Source: a virus
Direction: 5' to 3' (one strand)
IMG/VR virus record: IMGVR_UViG_3300048833_000740
Coordinates: 1-44,890 of that record
DNA: 44,890 nucleotides
Shown piece after piece: positions 1 to 44,890 of this stretch. Every line of letters starts with the position of its first letter. The first letter of the stretch is position 1. The notes under the pieces were generated by a model. The model was not told where the DNA came from and searched no databases. It saw nothing but the letters and a program-made list of their open reading frames with translations. The position numbers and the translations under genes were made by a program.

Positions 1-279
1 ATGAAAACTTCAAAGCAAATGGAAAAGCAGAACCTACTCATTAGCCAAGTTTTGGAAACGCTCTACTGGCAGGACAGAGGTCTTACAGAAAAGGACAAAA
101 AAGAATTCCCATTGATGTACAGGGCAATCAATGCCATCAATGAAGTCTGGAACTCTAATCAGGTTCCGATCCTAAAAATGGAAATAGACAGTATTGCTGA
201 TGACCAGATCAGGATGCAGGTCAATGAATCCTCTCCGGTCACATTTATCGCACTTCAAAAAGACTTAGTCCATGGATAG
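1..279 (+). CDS. hypothetical early phage protein
   Basis: I do not recognise this 92 aa protein. It is charged and mostly helical, with no signal peptide or membrane segment. The window opens exactly on an ATG, so this may be the true start, but the frame could continue upstream out of view. Its stop overlaps the next gene by 8 bases, so it belongs to the plus-strand early operon. Function unknown. Confidence 0.6.
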   Translation: MKTSKQMEKQNLLISQVLETLYWQDRGLTEKDKKEFPLMYRAINAINEVWNSNQVPILKMEIDSIADDQIRMQVNESSPVTFIALQKDLVHG

Positions 280-562
280 ACAAACCAAAGCCATCATGCA
301 TGTCCTGATCTGGGCGCTGCTGATTATCTTCTTTATCTCCTGCAGTACAAAGGAAACCCTCCTCAGACCGGTCGGCGACATTATGGATACCGAAGAGGAT
401 ATGGTACTGGGAATCTTTCCAGAAACCAAAACAAGAAACGGCCTCTATTATGCCCAATGGTTTTACTTCCCCGGCATGGGATGGGTCTCCGGTGATACCC
501 ATTACCTCAAGGTTGTACTGGTAGAAAAATCCACCGGAAAGGAGGTCTTAAGTGACGATTGA
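272..562 (+). CDS. small putative lipoprotein
   Basis: This 96 aa protein begins with a short basic stretch, a hydrophobic core (about residues 9-22) and a cysteine at residue 24 in a lipobox-like FFISC, so it is probably exported and lipidated. The mature part is polar, with aromatic residues around 60-75 (YYAQWFYFPGMGW). It overlaps the upstream gene by 8 bases and the downstream gene by 11. The family is not recognised. Small lipoproteins encoded in phage early regions can act in superinfection exclusion, but that role is only inferred here. Confidence 0.6.
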   Translation: MDRQTKAIMHVLIWALLIIFFISCSTKETLLRPVGDIMDTEEDMVLGIFPETKTRNGLYYAQWFYFPGMGWVSGDTHYLKVVLVEKSTGKEVLSDD

Positions 563-770
563 CAGCCTCGAATTTACCTTAACCGTCTCGCAGGTTTTAT
601 TCTTAGCAGTAGCAATTTACTGCGGTGTATCAGTATCCATTTACCTCATTAACTTAAAAAAAAATGAAAAAGCACATAATAACCTTACTTCTCACCTTAA
701 TCATCCTCTTGATATCCGCAGGATCATGCACTATGGAAAGGCAGCTCACCGGCAAAGAAACCGTCGCTAA
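552..770 (+). CDS. small membrane protein, possible overlap partner of the lipoprotein gene
   Basis: The predicted product is 72 aa with a GTG start at 552, preceded by a strong ribosome site (AAAGGAGGT at about 538-546). Residues 10-33 form one hydrophobic membrane segment, followed by a basic tail. The last 35 codons overlap a small lipoprotein gene in another frame (664-816), and that tail, rich in H, R and N, may carry little sequence constraint of its own. An inner-membrane protein overlapping an out-of-frame lipoprotein gene recalls Rz/Rz1 spanin pairs, but the position far from the lysis genes argues against this. Function unknown. Confidence 0.45.
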   Translation: MTIDSLEFTLTVSQVLFLAVAIYCGVSVSIYLINLKKNEKAHNNLTSHLNHPLDIRRIMHYGKAAHRQRNRR

Positions 771-816
771 GCAACAAAAAGATTTGATGTTCAAAGGCTA
801 TAAAAAAAGGAAGTAA
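664..816 (+). CDS. very small lipoprotein (50 aa)
   Basis: This short frame reads MKKHIITLLLTL at its start and has a hydrophobic core to about residue 18, then a lipobox AGSC with the cysteine at residue 22. A short basic tail ending in YKKRK follows. Basic N-terminus, hydrophobic core and lipobox together make it a credible lipoprotein. It lies largely inside the preceding gene in another frame, and its stop overlaps the next ATG (TAATG). Role unknown; it may interact with the membrane protein encoded just upstream. Confidence 0.55.
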   Translation: MKKHIITLLLTLIILLISAGSCTMERQLTGKETVAKQQKDLMFKGYKKRK

Positions 817-1082
817 TGGTGACCAAAGAAATATTTCTCGAAGGGTGCCGATTTATGCACAGTGATGGTACAGGAGGTTTTATTTCAGTTCCTGATACTG
901 ATAACCCAAATAAAATAAACCCCCATTTGAATTTTGCTAGAGGAGGGTACTTCGCCAATGTACATAAGGTTGACCAGGTAGGGTTCACTTACTACACCTT
1001 TATCCTAGGAAAGGAATTCCGAGGAAGAGTACAATTTGAAGACTTGGTTCTTCTCGAAAGAAGGGAGGTTCTCAATGGCTAA
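816..1082 (+). CDS. hypothetical early phage protein
   Basis: This unrecognised 88 aa protein starts at an ATG that overlaps the stop of the preceding lipoprotein gene, which implies translational coupling. It is rich in aromatic residues and glycine (for example ARGGYFANVHKVDQVGFTYY) and has no signal peptide or membrane segment. The composition suggests a small beta-rich cytoplasmic protein. It overlaps the next gene by 8 bases. Function unknown. Confidence 0.55.
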   Translation: MVTKEIFLEGCRFMHSDGTGGFISVPDTDNPNKINPHLNFARGGYFANVHKVDQVGFTYYTFILGKEFRGRVQFEDLVLLERREVLNG

Positions 1083-1323
1083 AGTCCAAGAATCAATAGA
1101 AAAAACTTTTGGTGAAACCGAAATAGAAATTTCGATACTTCAAAGGGATAGAGAATTCAGTTGGAAACGCAACTCTATAATAAGCCTTGATATCGGTATG
1201 ATGGAAAGATTTACCCCTGCCGAATTAAAAAAAATGGGGGAATTCTTTATAAAGACCGCAAATGAAGTCGCGAAAAAGTATGATGGAAATGGAAATCGAA
1301 AGGAGGTCCCAAATGAACCCTAA
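1075..1323 (+). CDS. hypothetical early phage protein
   Basis: The chosen ATG at 1075 is preceded by AGGGAGG at about 1062-1068 and gives an 82 aa product. An upstream in-frame start at 1036 would lie deep inside the previous gene and has no such site. The sequence is mixed alpha/beta with a lysine-rich C-terminal helix (about residues 50-72). No family is recognised. The stop overlaps the next start by 11 bases. Confidence 0.55.
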   Translation: MAKVQESIEKTFGETEIEISILQRDREFSWKRNSIISLDIGMMERFTPAELKKMGEFFIKTANEVAKKYDGNGNRKEVPNEP

Positions 1324-1504
1324 CCCCCGCGACATCTTCATCCTAGAGATCGACCGCCAGACTTTCTTCAACAAGCTCCAGTATGACAGGTCACTGGATC
1401 CCATGCAGCGAACGGTCCTCGCACAAAGGCTCCAATTCACAGAATCCGAACTCCAAAGACTCCAAATCCATGTTGAAACTCTTCCAATTACTCCGCTCCC
1501 CTGA
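1313..1504 (+). CDS. small hypothetical helical protein
   Basis: The start at 1313 is set by an excellent ribosome site, AAAGGAGGT, at about 1299-1307, giving a 63 aa acidic, helical protein that starts MNPNPRDIFILEID. The longer frame from 1262 is rejected for lack of such a site. The C-terminal half is leucine/glutamine-rich and could form a short coiled coil. It overlaps both neighbours slightly. Function unknown. Confidence 0.55.
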   Translation: MNPNPRDIFILEIDRQTFFNKLQYDRSLDPMQRTVLAQRLQFTESELQRLQIHVETLPITPLP

Positions 1505-1778
1505 CCATAATGGCATCAAAGCCATCGATGATGAAATCCAAACAGTCCTGGGCACAGCCCCGGCCAAGACATTGCAGCAAGTTGCCGATCACCTCTTGGC
1601 AAAAGGAAAGGAGCTCGCTGATCAGCGGCTCCTGACCTTCGAGCTGCTGGATATTTCCCTGCATAAAATCCGAAAGTCAACCGAATGGAACTGCCTTCTG
1701 GTGAAGTATCGGGATGCTCCCTACCACTACCAATCTGAAATTATTCTGGTGCCCGAACAAACCACCCTTGCCTTATGA
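1470..1778 (+). CDS. hypothetical early phage protein
   Basis: Translation from the ATG at 1470 gives 102 aa (MLKLFQLLRSPDHNG). The longer frame from 1383 has a Ser/Lys/Asn-rich leader that looks like out-of-frame translation of the upstream gene, so the later start is preferred. Residues 15-55 look helical. The C-terminal part (LLVKYRDAPYHYQSEIILV) looks like beta structure. No family is recognised. The stop overlaps the next ATG (ATGATG at 1775). Confidence 0.5.
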   Translation: MLKLFQLLRSPDHNGIKAIDDEIQTVLGTAPAKTLQQVADHLLAKGKELADQRLLTFELLDISLHKIRKSTEWNCLLVKYRDAPYHYQSEIILVPEQTTLAL

Positions 1779-2110
1779 TGATCATCGCCTTAGATGGATT
1801 GGTCAAAGAATATGAATCCATCGATTCCCAGATTGCCTTTTGTCACCACATGGCCATCACCACAGCCAAAAACGGCGACCGGGACATCAGCCAGATGTAT
1901 GTCCATATCGCTACCAACCTCATGAAGCTAACGGAAAAGTCTCCAACCCAAAAAGAAACTATAGATGATATCTCCAGAATCAATCAAAGCACTTCGGACA
2001 GAATGGACAAGGTCCCAGAGCAGGATGGCCAACATGCTGCAGGAAATGGAGAAGGAACTGGAGAACCTCAAAAAGAAGAATGTCCACGAATCCGTCATCA
2101 ACACCCGTGA
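1775..2110 (+). CDS. hypothetical protein, possibly frameshifted with the next frame
   Basis: The first 65-70 residues of this 111 aa frame look like a genuine helical protein (MMIIALDGLVKEYESIDSQ and following). From about residue 75 the composition changes to Gly/Gln/Pro/Glu/His and resembles out-of-frame reading of the next gene's coiled coil. The following frame starts inside this one at 1965, 146 bases before this stop. Either the two genes truly overlap, or they form one gene joined by a frameshift, natural or a sequencing error. Function unknown. Confidence 0.4.
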   Translation: MMIIALDGLVKEYESIDSQIAFCHHMAITTAKNGDRDISQMYVHIATNLMKLTEKSPTQKETIDDISRINQSTSDRMDKVPEQDGQHAAGNGEGTGEPQKEECPRIRHQHP

Positions 2111-2339
2111 AAAACAAATAGTCCAGATCATAGACGCAATGAATACAGCTGAGGACATCATTGGGGTATTGATGATCTCAATCAAAACAACCAACCTCGA
2201 AATGCACATTCTCGAAAATCAACTTGCAAAGGCAATGAGCGGTAATGAGGACAAACAGAAAGCTTTTTTTTCGGCAGACCAGACGATGGCTTTGTTCAAA
2301 GAAGTGATAGGGGATATTAGAAGGGCGCAGGAACAATGA
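1965..2339 (+). CDS. hypothetical coiled-coil early protein
   Basis: This 124 aa frame contains a clear coiled coil at about residues 20-40 (MANMLQEMEKELENLKKKN), followed by helical segments up to IGDIRRAQEQ. A shorter start at 2025 (MANMLQ) is possible. Neither start has a strong ribosome site, although translation coupled to the overlapping upstream frame could serve. The stop overlaps the helicase-like gene by 4 bases. It may instead be the C-terminal half of the preceding frame. Function unknown. Confidence 0.5.
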   Translation: MISPESIKALRTEWTRSQSRMANMLQEMEKELENLKKKNVHESVINTREKQIVQIIDAMNTAEDIIGVLMISIKTTNLEMHILENQLAKAMSGNEDKQKAFFSADQTMALFKEVIGDIRRAQEQ

Positions 2340-4585
2340 AGCTGAAGAGGAATAGAGAGAAACTGGACGAGAAAACATCGATTGACATTGAATCAGGTGA
2401 AATCATCGATGAGCCTATCAAGATCAATCCGGACATAGATGAAACCACCCCTGCCACCTGGGACAAACTCAAAGCCCGGCAATGGAAAAAAATATTTGAA
2501 GCATGCCAAAAACTGATTGCTGATGAATACATCCTTATCACCAAAGAAAACAGCATGGCCATGGCCCATGAGTTCGCCTTCTTTGGCGAAGCCGGCAAAG
2601 ACATGTACATCAAAATCGGCCTGCTTTGCGAGGATCTTGATGAAGAAATACTTGCCAAAAAGATCAACCGGGCACTTACCGATATCAAGCGAAAGAACGG
2701 AAAGAAGCTGCTTTTCGCTCTTGGTGAAGCAGGTTATCGGGCTGACAGGGATGGAGGCGATATCATGTACATGGCCACCCCTTACCGGGGTGTCCGCTAT
2801 GAAATCACTGAGGATGTGGATGAGCAGATGGAAAAGGACCTCCGGGAATGGGGTTTTTTCGAGTACAAAAACAGCTATTGGTTTACCGAAGGGATGGGCG
2901 ATGTGGTTTATGTCAATCAACGCTCCAATTACGTGCTGAAAGTCCTGTACCATATCGAAACCGACAAAAACCAGCGCCGGGTGATTGAATTCACCAACGA
3001 GTTTGGACGTGCAAAATCTAAGGACATCAGCACCGATGAACTCTCAGAAATCGGCAGATTCCGGAAGGTGACCGAAGGCTTGGGCAATTTCATGTTTTAC
3101 GGCAAGCCCGAGGACTTCATGCGGATCAAGGGAAAGCTCTATGAGCAGGAGAAATCCGCCGAGCAGCTCGAAACCCTTGGCTGGCACCAAGACGGATTCT
3201 TTGCCTTCAGTAACGGCGTTTACAATTCCGAATTCCTACCGGTCGACGAGCATGGAATGCTTACCTACAAAGAGAAAAATTACTTCATCCCCTTCCACCC
3301 CAAGACAAACAGGTATAGCTACCTGAATGAAAAGAAATTCTACTACCGGCCAAGTACCGTCACCTTCAAGGAATGGTGCACCCACTACACCGGGGCCTTT
3401 GGCGATGTAGGCAAAGTCATGCTGGTTTTTGGTGTCACCACGGTATTCTCTGATATCATCTACCGGCACAAAAACAACTTCCCCATGATATTCCTCTATG
3501 GTGAAGGTGGATCCGGGAAGTCCACCATGATCCAATACATGCAGATGCTCTTTGGTACACCTCAGGCACCGATCAAGCTGACTGAGAAAGCCAATACCGA
3601 CAAGGCCAAGATCAGGAAGCTGGCGCAGTTTGTCAATGCCATGATCTGCTTTGAAGAATACACCGACACGCTGGATATATCCGTGGACAAAACGCTATCC
3701 GGATTCTATGACAGGTTTGGCTATGAGCGCTCTGACATGAATTCCAAGTATGGTACTGAATCCGTGCCGGTCGAGTCCTCAGTAGTCATCACGGGCAATT
3801 ATTACCCACAGGATGATCCATTCCTGCAGAGGCTGATCCTGATGGATTACAATGTCAATATCCGTGAAAATGCCGTGGTTGAGCACTTCGACAAGCTAAA
3901 CCTGATCAACATGGAAGGGATCACCAACATCACCGGATCCCTGATCCAGCACCGTGACCTGGTGGACAGGGACTTTCCGCTTCATTACCGCAGGATCTAC
4001 AGTGAATTCAACGATGCCCTGAAGAATGAAAACATCCGTGTTCCCTCCAGGATGGCGGAAAATTACAGCATCATGCTTTGCATGCACCATATCATGCACC
4101 CTATTCTTAAGTTCACTTTTGGCTATACGGAACTGTTTCAGTTTCTGAAAGAAACTATCCGGATCCATGCTGAGAAAAGGGACACAGGAGGCACCGTGCA
4201 GCGCTTCTGGGATGTGGTCCTATACATGTGCAATCCCAAAGTCAGGATGGCCAAGCATGGCCAGGAATACAGCATCGAAGGAGACGAAATATTTATCCGG
4301 TTCAAACAGCTGTGGAACCTCTATAACAAAGCCCATTTTGATATCCACCGTAAGCCGGGAGTACCATTCAATACCCTGATCGGAAAGCTGAAGGACAAGT
4401 CCGTCAACCCTGCCTACCTCCGGACAGAGAGCAACAAGAGATTTGCCGGCAACTATGAGAGCAACAGTTCCGCTATGGTATTCAGGTATGACCAGATAGG
4501 GGTGCAGCTGCCACTAGGCTATGAATCATCGGGAGAAGAAGACCAAGACAATCCTTACGGAGTAGCAAACCTTTATTCAAGATGA
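2336..4585 (+). CDS. replication P-loop ATPase, helicase-like (DUF927-like)
   Basis: This 749 aa protein is the largest early product. Residues 389-397 are a Walker A loop (GEGGSGKST). A hydrophobic strand ending in acidic residues at 437-441 (ICFEE) is a Walker B candidate, and DPFLQRLILMDYN (near residue 500) could supply a sensor or arginine finger. Upstream, the stretch ETLGWHQDGFFAFSNG (about residues 281-296) resembles DUF927-type phage and plasmid helicase modules. I see no Toprim or zinc-binding primase motif. A role in phage DNA replication is inferred from the family type, its size and its early position. It overlaps both neighbours by 4 bases. Confidence 0.7.
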   Translation: MKLKRNREKLDEKTSIDIESGEIIDEPIKINPDIDETTPATWDKLKARQWKKIFEACQKLIADEYILITKENSMAMAHEFAFFGEAGKDMYIKIGLLCEDLDEEILAKKINRALTDIKRKNGKKLLFALGEAGYRADRDGGDIMYMATPYRGVRYEITEDVDEQMEKDLREWGFFEYKNSYWFTEGMGDVVYVNQRSNYVLKVLYHIETDKNQRRVIEFTNEFGRAKSKDISTDELSEIGRFRKVTEGLGNFMFYGKPEDFMRIKGKLYEQEKSAEQLETLGWHQDGFFAFSNGVYNSEFLPVDEHGMLTYKEKNYFIPFHPKTNRYSYLNEKKFYYRPSTVTFKEWCTHYTGAFGDVGKVMLVFGVTTVFSDIIYRHKNNFPMIFLYGEGGSGKSTMIQYMQMLFGTPQAPIKLTEKANTDKAKIRKLAQFVNAMICFEEYTDTLDISVDKTLSGFYDRFGYERSDMNSKYGTESVPVESSVVITGNYYPQDDPFLQRLILMDYNVNIRENAVVEHFDKLNLINMEGITNITGSLIQHRDLVDRDFPLHYRRIYSEFNDALKNENIRVPSRMAENYSIMLCMHHIMHPILKFTFGYTELFQFLKETIRIHAEKRDTGGTVQRFWDVVLYMCNPKVRMAKHGQEYSIEGDEIFIRFKQLWNLYNKAHFDIHRKPGVPFNTLIGKLKDKSVNPAYLRTESNKRFAGNYESNSSAMVFRYDQIGVQLPLGYESSGEEDQDNPYGVANLYSR

Positions 4586-4803
4586 ACATCACCATCCCTA
4601 TCCGGCAGGCTTCAGGCATGCATGATTTTATCCTCCGGGAAAAGAAACCGGTGCTGTGGCATATCTATTTCCACAAGCTTCAAAACGGCAATTTCAATGC
4701 CCGGACCATCACCTTCGAAACCAACATGGTCTGGCTCCAGCAGCAGATCCAGCTTGGAAGGATCTACCTCCCGATGGAGGCCATTATTTCAGAAAAAAGT
4801 TAA
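4582..4803 (+). CDS. small hypothetical early protein
   Basis: This 73 aa frame starts in an ATGA overlap with the helicase-like gene, so it is probably translationally coupled. It contains a central segment PVLWHIYFHKLQNGNFNART, which reads like a beta-rich small domain. No family is recognised. An overlapping second frame covers the same DNA but looks like shadow coding. Function unknown. Confidence 0.5.
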   Translation: MNITIPIRQASGMHDFILREKKPVLWHIYFHKLQNGNFNARTITFETNMVWLQQQIQLGRIYLPMEAIISEKS

Positions 4804-4817
4804 CCACCTGCTTAAAT

Positions 4818-5708
4818 ATGAAAAAGTACGAAGACCCGTTCCTTTGCGATTTTATCCGGAACAACCTCAATAAAATTCCACTCAAGGATATAGCTCTTAA
4901 AACTAAAGTTTCTAAAAGCACTGTTGCAAAAATTATCAAAAGGTATGGGATGAAAATAGATACCCATGCTTCAGTTAGATTCAGAATAGCTGGAAGGACA
5001 AAAAATCCCACAAGCTTAAGCCCCGAACATGACCAGTATATCCAAGAAAATTACCTGACTATTCCTGTCAAAACCTTGGCAAGACATATTGGAAGGGTGG
5101 AAATAGTTGTTAGAACGCGACTGAAACAACTTGGGCTTGTGATTCCGCCTGAAATCATCCAGAAGAGAAAGGACGACTCAAGGATCAAAGCAGGAAATAT
5201 TCCCAAGTACAAAGGGAAAAAGCTCGCTGATCACTTGGCTCCTGAGCAACTTAAAAGCCTTGAAAAATTCAGATTTCAAAAAGGTCATATTCCAGTCAAT
5301 GCACTTTACGATGGGGCAGAAGTAATAAAAAAGGATTCCAATGGCAATACCTACAAATATGTCAGGATATCAGCCAAAAACTGGAGGGTTGCCCATGTCA
5401 TCAATTATGAAAAGAAGTACGGAAAAATACCAAAAGGTTATTGCCTCCGGTGCAAAACTCAGGATAGCACGAATGATGATCCGGACAATTGGGAGCTGAT
5501 CAGCAGAAAAGAAAACATGATCAAAAACTCCGGATCCAAAGACCTTACTGATGCATACGTACTAGGAAACCTAGCTCCTAAAAATCCAGAACTCAAGGCA
5601 ATAATCCGGGAGGAATATCCCGAACTCATCGAACTCAAAAAGAATCAACTAATCCTTAACCGTAAAATAAAAACCTATGAACAAAAACAAAATCCTCGCA
5701 AAAATTGA
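4818..5708 (+). CDS. HNH-like protein with N-terminal helix-turn-helix repeats
   Basis: From the ATG at 4818 the product is 296 aa. The longer reading from 4656 runs through the preceding gene and is rejected. Residues 1-110 carry two helix-turn-helix-like units (KDIALKTKVSKSTVAKIIKR and VKTLARHIGRVEIVVRTRLK). Residues about 185-240 match the shape of HNH_3 homing endonucleases: WRVAHVINYEKKYG, KIPKGYCLRCK, DPDNWELISRKENM. The usual catalytic H/N pattern is incomplete, with CK where a histidine is common, so activity is uncertain. It could be a DNA-binding regulator or a degenerate homing nuclease. It overlaps the next gene by 32 bases. Confidence 0.6.
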   Translation: MKKYEDPFLCDFIRNNLNKIPLKDIALKTKVSKSTVAKIIKRYGMKIDTHASVRFRIAGRTKNPTSLSPEHDQYIQENYLTIPVKTLARHIGRVEIVVRTRLKQLGLVIPPEIIQKRKDDSRIKAGNIPKYKGKKLADHLAPEQLKSLEKFRFQKGHIPVNALYDGAEVIKKDSNGNTYKYVRISAKNWRVAHVINYEKKYGKIPKGYCLRCKTQDSTNDDPDNWELISRKENMIKNSGSKDLTDAYVLGNLAPKNPELKAIIREEYPELIELKKNQLILNRKIKTYEQKQNPRKN

Positions 5709-6159
5709 ACCTATGGTAGGGAAGCAATTTATGATTGATGGAATTGTAGAAAGAATCACATTTTACATTCTACAACAAAACTCTATTTCAGTTGAAACGG
5801 ATAGCAGAAAGCGTTCTTTCTCTGAAGACCAGTTTATGGAATGGGCAAAGAAATGCCTGCCGGTACAAGATGATTTGGAAGTATTGGAAGAAGATATGGG
5901 CATCGCTCACGGCAATAGTAAGATGGCGCCAGCTGTACAAAATGCTGCTTCAGTAAATACTGTTGTATACCAGCCTTCCTTTACCTCCAATAACTTTTCT
6001 GAACTCCGGAATATCCTGATGAAGAATATCGAAAAGGTCCAGGAAAGTAAAGATTACCTACCTCAGGCCGTGGCCGTCCGGGACAATGTGCAGTCAGTCA
6101 TCGAGCTGACAAAAAATGAAATCGAGTATGCCAAGGTTCTAAACAGAATGTCCCGATGA
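5677..6159 (+). CDS. hypothetical phage protein
   Basis: This 160 aa protein has a beta-rich N-terminal half (residues 1-60, GKQFMIDGIVERITFYIL) and a helical C-terminal half beginning SELRNILMKNIEKVQESKD. The split may reflect two small domains joined by an Ala/Ser/Asn linker at about residues 85-110. I do not recognise a functional family. It overlaps the HNH-like gene upstream by 32 bases and the kinase-like gene by 4. Confidence 0.6.
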   Translation: MNKNKILAKIEPMVGKQFMIDGIVERITFYILQQNSISVETDSRKRSFSEDQFMEWAKKCLPVQDDLEVLEEDMGIAHGNSKMAPAVQNAASVNTVVYQPSFTSNNFSELRNILMKNIEKVQESKDYLPQAVAVRDNVQSVIELTKNEIEYAKVLNRMSR

Positions 6160-6713
6160 ACCGACCCCAAGCAATCATCATTATCGGAAACATCGCCTCC
6201 GGAAAGACTACACTGGCAAGGCGGATCCAATCCCATCTTCCGGACTTCCAATACATCTGTCTGGATGATATCCGTCTGGAGCAAGTAGAGGCTAATCCCG
6301 ACATCAATAGTGTGGTCATGGAAAGGGAATCTCAAAAGAAGGCGTTCGAAAAAATAGACCAAAACAGGTTCATTGTTTATGAGTCAACGGGCGCCAGTCA
6401 GTTTTACCATAAAGCACTGAACAGAATCAAGGATCAATATCAATGCTTTACCATCAAGATCCTGTCAAATCCTAAACAGTGCATCAAAAGGTTTCATCAG
6501 CGAAAGGAGGATGGGAAAATCCAGATTAAACCGGGATGGTTTAAGGTAAACGCTTCGATTGATAGCCAGATATTCAGAATTCATGACCTGCTGGTAGAAA
6601 GGGATTCTGATTTTAGCATTACAACAGATAAGTTGAATCCAGAAGAAATCAGCGCTGCTGCACTGATGGCTTATGCAAATTTCATCTCCAAATCCCAAAA
6701 AATCTCCTCATGA
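6156..6713 (+). CDS. P-loop kinase-like protein (polynucleotide kinase/zeta-toxin type fold)
   Basis: Residues 11-19 of this 185 aa protein are a Walker A loop (GNIASGKTT) following a hydrophobic strand (AIIIIGN). A second strand, QYICLDDIR, fits the acidic site of small nucleoside or polynucleotide kinases of the AAA_33/zeta-toxin type. The motif FIVYESTG is typical of the third strand. The substrate cannot be told from the sequence; nucleic-acid ends or nucleotides are the usual targets in phage early regions. The start overlaps the preceding stop by 4 bases (ATGA). Confidence 0.65.
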   Translation: MNRPQAIIIIGNIASGKTTLARRIQSHLPDFQYICLDDIRLEQVEANPDINSVVMERESQKKAFEKIDQNRFIVYESTGASQFYHKALNRIKDQYQCFTIKILSNPKQCIKRFHQRKEDGKIQIKPGWFKVNASIDSQIFRIHDLLVERDSDFSITTDKLNPEEISAAALMAYANFISKSQKISS

Positions 6714-6970
6714 AAGGCAAGGCTAAGAAAGTCCCGGATCCGTGGGTATCACTCGAGGACCGGGAAAACAAATCCCTTTCCAAAGCAGGGAAGCGGGCTA
6801 AGGTAAGGTATCATGCCGAAAAGCTCCGGGAACTTGGAATACCGGTGGATATCAAAAAAAGGACATTCCAAGTACCCTTTACCTCACTTGCTGAAGCTCC
6901 GGTACCACACCGGTTCTATATCAGAAAATTACTCCGGTTGGGGTTCATCAAACAATTCACACTATTTTAA
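6710..6970 (+). CDS. small basic hypothetical protein
   Basis: This 86 aa protein is strongly basic (MKGKAKKVPDPWVSLEDREN), with further lysine and arginine clusters that suggest nucleic-acid binding. The 4-base ATGA overlap with the kinase-like gene implies co-translation. No family is recognised. Confidence 0.55.
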   Translation: MKGKAKKVPDPWVSLEDRENKSLSKAGKRAKVRYHAEKLRELGIPVDIKKRTFQVPFTSLAEAPVPHRFYIRKLLRLGFIKQFTLF

Positions 6971-6982
6971 AAATAATCAATC

Positions 6983-7318
6983 ATGGAAAATCAAAAATTT
7001 GAAGCGTTCGCATTAATTGAATTGTTTGGCCATCAGCGGATGGCTGGAAAAGTAACAGAGCAAAGTATTGGGGGAGGATCCTTTATCAGGGTCGACGTAC
7101 CGGAGACGGAGCGCCAGCCGGCATTTACCCGGATGCTGAATCCATCTGCAATCTACGCCATAAATCCCATCACTGAAGAAGTCATGATGGCCATGGCCAG
7201 TAACCTCCAAAAATCCCCAATCCAGGAATGGGATATCAAAGAGGTGGTTGAAAAGCACCAAAAGTTATTGGCTAATGCACAGCCCATGGAAACAGGAAAG
7301 GAGGATTGGGATGAGTAA
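6983..7318 (+). CDS. hypothetical conserved-looking phage protein
   Basis: This 111 aa protein has a distinctive beta-rich N-terminal region (IELFGHQRMAGKVTEQSIGG, then SFIRVDVPE). The central part reads LNPSAIYAINPITEEVM, followed by a C-terminal helix. I believe similar proteins are common in Bacteroidota phages and prophages, but I cannot attach a function. The start is the first ATG after a 12-base gap. The stop overlaps the next start. Confidence 0.6.
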   Translation: MENQKFEAFALIELFGHQRMAGKVTEQSIGGGSFIRVDVPETERQPAFTRMLNPSAIYAINPITEEVMMAMASNLQKSPIQEWDIKEVVEKHQKLLANAQPMETGKEDWDE

Positions 7319-7529
7319 GACCCGCATAGCTGTTATTGAATTTCATGTTGATCTAGAAGAAGACACGGTCACTACAAAAATTCAAGGAAAATCAGGTGTA
7401 AAGGTTGCCACCATAGCAGAAAACCTTATGGGATTGCTGGAGGGAATGGCAGGTGTATTGGAAAAAAATCCGGAAGCGTTAATGGGAGGCTTTGAAAAAG
7501 ATTATCAAGAGGAGGTGGATAATGGGTAA
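7311..7529 (+). CDS. small hypothetical protein, sister-like to the next gene
   Basis: AAAGGAGG at about 7297-7304 fixes the start at 7311, giving 72 aa rather than the longer frame from 7248. The N-terminal half is beta-rich (IAVIEFHVDLEEDTVTTKIQ). The C-terminal half is helical (IAENLMGLLEGMAGVLEKNP). The next gene has the same strand-then-helix plan, so the pair may have arisen by duplication. Function unknown. Confidence 0.55.
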   Translation: MSKTRIAVIEFHVDLEEDTVTTKIQGKSGVKVATIAENLMGLLEGMAGVLEKNPEALMGGFEKDYQEEVDNG

Positions 7530-7719
7530 ACGACTTGTGCAAACCATAAAAGTGTATATCGACCCGAAAAACCCTAAGAATTACACTCTTAAGGTAAATG
7601 GTAACGGGTCAATGCCTGCAACGGATTTGGCTATTTGCCTCGAAACAGTTGCTGAGCATTTATCAAAATCTAATGGAACTGTAGAAGATCACTTTAAAAA
7701 GAACCAATCCAATGCCTAA
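7522..7719 (+). CDS. small hypothetical protein, sister-like to the previous gene
   Basis: GAGGAGGTG just upstream selects the ATG at 7522, giving a 65 aa product. It has a strand-rich start (LVQTIKVYIDPKNPKNYTL) and a helix containing LAICLETVAEHLSKSNGTVE. The layout resembles the preceding protein. The two overlap by 8 bases, and the stop overlaps the ASCH-like gene. Function unknown. Confidence 0.55.
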   Translation: MGKRLVQTIKVYIDPKNPKNYTLKVNGNGSMPATDLAICLETVAEHLSKSNGTVEDHFKKNQSNA

Positions 7720-8398
7720 GCTCAAACCAAACCAGTTTATCCTCGGTGGGTTCCTGATCACTGAGCATCCGGCGCTTTTCCAGACCGAAATGGTGCAGGC
7801 CATATCTTCCGACCGGAAGAACCAGACCCGCAGGTCTGTAAAAGGAATGGCTCTTGAATGGCTTGATGATTCTGAGTTTACTCCTGAATTTGTAGGTGAC
7901 CCTGATAATTCTTTTTGCCCCTATGGCCCTCCCGGCGATGTGCTTTGGGTGAAGGAAACATGGTCAAAAAACAGCGATGGATCTATTGATTTCAAAACAG
8001 ATTTTCCTTTTACCCATCCAATGGGAGGTTGGAAACCTTCCATACATATGGCCAAGGCCGACGCAAGGTTTTGGCTGATGGTGGAAGATGTCAGAGTGGA
8101 GAGAGTGCAGGATATCACTGAAGATGATGCTATTGGTGAGGGCGTTGAGCGATGGACAGATACAAGGTTAAAAAGCCAACCGATAAGATATAAGGTTTAC
8201 ACCAATTCAGATCCGGAGGCACTTTATACCTCCAGTGCAAAAGACTCTTTCGAAACTCTTTGGATTTCAATCAATGGCGAAGAATCCTGGGACTCCAATC
8301 CATGGGTATGGGTGATCAAGTTCCGTATCCTATCCAAGACCGGCCGGCCATCGGATGAGACTATCCTAAGCAACCACCAGCAAATAACCAACAACTGA
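7712..8398 (+). CDS. ASCH/PUA-like phage protein
   Basis: This 228 aa protein shows the pattern of a phage ASCH-domain family. MVQAISSDRKNQTRR lies near residue 27, GDVLWVKETW near 75, and PSIHMAKADARFWL with RVERVQDITEDDAIGEGV follows in the centre. WDSNPWVWVIKFR closes the domain near the C-terminus. ASCH folds are related to PUA RNA-binding domains, so RNA or nucleotide binding is plausible, but no reaction is known to me for this phage branch. The start overlaps the previous gene by 8 bases. Confidence 0.7.
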   Translation: MPKLKPNQFILGGFLITEHPALFQTEMVQAISSDRKNQTRRSVKGMALEWLDDSEFTPEFVGDPDNSFCPYGPPGDVLWVKETWSKNSDGSIDFKTDFPFTHPMGGWKPSIHMAKADARFWLMVEDVRVERVQDITEDDAIGEGVERWTDTRLKSQPIRYKVYTNSDPEALYTSSAKDSFETLWISINGEESWDSNPWVWVIKFRILSKTGRPSDETILSNHQQITNN

Positions 8399-8400
8399 AA

Positions 8401-8610
8401 ATGAACAGAAAAACTCGCTTATTTCTTTGGTCACTGATAAAGTTGGTCTGGGCCACGGTCATTCTGACAGATTTATCGAAGCTTCTTTTGGATGGATACA
8501 AAATCCATTGGTTAATGTGGACCGCAGCTGCACTGATGTTTTACTTACAAGTAGAATCCCTGATAGGTATTCAGAAATCGCTAAAAAAGAAAAAGCCATT
8601 AACCCAATAG
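8401..8610 (+). CDS. small membrane protein
   Basis: This 69 aa protein has two probable membrane segments, about residues 7-26 (LFLWSLIKLVWATVILTDLS) and 36-54, and a lysine-rich C-terminus (LKKKKPL). It starts 2 bases after the ASCH-like stop. A small early phage membrane protein could act in exclusion or host takeover, but nothing in the sequence specifies a role. Confidence 0.55.
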   Translation: MNRKTRLFLWSLIKLVWATVILTDLSKLLLDGYKIHWLMWTAAALMFYLQVESLIGIQKSLKKKKPLTQ

Positions 8611-8630
8611 GCATTATCCAATCCCAACAA

Positions 8631-8894
8631 ATGGAAAGACCACTGATACAAAATTTCATGCCTGAGGGCACGACTCTAGCGACTGCCCACAGAAAGTATA
8701 TGGATGCTCCCGAGCTGTATGCTTACATGACTGCATTGGATGCATATGCTGATCACCTTGAGGATGAAAATAGAAAATTGGAGATAGGTGAAAAGCTGAA
8801 GAAGTATACTGATAATTTATGGAAACCTGGACTAGGGGAATTTAACGATCTCCCACAAATTGAATATGTGAGGACTGACACCGATAACCAATAA
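8631..8894 (+). CDS. hypothetical helical protein
   Basis: The start at 8631 (MERPLIQNFMPEG) is chosen because the longer frame from 8427 merely shadows the membrane-protein gene. The 87 aa product is helical and charged (LDAYADHLEDENRKLEIGEK). No family is recognised. A 20-base gap separates it from the gene upstream. Confidence 0.5.
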   Translation: MERPLIQNFMPEGTTLATAHRKYMDAPELYAYMTALDAYADHLEDENRKLEIGEKLKKYTDNLWKPGLGEFNDLPQIEYVRTDTDNQ

Positions 8895-8914
8895 CCTTTA
8901 ACCACCAACCAACC

Positions 8915-9541
8915 ATGCCGAAAATCAATAAATCATTTCACCTTGAGGTGACTGTGGAACAGTTTCTCAATGCCTGCTCACCTATCGAGCTGCAGGAAAT
9001 CAACATGAGGCTGGACACATTCATCAGAAAGGCTGAGGCCAGTCAGAAACAAGAGTCACACGGATCAGATGCCATGTATTACGCATGGTCTAAAATAACA
9101 ATTCCAGAAAATGGAGATCGCATTATAGAACCGGGCGAATTTTATTTGAAACCTAAAAGAACGTATATGAATGCGGTCCCAATAATTGATCCATTCCCAA
9201 CAGGTAAACAGGTTTTGGTTCCATTCAGATCATTTGATCCGGACAAATACTTTGATGAAAATAGTCTGATTTCTAACGATGATTACAAGAGAACACTTTT
9301 ATTCATTGTGGAAAAATGCCTGGGTGTTGAATTTGATCTTTCACAGGGATTTCCGGATATCACTGAAAGCCAAATAGGGGCTATGGATGTGATCAATGTA
9401 TATTACGTCCAGGAACCCATTGACCTCATCGACATTCCGATAGTCAGTTATCAAGATAATAAACCGCATCTAAGGTTTCGACCTCATGAAAAGTATGCTA
9501 AAATGTGGGAAGGCTTCACTCTTAAAGCTGATCGATCATGA
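8915..9541 (+). CDS. hypothetical early protein
   Basis: This 208 aa protein begins with a helical region (about residues 1-50, VTVEQFLNACSPIELQEINM). It continues with mixed alpha/beta sequence containing several aromatic-acidic stretches such as FDPDKYFDENSLISNDDYKR. I see no catalytic motif, signal peptide or membrane segment. The ATGA overlap with the next gene implies co-translation. Function unknown. Confidence 0.6.
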   Translation: MPKINKSFHLEVTVEQFLNACSPIELQEINMRLDTFIRKAEASQKQESHGSDAMYYAWSKITIPENGDRIIEPGEFYLKPKRTYMNAVPIIDPFPTGKQVLVPFRSFDPDKYFDENSLISNDDYKRTLLFIVEKCLGVEFDLSQGFPDITESQIGAMDVINVYYVQEPIDLIDIPIVSYQDNKPHLRFRPHEKYAKMWEGFTLKADRS

Positions 9542-9876
9542 CTACGATTGAAAGAGAGGAATTGCTATCTGACTTGGATTTTAAAGAACTTTTCCATGCT
9601 GTTAGAGCCAAGCATCAAGTTCCGGAATATGTGATAAAGATTTTACATGAAAATAGGGAGATCAAAGACTATTGTGTTTCGGAAAGGATTTTTGCAATTC
9701 TGAAGAATAGCTCCCCAATGTATATCTCCTATGAAGTCAGCAACTGGATTAAAAATAACCATATCCTAACAAACATAGATAGGATAAACTTCTATGATGA
9801 CCAACTGGAATATGATCTTGACCGGATGAAGGGTTTACACTCAACCAACCACAACAGTTTTCCAGAGAGAAATTAA
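9538..9876 (+). CDS. hypothetical protein, last gene of the early operon
   Basis: This 112 aa helical protein overlaps the previous stop by 4 bases. It is the last plus-strand gene before a strong terminator (9897-9924). It is rich in Glu, Lys and aromatics and has no recognisable motif. Its position marks the end of the early transcription unit. Function unknown. Confidence 0.55.
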   Translation: MTTIEREELLSDLDFKELFHAVRAKHQVPEYVIKILHENREIKDYCVSERIFAILKNSSPMYISYEVSNWIKNNHILTNIDRINFYDDQLEYDLDRMKGLHSTNHNSFPERN

Positions 9877-9896
9877 GATCGTCAGCATAAAAAATT

Positions 9897-9924
9897 AAAA
9901 GGAAGCCAAAAGCTTCCTTTTTTT
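9897..9924 (+). terminator. rho-independent terminator ending the early operon
   Basis: The stem AAAAGGAAGC / GCTTCCTTTT closes a 5-base loop and runs directly into a run of T. It lies 21 bases after the stop of the last early gene. It is the first convincing terminator seen in the window. Confidence 0.8.
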
Positions 9925-10000
9925 ATGCCCTGAAAAAACCAAAATCTGTTTTTGATCATTTTTCCAAAATATTACCAATAATCCAAAATCATGCATTTGG

Positions 10001-10033
10001 GCGACTTACCCAAACTTACGCGACTTACGTTGC
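10001..10033 (-). repeat. three phased CTTAC repeats (left arm)
   Basis: CTTAC occurs at 10005, 10015 and 10024 within the contexts CGACTTACC, AACTTACG and CGACTTACG. The spacing is 10 and 9 bases, about one helical turn. Read on the minus strand these are GTAAG repeats matching the right-hand cluster. Confidence 0.7.
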
Positions 10034-10079
10034 GAATCCACTGTATAGAAGCCTTTTTTAATTAAAAAAAGCCTTTAGT

Positions 10080-10140
10080 AACGTACGTCAAGGTACGACA
10101 GGGTAAGACAACGTAAGTTAGGTAAGTACGTAAGTCGGTC
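10080..10140 (+). repeat. six phased GTA(A/C)G repeats (right arm)
   Basis: Units AACGTACGTC, AAGGTACGAC, AGGGTAAGAC, AACGTAAGTT, AGGTAAGTAC and GTAAGTCGG follow each other, with their GTA at 10083, 10093, 10103, 10113, 10122 and 10130. A spacing near 10 bases places all copies on roughly one face of the helix, as in iterons or cooperative operators. Confidence 0.75.
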
Positions 10141-10308
10141 ATTTTGCCACTCCGGCATATTGATGAAAAAAATGAAAAAACGTGAAAAAACATTTTTCAC
10201 CTCCAAAACCTAAAAAGCAGCTTCCTGAAAATTTCCTAGAAAAATCGCTGAAAATATCCGTCCAAATTTGTCCTACTTCTTTGGGCTTGGCCGACTTATC
10301 TTTTTGGT

Positions 10309-10737
10309 ATGAAAAAGCAGGTCAGCATCTATGTCAACCCACACGTTTACAAAATCCTCCGTCGCGACTATGGCTATGTCGATGTACTGATTATCCGGAA
10401 GCGGTACCATATCTATATGCACAAGGACACGGTGCACCCGAGAAAATTCCTGGTACCGGATCCTAACTTGAGGGAAATCAAAATAGAAGGACCGGACATG
10501 AACGGCCGCAAAGCTTATGCAATCATCCGCAACATCGAGGCGCAATTCCGCGAAAAAATAAATACCTACGTGCTGGGACAGACTGCAGCCGGCTATCCTG
10601 CCAGGACTGCCGTCAGGGATTTTTTGGAGAAGTATGATATCCTGGATGAAGAATTCAAAGTGGACAGTGCCTATAAAGATTGGCAGCGATTTGAGGCCAA
10701 TGACAAAAAGCGGAACAGGATACCTTTATGGATATGA
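10309..10737 (+). CDS. hypothetical protein, first gene of the late block
   Basis: This 142 aa basic protein (MKKQVSIYVNPHVYKILRRD) has a beta-rich N-terminal half and a helical C-terminal half (RTAVRDFLEKYDILDEEFKV). The N-terminal pattern is loosely like small DNA-binding proteins, but no named family is recognised. It is the first gene after the phased-repeat region. It overlaps the next gene by 10 bases. It could be a late regulator or a small morphogenesis factor; the sequence does not decide. Confidence 0.55.
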   Translation: MKKQVSIYVNPHVYKILRRDYGYVDVLIIRKRYHIYMHKDTVHPRKFLVPDPNLREIKIEGPDMNGRKAYAIIRNIEAQFREKINTYVLGQTAAGYPARTAVRDFLEKYDILDEEFKVDSAYKDWQRFEANDKKRNRIPLWI

Positions 10738-11189
10738 GAGATACCGGCGATAATATAGGTGGGATACATGCGGCATGGATTGGACTGGTCTCTGCCTTGG
10801 GCGCTTTTCCCGTCGGAGGATCGGACACTACCATTTCGGAGTCCATCATGAACTTATTGGATGATATCCCGATCCATCCTTTCCGGGCAGGCTTCCGAGT
10901 ATCATCTACCGACATGGATCAAGGGATGCTTTATCCAAAGAATTTTGATACCGGTATCCCTTCAGACTCGGACACAGTCCAGGCGCTGATCAGCAAATAT
11001 GAAGGAAGGGACGTGGTGTTGATCTATCAGGATCTTGATTTCAATATTTGGCTGGCATTCGACAAGCTGGAGCCGGGCAAGTTCCTTTCGGAATTTGCAG
11101 GCGGACAGGATCCCAGCGATGGGAAGCTCTACACCCTGAGCATCTCCAACCCCGGCACCTGGAAGCGGAGCAAATTAACGGTGGTGTAG
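10728..11189 (+). CDS. hypothetical late protein
   Basis: This 153 aa protein is rich in Gly, Ser and Asp, has no membrane segment, and contains regions such as FRAGFRVSSTDMDQGMLYPK and VVLIYQDLDFNIWLAFDKLE. It lies just before the protease/scaffold gene, so a minor structural or assembly role is plausible but unproven. The start overlaps the previous gene by 10 bases; 72 bases separate it from the next. Confidence 0.5.
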   Translation: MDMRDTGDNIGGIHAAWIGLVSALGAFPVGGSDTTISESIMNLLDDIPIHPFRAGFRVSSTDMDQGMLYPKNFDTGIPSDSDTVQALISKYEGRDVVLIYQDLDFNIWLAFDKLEPGKFLSEFAGGQDPSDGKLYTLSISNPGTWKRSKLTVV

Positions 11190-11261
11190 GCCTCATTACC
11201 TATTATATGTCACAGATGGCGGATTGATTGGGGCTTAACATTGTATAGAAGACCAATCAAA

Positions 11262-12464
11262 ATGCCTGAAAAGCACCTTAATCCAAGATTTTTAAAATCC
11301 GGCCGCATCTCGTTTGCGGCCGCAAAAGAAAATGGCTCCAGGGTAAATTTTGAGAGCAGGACGATCACCGATGTGATCATGTGTCAGGTAGGAGAGGCCA
11401 AAGGCCACGGAGTACACCTGGAGCAGTCATTTATAGAGGCGGGGATTGCTTATGCCAATAAGCACCACGCCTCGATTGGGCTTAAGTGCAGGTTCGGACA
11501 CCCGGCGATGAGTAATGATGCACTCGGAACCGAAGTCGGGAGGTTTAAGAATTTTCGTGTGGTGGATGACAAGATGGTTGCCGACCTGCACATTTACCAA
11601 AGTGCCAATCTCAGCCCAACCCACCCGGGAGCCGGTGACTGGATCCTTTCCATGGCGGAAGAGGACCCAAATGCCATTATGTGTTCCATTGTTTTTGTTC
11701 CCGGAGAAGAATATCAGTACGATGAGGAGGGGAACAAATTTTACATTGCCCAAAACAAAAAAAAATACAATCCTGAAAACAAGGTTTATACTGAGCTTCA
11801 GGAACTCTGGGCAACCGATCTGGTAGACGATGGCGCTGCGACAGACAAGCTTTTTTCAGCAATAGCCAATCCCGACAAATTCGCAGTGGTCGCCACCCAA
11901 TTCCTAGATGAGCATCCTAAGATTGCCGAATTCTTAATGCAAAAACCGGAAAAGCTTCAGGAGTTTCTCAATACATATCAAGGACTTAAAAACCAATTTC
12001 AAACCAATAACAGCAAGCAGATGAAAATCAAATTTCTATCGGCTTGGGCTTTTGCATTGAGTTTATTCGGACTCGCTGACAAAAAGGAAGACGAACTTCC
12101 TGACGTGACAGCCGAGCATTTCGGAAAACTCAATGATGAATGTACCAGGCTATCGAGTGAGCTTGCGCAGAAAACCAAGGACAATGAGGCCTTGCAGGCG
12201 CAGGTAGATGCGCTGGGAACGGATAAAACCACCCTCAGCGGAAGGATTACGGAGCTCCAGGGCCAATTGGCCGACGAGAAAAAGCAAAAAGAAGCTTACA
12301 GTGCGCTCGCTGAGAAATACAGAGCAGCTGCAGGCGAAGCATTTAAGGACACCAAGCCGGACAAGCCTGATGCGCTTTCCCCGGACAATGGTGGTGAGAA
12401 GGAGAAGAAGTTTACCGACTACGGGGTAAACCAGAGGGCGTTGGACGAAATTAAAAATATTTAA
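11262..12464 (+). CDS. prohead protease fused to scaffold
   Basis: This 400 aa protein sits directly upstream of the capsid gene. Residues about 30-190 match the N-terminal domain of phage capsid maturation proteases, with GHGVHLEQSFIEAG, RFGHPAMSNDALGTEVG, ADLHIYQSANLSPTHPG and EDPNAIMCSIVFVPGEE. The conserved histidine and serine in these blocks are candidate catalytic residues. Residues about 280-355 form a long coiled coil typical of scaffolds. The TTG start at 11241 is rejected in favour of the ATG. An in-frame internal ATG at 12021 could give a free scaffold. Confidence 0.7.
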   Translation: MPEKHLNPRFLKSGRISFAAAKENGSRVNFESRTITDVIMCQVGEAKGHGVHLEQSFIEAGIAYANKHHASIGLKCRFGHPAMSNDALGTEVGRFKNFRVVDDKMVADLHIYQSANLSPTHPGAGDWILSMAEEDPNAIMCSIVFVPGEEYQYDEEGNKFYIAQNKKKYNPENKVYTELQELWATDLVDDGAATDKLFSAIANPDKFAVVATQFLDEHPKIAEFLMQKPEKLQEFLNTYQGLKNQFQTNNSKQMKIKFLSAWAFALSLFGLADKKEDELPDVTAEHFGKLNDECTRLSSELAQKTKDNEALQAQVDALGTDKTTLSGRITELQGQLADEKKQKEAYSALAEKYRAAAGEAFKDTKPDKPDALSPDNGGEKEKKFTDYGVNQRALDEIKNI

Positions 12465-12470
12465 TAAGGC

Positions 12471-13526
12471 ATGTTTACGGACATAGAGATTCAAGAGATA
12501 GTAGACCAGTGGGGACAGGTCTATGTACCGGAAGGACAAACCGAAAAGGACATCAAAAAGATGATCTTCACTGAAGATGATCTTTCAGGTGATTTCAGAA
12601 AAGTACCCAATCCAGGAAGTGTTTACAAAAGCGCCTATTCTACAATAGACGAAGTTTTGCAGGCATTTCAGGTTCCTTTCTTACCGAAAGGAGACATCGC
12701 ATTTAAGCCCATCGAATTCCAATTAGGTCAGTTCAAGGTGGATATTACCCTTCGCCCGGATGATTTCAGAAGAAGCTGGTTAGGTTTCCTTGCCCAGCTT
12801 GATGAGGTAGACAGAGCCAAATGGCCATTCATCAGATGGTATATCCAAAACATGCTTGCCGGAAGGATTTCCACGGACTTTATCAAAAAGGTGGCTTTCT
12901 ACGGCTGGCAGACTACAGGATTTGTGGATTCTGGTGCGGTAATTAATGCAGCCACTTTCAGAAGAGAGTTTGTAAAGGGAGCTGTAACACCGGCCAATGC
13001 CGCAATGGATGGTATCCTGACCACATTGATCAAATTGAACGACACCGGAAGGGTGAATGTCATCAACGTCGGCGCATGGTCAACTGATCCGGTTACTTAT
13101 GTGACTCAGGTAGAGAATTTCATCAAAGCAATTCCTTTTGAATTGAGGGAATCGCTTGATTTCTTGTATACCAACAAGACAAGGCATGAGCTGTACAGAA
13201 CCGGTAGAAGGTTAAAATACAACATGCAGTATGCCCAGGTAGCGGATTTGGATGTGGTGATGGACAATGAGAACATCAAAGTCAAAGGAACGCATGCTAT
13301 GGCAGGATCAAACAAACATTGGATCACCAATGCCATGAACAGAACCAAACCGGTGCAGGCAGACATGACCAATAGGTTCATGGTAGAGCGGAACAAAAGA
13401 GTTGTAGATATCTACAATGACTGGGCTTATGGTCTCGTGCTCGACGTTCCTGAGTTTGTATTCATGTGCGACAATGAACTGGAGTGGACTGCGCCTCAGC
13501 TCTTGACCCATTACGGTATTTCTTAA
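12471..13526 (+). CDS. major capsid protein
   Basis: This 351 aa protein lies 6 bases after the protease/scaffold gene, the standard place and size for a capsid gene. It has no signal or membrane segment and contains features typical of capsids: an acidic helical N-terminal region, then mixed alpha/beta (IRWYIQNMLAGRISTDFIKK). The C-terminal stretch is NRFMVERNKRVVDIYNDWAY. The call rests on context, size and overall resemblance to Bacteroidota phage capsids; no single motif proves it. Removal of the N-terminal segment by the upstream protease is possible. Confidence 0.75.
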   Translation: MFTDIEIQEIVDQWGQVYVPEGQTEKDIKKMIFTEDDLSGDFRKVPNPGSVYKSAYSTIDEVLQAFQVPFLPKGDIAFKPIEFQLGQFKVDITLRPDDFRRSWLGFLAQLDEVDRAKWPFIRWYIQNMLAGRISTDFIKKVAFYGWQTTGFVDSGAVINAATFRREFVKGAVTPANAAMDGILTTLIKLNDTGRVNVINVGAWSTDPVTYVTQVENFIKAIPFELRESLDFLYTNKTRHELYRTGRRLKYNMQYAQVADLDVVMDNENIKVKGTHAMAGSNKHWITNAMNRTKPVQADMTNRFMVERNKRVVDIYNDWAYGLVLDVPEFVFMCDNELEWTAPQLLTHYGIS

Positions 13527-13544
13527 CCCCTGAATAAAGAAGTT

Positions 13545-13904
13545 ATGGAAAACGAAAATAAATTAGGTTCTGGGGCAACTCCTCCAGAACCTACTGTAAA
13601 ATCAGCGGCTGAAATCAAGCTGGAGAAGGAACTGGAAGCTGCAAAAGCAATCATTGCCAAGCAGAATTCAGAAATGACCAAGCTAAATGAGCAGGTCAAA
13701 TCCAAGCATAAGGTAATCGAGGTGGACGGGCAGTTTTTCAAGTGTCTTGGAAAAGGAAACATCCACGTCGGAGGTAAGATCATCAAGGCAGATGAGCTTT
13801 GTGAAGATTTGGAATTAGTCAAAGAACTGATCGCTTCAGGATCCGGACTTTTCGTGAAAGTGGAAGCGGAAGCAAAACCAAAGAAGGGGGGAGGTAAGAA
13901 GTAA
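13545..13904 (+). CDS. small head-associated protein with coiled coil
   Basis: This 119 aa protein has a Pro/Gly-rich start, a coiled coil at about residues 20-52 (ELEAAKAIIAKQNSEMTKLN) and a small beta domain (VIEVDGQFFKCLGKGNIHVG). It ends in a lysine/glycine tail (KPKKGGGKK). Position between capsid and other structural genes suggests a minor head protein. No family is recognised. The stop overlaps the next ATG (TAATG). Confidence 0.55.
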   Translation: MENENKLGSGATPPEPTVKSAAEIKLEKELEAAKAIIAKQNSEMTKLNEQVKSKHKVIEVDGQFFKCLGKGNIHVGGKIIKADELCEDLELVKELIASGSGLFVKVEAEAKPKKGGGKK

Positions 13905-14446
13905 TGGAGATCCAGGACATCGAAAGAAAAGTAGGCGTGGACAATGATGCGGGCTTGAAGACCCGTCTTTTCTACGCCCGGATGAGGGACATTGAGACCT
14001 GGCCTACAGTGCCGGCCACTATTACCACACTTGCCGATAAAGTAAAGCTTATAGGTGATTTTGTGATGAAGCCAGGTAAACGCTTTGGGTTTATTGAGGG
14101 TTCTTTGGAGAAAAATGCACTTTCCAATACCGGAGCCGGACAGGTAGGAAACTCTTCAGCTGCCAACATGGTGACATTCTATGCCTATGGCACGGACCAA
14201 GATATTCTTGGATGGATCGAAACCTACAAGAATGATGATCTGGTAATAATACCGGAAGATCTTCAGGGAAATCTGAGAGTGTACGGAGCGCCGGGAATCC
14301 CATGCCAGATCATGCCCGACTGGCAGGAGCAGGGAGGGGCTAATGTGGCAGATGAGAAGTTTATCCAAATCAATTTCCGTTCTGTAGCCAGAATAGCGAA
14401 GTTCTATGAAGGAGACATTCCATTGACAGAGGCAGTTACACCTTAA
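13904..14446 (+). CDS. putative structural protein (beta-rich)
   Basis: This 180 aa protein starts in a TAATG overlap with the previous stop. It is beta-rich, with glycine turns and few cysteines (GKRFGFIEGSLEKN, RVYGAPGIPCQIMPDWQEQ), and has no signal peptide. Size, composition and position would fit a tail-tube or head-decoration protein. I cannot separate these options from sequence. Confidence 0.5.
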   Translation: MEIQDIERKVGVDNDAGLKTRLFYARMRDIETWPTVPATITTLADKVKLIGDFVMKPGKRFGFIEGSLEKNALSNTGAGQVGNSSAANMVTFYAYGTDQDILGWIETYKNDDLVIIPEDLQGNLRVYGAPGIPCQIMPDWQEQGGANVADEKFIQINFRSVARIAKFYEGDIPLTEAVTP

Positions 14447-14458
14447 TCTGATACAGTT

Positions 14459-14677
14459 ATGAGCCAAGAAAATAAAAAAGCACCAGCCAAGCCAAGCCCG
14501 GCGATTGAAGGAAAATTCAAAGTTGTGGGAGTGGTACCGGGAGTGATTTACTCCAAAAAGTTTGGAAATGTGGATCTGAGGACTGTAAGCCTTGACCAAG
14601 CGGAAACACTGGTCAAAGCGGGATTTAAGTACCTCGAAAAAATTGAAAATAAGCCGGTTGCGGCTGAGAAAAGATAA
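14459..14677 (+). CDS. small hypothetical structural-region protein
   Basis: This 72 aa basic protein has a lysine/proline-rich start (MSQENKKAPAKPSPAIEG), a short beta core (FKVVGVVPGVIYSKKFG) and a helical end. It is followed by a terminator at 14708-14735. No family is recognised. Confidence 0.5.
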   Translation: MSQENKKAPAKPSPAIEGKFKVVGVVPGVIYSKKFGNVDLRTVSLDQAETLVKAGFKYLEKIENKPVAAEKR

Positions 14678-14707
14678 TACAATAGGTTAAATGGTTAATG
14701 GATAAAG

Positions 14708-14735
14708 TACCTGCCGTATGGTGGGTATTTTTTTT
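14708..14735 (+). terminator. rho-independent terminator
   Basis: TACCTGCC / GGTGGGTA forms an 8-pair stem with two G-T pairs and a 4-base loop, followed by eight T residues. It ends the capsid-region transcripts 31 bases after the last stop. Confidence 0.75.
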
Positions 14736-15107
14736 GTCTAAAATCTCATGTCTCAAATCTAATTAGGGGCTTCCCTTCGCCCGTGTCTGCCGTCCATCTT
14801 CGTTCCTCGATGGACTGAAATCCACGACCTCGGTCGGGCTATCCGCTTCAAGTCCTCTTTTCACTTCATTACGATTCTTCGTCCGTTCACAGTGTCTTTT
14901 TCCTCCCCAAAAAAGGCTACAGGCTGAGAAAGTAGCCCGTTATCAGCTTCCGCAGGCTACTGCTGAAACAGCCTACACTCTCAGCCTTCCCACTGACACC
15001 ATGACCGGTCTCATCATCTCCATTTCGTTTCATTCCGGGCTTTCCGCTACTATCCCATAAGCCGGCACCGTCCAAGGCCTATTCCAGAATCAGACCTAAT
15101 TTCGTTT
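14736..15107. other. structured non-coding region with repeated 13-mers
   Basis: No plausible gene is seen in these 372 bases. The plus strand is pyrimidine-rich. It has several inverted repeats: GTCCATC (14792) with GATGGAC (14809), AGGCTGAGA (14921) with TCTCAGCCT (14979), and GGCTAC (14915) with GTAGCC (14932). On the minus strand the last of these is followed by six T, like a terminator. CGGGCTATCCGCT (14835) and CGGGCTTTCCGCT (15036) are near-identical copies. A minus-strand RNA or a small non-autonomous element is possible. Confidence 0.5.
14835..15048 (-). repeat. two copies of AGCGGA(T/A)AGCCCG element
   Basis: Read on the minus strand, AGCGGAAAGCCCG (15036-15048) and AGCGGATAGCCCG (14835-14847) differ by one base and lie about 200 bases apart. 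A shorter related string, TAGTAGCGGAAG, occurs on the plus strand near 20056. I recall similar sequences between genes in Bacteroidota chromosomes, but cannot verify that here. Confidence 0.5.
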
Positions 15108-15767
15108 ATGACCCTTGCCGAAAAAATATATAACCTACTGCACAAAAAGTGGGATTTTGATGAAGCCTGGTCTATCTATGATGAATATGGGGACAGCGAG
15201 ACGATGAAATTTCTTTTTTCGCAACCATGGTCATCCTTTATAGATAAGCAGCTCAGGGAGGCGATCAGGGAGCTGAAAGCGGATCATCCCATCGTCGAGC
15301 ATGAGATCCTAGAAGCCAGAAAAGAGGAAGGCCCAAAAGTCAATACACTTCCGGAGCGGATCACCTATCCGGAGGATGAACTCAATTACCCTGAAGAACT
15401 TCAAAAACTCGTTTTGAAACGGAAAGGACTTTTTGCATCGGCAAACCACAGCCGCTACATGCTTTTTACCACAGCCAAATCTGATGAAGAAAGGAAAGCA
15501 CTCGCTTTCAAAATCAAATCAGACTGGAGGGAAATAGAAAGAATCTGGGGTATCCTGAATTTTTGGAAAGAACACCGGGTAATCAGCCCTGACATCATCA
15601 GTGTCGAGACCGGAGAAATGACAGTTAAGGAAATGGCAGCAAGAATCAAAAACCTCAGGACATACATATCCAAAATCCGATCAGGTAAGAAAAAATACAA
15701 AATGACCATCGAGCAGATGCAATCCGAACTCAATGACCTGGAAAGGAGGATGAATGGGATTGTTTAG
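15108..15767 (+). CDS. hypothetical helical late protein
   Basis: This 219 aa protein is almost entirely helical and charged, with a C-terminal coiled coil (about residues 165-215, MTVKEMAARIKNLRTYISK). It opens a new gene block after the structured non-coding region and overlaps the next gene by 14 bases. Its place just upstream of the phospholipase-D-fold protein and terminase suggests a packaging or head-assembly role. No family is recognised. Confidence 0.55.
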   Translation: MTLAEKIYNLLHKKWDFDEAWSIYDEYGDSETMKFLFSQPWSSFIDKQLREAIRELKADHPIVEHEILEARKEEGPKVNTLPERITYPEDELNYPEELQKLVLKRKGLFASANHSRYMLFTTAKSDEERKALAFKIKSDWREIERIWGILNFWKEHRVISPDIISVETGEMTVKEMAARIKNLRTYISKIRSGKKKYKMTIEQMQSELNDLERRMNGIV

Positions 15768-16344
15768 CTATTCAGATATCAATAAGCCTATCACAGGTCC
15801 CAAAGGGAAGCTGATGAAAACAGATGGATCGAAAAATAAGCATACCACCGCCAAGGAAGCCTCAGAATTAATCAATGCGATCCATAATCTGGAGCAGGAT
15901 ACCCACTACCATTTTTGCACTGCAGGCAGCTGGAGCCTTCATGATATGATTGCATTGGTATGCGAGAAAATTGGCAGCTCACGCCTATATCTTACCACTT
16001 GGACGATAACGGAGGAGCCAATGAGGGTTTTGTTCAAGTTGATCAATGATGGCTATATAAGCGAATTAAACTGCCTTTTTGATTACCGCATAGAAAAGCG
16101 GAAAGCTGAAGCTTTCCAATTGGCAAAAGTCACTTCCTCCAAAATCAAACTGACAAAAATCCATGCCAAAGCAGCTGTCCTCATCAATGAGGAATGGGCT
16201 GTCAGTATTGTAGGTTCTGCGAACCTTACCAAGAACCCAAGAATAGAAGCCGGAATGATCTCCACCAATAGGGGTGTTGCAGAATTCCATGCAGAATGGA
16301 TCATGAAAGAAATCGAAAACAATGGAAACTCCAAAGGAAAATAA
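15754..16344 (+). CDS. phospholipase-D-fold (HKD-like) protein
   Basis: The 196 aa protein carries a phospholipase-D-type half site near its C-terminus. His137-Ala-Lys139 is followed by GSANLT (154-159) and NPRIE (161-165). The usual aspartate after HxK is replaced, with isoleucine or asparagine in that region. Only one such half site is present, so activity would need a dimer, as in bacterial Nuc-type enzymes. Substrates in this fold include phospholipids and nucleic acids; a nuclease role fits its place beside the terminase genes. It overlaps both neighbours. Confidence 0.65.
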   Translation: MGLFSYSDINKPITGPKGKLMKTDGSKNKHTTAKEASELINAIHNLEQDTHYHFCTAGSWSLHDMIALVCEKIGSSRLYLTTWTITEEPMRVLFKLINDGYISELNCLFDYRIEKRKAEAFQLAKVTSSKIKLTKIHAKAAVLINEEWAVSIVGSANLTKNPRIEAGMISTNRGVAEFHAEWIMKEIENNGNSKGK

Positions 16345-16585
16345 GCCTCTGACCAAGGAAGAGGAGATGGAAAAATTTGCCGGTCTTTTCTTCACCCGGA
16401 AGCAGATCAAAATCATTGTGGATGGCCATGATGATCCAATCGTCAAAGGCCGCCTGATCAGTGAGGCAGAACTTAGGGAATCAGTTTTTCAGCTCGCAAA
16501 GAGCGGATCCGGTCCGGCTCAGGCCATGGCAAAGGATTATATACTCAAACAGCAAATGGAGGAAGATGAAGAAACTGACGACTAA
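16322..16585 (+). CDS. small acidic protein upstream of terminase
   Basis: This 87 aa acidic protein has a short segment, FFTRKQIKIIVDG, that could be part of a helix-turn-helix, and an Asp/Glu-rich C-terminus (MEEDEETDD). It overlaps the phospholipase-D-like gene by 23 bases and the small-terminase candidate by 20. It may be an accessory packaging protein. No family is recognised. Confidence 0.55.
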   Translation: METPKENKPLTKEEEMEKFAGLFFTRKQIKIIVDGHDDPIVKGRLISEAELRESVFQLAKSGSGPAQAMAKDYILKQQMEEDEETDD

Positions 16586-17138
16586 GACTGACGAAGACAT
16601 TATTAAACAACACCTCATTAGCGGGGGCGAAATACCTTTGTCGAAATCCCTTCAGGAGAAGTTTGAAAGGATGGATTTTTGTCGGGATCTCATTAAGAAA
16701 TATGGGAGCCGGACAAGGGTAGCACCTCAGATCATGAAAATGTATGGTGTATCCAAAGCTCAGGCCTATCGGATTTTTGAAAGTACTCAGGACGTTTTTG
16801 GAACTACCCAAAAAACCTCGAGAGAATTTTGGCTGGACATAATTTTAGGTTATATCATGCAAGACATGCAAAAAGCATCACTAAAAGGTGACTGGCGATC
16901 AGTCGGAGTCATGCAAAAAAATATGATTGCCGCTGTGGAAAAACTGGCAGGTGATAAAGATAGCATTCCATTTGAAAAGGTGCAGCCGCCGCCGATTATG
17001 ATTGGGTTCTTTCCGGAGACGCTTAAAGTTGAATTGCCTGATGATTGGGAAGAACAGGTCAAAAAAATCATACAACCCAAGCGGAAAATAGACAGACAGA
17101 TCCACGAAGCTGAAATATTGGAAAATGGAGAAGATTGA
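16566..17138 (+). CDS. terminase small subunit (putative)
   Basis: The start at 16566 follows GGAGGAAG and gives 190 aa. The longer frame from 16461 overlaps the preceding gene and is rejected. Residues about 45-75 (RTRVAPQIMKMYGVSKAQAY) fit a helix-turn-helix for recognition of phage DNA. The basic C-terminal tail (PKRKIDRQIHEAEIL) could contact the large subunit. The assignment rests on the DNA-binding segment and on overlap with the large-terminase gene. Confidence 0.65.
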   Translation: MKKLTTKTDEDIIKQHLISGGEIPLSKSLQEKFERMDFCRDLIKKYGSRTRVAPQIMKMYGVSKAQAYRIFESTQDVFGTTQKTSREFWLDIILGYIMQDMQKASLKGDWRSVGVMQKNMIAAVEKLAGDKDSIPFEKVQPPPIMIGFFPETLKVELPDDWEEQVKKIIQPKRKIDRQIHEAEILENGED

Positions 17139-18765
17139 GCCCAAAAAAGTCCATTTGAATGTTCCTCAGTTGATTTATTGGCTTGTTCAGGCTAGGATAT
17201 CGGTTTGCTTGTGGGGACGTGCGACCGGCAAAACCCAAGGCCCCGGAGCGATGTTCACCATGAACAATTTCCATACAATGCCAAGGTCATTGGGTGGAAT
17301 CCTTTCGAGCTCTTACGATAAGCTGCTGACGATGATCATTCCTGGACTCGTGCAGGGATGGGAGCAATTCGGGTATATGGAGAACCTTCATTTTTTGATG
17401 CGAAAATTTCCGCCATCAAAGTTTTTTCTCAATAAGCCTTTTAGAGAACCAAAAAAATCTGAGCATTATATTCCTTGGTGGAATGGATCCGGAGCGATTA
17501 TCATGTCTCTTGATCGGCCGAGTACATCAGTGGGGATCAACCTTGACTGGATGTATGCTGATGAAGCCCGGTTATTCAAAGAGAGTGCTTTCAATGATGC
17601 ATTTCTTACTGTCCGGGGCAATGCAGAACATTTTGGAAACCTGAGCAACCATGGATCCATCCTGATCACCACGGATCTCCCAAAGGATTCCCGTGGCCAA
17701 TGGCTCTACCGGTACCTGGATGAAATGGATCAGGAAACCATCACCCTGATTATGGGACTGCAACAAAAAGTTGCTGTCCTTTCAAGGGATTATGAGCAGT
17801 TGCCCAAGAAAAAACAGGCAGCTGCTAATAAGGAAATTGAGAAGATCAACAATTACTGTAATGATCTCAGAAAGGAATTGGTGCATGTAAGCTTTGCTTC
17901 AACTCTTGACAATATCCATGCATTGGGTATTGATCCGATCAAGAGGTTCAGAAGGATGTTGTCTGAATTGGACTTTCAGGTATCAGTTCTTTCCAAGCGT
18001 CTGGAGCAGGTAGAGAATGGCTTCTATGTTAACTTCAGTGATGAGCGTAATACCTATTACCCGGATGAGGAAAAGGGTGCATGGGATTATGTGGATGGGC
18101 TAGAGATAGACTACACCAAAGACCGGCCTAAAAAGGATTGGCGATGGGATGGGGACTTGGCCACAGGACAGCCATTGGATATTTCTCTTGATTACAATAG
18201 AGCTATCTCCTGTATGGCGATAGGGCAGGAAACCGTATCCAATGACTATGTAAGGAACTTTATGTATGTGGAAGCACCCAAGATGCTGAAGGATCTAATC
18301 CTTGAATTCTGTTCTTACTACCAAGGATTCCCAACCAAAGTAGTGAATTACTACTATGACCATACAGCACTACTTGGTAAGAATGCAAGTTCTGATATCA
18401 GGCATGCCGATGAGGTGAAGTATATCCTTGCAGAGAATGGATGGGAGGTGATTGATTGCTACATAGGGCAGGCACCTAGCCACCGCAGTAGATACTACCT
18501 GATCAACAAGCTGCTGAGGGGGGATGATGCTAGACTGCCCAAGCTATTGTTTAACCGTGGCAATACTGAGGACTTGGTAAGGTCTATGAACAATGCCGGA
18601 ACACGCAGGGGGCAGGACGGGATTCAAAAGGACAAGCGTTCAGAAGATGATCCCAACGTCAAACCAATAGATGCCACACACCCCACGGAGGCATTGGATC
18701 AAATGCTGTATGGGAAGCACTTTAGGAAGCTTGGCAATGATTCCACATTTGTGGAGACATTCTAA
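17125..18765 (+). CDS. terminase large subunit
   Basis: This 546 aa packaging motor has an ATPase domain with a Walker A-like loop GRATGKT (residues 31-37) and a Walker B YADE (144-147). A threonine-rich coupling-like stretch, SILITTDLPKDS, follows. The C-terminal part contains DISLDYN (352-358), with Asp352 and Asp356 as candidates for the RNase-H-type nuclease that cuts concatemers. It overlaps the small-subunit gene by 14 bases and ends before a terminator. Confidence 0.85.
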   Translation: MEKIEPKKVHLNVPQLIYWLVQARISVCLWGRATGKTQGPGAMFTMNNFHTMPRSLGGILSSSYDKLLTMIIPGLVQGWEQFGYMENLHFLMRKFPPSKFFLNKPFREPKKSEHYIPWWNGSGAIIMSLDRPSTSVGINLDWMYADEARLFKESAFNDAFLTVRGNAEHFGNLSNHGSILITTDLPKDSRGQWLYRYLDEMDQETITLIMGLQQKVAVLSRDYEQLPKKKQAAANKEIEKINNYCNDLRKELVHVSFASTLDNIHALGIDPIKRFRRMLSELDFQVSVLSKRLEQVENGFYVNFSDERNTYYPDEEKGAWDYVDGLEIDYTKDRPKKDWRWDGDLATGQPLDISLDYNRAISCMAIGQETVSNDYVRNFMYVEAPKMLKDLILEFCSYYQGFPTKVVNYYYDHTALLGKNASSDIRHADEVKYILAENGWEVIDCYIGQAPSHRSRYYLINKLLRGDDARLPKLLFNRGNTEDLVRSMNNAGTRRGQDGIQKDKRSEDDPNVKPIDATHPTEALDQMLYGKHFRKLGNDSTFVETF

Positions 18766-18800
18766 GTAGGGGGGCGTTTCAAACCAATAGACTAGGTGTT

Positions 18801-18827
18801 AGCTGGCTGAAAGGTCAGCTTTTTTTT
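18801..18827 (+). terminator. terminator after terminase
   Basis: AGCTGGCT / GGTCAGCT forms a stem with wobble pairs, closes a 4-base loop and is followed by a run of T. It lies 35 bases after the large-terminase stop. Confidence 0.65.
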
Positions 18828-18914
18828 GTCCCCCCAGATCACATACCGCTCAAACGCCCCTTGGGCAGTTGCCCAGTGCGCTTCCCGTGTGTCGTTGCCC
18901 CTTAATGCGTTAGT

Positions 18915-18944
18915 TTGAATGATTTTTCAATAAAAATCATTCAA
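18915..18944. repeat. perfect 13-base inverted repeat
   Basis: TTGAATGATTTTT and AAAAATCATTCAA are separated by CAAT. The stem is AT-rich, and the sequence may be an operator or a weak terminator. Confidence 0.6.
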
Positions 18945-19012
18945 CTACCTCATTAAGAAAGAGTTATAAAAATGAAAATGAGAAAAGCTTGTGCGCTTTT
19001 CCCAATAAGGCA

Positions 19013-19046
19013 TAAAAAAAACCCGGCTTGCTAAGTCGGGTTTTCT
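19013..19046. terminator. bidirectional terminator
   Basis: ACCCGGCTT / AAGTCGGGT forms a 9-pair stem with one G-T pair and a 3-base loop. It has an A-run before it and a T-run after it, so it can act on both strands. Confidence 0.7.
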
Positions 19047-19097
19047 TTTTCGATATAAAATGAATGGCTTTCGATTGCAAATGAATCAGTAAAAAGA

Positions 19098-19127
19098 GAA
19101 AACCCAGCTTATTCAGACTGGGTTTTC
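19098..19127 (-). terminator. minus-strand terminator containing the stop codon of the ribbon-helix-helix gene
   Basis: GAAAACCCAG and CTGGGTTTTC form a 10-base stem around a 10-base loop that contains the TAA at 19109-19111 (minus strand). A T-rich tail follows on the minus strand. The second cassette also has its stop codon inside a hairpin. Confidence 0.65.
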
Positions 19128-19276
19128 GATGATCTTTTTTCAAGACATTGACTAAGGTAATCCCCGGCAATATCCTTGACTGTTGACCGAGATTCTTTAT
19201 TCAATTTTTTCTCAAGCTGAATTTTCAATAATTCATCATGAGCCTTATCGGTGATTTCTACTGTTAATTTTTTCAT
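19109..19276 (-). CDS. ribbon-helix-helix repressor-like protein, cassette copy A
   Basis: This 55 aa minus-strand frame starts MKKLTVEITDKAHDELLKIQ, and was found by reading the region by eye. The layout of a short strand (LTVEI), a first helix and a second helix starting SRSTVKDIAG is that of Arc/MetJ/Mnt-type repressors. It is the likely repressor of the divergent antirepressor gene. A TAnnTTTG promoter ends 4 bases before its ATG, implying a leaderless message. A close relative lies at 41877-42044 in the second cassette copy. Confidence 0.7.
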   Translation of the reverse strand: MKKLTVEITDKAHDELLKIQLEKKLNKESRSTVKDIAGDYLSQCLEKRSSKTQSE

Positions 19277-19280
19277 GAGT

Positions 19281-19288
19281 CAAATATA
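19281..19288 (-). promoter_or_regulatory. promoter -7 element (TATATTTG) of the minus-strand repressor gene
   Basis: Read on the minus strand this is TATATTTG, matching the Bacteroidota TAnnTTTG. It ends 4 bases before the ATG at 19276, so transcription would begin at or very near the start codon. The -33 position matches poorly. Confidence 0.6.
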
Positions 19289-19328
19289 GAAATTAAAAAT
19301 AATCAATAGAAGTATTTGGAAATTAAAA
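19289..19328. promoter_or_regulatory. candidate operator: two GAAATTAAAA direct repeats
   Basis: GAAATTAAAA occurs at 19289-19298 and 19319-19328, exactly 30 bases apart, about three helical turns. The copies lie between the divergent start sites, and the second overlaps the forward promoter spacer. They are natural candidates for binding by the ribbon-helix-helix protein. Confidence 0.5.
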
Positions 19329-19345
19329 TAAACGGTTTACATTTG
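19315..19345 (+). promoter_or_regulatory. Bacteroidota-type promoter of the antirepressor gene
   Basis: TTTG (19315-19318), exactly 19 bases, then TACATTTG (19338-19345) is a full match to the Bacteroidota housekeeping promoter. The antirepressor ATG is at 19385. Confidence 0.8.
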
Positions 19346-19384
19346 TTTCCATCAACAACCATTAGAAACCAAAAATTATTAAGT

Positions 19385-19972
19385 ATGGAAAATCAAAATA
19401 AAAGACACACACAACTGGAAATTCTCAAAGATTTCGAATTTGCTAAAACTCCTGTTATGGCCTGTATGATGCACACGGGTGAAATGATTGCTTTACGCCC
19501 ATGTGTAGAAAACCTTGGTTTAAACTGGTCTGGACAACTTCAGGCAATTAAGAGAAATGAAAAAATAGACCAGTTGTGTGCATCGGTAAAGGCCTTGGGT
19601 AAGGATGGCAAAAAGTACGATATGGTTTGTTTGCCTCCTGCCGCTTTTCAAGAATGGTTATGGAATCTAAATTCCAAATCTGAAAATTTAAATATCCCTC
19701 TTTGGGAAGAATACAAGAAAGGATTAGTCCTTCACATACTCATGATGCTCAAAATTTCCCTAGACGAAGTCACCAGGCTTAAAATCGTTGAAGCGGACTT
19801 TACCCAATTGAAAAAAATGGTAGTGGACTACTTCAAAAAGAATGAATTGAAAAACGAACGGCAAAAAGAAGCCAGGGAGTATTCAACGCAGGAAAAAGAA
19901 CTAAAGGATTCTATTAAAGAATTTATTTCCAAAGACCCGAACCAATTGGGACTGAACCTTATATTAAACTAA
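19385..19972 (+). CDS. P22_AR_N-type antirepressor, cassette copy A
   Basis: From the ATG at 19385, after the promoter, the product is 195 aa. The upstream start at 19316 would lie inside that promoter. Residues about 16-115 fit the phage antirepressor N-terminal domain: MIALRPCVENLGLNWSGQLQ, the predicted turn at LGKDGKKYDMVCLPP, then FQEWLWNLN. The C-terminal part is a lysine/glutamate-rich helix. Such proteins inactivate phage repressors in P22-type systems. It diverges from the ribbon-helix-helix gene and has a homologue at 42145-42711. Confidence 0.75.
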   Translation: MENQNKRHTQLEILKDFEFAKTPVMACMMHTGEMIALRPCVENLGLNWSGQLQAIKRNEKIDQLCASVKALGKDGKKYDMVCLPPAAFQEWLWNLNSKSENLNIPLWEEYKKGLVLHILMMLKISLDEVTRLKIVEADFTQLKKMVVDYFKKNELKNERQKEAREYSTQEKELKDSIKEFISKDPNQLGLNLILN

Positions 19973-19992
19973 AAACAAAAAACAGCAAATAA

Positions 19993-20029
19993 AGCAAACC
20001 GAGGTGGGGATTCCCCACTTCGGTTTGCT
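19993..20029. repeat. long GC-rich hairpin after the antirepressor gene
   Basis: AGCAAACCGAGGTGGGG pairs with CCCCACTTCGGTTTGCT, forming a stem of about 17 pairs with one wobble pair. There is no T-run directly after it, so a classical terminator is not certain. It may act as a 3' end stabiliser. Confidence 0.65.
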
Positions 20030-20100
20030 CCAAAGTCACTTTTTACAATCTAAAATAGTAGCGGAAGTGTGGATATTGAACCGATTATAACCAAAAAAAA

Positions 20101-20125
20101 CCCCGGTAGTTCTCAGCTACCGGGG
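20101..20125. promoter_or_regulatory. conserved hairpin before the 150 aa gene, copy A
   Basis: CCCCGGTAG / CTACCGGGG with a 7-base loop follows eight A residues and stands 43 bases before the ATG at 20169. The copy at 42718-42740 has the same A-tract, CCCCGG core and 7-base loop, and it stands 43 bases before its own ATG. The plus-strand side lacks a T-run, so it may be a leader element and not a terminator for upstream genes. Confidence 0.55.
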
Positions 20126-20168
20126 CCAAGATCAAAACAAAGTTTCAACCTTTAATCGCCAAACGATT

Positions 20169-20621
20169 ATGACAAAATTAGAAAATGCTACAGAGATTAT
20201 CAGGCTGTTGGAAGTTTTTTATGTGGCCAAGCCAGCTGAACTGCCCCAAAAAGTAATGGACTGCATCGAATACCTGACCAAAGGACAGGGCTACGCCCGG
20301 AGAAACATGCCAAATTCTTATGAAAATGACTTCTCGGAATCCATCAAAGTCCTTAAGAAGCTTCACGAATGCTTCACTGACTGCCAAAAAGAACCTGAAA
20401 GAGGCATGTTATTGACTGACAAAAGGGAGGGATTTAGCGTGAACATCAAGCCGATACTTGAATTTTTACAGTTTATGAAGCAAAACGGTACCGCCTGCCG
20501 CAATTTTGACATGGTGGAATCCCTCATGGTCATCTATCTCTATGAAGACAATATCCAGGAATTCAAAAAAGTCTCCTCATTCATCCGCAATGTAGAGACG
20601 GCTTTGTATGAATATGAGTAA
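20169..20621 (+). CDS. hypothetical conserved cassette protein, copy A
   Basis: This 150 aa protein is about half identical to the 151 aa product at 42784-43239. Shared blocks include LLEVFYVA, ERGMLL, FSVNIKPILEFLQFM (VNIRPVLDFLKFM in copy B), VIYLYEDNIQEFKKVS and ETALYEY. It is helical and acidic with no known motif or membrane segment. In both copies it follows an antirepressor gene and a GC hairpin, so it is a recurrent third member of the cassette. Function unknown. Confidence 0.7.
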   Translation: MTKLENATEIIRLLEVFYVAKPAELPQKVMDCIEYLTKGQGYARRNMPNSYENDFSESIKVLKKLHECFTDCQKEPERGMLLTDKREGFSVNIKPILEFLQFMKQNGTACRNFDMVESLMVIYLYEDNIQEFKKVSSFIRNVETALYEYE

Positions 20622-20650
20622 ATGTGGTTTGTGTTTTTCGTTGTTGGAAA

Positions 20651-20678
20651 GATCCCTGTTTTGCAGGGATTTTTTTTT
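20651..20678 (+). terminator. terminator ending cassette A
   Basis: ATCCCT and AGGGAT close a 7-base loop and are followed by eight T residues, 30 bases after the stop of the 150 aa gene. Confidence 0.8.
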
Positions 20679-20717
20679 GTCCTATTCCCCTCCTTTTCAT
20701 CCCCGGATATTTAAGTC

Positions 20718-21038
20718 ATGATCCTACTCTCACAGGCACTTGACAGGATGAACACCCGTGACCACAAAGGCATTCCCGTGCCTTTTTCGCTCTCTTTTGC
20801 CACAGCTGATGAGGGCAAAAACACCGGTGGCGAAATCATCTCTATCAAAAAAGCGGTACTCGGAAAGCTCCTCAAAACAGCTCCCCAGGCTGACAAAGTC
20901 CAGGAAACTCTGGCCGAAAAAAAGCCCTTCCGAAAAGCCAACTCGGTCAAGAGGATCTTTGACCTCGAGACCGACCGCTACTATACCGTCCATATCCGGC
21001 TGATGTGGCTATTCAATGGACAAGAAATCTGCTGGTAA
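20718..21038 (+). CDS. hypothetical late protein preceding portal
   Basis: This 106 aa basic protein (MILLSQALDRMNTRDHKGIP) has a beta-rich C-terminus (YYTVHIRLMWLFNGQEICW). It overlaps the portal gene by 23 bases. I believe related small proteins occur before portal genes in Bacteroidota prophages, but no function is known to me. A minor structural or assembly role is likely from position. Confidence 0.55.
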   Translation: MILLSQALDRMNTRDHKGIPVPFSLSFATADEGKNTGGEIISIKKAVLGKLLKTAPQADKVQETLAEKKPFRKANSVKRIFDLETDRYYTVHIRLMWLFNGQEICW

Positions 21039-22425
21039 CATGGCAATAGAAACCTTAGAGCTCGAGGAAAACCCGGATGTTTTCATTTCCTATTCCTCAG
21101 CCACAAAATCCGCTTACACTTCCAACACCAAAGGCAAGCCCTCAACGGTGCAGCCTGATGATTTGGAGTCCATCACCGCCGATGATGTCGCTCTTTGGGG
21201 AACAAAAAACGACTTTCCCCAGCAGATTGAGAAGCATATAGAGTCCAACCCGGACCTTGCAAACGTGCTGCAGTACAAAGCCCTGAAGCTCTACTCCTAC
21301 GGAGTCACTTACAAGGCCATGGTCCAGGATGAGGAAGGAAATGTCAAGTACATCGATCTGGTTATTCCGGAGATTGAAAAGTGGCTCAAGCGCAACCGCA
21401 CTTTTTACCTGAAGGCATGCGTGGACATGGTCAAATACTACAACATCTTCCCGGAGATTGTCCTTTCCTTGGATCGCTCTCAGATTTTGTATGTCAGCTG
21501 CAAGGAAACCAAGGAATGCCGCTTCTCTATCATGGATAAGATCCTCGGCTATTCCAAAAACGTCTACCTATCACCCAATTGGGCATTTGGAGCAACTGTT
21601 AAAGACGATAAAACCGTCACAATTCCGGTCGCCAACCCCATTTATTTTCCGCCCGAGCTCCTCCGGGAACGTTCCGATGGACTGAATTACATCATTCCTA
21701 TCTCTTTTCCGACAGGCAAAAAGTACTACCAACTCGCCACTTGGACGGCAATCATCATCAGCAAGTGGCTCGAACTGGCCAATTCCATCCCCAAGTTCAA
21801 GCTGGCACTGATGAATAATCAGATTGCCATTAAGTACCACATCCAGATGCCTGACTATTGGATGAAATGGAAGTTTCCAAAGTTTGAATCCCTCACCCAG
21901 GACGAAAGGAAAAAGCTTACCGATGCTGAAGTCAAAAAATTTGATGACTTCCTTGTCGGAGTGGAAAAAGCAGGAAAATCCATAACCTCCATTTTCAAAA
22001 CTGACCCTGCCACCGGTAAGGAATGGCCCGGATGGAGGATAGTCCCGATTGATGACAAGATCAAGGACGGCAAGTACATCGAGGATGCCCAGGAAGCCAC
22101 CACCAAAATTTACAGCGCAAACGGCGTAGATCCTGCCATTGGCGGATTTACTCCAGGCAAGTCTGGTGCCAACCGCAACGGATCAGACAAACGCGAAGCC
22201 GGCAATGAATTATACACTTCCATTTACGCATTCGAAGAGCTGATCTGTCAGATTTTCGATTATGTGACTGAGTTCAATAATTGGGATGCCCTCGCAATGA
22301 AGCAGCTGAAAGGAAAATACCCTTTTGCCATGTTGGTCTGGGGCTCTGTCAAAGCCTACCAACAAACCCTGAATCAAGTCACACCAGCAGAAAGAGAGGC
22401 TACCAATGATCCAATTCAAGACTGA
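21016..22425 (+). CDS. portal protein
   Basis: This 469 aa protein has the size and layout of a phage portal: an N-terminal Asp/Ser-rich region, a central helical/strand domain (YKALKLYSYGVTYKAMV near residue 90), and GVDPAIGGFTPGKSGANRNG (about residues 372-391) in the later part. It forms the ring through which DNA passes. The call relies on overall pattern and neighbours. It is separated from terminase by cassette A, which is unusual. It overlaps the next gene by 20 bases. Confidence 0.7.
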   Translation: MDKKSAGNMAIETLELEENPDVFISYSSATKSAYTSNTKGKPSTVQPDDLESITADDVALWGTKNDFPQQIEKHIESNPDLANVLQYKALKLYSYGVTYKAMVQDEEGNVKYIDLVIPEIEKWLKRNRTFYLKACVDMVKYYNIFPEIVLSLDRSQILYVSCKETKECRFSIMDKILGYSKNVYLSPNWAFGATVKDDKTVTIPVANPIYFPPELLRERSDGLNYIIPISFPTGKKYYQLATWTAIIISKWLELANSIPKFKLALMNNQIAIKYHIQMPDYWMKWKFPKFESLTQDERKKLTDAEVKKFDDFLVGVEKAGKSITSIFKTDPATGKEWPGWRIVPIDDKIKDGKYIEDAQEATTKIYSANGVDPAIGGFTPGKSGANRNGSDKREAGNELYTSIYAFEELICQIFDYVTEFNNWDALAMKQLKGKYPFAMLVWGSVKAYQQTLNQVTPAEREATNDPIQD

Positions 22426-23368
22426 CATGATCAAGGAGCGGATCAGCTCCACCACTACCTTCAATCCGCAGCTGCACATGGCGCATATCAACCGCGCCTA
22501 TCGCAACCAGATAGAAAAGTTCTTTCCGGAGGATAATTATGAAGCTTTGGGCACTGAGTTGGAAACTCCACTGGCGGATGGATCCACTTCCGAGCTTCAG
22601 GCCGAAAGGAAGAAAAAGGAAAAGGTTTTTTCCCTGTTCTATGATGCCCTTGCCAACCTAGGCTATTACTACAGCATTCCCCACCTGGAGGTGACAGTCA
22701 CTTCCGGAGGAATCGTGTCGATCAAGACAGCTGATAGGGAAAAAGCCGATGCCCGTCAGATCATCCGACTCGAAAAATCCTTTGCTGAAGCCGGTCTGGA
22801 AAACCTTGACCGCATGTTGAAATACCTTCAAAAGGAAGCGGCTTTGTTCTCATGGTTTGCAGCTGCTTTTGCAGGCTCCGGGACCAAAAAACTATTGGTA
22901 TACAATGCCGAGGTATTCCAGGAATCCGTCGATATAGGAGCCTCATTTTTGGTATATGCCCAGCTGCGCCCGGTGATCAGACACGTCGAAGACCTGGAGC
23001 TGCTGCCGCTGATCGGTCAGGCGCGCTATGATTCCATTTTGGATCCACTTCCGGGAACCGATCCCAATTTTGCCCTTCAGCAAAATTCCCGTGCCTTCGT
23101 CACCCTCCGTGCCATGGCCGATGGCCTCAGGATGAAAGATGTCGGGATGAGTGAAAAAGGCGTGTATCAGATTTTTATCGAAAACAAAGACTATGGCAAA
23201 CTACCGGTTGCACAGCCTGCCATTGCCGAAAAAATCAACATGCTCAATCAGCTTGCACGCCAGTACAAAGAAACAATAGAAGCCATCATCACGCCGCCTG
23301 TTGAGGGTGAGGACGGTATTGTAGGTATCAACAGAGAAGACAGCGGATTCTTTCACACATGGGGATAA
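22406..23368 (+). CDS. structural protein (possible DUF6712 family)
   Basis: This 320 aa protein directly follows the portal gene. It starts MIQFKTDMIKERISSTTTFN and contains helical repeats and blocks such as AERKKKEKVFSLFYDALANL and LGYYYSIPHLEVTVTSGG. The position and general pattern match proteins of the DUF6712 type in Bacteroidota phages, a family I think is structural. The exact role, head completion or connector, is not visible. It overlaps the holin gene by 10 bases. Confidence 0.5.
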   Translation: MIQFKTDMIKERISSTTTFNPQLHMAHINRAYRNQIEKFFPEDNYEALGTELETPLADGSTSELQAERKKKEKVFSLFYDALANLGYYYSIPHLEVTVTSGGIVSIKTADREKADARQIIRLEKSFAEAGLENLDRMLKYLQKEAALFSWFAAAFAGSGTKKLLVYNAEVFQESVDIGASFLVYAQLRPVIRHVEDLELLPLIGQARYDSILDPLPGTDPNFALQQNSRAFVTLRAMADGLRMKDVGMSEKGVYQIFIENKDYGKLPVAQPAIAEKINMLNQLARQYKETIEAIITPPVEGEDGIVGINREDSGFFHTWG

Positions 23369-23853
23369 TAGAGAGATTACTTAGTGCCAAATCAATTCTG
23401 GCATTCAAATTAGCCTTGGCCACTTCACCGGTCATGTTCATGATTGAGAAATACATCTTCAGGGATTGGGAATTCCTGCGATGGGTCATCATCCTCATTG
23501 TATTGGATCTTATCTGGGCCCTGAGAGTGGCATGGAAAAAAAGGAATATATCCCTGCGAGGCTTCGAAAAGTCCGGAGAAAAACTTGCTCAATATGCCAC
23601 GCTCCTGATTCTTGGCCATATACTCCTTCATATCAGGTCGGACAACGAGCCCATCACTGTGCTTTCCTACTTCACGATGATCATCCACACTTACATAGTG
23701 ACCCGGGAAGCAATCAGTATCCTCGAAAAGCAAATTCTCATCAATCCTAAATATGTACCCAACTGGCTTCTCCAACGGCTCAAAACCTTTAATGAAACAG
23801 GCAAAACCGAAGACCTCCAAGCAAAAGACCATGAAAAAACAACTGAGAATTGA
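23359..23853 (+). CDS. holin (phage lysis membrane protein)
   Basis: This 164 aa protein has four probable membrane segments: about residues 12-29 (ILAFKLALATSPVMFMIE), 39-57 (FLRWVIILIVLDLIWALRV), 79-95 and 101-118. A polar C-terminal tail follows. This matches phage holins of the larger multi-pass type, which open the inner membrane at the end of infection. The next gene is a lysis-type enzyme and a spanin candidate follows. It overlaps the structural gene upstream by 10 bases. Confidence 0.75.
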   Translation: MGIIERLLSAKSILAFKLALATSPVMFMIEKYIFRDWEFLRWVIILIVLDLIWALRVAWKKRNISLRGFEKSGEKLAQYATLLILGHILLHIRSDNEPITVLSYFTMIIHTYIVTREAISILEKQILINPKYVPNWLLQRLKTFNETGKTEDLQAKDHEKTTEN

Positions 23854-24235
23854 AAGGTTCAAGACTACCGAAAATAGCACCATAGGAATGCTTTTCGTGG
23901 ACAATGTTTTTGTCTGCTTCACCTTGGAGCTTGCGTGGCGAGGCAATGCACCAAAGCGGTCCTGCATCCCTGCCGGTAGGTATCCTATTGTATTCAGAAA
24001 TGATCCCGGGTCCAAATACAAATACCTACACCTCCATGTCAGGGATGTTCCGGGAAGAGAATGGATTCTCTTTCACATCGGTAATTTTCCGAAAGACACC
24101 CTTGGTTGTGTCCTGCCAGGATTGACCCATGGATTGGACAGTGTAGGTGGTTCTACCAAGGCGTTCAATAAACTCATGGATCACCTGAAAGGCGCTACCC
24201 AGATGAGTCTAACCATCGAAAACAAAACGCCATGA
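23831..24235 (+). CDS. DUF5675 family lysis-associated protein
   Basis: This 134 aa protein starts at ATG 23831; the longer frame from 23753 overlaps the holin gene and is rejected. It has the DUF5675 signature: IPAGRYPIVFRNDPGSKY, then LFHIGNFPKDTLGCVLPG with His82, Asn85, Asp89 and Cys93. The H-x-G plus T-x-G-C pattern resembles the active site of L,D-transpeptidase-type peptidoglycan enzymes, which supports a cell-wall role as endolysin, but activity is not proven. It overlaps the holin gene by 23 bases and the spanin candidate by 4. Confidence 0.65.
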   Translation: MKKQLRIERFKTTENSTIGMLFVDNVFVCFTLELAWRGNAPKRSCIPAGRYPIVFRNDPGSKYKYLHLHVRDVPGREWILFHIGNFPKDTLGCVLPGLTHGLDSVGGSTKAFNKLMDHLKGATQMSLTIENKTP

Positions 24236-24711
24236 AAAATTACCTCTACCTGCTTTTAGCCCTTGTTTTGGCGTGTAAGACTGTCAAGACCGACACGCAG
24301 ATCCGCGAGAGATTTGATTTTGATATCATTGAAGCTCCCGAGTTCGATTTTCTTTCCCTTGGCCAGTCCATTGACCTTGGAGGTGTCACATTGACCAAAC
24401 TGGAAGGAAACAAAGCAGCTGTAACCTCACCCGAAAAAACCACGGAACAGCAATCAACCGGAACCACAAACAAAGTCAAAGACAAATCAAAAACTAAAGT
24501 CAACATCAACTCCGGAAATTCCGTCAAAGATAAATTTAAGGATAAAAGCAAGGACAAATCCCAATCCGGAATAGATAAGAGCAAAACCAAAATCGAAGTC
24601 CCCAAAAAGTCATTCCTGAGGTGGATATTTGTTTTTGTCCTATTGGCTATCGGTGCGATTTGGTTTTTTTATCCTAGGATCAAAAAAGCCATCAAACCAC
24701 CATTCCTTTGA
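24232..24711 (+). CDS. putative single-molecule spanin (lipoprotein with C-terminal membrane anchor)
   Basis: This 159 aa protein has an N-terminal lipoprotein signal with LVLAC, the cysteine being residue 15. A Lys/Asp/Ser-rich linker with DKSK-type repeats spans about residues 80-125, and a C-terminal hydrophobic segment lies at about residues 131-147 (WIFVFVLLAIGAIWFFY). A lipid anchor at one end and a membrane span at the other, placed right after holin and lysis enzyme, is the architecture of single-molecule spanins that fuse inner and outer membranes. It overlaps both neighbours by 4 bases. Confidence 0.65.
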   Translation: MKNYLYLLLALVLACKTVKTDTQIRERFDFDIIEAPEFDFLSLGQSIDLGGVTLTKLEGNKAAVTSPEKTTEQQSTGTTNKVKDKSKTKVNINSGNSVKDKFKDKSKDKSQSGIDKSKTKIEVPKKSFLRWIFVFVLLAIGAIWFFYPRIKKAIKPPFL

Positions 24712-25529
24712 ATAAGCTATTTTACAACGGAGCCAATTACATCGAAATCCCGGGCAAATGGGAAGAGCTGGAGCGCTGGCAGATCGCCGCTCTCATTACA
24801 CACTTACACCAACCCGCAGACATCCACCTGCACCGGATCTCCTCCCTCCTGATCCTTGCAGCTACCAAAAACCATATTCAGCACCAGGGCATCATTGCCG
24901 GTCTTTCTGAGGAAAACCGCTATGATGTTGCCAAGTTCATGACCTATTGGCTGTATGATAAGCCCATTTATTTCACCCATAATCCCTTCCAAAAATTCAA
25001 AGGCTACTATGGCCCGGGTAAGGATTTCAGATACATGTATTTCGAGGAATTCATCAAGGCTGAAAAGTATTACAACACCTACGCCAAAGAACAGGATCCA
25101 TCCGCCTTGGACGGCCTGATCAGCTGCCTCTATCGGCCTAAGAGGTGGAAGTTTGACAAATCAAATCCCCTTAATCCCGAAGATTGCAGGGTATTGTATT
25201 CAGGCAAGCTTCAGGAAACCATGGCCGCCAAAGTCAAAGAATGGCCTGCTGAAATGAAGCTTTCACTGTTCTATTGGTTTGATTCCTGCCTTCAGCTGCT
25301 GGTCAAGACATTTCCCTGGGCATTCACTCCCGGAGAGACCATCGGGCCGAAGCTCAGGAATGACAGTCCCAAAACACTCTACCACATCGCCCGCGAACTG
25401 GCCAAAGGCATCGAACTGGAAAAAGTCCTCAGCCGCCCTGTGGTACCTGTCTTTTTTGAGCTGAATGAAGCCCGGATTGATGCTGAAAAAATGAAACTGG
25501 AGTATAAGCAAAACCAAAAGAAAAAATGA
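24708..25529 (+). CDS. hypothetical tail-region protein
   Basis: The start is a TTG within a 4-base TTGA overlap with the spanin-like gene, giving 273 aa. It is helical and aromatic-rich (YIEIPGKWEELERWQIAALI), with no signal peptide. The position between lysis and tail genes, and the length, would suit a tail assembly protein, but I do not recognise the family. It overlaps the next gene by 4 bases. Confidence 0.5.
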   Translation: MNKLFYNGANYIEIPGKWEELERWQIAALITHLHQPADIHLHRISSLLILAATKNHIQHQGIIAGLSEENRYDVAKFMTYWLYDKPIYFTHNPFQKFKGYYGPGKDFRYMYFEEFIKAEKYYNTYAKEQDPSALDGLISCLYRPKRWKFDKSNPLNPEDCRVLYSGKLQETMAAKVKEWPAEMKLSLFYWFDSCLQLLVKTFPWAFTPGETIGPKLRNDSPKTLYHIARELAKGIELEKVLSRPVVPVFFELNEARIDAEKMKLEYKQNQKKK

Positions 25530-26032
25530 CCATCGCCCAATACGACAGCTACTTTGAGACCATTGCCGGACAGCTCGCAGCCATTGGCCACACTCCCAGC
25601 AAGCCCAGGTATGCCCACTACCACATCGAGGAAGTGATAGTCGGACTCAGATCCAGTCTTGATCTCTCCGATTATTGTCTCCTTCAGGAAGATATCTCAG
25701 GACAGATCCAGTCCAAAGCCGATGAAGCTGTCAACGACATGCAGACAGGCGCCATTATGATTGTCAAGCATGTGCCGCACGATGACTTTGCCACCGAAAG
25801 GCAGGTCTTGGACCGGTCCTTGGTATTGGCCAAGCAAGTGGCCGCACGGATGATTGCCGACAAAAGACTGGCCATCCAGGGCAGCCTACCGGCTTTCCTC
25901 CGAGGACTCAATGTCTCCGGGTTTTACTACGAAAAAGCCCAGAACATCTTCGATCACTGCTTTGGGTACCGTCTCGAGTTCCAATACACCACCTCCGAGC
26001 ACCTTCTCATCAATCCCGATGAATGGCTTTAA
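25526..26032 (+). CDS. hypothetical late protein
   Basis: This 168 aa protein contains a helical N-terminal half (YFETIAGQLAAIGHTPSKPR) and a C-terminal region with aromatic and histidine residues (FDHCFGYRLEFQYTTSEHLL). It starts in an ATGA overlap with the previous gene. No motif is recognised. It could be a tail completion or assembly factor. Confidence 0.5.
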   Translation: MTIAQYDSYFETIAGQLAAIGHTPSKPRYAHYHIEEVIVGLRSSLDLSDYCLLQEDISGQIQSKADEAVNDMQTGAIMIVKHVPHDDFATERQVLDRSLVLAKQVAARMIADKRLAIQGSLPAFLRGLNVSGFYYEKAQNIFDHCFGYRLEFQYTTSEHLLINPDEWL

Positions 26033-26051
26033 CCAATTAACCCCTTCAAAC

Positions 26052-26399
26052 ATGAAATTCCCCCGCCTCTCCCTCAAACCAAAAAAAACTCCAAAATCCC
26101 AGAAGATTGTCACCAATACCCTGAAGCTCATCCAAAGCCTCAAAGAACTGGAGGAAAAAGGTGCGCTGCACATCAATAAAGAAACCCGTGAAATCCATCT
26201 AGTCCGTGAGATCTTCTGGGATGGAAAGGATGAAAAATGGAGAAAAAACTTCCTCAAAAACTGCCATTTCCTGATGGAGCGTCACCTGGAGCAAAAAACC
26301 AACCTCCCGATCCATGTCTATGCAATTGATCTTGATAAAAAAGAAAGAGGCGAATTCCTTACCCTTTATTTACCTAAATTCCGGATTATAAAAGAATAG
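26052..26399 (+). CDS. hypothetical basic protein
   Basis: I chose the ATG at 26052, which gives 115 aa (MKFPRLSLKPKKTPKSQKIV). The longer frame from 25854 shadows the previous gene. The N-terminus is strongly basic. The C-terminal part mixes helix and strand (LPIHVYAIDLDKKERGEFLT). It ends just before the AT-rich accessory gene. Function unknown. Confidence 0.5.
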   Translation: MKFPRLSLKPKKTPKSQKIVTNTLKLIQSLKELEEKGALHINKETREIHLVREIFWDGKDEKWRKNFLKNCHFLMERHLEQKTNLPIHVYAIDLDKKERGEFLTLYLPKFRIIKE

Positions 26400-26500
26400 A
26401 GTAAAATAATCCATGAAAATAATAGCTTCCTTTTATTAAGGGTAAATTTTTCATAGGATTAATGCTCTTTAGATTTGCTTAAATTATCAATATTATAAAT

Positions 26501-26531
26501 TTTGTTTTTGTTGGTCTCAATTATAAATTTA
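26501..26531 (+). promoter_or_regulatory. candidate promoter of the accessory nuclease gene
   Basis: TTTG (26501-26504), 19 bases, TAAATTTA (26524-26531) differs from TAnnTTTG in the last base only. It lies 53 bases before the start of the AT-rich gene, which suggests independent transcription. This AT-rich region makes chance matches likely. Confidence 0.4.
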
Positions 26532-26584
26532 ATTGAAAGTATAGTTTCTTGCTTTCATAATATTTTTATATTTTTCTTTAAAAT

Positions 26585-27586
26585 ATGGAACATAAACTTC
26601 AAATTTCATCGTCTTATAAGAGTATTTTAACATTTCAAGATATTCTGGAAAGTTCTGGTACACTTATAACAAAAGTTCTGGATATTGATTTTAATGCTTT
26701 TTATGAAATGATTTTTAAAGTTCAAAATGAAGAATTCAATTTTGAGTTTGGGATTCAGAAAAACGTATTAATTGTAATTAGAAATAATATTACGCTAAAA
26801 ATTGATCTTAAATTATATCCTAGTTTAAACAATCAATATTGGATTGGAGTATCTTGGTCCAATTCAACATTAAGTTTAAGTCTAAAAATAATTAATCCAG
26901 AGGGTGAACCTATTTTTATTCATGAGGAAACAGAAACCGACCTTGTCATCCCTTCATTTTCATTGATTTCAGAAGCGCGAAAATTAAACCTATTGCCAAT
27001 TATAGAATACGATTCTATACAGGATTTTGTTAATAAGGTGCTTTCTTGTTTAGTCTCAGTTCAACAGAAAATTGAGGAATCCGGAGCCTACTACTCATTT
27101 TGGAATGTTCTATATGAAGGAAGTCAAATATCTGAGAGAAAACCTAAAAAAGAAATTGAAATTCAACCAATAATACAAAGCCTATTATCAGATCAATGTC
27201 TAATGGCATCAATCGAGATAATTCCAGAATACAAAAGTGGAGCCGGGGATTTAGATTTTCTGTTTATTGGGAGAATCAAAGACCGGCCTAATGGATATTT
27301 TTGTGCTGAATTTAAAAATGCCCATTCGGCTGATCTAGAAAAAGGCCTTGCAGTTCAATTACCAACTTATTTAGAAAATAGAAAGACAATTTTTGGTGCT
27401 TATTGTGTTTTAAATTATTTTGGAGAGTGGTTTCCATTGCAAGAAAAGTTCATTGAAAAAGACATTCTCAGCTTTCTTTATGATGTTCAGAGGAAAGCAA
27501 AGAACCCCTTGCTTAAAAAGATAAGGATTCTAATTTTTAATCTATCAAAGCCCAATTCTGCTAGTAAAAAGAAGAAAATTAAATAG
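26585..27586 (+). CDS. PD-(D/E)XK nuclease-like accessory (moron) protein
   Basis: This 333 aa protein is distinctly AT-rich next to its neighbours and is flanked by non-coding gaps, as expected for an accessory gene. Residues 221-262 contain Gly-Asp (221-222), Asp224, Glu242-Phe-Lys244 and Gln258-x-x-x-Tyr262. Together these match a PD-(D/E)XK nuclease core with a RecB-like QxxxY motif. The N-terminal 130 residues are beta-rich and unrecognised. Roles in defence against other phages or in DNA processing are possible; no partner gene is visible. Confidence 0.6.
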   Translation: MEHKLQISSSYKSILTFQDILESSGTLITKVLDIDFNAFYEMIFKVQNEEFNFEFGIQKNVLIVIRNNITLKIDLKLYPSLNNQYWIGVSWSNSTLSLSLKIINPEGEPIFIHEETETDLVIPSFSLISEARKLNLLPIIEYDSIQDFVNKVLSCLVSVQQKIEESGAYYSFWNVLYEGSQISERKPKKEIEIQPIIQSLLSDQCLMASIEIIPEYKSGAGDLDFLFIGRIKDRPNGYFCAEFKNAHSADLEKGLAVQLPTYLENRKTIFGAYCVLNYFGEWFPLQEKFIEKDILSFLYDVQRKAKNPLLKKIRILIFNLSKPNSASKKKKIK

Positions 27587-27700
27587 AATCTAATTTTTTG
27601 ATTGTTATGTATTTGTATTAATTGGGATTCATAAAACCCCTTTTTTTGTCCAATTCACCACCATTCTCAACACATATCTTTTGTCATTATTCACAAAGAT

Positions 27701-28858
27701 ATGTCTACTTCCCTCATCTCCCCCCTCCCTCACTTTCACCCAATCCTAAATCCTCTCCTTGTCAAGCTTCAGGATCCTGACAACCTCGCCGCTGACAACG
27801 AGGAACCTACCGAAATTGAAATTCAGCTGGAGATTGAGGATGAACCTTTTTCGGATGAATGGCGGCGTATCGGCGAATTTCTAAATCCCTACAGCCCCGA
27901 TTACACTGCTTCAGTATTGCTTCACCGTGCCCTTCATGGGGTATTGGATACAGCTCCCCCATCCTTGACAGCAGTAGGATTGCAGCCGCTCCCCGGTCTG
28001 ACTGCCCGATACAGGCTCCGGGCAAGGGACATTATCGGAGGCGTGGCCACAGGTGGATTTGCTGTCACTGATCCGGCTTGGGCTTGGCTCGCAGGCCGCA
28101 GCTATACTGATCAAAACAAAAGCTATTCGAAAGGAGCGGAATATTCATTTGGACAGCGGGCATTCAAATTTCTCCTCACAGACGATGATCCAAGGTATAT
28201 CCAGATCGGACAGAGGATCCATGTGGAGTTTCTGTGTTTCCAGGCCGGTACAGACATCAAGCTCCGGATCAACGCCAATTATACAGATGCCACAACCGAA
28301 CTCTTTGAAACAAGCCTCGGAAACCTTGAGGAAGGAAAAGGATACTATATCAATGCGCCGACCCCGGCATGGACCAAAGAACTTTCCCATTTCACCATTG
28401 GCTTAGGAGGATTCTTTGGCGCAGCCTCGGAAGTAATCACCTGCAGATACAAAAAAGCCAGCCCTTACAAAAAAGAAGTCTTTTACCGCAACTCCATGGG
28501 CGGCTTCCAAAACTTCATTTTTGGAGGAAAAACAGAAAAATTCCAGAGCGAATCCGGCGATATCCTAGACCCCGTTTCCTATCCTCCGGAGGATGGTACC
28601 AAAGGACATTCTTTGGTTTTCAATCAAAGGACTCAGGACAGCTACGTCCTTAGAAGCGGTTGGATTACGAGGCTTGAGAGACTCGCTTTAATGGATATGC
28701 TCCTACATAACCAAGCCTACCTGGTGGTAGGTTCGGAGCTGCGAAAGCTCATCATCACCAACGCCACACAGCAAATCGAAAAAGATGGAGAATATCTCTA
28801 TGCCATCGAAATCCAAGCACGATTAGCCTACGAAAACACCGCCTTAACCGCCCTCTAA
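27701..28858 (+). CDS. tail-associated structural protein (putative)
   Basis: This 385 aa protein lies upstream of the large tail protein, with the spacing of a tail operon. The sequence is beta-rich and polar, with GLTARYRLRARDIIGG near the middle and a C-terminal region that looks like a small sandwich (YLVVGSELRKLIITNATQQI). There is no signal or membrane segment. A distal tail or baseplate role is plausible by position only. Confidence 0.55.
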   Translation: MSTSLISPLPHFHPILNPLLVKLQDPDNLAADNEEPTEIEIQLEIEDEPFSDEWRRIGEFLNPYSPDYTASVLLHRALHGVLDTAPPSLTAVGLQPLPGLTARYRLRARDIIGGVATGGFAVTDPAWAWLAGRSYTDQNKSYSKGAEYSFGQRAFKFLLTDDDPRYIQIGQRIHVEFLCFQAGTDIKLRINANYTDATTELFETSLGNLEEGKGYYINAPTPAWTKELSHFTIGLGGFFGAASEVITCRYKKASPYKKEVFYRNSMGGFQNFIFGGKTEKFQSESGDILDPVSYPPEDGTKGHSLVFNQRTQDSYVLRSGWITRLERLALMDMLLHNQAYLVVGSELRKLIITNATQQIEKDGEYLYAIEIQARLAYENTALTAL

Positions 28859-28861
28859 CCC

Positions 28862-31576
28862 ATGCTAATCCTTCTAAAGCAAACCCCAACCGGTATCTAT
28901 GCCTATCCACCCGATATCCCCGAAAACGAGGTTTGCACAGCTGTCTATTTCGATACCGTCACCAAGACCATCTACACATCCGGCACCGTAGGAGGAGGAA
29001 GTTTTGAAATGGCCACCGGGCAATTGGTTTGGACAGATCCATCCAACGGTGACGTTTACACCTACGACGGCATGGAAGGCGTAGACCTGACTGCAGGATT
29101 AGGCCCCGAACCGGCCAAGACTTTCACCCTGATCCTGAAGACCAATCCACGCGGATCCACACTCCCTATCCTCGACCTCAGCCCTGCAGGTCCTTATGTG
29201 GAAGGTGCTGAGGTGGACATATCCATTTTGGTGGCCGGGGGAGGATGGGAATTTCTTAATTGGACACTGGATGGGGAGGAAGAAAGCGCCATTCACGACT
29301 TCACATTTACGATGCCTGGAGCGGATACTATTTTGGTGGCCAATTTCCAGCCTATCGAGGATCCTGTTTATCCAGGTGAACCAAGTACAGTTCCTGTTAC
29401 TTCCTTTGTTCCTTCAAGCTTCTACCCACTCGAGATCCGGGTCAACCGAACCCAGATTCCGATATCGGGCATCACTAATAATATCAACACCGGTATTTTC
29501 ACCGATGAGATGGAAGGCGATTACAGTTTTCCTCTCAATATTCCGGTCACAGAGGCGATATCGGTAGCGCTGAACCTGCCTAATGATCCCCAATCGATCT
29601 GGGAATTTTCCAAGGCTATCCCTGCAGAACTTTGGTCACATGGCAACCGCAGCTACCGTGGCCACCTCAATATCATGGATGCAGATGAGAAATCTATCAA
29701 AGCCACCTTTGTCTTTGATTCCGGATTTTTCATTGACCAAAACAAGTCAAGATCAATCCGGGATTGCTATGGGGATGCAGACACCATCACCCTAGACGAA
29801 CCAAAATATGCTGTCGGAGGATATGAGCTGCGCTTTAATTTCCGTGATATGAGATTGACGGTAAACGGTACCGCCAAACTCTTCCTGAAGGCAAGTTACC
29901 CAGACCACCTTACCATGTTGGACGACATGGCAGATTACTTGGAGGGATTGCCGATCAACCTTAAAGTGACAGTCCAATACAGCGAAGACCTGACCGACGA
30001 ATCATCCCGGATCATTGTATGGGACACCAACATAGTAAGCACCATCACCCTAGCCCCTGTGACCGGGACAAGTAGGTACTCGAGAGCCCGAAGGCTGACA
30101 AACGAGCGGTACATCATGAACGCCTGGGATTCCGTGGATGAAAGCAAACGAATTGCCTTCCCGACGATATACAACCGCGAGCTCTACGAGGGAAACAACC
30201 AACTCCATGATGGGATTGTCAACCGTTACGACTCGGAAGGAAGATTGTATTTTGGAAATATTTCCTACCTGACTTATTCTGAATCTTTCAGATGGGAAAA
30301 TGTCATCATTCCTTTCCTCTATCTCACAGATGTTGTCAAGACAGTTTTTGCGAAGCTAAATATCCAGGTCTCCGGAAGCTTCTTCGATGATGATAGGGTT
30401 AAGCGAATGCTGCTTTACAATAACCGCACCCTAGACTTTGTGCAGATCAGCGTCAACGGTACACCATCACGAAGGACAGCTGTGGCCATTCATTGGGGAG
30501 ACGGCAACCCAGACCAAGAAACCTACCGCTACCAAAACGTTCATGATTTCAATATCAAATTGAAAAACCATGTTCCGGATTATCCGATCATCACTTTCCT
30601 GAAGGCCCTGAAAAATTACTTCGGACTGAAGTATGATTTCAATATCCTGCAAAACAGGGTTGAAATCCGCTTCATCCGTGACGTGATCCGCTCCATGGAG
30701 ACCCTAGATATGACCAGAAAGTCAAGCCGGGTATTCAAACTTAGTCACGGCAAAGAGGAAGGATTTAATTTTGTTTATGAGCCAAAAGACCCGCTGCTGG
30801 CAGATGGCCAGCCAAAATCCGAACCGGATCCTGATTACAATGTGACCAATTTCCTGGCGCTGGATACGCTTGACGCTGAGATCGGAGAAACTGCTTTTGT
30901 CCGTAGCTTGAGAGCCTTTTTCACCCTCACCACTGATCAAGACAATCCCCCATTCTGGAAGCTTACTGCATTCATGCAGAGGGACGACAGCGCGGGCAAC
31001 CCCCCTCAAGGGGGGCAGGGGGGTAGGAGGTCGTGGACAATCGGAATGGTTCCCCTCGTCGACGGACTCTTTGACGGCCGCAAGATGCCGGCCATCGAGA
31101 TGACCGCCAATAATCCCGAAGTCAATCTGAACAATGAAGATACCGGAATCCGGATCTTTGCCTTTTATGGCAAGCAACTGGATGCTTCAAATCAGCCTTA
31201 TAGTTTTGCGAGCTGCACCCGATACAATGCCAAGGAACTGGCAAGTAGCAATCAGTTTGACCTGGACATCAGATCTGAGGATTCCTATCCTTTTTTCAAA
31301 GACCTGGAGGCGATCATTGACCGAGGCAAGGAGTATGAAACCAACCTGATCCTAAATGACTCCGATATCGTGAACCTGTCCAAGACAAGGAGGATTCGCA
31401 TAGTTAATATTGACTACCTCATTGACAAGATGGAAATCACACACTCCGAGCGTGATTATGCACTGGCTAAGGTCAAGATGTGGAAGATCAGCCTTACACG
31501 GCCAGCCAACAAACCGGATGTATTCAGCACTGTCAATGATGGATTTGACTATGATTTTGACTTTGACCTGGATTAG
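28862..31576 (+). CDS. large tail protein with InlB-like repeat
   Basis: This 904 aa protein starts 4 bases after the previous stop. Residues about 86-165 contain an InlB-type B repeat (FTLILKTNPRG, then GWEFLNWTLDGEEES and FTMPGADTILVANF). The same type of domain occurs at the C-terminus of the tailspike at 33432-35102. The remainder is beta-rich and long, as expected for a tail hub or receptor-binding protein. Codons around 31010 include an unusual G/C run (CCCCCTCAAGGGGGG). Tail function is inferred from position and size. Confidence 0.65.
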   Translation: MLILLKQTPTGIYAYPPDIPENEVCTAVYFDTVTKTIYTSGTVGGGSFEMATGQLVWTDPSNGDVYTYDGMEGVDLTAGLGPEPAKTFTLILKTNPRGSTLPILDLSPAGPYVEGAEVDISILVAGGGWEFLNWTLDGEEESAIHDFTFTMPGADTILVANFQPIEDPVYPGEPSTVPVTSFVPSSFYPLEIRVNRTQIPISGITNNINTGIFTDEMEGDYSFPLNIPVTEAISVALNLPNDPQSIWEFSKAIPAELWSHGNRSYRGHLNIMDADEKSIKATFVFDSGFFIDQNKSRSIRDCYGDADTITLDEPKYAVGGYELRFNFRDMRLTVNGTAKLFLKASYPDHLTMLDDMADYLEGLPINLKVTVQYSEDLTDESSRIIVWDTNIVSTITLAPVTGTSRYSRARRLTNERYIMNAWDSVDESKRIAFPTIYNRELYEGNNQLHDGIVNRYDSEGRLYFGNISYLTYSESFRWENVIIPFLYLTDVVKTVFAKLNIQVSGSFFDDDRVKRMLLYNNRTLDFVQISVNGTPSRRTAVAIHWGDGNPDQETYRYQNVHDFNIKLKNHVPDYPIITFLKALKNYFGLKYDFNILQNRVEIRFIRDVIRSMETLDMTRKSSRVFKLSHGKEEGFNFVYEPKDPLLADGQPKSEPDPDYNVTNFLALDTLDAEIGETAFVRSLRAFFTLTTDQDNPPFWKLTAFMQRDDSAGNPPQGGQGGRRSWTIGMVPLVDGLFDGRKMPAIEMTANNPEVNLNNEDTGIRIFAFYGKQLDASNQPYSFASCTRYNAKELASSNQFDLDIRSEDSYPFFKDLEAIIDRGKEYETNLILNDSDIVNLSKTRRIRIVNIDYLIDKMEITHSERDYALAKVKMWKISLTRPANKPDVFSTVNDGFDYDFDFDLD

Positions 31577-31578
31577 AC

Positions 31579-33435
31579 ATGCCCACCGAACTACAGATCA
31601 CCAAGCCCGATATTCCTGTTAAGAACAAGGCCAGTAACCTTGCTTCCCAGAGAAAATTCCGGGCCACAGAAGCCAACAAAATTGTCCAGGCATTCGAAAA
31701 AGCAGATCTGAACTTTACAGCTTTGCTGGAGGCAATTGCCACAATTTCACTTACTCCGGGACCTCCGGGATCAAATGCATATCAAATTGCGGTGGCCAAT
31801 GGCTTCGTAGGAACTCAAGAAGCATGGCTAACTTCCCTGGTCGGATCCGCTGGCCAAAATGCTTACCAATTGGCTGTGGCCAATGGCTTTGTCGGTGACC
31901 AGTCCGCTTGGTTGGCTTCGCTGGTAGGAGCTGCTGGTGCACCTGCAGTCATGACCAGAACAAGCAACACATCATTGGCTGTGGGTACAGGATCCAAGAC
32001 ATTCACCTATACTTCCGCACCCAACCTTGGATGGGTGTACGGCATGAGATTAAGGGCTAGTTATCTTGGTAACTTTATGGAAGGTATTGTGGACTCTGTA
32101 AGCTCTACAGTCGTCACATTAATTGTGGACCTAGTAGGCGGATCAGGCACACATGCAGGTTGGACTATCGGTGTGGCAGGGCAGCAGGGAAGTCCTGACA
32201 CAGCTACCCAAATCCGGGACAAGATCAATACCCTGACAGGTGCAGACCGGTTGGCAGTGGATGTGTTAAAAGACTTTGTGACGGCGGTTTTTGCAGAAAT
32301 ACAATCAAATGTCTCATTACCATCGCCTCAATTTGAAACTATTTCAGGGGTAACGCATATCAAAACACTTACTCAATCGGCAGATGGTTCTGCTGTGGTA
32401 TTTGATCGCGCTATCAGAGAAATAGGCTCATTTGATGAGTCTTTAGGGTCAATAACATTTTCACTTGCAACAGCACAAAAGTACAACAAATGCTTTGCCT
32501 GGATACAGTCTGGCAGTACACCATCATGGTACACGGCTGCTGAGTTTGCAAGCGGAGATGACACGGTGGTATTGGATATCTCCGGAGATGCATTTTCAAC
32601 GGCTTCCGACAAGGTGAACCTATGTGAGTTTGTGTACATTACCCCACTATTGATAGCACTGAATGTGAGGGTGTTTAATAGTGCTGTTATTTTTGACCCG
32701 GAAATGCTATTCAGATTCAGATTTGATGAGGAAAGTGTGCTGACAGATAGCCCTTTCTTATCATATGAAGGACTTTATGCTGAAGAATTTATCGGTGAAA
32801 TATCGAATCCAGGAGATGCTGTTTGGATAAACAACGGCGGAGGAGATGTCGGATTGGGGATTTCACGGCATCCAACAACAGCAGGGTTAAGATCAGTTTT
32901 TAAGGTCGAGAGAGGCATAAACGCGCAAACAATATTTCAAGCTGGAACCGGGTTTACACTTATTTGGGATTTTGTATGGAGAGACCCAGGAGCAGTTTCT
33001 GTTGACACCTCTTTTCTTGCAAACAAAGATGCTACATCAGTTAGCGGGATAAAACTGTATTATGAAAACGATGGGACTGACAGGATCAGATGTTACATTA
33101 ACTCTGTCTTAAAATCCTTCAGTTATGACCTGAGTTATAACACACGGTATCAAATTGCATTTACATTTCACAATGACACTGTACTTTCAACCGGTACTTT
33201 GAAAGTTTACATCAAATCAACCCAGATTTCATTGCCTTTCACAGAGATATATTCTGACGCAAGTTTTGGTGTGCAGACTTTGGATATAATGGGCACATAT
33301 GGTCAATTGACATCTTGGAAGGTCAACGAAACATCAAGCACCCAAAGAGAGTATGATCTTTTTTATCTTGAAATGTGGAGAAAAGCACTTTCAGCAGCTG
33401 AGGTTGAAAATATTATCAATTCAGTGATCCCATGA
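31579..33435 (+). CDS. tail fibre with collagen-like repeats and lectin-like C-terminus
   Basis: This 618 aa fibre protein has a short helical N-terminus, then GPPG followed by two 28-residue repeats (NAYQIAVANGFVGTQEAWL at 66 and NAYQLAVANGFVGDQSAWL at 94). Such repeats occur in Bacteroidota phage fibres. The C-terminal 250 residues are beta-rich (FTLIWDFVWRDPG, SGIKLYYENDG), compatible with a LamG/concanavalin-like sugar-binding domain. The role is host surface recognition. It overlaps the next gene by 4 bases. Confidence 0.7.
   Translation: MPTELQITKPDIPVKNKASNLASQRKFRATEANKIVQAFEKADLNFTALLEAIATISLTPGPPGSNAYQIAVANGFVGTQEAWLTSLVGSAGQNAYQLAVANGFVGDQSAWLASLVGAAGAPAVMTRTSNTSLAVGTGSKTFTYTSAPNLGWVYGMRLRASYLGNFMEGIVDSVSSTVVTLIVDLVGGSGTHAGWTIGVAGQQGSPDTATQIRDKINTLTGADRLAVDVLKDFVTAVFAEIQSNVSLPSPQFETISGVTHIKTLTQSADGSAVVFDRAIREIGSFDESLGSITFSLATAQKYNKCFAWIQSGSTPSWYTAAEFASGDDTVVLDISGDAFSTASDKVNLCEFVYITPLLIALNVRVFNSAVIFDPEMLFRFRFDEESVLTDSPFLSYEGLYAEEFIGEISNPGDAVWINNGGGDVGLGISRHPTTAGLRSVFKVERGINAQTIFQAGTGFTLIWDFVWRDPGAVSVDTSFLANKDATSVSGIKLYYENDGTDRIRCYINSVLKSFSYDLSYNTRYQIAFTFHNDTVLSTGTLKVYIKSTQISLPFTEIYSDASFGVQTLDIMGTYGQLTSWKVNETSSTQREYDLFYLEMWRKALSAAEVENIINSVIP
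31774..31941 (+). repeat. two tandem 84-base repeats in the fibre gene
   Basis: Two units of 84 bases, each encoding 28 residues beginning NAYQ, lie at 31774-31857 and 31858-31941. They differ at several codons, so they are old or selected and not a recent slippage event. Confidence 0.75.
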
Positions 33436-35102
33436 GTGTACTATATCCAACCAACACCGTAAAACCATTCACTAAGGCTGATGGTTTTGCCAAGCATGTG
33501 GTAGGCGCAAGATTGCCAAACATGCAAGTAAGAAGAGTGACAAACCTTGAGGATACAGGAGTGGGCTCCCTTAGATGGGCGCTTGATACCGAAGTTCCGA
33601 CTTTTGTAGTTTTTGCCGTTGCTGGATACATTATTGCCGAGAGTGCTATTCCAATTCGATCAAACAAAAGAATTCTTGGGCAAACCGCTCCCGGGGTAGG
33701 TATTACAGTCAGAAAAAACAGGCTCTCGATACAGGAAGGAAGCACAGAGAGAAACAATATAATTGTAGGTTATATAAGATCAAGATTTGGCACCGAATCC
33801 GGCAAAGAACAAGGTCCATTGTATGCAAGGCGTGGTACTGATTGGCTTTTTCATAACTGCTCGTTCTCATGGAGTGTTGATGAAGCTTTTACTATTTCCG
33901 CAGGATGTAGAAATGTGACTATCCAAGACTGTATTATATCTGAATCACTTCATGGATCCATCCATTCAAAAGGACCTCATGGATTCTCGATGGTAATTGA
34001 TGGTAGGGATATGTCCTTCCATCACAACTTAATAATCCATCACGATCAACGGATGCCAATGTTTAGCCATCCGGATAACTATGGATCTTATCCAGATGCT
34101 TTGGAAAGATTTAGAGGAGTGTGTGATTACAGAAACAACATTCATTACAACTGTCGATTTAGATTCGGAAATGGAGGAGCAGGAGGTACTTACAATATGG
34201 TCAGGAATCTTTGGATTACCGGCCCCGCAAAATTATTAGAGAGTGTGGCATTTCTAGGCCAGACTACCGGTTCGCCGATTTTGCCAAGAATTTACCTTGA
34301 AGGTAATGAAATGGAGATCAACGGGATTGTCAATACCTTCCCAAATCAAAAAAATTTACTCAATAACTCCTCGGCAGATAGAGATTTTATAACGCAATTA
34401 AGCCCTTTTCCGGCAAATGTGTACGAGCAGGATTATTCTATTGCGCAGGCTTACGTAAGGGTGGTCGCACAAAGTGGGGCATCCTTTAGGAGAGACGCAA
34501 TTGACAACAGATTAGTCAATACAGATCTGGTAAATCGGACAACGTCTTATACAGGAAGCGTCGTTGGAGCGCCGGGTATTTTGGATACTGTGGAAGATGG
34601 TGAAGGATGGATAAGTTTACCTACGACTCCAGTACTTCCAAATGAAATTGGTGCTGGTTACGCTGAAGCGAAAGGAAATATATCAGATCAATACAAATCA
34701 CTGCGAGGGCTTGATCTTGCAACAAACTGGGATTTGGTTGAAGCGCCTACCAGAAGGGTATGGCTCGAAGAATATGCCAACTGGCTTGTAGGGGATGATT
34801 CTTTTGCAGAAACATTTAATACATTAACTATTACGGTCAATAATTCAAAATGGGGGAGCACAAATCTAATTGGAGGGGATTTTGCCCCGTCACAACTTGT
34901 TAACCTTACTGCGAATCCTGCATTTGGGTATAAGTTTATAAGATGGCGCAGGGTGTCAGATAACTCTACAGTATCAGTATCGGCAGCGATCACCTACATT
35001 ATGCCTTCGGTGGATGTTACATTGGAAGCTGTTTTTTCAGCTATTACATCAATTCCGGATAACAGTATGTTTTTTGTAAGAAACCCAACGATCAACGTAT
35101 GA
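33432..35102 (+). CDS. pectate-lyase-like tailspike with C-terminal InlB-like repeat
   Basis: The 556 aa protein begins KADGFAKHVVGARLPNMQVR and has RVTNLEDTGVGSLRWAL, then ILGQTAPGVGITVR, as in pectate lyase family 1 relatives. The centre shows HNCSFSWSVDE (141-151) and HHNLIIHHDQRMP (197-209), with Arg207 in a catalytic-type position. The usual Asp-His-Cys is Asn-Cys here (142-143), so activity is uncertain. Residues about 462-535 are an InlB-like repeat (FAPSQLVNLTANPAFGYKFI). A likely role is binding or cutting capsular or wall polysaccharide. It overlaps both neighbours by 4 bases. Confidence 0.7.
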   Translation: MSVLYPTNTVKPFTKADGFAKHVVGARLPNMQVRRVTNLEDTGVGSLRWALDTEVPTFVVFAVAGYIIAESAIPIRSNKRILGQTAPGVGITVRKNRLSIQEGSTERNNIIVGYIRSRFGTESGKEQGPLYARRGTDWLFHNCSFSWSVDEAFTISAGCRNVTIQDCIISESLHGSIHSKGPHGFSMVIDGRDMSFHHNLIIHHDQRMPMFSHPDNYGSYPDALERFRGVCDYRNNIHYNCRFRFGNGGAGGTYNMVRNLWITGPAKLLESVAFLGQTTGSPILPRIYLEGNEMEINGIVNTFPNQKNLLNNSSADRDFITQLSPFPANVYEQDYSIAQAYVRVVAQSGASFRRDAIDNRLVNTDLVNRTTSYTGSVVGAPGILDTVEDGEGWISLPTTPVLPNEIGAGYAEAKGNISDQYKSLRGLDLATNWDLVEAPTRRVWLEEYANWLVGDDSFAETFNTLTITVNNSKWGSTNLIGGDFAPSQLVNLTANPAFGYKFIRWRRVSDNSTVSVSAAITYIMPSVDVTLEAVFSAITSIPDNSMFFVRNPTINV

Positions 35103-36550
35103 CCCGCGCCAAGTTAGCTGAAGAGATAAAAAAACTTCTTCCGGAAGAGAAGGACAAGCGGATCCGTCAGGCAATCATGAAAGCTTATGGCGGTGCGACG
35201 ACTGTGGCCCTGGGAGTGAGGAATACCATCGCTCAGGAAAACCGCCTCCAAAACGGGATCCTTGTTGAAGGATCACTTTCGATCACCACACCAACTTCAG
35301 CCACCCTCTCCGGATGGGCTTGGGTGATCGACTTTGCGATCCAGGAGGGAGCCGATCAGACCATCGCCATCACTGCCCCGGATGCGATCTTCCCACGGAT
35401 CGACTACTTCCACGGCGATGATTCCGGCCTGATCCACTATGCTGCAGGCATCCTTGACGGTGCCGGTAATTCCATCTTCCCCACCATTCCCGAAGGAAAC
35501 ATCATCTTGAAAAAGGTGCTGAGAAATACTGATGGATCGAATGATGAAGTTCCGATCGAGGATCAGATCAGGGATCCGGCTTTGCCTTTTGTCTCTTATG
35601 AAGTGATCCAAGGTCGACCTGCAGGTGAAAAAGCAAAAGCAAGGACAAATATTGGCAGCCATGCATCTATACCGCAAATAGTAACTGACAATGGGACCAT
35701 TCATAACCTTGTCAAAACATCCAACTGTATTGTATTTACAGGTACAGTTTCAGATATCAATCTGACGGGGATCGCCGGAGGTGTGGATGGGGAAATAGTC
35801 AGTCTGATCAATATAACCGGTTTCAACTTATTTGTCGAAACCCAAAATACAGGAAGCTCAGCTTCAAACAGGATAGCCTTAGGATTTACCATCCCACACC
35901 TAGGTAAAGCGGATATCCAATACAGAGCCACTACCAACAGGTGGATATCAGCGGCCGGTGTTGGCGCCAATATCTCATTCCTCACTGTCAGATTTCCTAA
36001 TGATACCGCATCATCAAATGGTGTAGATATCAGAAACACAGTGCCAGTCAACCCCGGAGGATTCTTTATGCAGCAGCGTGGATCCACATTGATCAGGGCA
36101 AGGGGAGATTCTTTGACCGGTTACTATATTTTCAGACTTCAAAACAACAGCTCCATAGCTGGAGGCCAAACAGTCTTTGAAGTTGCCCGGACAGATGGCA
36201 GTCCATGGTGCCTTTCTAGAAGTGCAGGAGCAGAATTTCTTACCAGGAGAGATGAATTAAAAATCAACTATCCTCAGACAGTTTCGACTACCGGCACGAT
36301 CAATGATTTGGTTATCAATCCTGACACTAAATTACTTGTTCTCTCTGGAGCGGATGACCTTACTGGTGTGATAGGTGAGGAAGGACAGGAATTGATCATT
36401 TACGCGTCAGGTGCCGACCGCATCATCCGCCATGAAAATGCCGGTAGTGCAGCAGCAAACAGATTCTCTATAGGAGCAGACTTGACCATTGTCAATGGCC
36501 GGTTTGAAAAATTCATTAAAATCCTATCCCGTTGGAGAAGGCAGAACTAA
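35099..36550 (+). CDS. tail fibre or tail accessory protein with duplicated domain
   Basis: This 483 aa protein has a charged helical start (AKLAEEIKKLLPEEKDKRIR). A roughly 70-residue domain occurs twice, at about 195-265 (GTIHNLVKTSNCIVFTG, then TGSSASNRIALG) and 395-465 (GTINDLVINPDTKLLVLSG, then AGSAAANRFSIG). Duplicated beta modules of this kind suit a trimeric fibre. It overlaps the tailspike gene by 4 bases. It is followed by a polypyrimidine repeat region. Role inferred. Confidence 0.6.
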   Translation: MTRAKLAEEIKKLLPEEKDKRIRQAIMKAYGGATTVALGVRNTIAQENRLQNGILVEGSLSITTPTSATLSGWAWVIDFAIQEGADQTIAITAPDAIFPRIDYFHGDDSGLIHYAAGILDGAGNSIFPTIPEGNIILKKVLRNTDGSNDEVPIEDQIRDPALPFVSYEVIQGRPAGEKAKARTNIGSHASIPQIVTDNGTIHNLVKTSNCIVFTGTVSDINLTGIAGGVDGEIVSLINITGFNLFVETQNTGSSASNRIALGFTIPHLGKADIQYRATTNRWISAAGVGANISFLTVRFPNDTASSNGVDIRNTVPVNPGGFFMQQRGSTLIRARGDSLTGYYIFRLQNNSSIAGGQTVFEVARTDGSPWCLSRSAGAEFLTRRDELKINYPQTVSTTGTINDLVINPDTKLLVLSGADDLTGVIGEEGQELIIYASGADRIIRHENAGSAAANRFSIGADLTIVNGRFEKFIKILSRWRRQN

Positions 36551-36676
36551 CCTTTTTACTTTTTAATTTTCCAATTTTTCAATCTTTCAATTTTTCAATT
36601 TTCCAACCTTCCAACTTTTTAATTTTTCCCTCCCCTTGTCCTAATACCCTCCCTCTCCCCTACCTAATTTCCCATC
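36551..36676. repeat. polypyrimidine low-complexity tract
   Basis: This 126-base gap is almost purely T and C on the plus strand, made of units such as TTTTCAAT, CTTTCAAT and TTTTCCAA spaced about 7-9 bases apart, then a C/T-rich tail. No gene or clear terminator is seen. Confidence 0.65.
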
Positions 36677-37105
36677 ATGGCAGAGGGGAAGATTGGAGAG
36701 GTACAGGCCTATGTAGACTCATGGGCAGATAAGACCGACGAAGTCCTATTGATGATGATCCGCAGGCTGGACATCGAGGACACGGGAGAATTATTTAAAT
36801 CCGTGCAGAGCAAAGTCTATCAGATGGCCGGGGATGCCATCGGATACGACCTTAATTTTTTGCTCCATGGCCGGTACCGAGACATGGGCGTAGGCCGTGG
36901 CCGTGGGAAAAACATCGCCACCAAAATCGAATCCACCAGCACCAACAGGGAGATAATTCGGGGCAAAGGCCGCACCAGACTCAAGCCCGGACGATGGTAT
37001 TCCCGCCCCTTCTACGGTCGGCTCAATGCCCTCCAGGGAGCCATCGGCTACGCCATGATGGAGCAGACAATCCAGTCAGTAATTAAACCGCTCAAAGATG
37101 GTTAG
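36677..37105 (+). CDS. hypothetical late protein upstream of tape measure
   Basis: This 142 aa protein is basic at its C-terminal half (GVGRGRGKNIATKIESTST, then KGRTRLKPGRWYSRPFYG). It has no signal peptide or membrane segment. Its position just before the tape-measure gene fits a tail-completion or assembly protein, but the family is not certain. It overlaps the next gene by 8 bases. Confidence 0.5.
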   Translation: MAEGKIGEVQAYVDSWADKTDEVLLMMIRRLDIEDTGELFKSVQSKVYQMAGDAIGYDLNFLLHGRYRDMGVGRGRGKNIATKIESTSTNREIIRGKGRTRLKPGRWYSRPFYGRLNALQGAIGYAMMEQTIQSVIKPLKDG

Positions 37106-40100
37106 GAAGGATACCGTACAGGTACGGATGGAGATTGATGGTAAACAATCGATCTCGGAAATTGGAAAAACCGAAATGGCCGCTTATGATCTTAAACAAG
37201 AAATTAAAGGCATAAGAGAAGAGCAATCAAAATGGGAAAAGGAATCAAAAGACTTAGAAAAGTCTAAGGATAGAATTGATCAACTGACAAAAAAAGTCGA
37301 AAAACTGGTATTGGCAGGCAAAGAAAATACCAAGGAGTATAAACGAACTGTAGATCAATTAAAAAAAGCAGAGACTTCGTATGAACAAGCAGCTTCCGCA
37401 GCCAAAAAACTAAATGACTCCCAAGTAAAAGTTAAATCTCTCGAAAAGAGTCTTGATGGTGTTACTAATACTTTAAGAAAGCAACGAGAAGAAGCTGGAT
37501 TGGCAGGGATGACAATGCGACAACTAGTTTCTCATCAAAGAGACCTAGTTAGGCAGCAAAGTAATTTAACGAGAGGAACGGAAGAATACGCAAAAGCAAC
37601 ATCCAAGCTTCAAGAAGTTAATAAATACATTGCTAATCAGCGGGCCGAAGTCCGGGGCTTGGATTCTGCTTGGCAAAAAGTCAGGACAGAGATTACCCGC
37701 TTTGGTGTTTTGGCACTCGGATACCTCGGGGCTCAGGAGATCATAGGTCGGATCGGAAACCTGATCAAAGGTTCTGCAGAACTTTCGGATGCGCTTTCGG
37801 ATGTGCAGAAAACCACCGGACTGGCCAACGAATCCGTCAAAGACCTTTCCCAGACATTTGGCCAGTGGGATACCCGCACCCCTCGCAAAGACCTCTTGGC
37901 CATGGCCGAGATAGCCGGTCGATTGGGGATCAATGGCAAAAAGGACATCGAAGGCTTTGTCAAAGCTGCCGACATGATCGCAGTTTCTCTGGGTGATAGC
38001 CTCGGGGAAGTCGAAACCGTCATGCGTGAGCTCGGGAAGCTTACCAGTACCTACAACATCAAGGAAGCTTATGGCATCGAAGAATCCCTGCTGAAAGTAG
38101 GATCCGCTATCAATGAACTCGGCATGGCCAGTACAGCCAACGAATCCAATATTGTCGACTTCACCAAGCGGATGGGCGGGATTGCACCATTGGCCAAGAT
38201 CAGCATTCAGGACATCATGGGCTTGGGAGCCACTTTGGATTCTCTTGGACAGACTTCCGAGGTATCCAGTACTGCGCTTTCCAAGCTATTTATCAACATG
38301 GCCAAAAATGCGACCACCTATGCGAAGTTTGCAAGGATGGAAGTGGCTGACTTTGTCAAGCTGATGAATGAAGATGCCAATGCAGCATTTATCAAAGTGC
38401 TCGAAGGTGTCAAAGCCAACTCCGGAGGGATCACCGAACTGGCCGAAAGCCTAGGAGACCTGGGCGAAGATGGCGGCCGGGTGGTTGGTGTATTGGGAAC
38501 CTTAGTGAATAATATTGAAGCCCTTAAAACCCAGCAGGCACTATCAAACAAGGCTTTTAAGGAAGGAACTTCTATATGGGAAGAATTTAAAACCAAAAAT
38601 GAAAACCTGGCAGCTTCACTGGCCAAGGTCCAAAAGTGGATCAATGGGGTATTAATTAATAATATGTTTTTGGACTTCTTAGATAAATCCATCGGGAAAT
38701 TGGCAGATTGGGCTTTAGGAATCGACGTTGCCACCAAATCTTTTGAAAATCAACTGAAATATGTTGAAAAATTAGAGGCCAATCTCCCGGATTTGACAGA
38801 CAGGTACGATGAACTTACTTCATACACTGTCCTCAATACAGAACAACAGGAAGAATTAAGGGTTGTGATTGACAAGATTGCAAAGCTGGTACCTACTGCG
38901 ATTACCGAGTTTGACAAATATGGAAATGCAATTGCCATCAGTACGGAAAAGGTAGACAAGTTTACAGCAGCTCAAAAAGCCGCGCTGAAAGTCAAAAATG
39001 CTGATGCAATCGAAGAGCAACAAAAAGAGCTTAAAAAATTAAATAGTCAAATTTCTCAAACTGAGCAACTTCTAAATCAAAGGGATGAGGAAGGGGATTT
39101 GTTTAAGGTGGTAGAAAGAGGAGCAAGAGGAGCTCAAGAGCCGGTAAAACTTTTGGCAAATGAAATTGAAGAACTTCAAAAAAGGCTTGCTGGATTACAA
39201 GAGAAAAAACTGGGCACAGTGACAATCATTGGAGATCTTTTGGGATTAGATCCTGCCATGGATGAGGAGGCTGAAGCTCAGAAACAAGCAGCTGCCGCTG
39301 AAGCAGCAAGAAAAGCCGCTGAAGAAGCGGAAAAACTTGCGGAGGCGGAACGCAAGAAAAGAGCAGAGGAACAAAAGGCCGCCGCTGAGGAGAAATACAA
39401 AGAGCTGATCCAGAAGTTCAAGGACTTCCAAGGTGAAATCGCTCAGTTGGAATCTGAGGCTGAAATATCCGCAATGGACAAGGACAGTCAAGATATTGCC
39501 CGAATTGAGTCCAAGTTCCAGACACTCCGGGACAAAGCCCTGGAATATTATACCCAAGGCACCATTGACAAACAGACCTATGATCAGACCATTGCTGACA
39601 TAGAAGCCCTCCAGACTGAGCAGGTCAATGCCAAAATTGATGAGCAATCCGAAAAGCTCAAAGAAAAGCGGGCCAAGCTTGCAGAAGACATCGAGATGGC
39701 CACCATGGATGACCACGACCGGCAGGTTGCGGCCACGGCCAAGCGATTTGATGAACTCATTGCCCAAGCCCAGGAATTTGGCTTGTCCACCATCGAGCTG
39801 GAGAAGGCAAAGCTTGCGACCATTGAGGATCTGAACCAAAAACACAATGACAGGATCAGAGATAATACCGCAAAATCCAATCAGGAAAGGCTTCAGGATG
39901 AAATTCAGGTAAAGCAGGCACTCATTGACATCAACCTGGAATATGCCAACATTGCCGGAGCTGCTATTGACTTGATCGGAAATAAGTCCGGACAGCTGAC
40001 AGCATTCCAAAAAATACTGGCACTAACCCAAATAGGGATTGATACAGCAGCAGCTATCATGAAGGCTGAGATTATCGCTCTTCAGGCCGCATCTGTAGGA

Positions 40101-40682
40101 GGGCCGGCAGCACCGTTTATTTATAAGGCTACCAAGTTGAGCATATTGGGATCCATCCTTACAGCTGCCTCCCGTGCAAAAAACATCCTGTTTGATTCCG
40201 GTGATCCAAGCTGGGGAGGAGGAGCCGAATCCTCTGCCGGTGAATCGGCAGCACCTCAGGCAAGGAGGGGAAATGTATCCGGAAAGAGATCCTACTACTT
40301 TGGAGGAGAAACCGGGGATGGAATGGGCTTTGGTGACCAATACGGTGAGTTTGCGGGATACGTTCACAAGCATGAGTATGTCATCCCGCAGTCTGTAAGG
40401 CAGGAACCAATTGTGCAGATGCAGATTGAGCCGATCCTTGAGGCACTCCGGATGAAGAAAATGGGAAGAAGCTATTTCCTAGGCGGTCCCACTGATGCAG
40501 TACCATCCAAATCTCCTGAAATTCCAAAAGGCAACCGAGATGCTGAAATAATTGACCTCCTATCCAAAATCCTTTACCAAACCCAGCTATGGCCTAGGGA
40601 AATAACAGGAAAATGGGATTATATTTCGTTCAAAGAAATTGAAGACGAGTATAATAATCTTCAGAAAAGGTATAAGGCATGA
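37098..40682 (+). CDS. tape measure protein
   Basis: At 1194 aa this is the longest protein in the window. It has a long coiled coil at about residues 20-190, then a TP901-type core (GNLIKGSAELSDALSDVQKT, AMAEIAGRLGINGKKDI, GGIAPLAKISIQDIMGLGA). An Ala/Glu/Lys-rich coil spans about 710-950, and a hydrophobic stretch (GIDTAAAIMKAEIIALQAAS, near 975-1025) follows. It sets tail length and is probably passed through the membrane. Length in residues suggests a tail of about 180 nm by the usual 0.15 nm per residue. It is placed after the fibre genes, which is unusual. Confidence 0.85.
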   Translation: MVRKDTVQVRMEIDGKQSISEIGKTEMAAYDLKQEIKGIREEQSKWEKESKDLEKSKDRIDQLTKKVEKLVLAGKENTKEYKRTVDQLKKAETSYEQAASAAKKLNDSQVKVKSLEKSLDGVTNTLRKQREEAGLAGMTMRQLVSHQRDLVRQQSNLTRGTEEYAKATSKLQEVNKYIANQRAEVRGLDSAWQKVRTEITRFGVLALGYLGAQEIIGRIGNLIKGSAELSDALSDVQKTTGLANESVKDLSQTFGQWDTRTPRKDLLAMAEIAGRLGINGKKDIEGFVKAADMIAVSLGDSLGEVETVMRELGKLTSTYNIKEAYGIEESLLKVGSAINELGMASTANESNIVDFTKRMGGIAPLAKISIQDIMGLGATLDSLGQTSEVSSTALSKLFINMAKNATTYAKFARMEVADFVKLMNEDANAAFIKVLEGVKANSGGITELAESLGDLGEDGGRVVGVLGTLVNNIEALKTQQALSNKAFKEGTSIWEEFKTKNENLAASLAKVQKWINGVLINNMFLDFLDKSIGKLADWALGIDVATKSFENQLKYVEKLEANLPDLTDRYDELTSYTVLNTEQQEELRVVIDKIAKLVPTAITEFDKYGNAIAISTEKVDKFTAAQKAALKVKNADAIEEQQKELKKLNSQISQTEQLLNQRDEEGDLFKVVERGARGAQEPVKLLANEIEELQKRLAGLQEKKLGTVTIIGDLLGLDPAMDEEAEAQKQAAAAEAARKAAEEAEKLAEAERKKRAEEQKAAAEEKYKELIQKFKDFQGEIAQLESEAEISAMDKDSQDIARIESKFQTLRDKALEYYTQGTIDKQTYDQTIADIEALQTEQVNAKIDEQSEKLKEKRAKLAEDIEMATMDDHDRQVAATAKRFDELIAQAQEFGLSTIELEKAKLATIEDLNQKHNDRIRDNTAKSNQERLQDEIQVKQALIDINLEYANIAGAAIDLIGNKSGQLTAFQKILALTQIGIDTAAAIMKAEIIALQAASVGGPAAPFIYKATKLSILGSILTAASRAKNILFDSGDPSWGGGAESSAGESAAPQARRGNVSGKRSYYFGGETGDGMGFGDQYGEFAGYVHKHEYVIPQSVRQEPIVQMQIEPILEALRMKKMGRSYFLGGPTDAVPSKSPEIPKGNRDAEIIDLLSKILYQTQLWPREITGKWDYISFKEIEDEYNNLQKRYKA

Positions 40683-41266
40683 CATTGTTAGACAATATTT
40701 CGGAGGCATACAAAACACTCTCTATAGGAAGTTCATTCCTGTATCGATCCATGAAACTGGTAGAAATGGAAAAACAAATCTATCCATGTCTAGGCATGTT
40801 TGAATACCACCGGAGGTGCATTAAGGATGCTTTCCAAGCATTATCTTATCTAAAAAGCTGCTTAGAAGAATATCAGAAAGGGATTTTTACAGACCCTTAT
40901 TTTGAAAAAATGATGTTGATTGGCCGATCTGTCCCAAAAAGGGATTTCAATGGTTATCTCAAGGATATAATTGAAGAAATCACATTACCGGACGATATTG
41001 AATCGGGATTTGCAGAGGCAGAAAGGGTAATTGAAGCCTTTCAGTCCAAATTTCTAAAAGATCATGGGTATGTTCTTGATATGGAAGAGGAATCAAGAAA
41101 TATAATTTATCTTGATCAACATCAACATTTACAAAATTTTGGAGAAAGGAAAATTAAACATTTTGAAGTTTCCTTTTTCGTGGTTCAATTGAACGAATTC
41201 AAAGCCATAGCGGCCAAAGTACTTCAAGGAAAAGAACCAGCAGAATCATTATTGCTTTTACTTTAA
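40679..41266 (+). CDS. hypothetical helical late protein
   Basis: This 195 aa helical protein overlaps the tape-measure stop by 4 bases, so it is co-translated with it. It contains charged helices (FEYHRRCIKDAFQALSYLKS) and ends in a run of leucines (AESLLLLL). The position suggests a tail-related or late accessory role. No motif is recognised. Confidence 0.55.
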   Translation: MTLLDNISEAYKTLSIGSSFLYRSMKLVEMEKQIYPCLGMFEYHRRCIKDAFQALSYLKSCLEEYQKGIFTDPYFEKMMLIGRSVPKRDFNGYLKDIIEEITLPDDIESGFAEAERVIEAFQSKFLKDHGYVLDMEEESRNIIYLDQHQHLQNFGERKIKHFEVSFFVVQLNEFKAIAAKVLQGKEPAESLLLLL

Positions 41267-41274
41267 ATCAATCC

Positions 41275-41292
41275 ACGTAAGTCACGTAAGTT
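41275..41292 (+). repeat. two further GTAAG repeats
   Basis: CACGTAAGT occurs twice in a row (GTAAG at 41277 and 41286), a 9-base spacing. The motif is the same as in the arrays at 10001-10140. It lies directly after the last late gene. Confidence 0.65.
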
Positions 41293-41333
41293 GGCTTTAT
41301 GACTCCCCTCCTAAGCCAATAAAAAAAATATTT

Positions 41334-41353
41334 TCCCCTTTCGAGGGGATTTT
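41334..41353 (+). terminator. terminator after the late genes
   Basis: TCCCCT and AGGGGA close a TTCG tetraloop, with an A-run before and T after. It separates the late operon from the TerB-like gene. Confidence 0.75.
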
Positions 41354-41399
41354 ATATTTTTAGGTCTAAACATTAACCTTAACCTAAACAAAAAAAATT

Positions 41400-41861
41400 A
41401 TGGGACTATTCGACCGGATTTTTAGCTCCACCAATTCACAGGTAATCTATTCTCCTGTAAATCAGCAAGAAGCTGCAATTGGAATTATGTATGCATGCAT
41501 GGCTGTAGATGGCAACGTTTCCGAAATTGAAACTGACAAAATGCTTCAACTTGCCGTTTATAAAGAACAATTTACAAATCACGATATTGTTGAATACTAT
41601 AAACGAGTTGCTATAATTCATCGATCATTGGGTAGCAAATCAATTATTGAAAGTGCGGCTTCAAAAATTGATTCAAAATTTAAACCAACACTATTTGCTT
41701 TGATTATGGATTTGGTCTTGTCAGACGGAATTTTGGATGATAAAGAAAAAGAAATTGCAGAGTTTTTAGCGGGAGCGTTGAAAATAGAAGATGAGCTTGC
41801 TTCAAAAATTGTTGAGGTTATGATGATTAAAAATGAAGGAAATATTGTGATATTCGATTAA
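41400..41861 (+). CDS. TerB-like protein (accessory)
   Basis: This 153 aa protein resembles TerB/TerB-like helical proteins. Residues 36-42 (VDGNVSE) and 109-116 (DGILDDKE) are paired acidic helix-cap motifs, with central helices such as LMDLVLSDGILDDKE-type spacing. TerB proteins are linked to tellurite and stress resistance and occasionally phage inhibition, but no tellurite operon is seen here. It stands alone between terminators, as expected for an accessory gene. The sequence composition is more AT-rich than the late genes. Confidence 0.65.
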   Translation: MGLFDRIFSSTNSQVIYSPVNQQEAAIGIMYACMAVDGNVSEIETDKMLQLAVYKEQFTNHDIVEYYKRVAIIHRSLGSKSIIESAASKIDSKFKPTLFALIMDLVLSDGILDDKEKEIAEFLAGALKIEDELASKIVEVMMIKNEGNIVIFD

Positions 41862-41863
41862 AC

Positions 41864-41903
41864 AAAAAACCCCGGCCTACTTGGTCGGGGTTTCTTTTTT
41901 GTT
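41864..41903. terminator. bidirectional terminator containing the stop codon of the second repressor gene
   Basis: CCCCGGCC / GGTCGGGG with a 5-base loop at 41870-41890 has A-run and T-run flanks and can act on both strands. The TAG of the minus-strand gene (41877-41879) lies in this hairpin. Confidence 0.75.
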
Positions 41904-42044
41904 GTTTAGTAAACACCTTTCAAGAGTGTCACTGGCCACATTTTGCAACGTGGCCCTGCCCATTTTTTTAATTTTTCGCTCGGACTGAATTTTAATTAAT
42001 TCAGTATGGGCATCATCCGAAATCTCTACTAGGAATTTTTTCAT
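41877..42044 (-). CDS. ribbon-helix-helix repressor-like protein, cassette copy B
   Basis: This 55 aa minus-strand frame starts MKKFLVEISDDAHTELIKIQ and ends LERCLLNNKKETPTK. It is exactly the same length as the copy at 19109-19276 and similar along its whole length (a strand, a first helix, a second helix after GRATLQNVAS). It is therefore the likely repressor of the divergent antirepressor gene in this second cassette. The -7 element ends 4 bases before the ATG, as in copy A. Confidence 0.7.
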   Translation of the reverse strand: MKKFLVEISDDAHTELIKIQSERKIKKMGRATLQNVASDTLERCLLNNKKETPTK

Positions 42045-42048
42045 GTAT

Positions 42049-42056
42049 CAAATCTA
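42049..42056 (-). promoter_or_regulatory. promoter -7 element (TAGATTTG) of the second repressor gene
   Basis: Read on the minus strand this is TAGATTTG, matching TAnnTTTG. It ends 4 bases before the ATG at 42044. The -33 position is TTTT instead of TTTG. A leaderless message is implied, as in copy A. Confidence 0.6.
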
Positions 42057-42060
42057 AATG

Positions 42061-42103
42061 AATCAAAAAGATTTTAAAAGTTTTTCTTTGTTTTCTTTTG
42101 ATT
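42061..42103. promoter_or_regulatory. candidate operator between the divergent genes
   Basis: AATCAAAA (42061-42068) and TTTTGATT (42096-42103) form an 8-base inverted pair between the divergent promoters. The region is AT-rich, so chance similarity is possible. Confidence 0.35.
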
Positions 42104-42127
42104 TTGGTTTTAAATAGTTTTACTTTG
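42097..42127 (+). promoter_or_regulatory. Bacteroidota-type promoter of the second antirepressor gene
   Basis: TTTG (42097-42100), exactly 19 bases, then TTACTTTG (42120-42127), one mismatch from TAnnTTTG. The ATG is at 42145. Confidence 0.65.
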
Positions 42128-42144
42128 ATTCAATATAAAACTAA

Positions 42145-42711
42145 ATGAAATTAAAAGATATGAAAGAAACAACCCGAACGGTAGCTGTTATCAACAACAG
42201 CAAAATCCTAGTCATCGAAAATGGCCAGAAGATTGTGCCTATCAAGCCCATTTGTGAAGCTCTTGGAATTGACGTAGACAGTCAAAGACAGAAGATAAAA
42301 GATGATCAGATTTTATCTTCAGTTGCGGTGCTGAGCACCGCAACTGGATCGGATGGAAAGCAGTATGAAATGTTCTGTCTTCCTCTCAAATATGTATTCG
42401 GATGGCTCTTTACTATCAATCCATCTAACGTCAAAGAAGAGGCTAAGGAAGCCGTGATTCAATACAAGGAGGCTTGTTATGATGTGCTTTTCCAAAGCTT
42501 CACGGATGCTTCCGAATTCCTCTCAGATAAGCAGGTAGCTATCAATCATCTGATGGATGAGCACAAGGCCGCTAAGAAAAACTTTCAGGAAGCAAATAAA
42601 ACCATGAAGGCTACTGAAAAGGCTTTGGATGATGCTGTTGGGATGAGCTTTGATGTATGGCTGGCAAATAACCGCCAGATGAATCTGTTTGCCCCAAGTG
42701 AGCAGGAATAA
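42145..42711 (+). CDS. P22_AR_N-type antirepressor, cassette copy B
   Basis: This 188 aa protein has the antirepressor N-terminal domain: KIVPIKPICEALGIDVDSQR, then LSTATGSDGKQYEMFCLPLK and FGWLFTINP. The C-terminal part is a long helix. It shares its plan, and a visibly similar core (GKKYDMVCLP in copy A, GKQYEMFCLP here), with the protein at 19385-19972. It diverges from the ribbon-helix-helix gene and is probably repressed by it. The role would be to inactivate a phage repressor. Confidence 0.75.
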   Translation: MKLKDMKETTRTVAVINNSKILVIENGQKIVPIKPICEALGIDVDSQRQKIKDDQILSSVAVLSTATGSDGKQYEMFCLPLKYVFGWLFTINPSNVKEEAKEAVIQYKEACYDVLFQSFTDASEFLSDKQVAINHLMDEHKAAKKNFQEANKTMKATEKALDDAVGMSFDVWLANNRQMNLFAPSEQE

Positions 42712-42717
42712 AAAAAA

Positions 42718-42740
42718 CCCCGGAGGTCAGAACTCCGGGG
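42718..42740. promoter_or_regulatory. conserved hairpin before the 151 aa gene, copy B
   Basis: CCCCGGAG / CTCCGGGG around a 7-base loop follows an A-tract. It stands 43 bases before the ATG at 42784, the same spacing as the matching hairpin in copy A. Both copies also share CCTTTAA and end in TTATGAC at the start of the gene. Confidence 0.55.
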
Positions 42741-42783
42741 CTAAAGATTAAAGTATTTATTAACCTTTAACGCTGTTAACGTT

Positions 42784-43239
42784 ATGACCAAATTAGACAA
42801 TTCAGGCCATATAATGTGCCTATTGGAAGTTTTTTATGTTGCACCCCCCGCAGACCTTCCATCCTTAGTCCAGAATACCATCGACTTTCTCCATCAAGGA
42901 TTCACTTGGGCTTCCCGGCACCTGCCTATCCCCTATGAGGATGACTACCGCCAAGCGATCATCGTTCTGAAGAAGCTAAAGGAATGCTTCACTGCCTGTA
43001 ATTCCATGCCGGAACGTGGCATGCTGCTCTTTGACGGAAAGGAAAACTTTCAAGTCAATATCAGACCGGTTCTTGATTTCCTGAAGTTTATGGAAGGCGA
43101 AGGAACCTCTATGAGGAATTTTGATCTGATAGAATCCATCCTGGTCATCTACCTGCATCAGGACAATATCCAGGAGTTCAAAAAAGTAAGCACATTTATC
43201 CGAAACATCGAAACCGCTCTCTACGAGTACCAAAACTGA
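42784..43239 (+). CDS. hypothetical conserved cassette protein, copy B
   Basis: The 151 aa product is the paralogue of the protein at 20169-20621, with about half of its residues identical by eye (for example VLKKLKECF, ERGMLL and NIQEFKKVSTFIRNIETAL). It follows an antirepressor gene and a hairpin, as in copy A. No motif points to a known function. Retention in both copies suggests it matters to the cassette. Confidence 0.7.
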   Translation: MTKLDNSGHIMCLLEVFYVAPPADLPSLVQNTIDFLHQGFTWASRHLPIPYEDDYRQAIIVLKKLKECFTACNSMPERGMLLFDGKENFQVNIRPVLDFLKFMEGEGTSMRNFDLIESILVIYLHQDNIQEFKKVSTFIRNIETALYEYQN

Positions 43240-43245
43240 TCTAAT

Positions 43246-43476
43246 ATGGCACTGCAACACAAATACTCAAGGATCCTGATCCAGGAAGACTTTGATACGC
43301 TCAATACCCAATATAACTTGGAGCTGGATTTTGATTCTGCAGCTGACTACCGTCACGCCCAGGTGATCTGGAACCTTCACTGCAAGGTCGAAGAGCTCGA
43401 CACGCAGCTGAAGGAAATTCAAAGGGTAAAAATGCCAAAGCTTGGAGCACCTGATCCCGATAGCCATCGGGATTAA
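43246..43476 (+). CDS. small hypothetical protein at the end of cassette B
   Basis: This 76 aa acidic helical protein (LNTQYNLELDFDSAADYRHA) starts 6 bases after the paralogue gene. Its stop shares bases with the stop of the convergent integrase gene (43473-43476). Copy A of the cassette has no equivalent. No family is recognised. Confidence 0.5.
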   Translation: MALQHKYSRILIQEDFDTLNTQYNLELDFDSAADYRHAQVIWNLHCKVEELDTQLKEIQRVKMPKLGAPDPDSHRD

Positions 43477-44657
43477 AAATCCAGCTTGTCAAAGTTGCCC
43501 ATCTGATCCTCTTTCCGCTTTTCATTGATATGGACATACTTCATGGTGGTAGCTATCTTACTATGACCCATCAGCTTCTGCAGAACTTCCACCGATCCGC
43601 CAAGCTCTAGAAACAAAGTGGCAAATGAATGCCTTCCGATGTGGTTGGTCAGACGAAAAGGAATATTACAGGTATCCTGAATTTTTTTCAGGATCCTGTT
43701 ACTGCTTTGATCGACATATCGGGCAAATACCTTACCGCTCATTTCCTTTTGAATAAATTGCTTTGCTCTTTCGGTAAGAGGGATTTTTTGGAACTTGTCA
43801 AAACGTCTTCCCTTGACCGGGTTAAAAACCAGCGTGTCCCCAATTATATTTTCGTCAGTAATGGATTTAAGATCTGAAATCCTCAATCCTGTATAGCATG
43901 AAAAAAGGAATTGGCCGAGAACAATTTTTTGATTTTCGGGAATGGTGTCTGACTCATAGTATTCATGTAGAGACTTCAGCTGAGGCAGATTTAGGGCGCT
44001 GATTTCAGTCTCCCCGGCAGTGCAGCTATATCCTTTTGTAAATGGGTTTTCGAGGGGGATATTGTCTTCAGTCTGTGCCAGATTCAGATAAGTATTGATG
44101 TCCTTCATATGGGTCCAGACAGTACCCCTTTTTAGCTCCAATGTTTTCCGGAGATAATTTTCAAAGTCCCGGCACCACTTTACTGTAAGTGAAGAAAAAG
44201 GAAGGCTTTTCGGGTTGAATTTTTTAAGCTTGTTGAGGGTGTTGGTATGGTTTTTTTTAGTGGTGAGGGTGATTTCTTTCCGCTTGTACCGGTAGGTGAT
44301 CTTTCCCTCGATATAGCTTATAAAATCTTTTTTGAGGTTGAACTGGTAAAATTCCTCCAAAAAAATCTCCATTGTGATATCCTGATCCCGGAGCCGGTAC
44401 TGGATAAAAATTTCATTGCACATCGCCAACGTCTTACTGACGATCAGATTCACATCATTGTATTCTTTGTCTTGTTTGGATTTGGTTATCAGCTGATGCT
44501 TTTCAAAATCATACTTGATGGCAGGCCAAGTCAATTTCAAGGGGATGAGTTTGGTTCTCCTGTTGATCGTAGCAGCGATGTAAAGGGACACCAGGCCTTC
44601 CTTGGAGATGTTTTTTTTGTAAGCGAAAAGTTTTGCGGTCTGTTTTTTAGCCTTCAT
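43473..44657 (-). CDS. int: tyrosine-type phage integrase
   Basis: From the ATG at 44657 the product is 394 aa; a TTG nine bases further upstream is possible. The N-terminal arm-binding and SAM-like domains fill residues about 1-200. The catalytic domain has Arg259 (TGLRISDL), His339-x-x-Arg342 (HIGRHSFATL), His365 (MGHS) and Tyr374 (MKYVHI). It recombines phage and host attachment sites. Position next to a tRNA-Leu gene and three direct repeats near its start support this. It is the only long minus-strand gene. Confidence 0.85.
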   Translation of the reverse strand: MKAKKQTAKLFAYKKNISKEGLVSLYIAATINRRTKLIPLKLTWPAIKYDFEKHQLITKSKQDKEYNDVNLIVSKTLAMCNEIFIQYRLRDQDITMEIFLEEFYQFNLKKDFISYIEGKITYRYKRKEITLTTKKNHTNTLNKLKKFNPKSLPFSSLTVKWCRDFENYLRKTLELKRGTVWTHMKDINTYLNLAQTEDNIPLENPFTKGYSCTAGETEISALNLPQLKSLHEYYESDTIPENQKIVLGQFLFSCYTGLRISDLKSITDENIIGDTLVFNPVKGRRFDKFQKIPLTERAKQFIQKEMSGKVFARYVDQSSNRILKKIQDTCNIPFRLTNHIGRHSFATLFLELGGSVEVLQKLMGHSKIATTMKYVHINEKRKEDQMGNFDKLDF

Positions 44658-44660
44658 TTG

Positions 44661-44754
44661 TGCCAAACATTTTTTTGTAAACGATCAAACAAGTTTAAAA
44701 AAAGGCCTCTAGCGTAAAACTGAGGCATATCCTTGCCAAACATCTGCCAAACAT
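44661..44754. repeat. three TGCCAAACAT direct repeats, probable integrase arm sites
   Basis: TGCCAAACAT occurs at 44661-44670, 44734-44743 and 44745-44754, between the integrase start and the tRNA gene. Two copies are 11 bases apart. This is the usual place and size for arm-type binding sites of the integrase. A GCCTC/GAGGC inverted pair (44705-44709 and 44722-44726) lies between them. Confidence 0.65.
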
Positions 44755-44763
44755 TTTTCCAAT

Positions 44764-44800
44764 AAAAAAGGGCCATTACGATACCGTAAGGCCCTTTTTT
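44764..44800 (-). terminator. terminator downstream of the tRNA-Leu gene
   Basis: On the minus strand GGGCCTTACG / CGTAATGGCCC closes a 4-base loop and is followed by a run of T. One bulge is present. It also has an A-run on the other side and could act on both strands. Confidence 0.75.
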
Positions 44801-44812
44801 ACTGTTTTTCAG

Positions 44813-44890
44813 TACCCAGAGCCGGAGTCGAACCGGCACGAGTGTAACCTCATTGGTGTTTGAGACCAACGCGTCTACCAATTCCGCCAT
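44813..44890 (-). tRNA. tRNA-Leu (CAA anticodon), 5' end cut by the window
   Basis: Read on the minus strand, this matches tRNA-Leu: GGCGGAATTGGTAGACGCG D-arm, TTGGT-CTCAAAC-ACCAA anticodon arm with CAA, a variable arm, and GCCGG-TTCGACT-CCGGC T-arm. It ends in TCTGGGT plus A. About six bases of the 5' acceptor strand lie beyond the window. CCA is not encoded. It is the probable integration target, so part of its 3' end would be the attachment core. Confidence 0.85.

What the first reader, a model, noticed from the sequence alone, without database searches (positions are those of the whole stretch)
19109..43239. A three-gene regulatory cassette is present twice in one prophage
Copy A (19109-20621) and copy B (41877-43239) each have a 55-codon minus-strand ribbon-helix-helix gene, a divergent P22_AR_N antirepressor gene, a GC hairpin preceded by an A-tract, and a 150-151 aa protein that is about half identical between copies. 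All these elements are seen directly. P22 immI uses ribbon-helix-helix repressors (Mnt, Arc) against Ant, so the family logic is known. The duplication and the conserved third protein are not explained by it. The two copies may detect different signals or control different regions.
Basis: partly seen in the sequence, partly recalled or inferred. Interest (0 to 1): 0.75.

Follow-up and report, generated by a model that had tools for sequence, protein, structure and literature searches.

The report
Twice-carried antirepressor cassette in Bacteroidota phage
A virus of Bacteroidota bacteria carries two diverged copies of a small self-contained gene switch, built like the secondary immunity switch of Salmonella phage P22 but with an antirepressor that ends in a likely docking tag for the DNA-replication clamp.

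Summary
Both cassettes are at the stated coordinates: a 55-aa minus-strand gene, a divergent P22_AR_N gene (ant), an A-tract/GC hairpin and a 150/151-aa gene. Corrections: the third proteins are 61% identical, not half; the two Ants only 24%; and the ribbon-helix-helix (RHH) fold of the 55-aa proteins was not confirmed by any test.

The full trio recurs in one unrelated phage contig. Two more contigs have the 55-aa gene, ant and hairpin, with a third gene that is only weakly similar or unrelated. Cassettes sit at different late-gene junctions and once in reverse, with their own divergent Bacteroidota promoters and terminators. That matches P22 immI, an insulated island in the late operon. Carrying 2-3 ants is common (8 of 39 ant-bearing records). 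Ant B is 67% identical to another phage's Ant, so cassette genes were exchanged.

Two unexpected features emerged. Bacteroidota Ants lack the P22-type C-terminus and mostly end in a beta-clamp-binding motif (38 of 48; 1.6 expected). P22_AR_N genes in two phyla carry a covarying intragenic palindrome at one codon position (66 of 71 Bacteroidota genes with at least 10 of 13 pairs). Ant A has lost it.

The third protein is an orphan. Function is inferred throughout.

The parts
19014..19048 (.). copy A outer boundary: bidirectional terminator-like hairpin (A-run, GC stem, T-run); a second hairpin 19098-19127 overlaps the 3' end of the 55-aa gene
   Evidence: the same kind of hairpin lies at the 3' end of the 55-aa gene in B, L005, L046 and L084
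19109..19276 (-). copy A 55-aa putative RHH-type regulator
   Evidence: ORF; 53% identity over 45 aa to the B copy; RHH fold not confirmed
19281..19288 (-). -7 promoter element TATATTTG of the 55-aa gene, 4 nt before its ATG (near-leaderless)
   Evidence: TAnnTTTG consensus from PMC7366714
19338..19345 (+). -7 promoter element TACATTTG of ant A
   Evidence: 8 TAnnTTTG sites in four intergenic regions against 0.84 expected
19385..19972 (+). ant A: P22_AR_N domain plus coiled-coil-like tail, 195 aa (open frame from 19316)
   Evidence: Pfam PF10547 E 7.5e-15
19943..19960 (+). codons for QLGLNL, hexapeptide-type beta-clamp-binding motif at the C-terminus of Ant A
19993..20029 (.). 18-bp-arm palindrome with 1-nt centre (17 of 18 paired), 20 nt after the ant A stop; found in copy A only
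20093..20125 (-). A-tract plus GC hairpin: a rho-independent-type terminator when read on the minus strand, 44 nt before the third gene
20169..20621 (+). copy A third gene, 150-aa orphan protein
   Evidence: 61% identical to B, 24% to the L005 third gene (E 2.7e-8; z 10.9); no Pfam, PHROG, NCBIfam, PADLOC or fold match
20648..20674 (+). terminator-like hairpin with T-run after the copy A third gene
41860..41901 (.). copy B outer boundary: bidirectional terminator-like hairpin overlapping the 3' end of the 55-aa gene
41877..42044 (-). copy B 55-aa putative RHH-type regulator
42049..42056 (-). -7 element TAGATTTG of the 55-aa gene, 4 nt before its ATG
42121..42127 (+). -7-like element TACTTTG of ant B (one base short of the consensus)
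42145..42711 (+). ant B: P22_AR_N plus coiled-coil-like tail, 188 aa (a second possible ATG at 42160)
   Evidence: Pfam E 1.5e-33, PHROG 524 anti-repressor Ant E 5.3e-38
42320..42346 (.). intragenic 27-bp palindrome (13/13 paired, 1-nt centre) in ant B, at a codon position shared by P22_AR_N genes of two phyla; absent from ant A
42676..42690 (+). codons for QMNLF, pentapeptide-type beta-clamp-binding motif
42710..42740 (-). A-tract plus GC hairpin starting at the ant B stop: terminator when read on the minus strand
   Evidence: several below-threshold sRNA terminator matches on the minus strand
42784..43239 (+). copy B third gene, 151-aa orphan protein

Best explanation
Each copy is an insulated, separately transcribed regulatory island built like P22 immI and inserted between late genes. 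The 55-aa protein, probably a DNA-binding repressor, is made from a near-leaderless promoter and sits back to back with the ant promoter; it keeps ant and the third gene silent in the lysogen. A terminator overlapping its 3' end shields the island from upstream late transcription. When repression lapses (zygotic entry or prophage replication), Ant and the third protein are made together. Ant acts as a protein-level antagonist (antirepressor) and is tethered through its C-terminal QLxLF-type tail to the beta sliding clamp, so it works on replicating DNA. The minus-strand terminator between ant and the third gene stops antisense transcription before it reaches ant. The window holds two such islands that share a frame (55-aa gene and third gene 45% and 61% identical) but carry Ants of different lineages (24% identical), so ant was exchanged by recombination and the two probably have different targets. 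Shown: the anatomy, homologous cassettes elsewhere, promoter and terminator signals, the tail motif, and mosaic ancestry. Inferred: repression by the 55-aa protein, antirepression, clamp binding, and the trigger.
For: P22_AR_N in both copies. Trio in L005 with a homologous third protein (z 7.2-10.9), and 55-aa gene + ant + hairpin in L046 and L084. Cassette positions: terL-portal gap (A, L084), tail-TMP junction (L005 forward, L046 reversed), TMP-integrase gap (B). [quoted passage not shown] in phage Oslo the mnt-like/arc/ant cassette lies one gene before TMP. Divergent TAnnTTTG promoters: 8 sites against 0.84 expected, no shuffle reached it (consensus). Terminators at conserved places. Clamp motif in 38/48 Ants against a shuffled mean of 1.6 and 1/148 windows in the protein bodies (consensus QLxLF in PMC4549789). 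Exchange of ant: Ant B is 67% identical to Ant L005 while the third gene of B is far closer to A (61% against 21%) and its 55-aa gene also closer to A (45% against 33%). 2-3 Ants in 8 of 39 ant-bearing records.
Against: The RHH fold was not confirmed by AlphaFold (one helix 10-50), Foldseek, Pfam or profile comparison with Mnt/Arc. No Arc equivalent. No HTH_3 repressor was found in the window, so no target is identified; the record may be incomplete. Ant is short and lacks the C-terminal part of P22-type Ant. No expression or binding data exist. The third gene is homologous in A, B and L005 only, doubtful in L046 and unrelated in L084. The ant B promoter is one base short of the consensus.
Confidence: 0.5

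Rival explanations
1. Host-takeover or exclusion moron rather than an antirepressor: the Ant-like protein binds the host beta clamp to redirect or inhibit replication (of the host or of a superinfecting phage), with the third protein as partner; the 55-aa protein only limits the dose.
For: Conserved clamp-type C-terminal motif in short Ants; some relatives lie beside primase genes rather than in an immunity region (L006, Leef_1); no HTH_3 repressor in the window; accessory placement between late genes.
Against: The P22_AR_N N-terminus is conserved across phyla with known antirepressors; there is no resemblance to known clamp inhibitors; no PADLOC match and no informative NCBIfam match.
Confidence: 0.3
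2. Ordinary redundancy: a cassette was duplicated or acquired twice and copy A is decaying, with no distinct role for the two copies.
For: Ant A is far from the family consensus, has lost the intragenic palindrome (2 of 13 pairs) and has a weaker domain score. Multi-copy Ants with truncated members occur in tandem arrays (L016, L019).
Against: All three copy A genes are intact. Its promoters match the consensus better than those of B, its clamp motif is kept in the hexapeptide form, and its third protein remains 81% similar to that of B.
Confidence: 0.15
3. RNA-based control: the minus-strand terminator ends a short antisense RNA started inside the third gene that covers its start codon, analogous to P22 sar RNA on ant.
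For: A-tract/hairpin at the same place in five cassettes, with the T-run only on the minus strand. Below-threshold matches to several sRNA families on that strand. Copy A has a minus-strand TAATTTTG inside the first codons of its third gene.
Against: The minus-strand promoter is not conserved in B, L005 or L046 (direct reading); in B the terminator may simply stop read-through from the converging integrase gene. The sar parallel is from memory.
Confidence: 0.2

Closest known systems
P22 immI (mnt-arc-ant) and relatives in CUS-3, Oslo and Pseudomonas phage UFJF_PfDIW6
   Same: small DNA-binding-type regulator gene divergent from a P22_AR_N ant; island inside or beside late genes; Oslo carries it one gene before the tape measure gene
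   Different: no arc gene; Ant 188-195 aa against about 300 aa; clamp-type tail; extra hairpin and orphan third gene; carried twice; Bacteroidota promoters
Gifsy-type trans-acting antirepressors (PMC3121763)
   Same: small prophage proteins able to act on repressors of other prophages; a precedent for two antirepressors with different targets
   Different: only title and abstract were read; homology to the Gifsy proteins was not tested here
C-terminal beta-clamp-binding motifs of polymerases and transposases (QLxLF; PMC4549789)
   Same: same short motif at the extreme C-terminus after a variable linker
   Different: not described in the papers found here for P22_AR_N proteins; binding not tested

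Membership tests
P22 immI-type cassette | ant gene with a P22_AR_N domain | tested here: met
   PF10547 over the cut-off in both copies
P22 immI-type cassette | divergent ribbon-helix-helix repressor (Mnt) controlling ant | tested here: inconclusive
   divergent 55-aa-type gene present in five cassettes, but the fold was not confirmed
P22 immI-type cassette | second RHH gene (arc) between the promoter and ant | tested here: not met
   no ORF between the promoter element and ant
P22 immI-type cassette | island among late genes with its own promoters | tested here: met
   (promoters by consensus only)
P22 immI-type cassette | Ant inactivates the primary prophage repressor | not testable with these tools
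   no HTH_3 repressor found in the window; needs an experiment
P22 immI-type cassette | full-length Ant with the C-terminal part of P22-type Ants | tested here: not met
   188-195 aa; Pfam P22_AR_N match ends at residue 121, followed by coiled-coil-like sequence and the clamp-type motif
ribbon-helix-helix (Arc/MetJ/CopG) superfamily | strand-helix-helix fold or profile match | tested here: inconclusive
   pattern fits by eye; RHH_1 hits one of five members of A8, not the first window protein, at E 0.022; model shows one long helix; no fold match
beta-clamp-binding proteins | C-terminal QL[SD]LF or QLxLxL/F motif | tested here: met
   38/48 Ants against 1.6 expected; A QLGLNL, B QMNLF
beta-clamp-binding proteins | physical binding to DnaN | not testable with these tools
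   needs pull-down or SPR
known anti-phage defence system or toxin-antitoxin pair | match to a described family | tested here: not met
   no PADLOC match; no informative NCBIfam match for the cassette proteins

The most novel reading that the evidence does not exclude
P22_AR_N antirepressor genes of at least two phyla carry a DNA- or RNA-level palindromic element at a fixed codon position. Its complementarity outlives its sequence and even its amino acids, and similar standalone palindromes follow some ant genes, so the gene contains a functional nucleic-acid element (an operator for a co-evolving repressor, a processing hairpin, or a site for exchange of ant modules). In Bacteroidota the encoded proteins are also tethered to the replication clamp. 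Antirepression would then be a replication-coupled, self-recognising system rather than a simple protein titrator. Copies A and B of the window would be two stages of it, A having lost the internal element and carrying a palindrome just behind the gene.
Probability: 0.35. Interest if true: 0.8.

Novelty: new variant of a known kind. Interest (0 to 1): 0.58.

Why it matters
immI-type secondary immunity has been studied mainly in enterobacterial phages (own knowledge). Here the same logic appears in Bacteroidota phages, twice in one genome, with exchangeable Ants. That makes a testable model of how phages gather several antirepressors. The clamp-type tail links antirepression to replication, and the palindrome in P22_AR_N genes is a strong signal for which I found no account in the papers searched.

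Tried and rejected
Third protein: no significant match in Pfam, PHROGs, NCBIfam, PADLOC, PDB sequence or Foldseek (PDB and viral), nor in annotated phages; 1 weak, stop-interrupted match in 395 Bacteroidota genomes. A link of its C-terminal half to 88-95-aa ORFs that adjoin ants in other phages (A11) looked good by eye but is not supported (hhalign probability 4.5%). L084's third gene is unrelated (z at most 1.4); L046's is only suggestive (z 3.8 to L005).

RHH fold: tested five ways, unconfirmed.

RHH operator: candidate repeats in the intergenic regions (9-bp inverted TGAATCAAA in B, 10-bp direct GAAATTAAAA in A) are not shared and are near chance by rough estimate.

Genome-wide: P22_AR_N is rare (2 of 395 Bacteroidota genomes), so the host could not be placed.

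Hypothesis that an external palindrome replaces a lost internal one: not significant (Fisher p 0.14).

Strand test on palindrome mismatches: no RNA strand preference (43 against 39).

L003 match to the third protein: 23 residues only, rejected.
Full report
1. THE OBSERVATION. Both cassettes exist as described. Each has a 55-codon minus-strand gene, a divergent gene with the P22_AR_N domain (Pfam E 7.5e-15 and 1.5e-33; PHROG 'anti-repressor Ant'), an A-tract/GC hairpin and a 150/151-aa gene. Between copies the 55-aa proteins are 53% identical over 45 residues, the Ants 33% over 63 residues and 24% overall, and the third proteins 61% over their whole length. The window is an IMG/VR virus record of 44,890 bases. 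It has an integrase next to a cut tRNA at its right end, with terminase, portal, tail and tape-measure genes in phage order.

2. ANATOMY OF A CASSETTE. Reading A, B and three cassettes found elsewhere (L005, L046, L084) side by side gives a common plan. (a) A terminator-like hairpin overlaps or follows the 3' end of the 55-aa gene, with an A-run on one side and a T-run on the other in most. (b) Back-to-back promoters: every 55-aa gene in A, B, L005 and L046 has TAnnTTTG 3-19 nt before its ATG, and ant has TAnnTTTG (TACTTTG in B) 17-39 nt before its start. There are 8 exact elements against 0.84 expected, never reached in 5000 shuffles. This is the Bacteroidota -7 consensus (PMC7366714). (c) A GC hairpin preceded by an A-run and not followed by T lies within about 10 nt of the ant stop in B, L005, L046 and L084, and about 130 nt after it in A. 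The stems differ in sequence. Read as a terminator it works on the minus strand, so it does not separate ant from the third gene but blocks antisense transcription towards ant, or ends a short antisense RNA. (d) The third gene.

3. RELATIVES. The third protein was missed by strict searches. Going through Ant found L005, a different phage contig with the complete trio: 55-aa gene, Ant 65-67% identical to B, hairpin, and a third gene 24% identical to that of A (E 2.7e-8; z 10.9). L046 and L084 have the small regulator gene, ant and hairpin, with a third gene that is only suggestively similar (L046) or unrelated (L084). L021 has a looser version. P22_AR_N is rare in Bacteroidota genomes (2 of 395), but 8 of 39 ant-bearing phage records have 2-3 Ants, and tandem arrays with truncated members occur. 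Two Ants in one phage is therefore not exceptional.

4. WHERE CASSETTES SIT. Copy A is between terminase and portal, as in L084. L005 has its cassette just before the tape-measure gene in the direction of the late genes; L046 has it at the same junction in the opposite direction. Copy B is between the tape-measure region and the integrase. [quoted passage not shown] Insulated, orientation-independent islands in late-gene gaps are the common theme.

5. MOSAIC HISTORY. For the third gene, B is far closer to A (61%) than to L005 (21%), and for the 55-aa gene also closer to A (45%) than to L005 (33%). For ant, B is closest to L005 (67%), and A is equally far from all (20-24%). Ant was therefore exchanged in one of the lineages (or ant A evolved very fast). 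The two cassettes are not a recent duplicate.

6. THE C-TERMINAL TAIL. Bacteroidota Ants are about 170-205 aa: P22_AR_N, a coiled-coil-like linker, then a short conserved tail. In 48 Ants under 85% identity, 38 carry Q[LMIPFT]x[LIMF]x?[FL] in the last 40 residues against 1.6 expected from shuffled tails (maximum 7 in 2000) and 1 of 148 body windows. Examples: QLDLF (Leef_1), QLSLF (L047), QLKIDF, QMNLF (B), QLGLNL (A). The five-residue form is the bacterial beta-clamp consensus, which in transposases also sits at the C-terminus (PMC4549789); the six-residue form is known to me from Hda-type proteins (own knowledge). Binding is inferred, and the Ants are related to each other, so the counts are not independent.

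7. THE INTRAGENIC PALINDROME (outside the finding). The codons for SVAVLSTATG in ant B (42320-42346) form a 13/13 palindrome. At the same codon position, 66 non-redundant Bacteroidota ants have 734/858 complementary pairs; no other axis exceeds 307; permuting codons among genes with the same amino acid in the same column gives 676 +/- 5 (z 11.6). Of 71 genes, 66 have at least 10/13 pairs, and synonymous resampling gives far weaker palindromes (8.7 against 4.6). Residues change (VVLSTT, VVMITT, GVTPTT; V..T swapped to T..V) while pairing is kept. The non-Bacteroidota P22_AR_N genes, fetched mostly as controls, average 9.8/13 at this axis (14 genes) against 1.9-5.0 at others, including a CUS-3 gene with different residues and DNA (10/13). 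There is no sense/antisense preference in wobble mismatches (43 against 39). Standalone palindromes of the CAGTTG/CAACTG kind follow some ants within about 50 nt. Ant A has 2/13, but a 17/18 palindrome lies 20 nt behind its stop. Relatedness was not modelled, so z is an upper guide. Quasi-palindrome correction by template switching is the main non-functional alternative. I found no description of the feature in the papers searched.

8. WHAT IS NOT SHOWN. The 55-aa proteins look RHH-like by eye, but no test confirmed it: AlphaFold (4 sequences) gives an extended N-terminus and one helix, Foldseek nothing, Pfam nothing for the window proteins, profile comparison with Mnt/Arc nothing. The third protein is an orphan with a low-confidence, mostly helical model (pLDDT 69) and no fold match. 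No HTH_3 repressor is found in the window. Function, targets and triggers are inference.

9. VERDICT. An immI-like cassette, present twice: a new variant of a known kind. The duplication itself is ordinary for these phages. The clamp-type tail and the palindrome are the surprising parts.

Noticed in passing
window 42320-42346 and the homologous position in P22_AR_N genes of many loci: Covarying 13-bp-arm palindrome inside ant genes of Bacteroidota and Pseudomonadota phages, kept while its sequence and the encoded residues change.
   Followed up: partly
L021 6556, L024, L061 5067, L092 6559, L093 6556, L097 5821, L080: Standalone CAGTTG...CAACTG-type palindromes within about 50 nt after ant stop codons; two in tandem in L061 and L092.
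   Followed up: partly
L016 and L019; L053 (= G417); Pasteurella genome G451: Tandem or multiple P22_AR_N genes in one element, some truncated just after the palindrome or frameshifted.
   Followed up: partly
L055 5408-5695, L084 6738-7004, L111 1392-1670, L053 554-832: An unnamed family of 88-95-aa proteins found next to ants in several phages, on either side of the gene.
   Followed up: partly
window 41400-41861: TerB-like protein (Pfam E 5e-5, just under the cut-off) directly before cassette B.
   Followed up: no
L004 (MZ447863, 'Microcystis phage Mea-Yong924-1'): Terminase 43% identical to the window's and a related tape-measure gene; by gene content it looks like a Bacteroidota phage, so the recorded Microcystis host may be wrong.
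   Followed up: no
window 44813-44890: tRNA on the minus strand cut by the record end, next to the integrase: probable attachment site.
   Followed up: no
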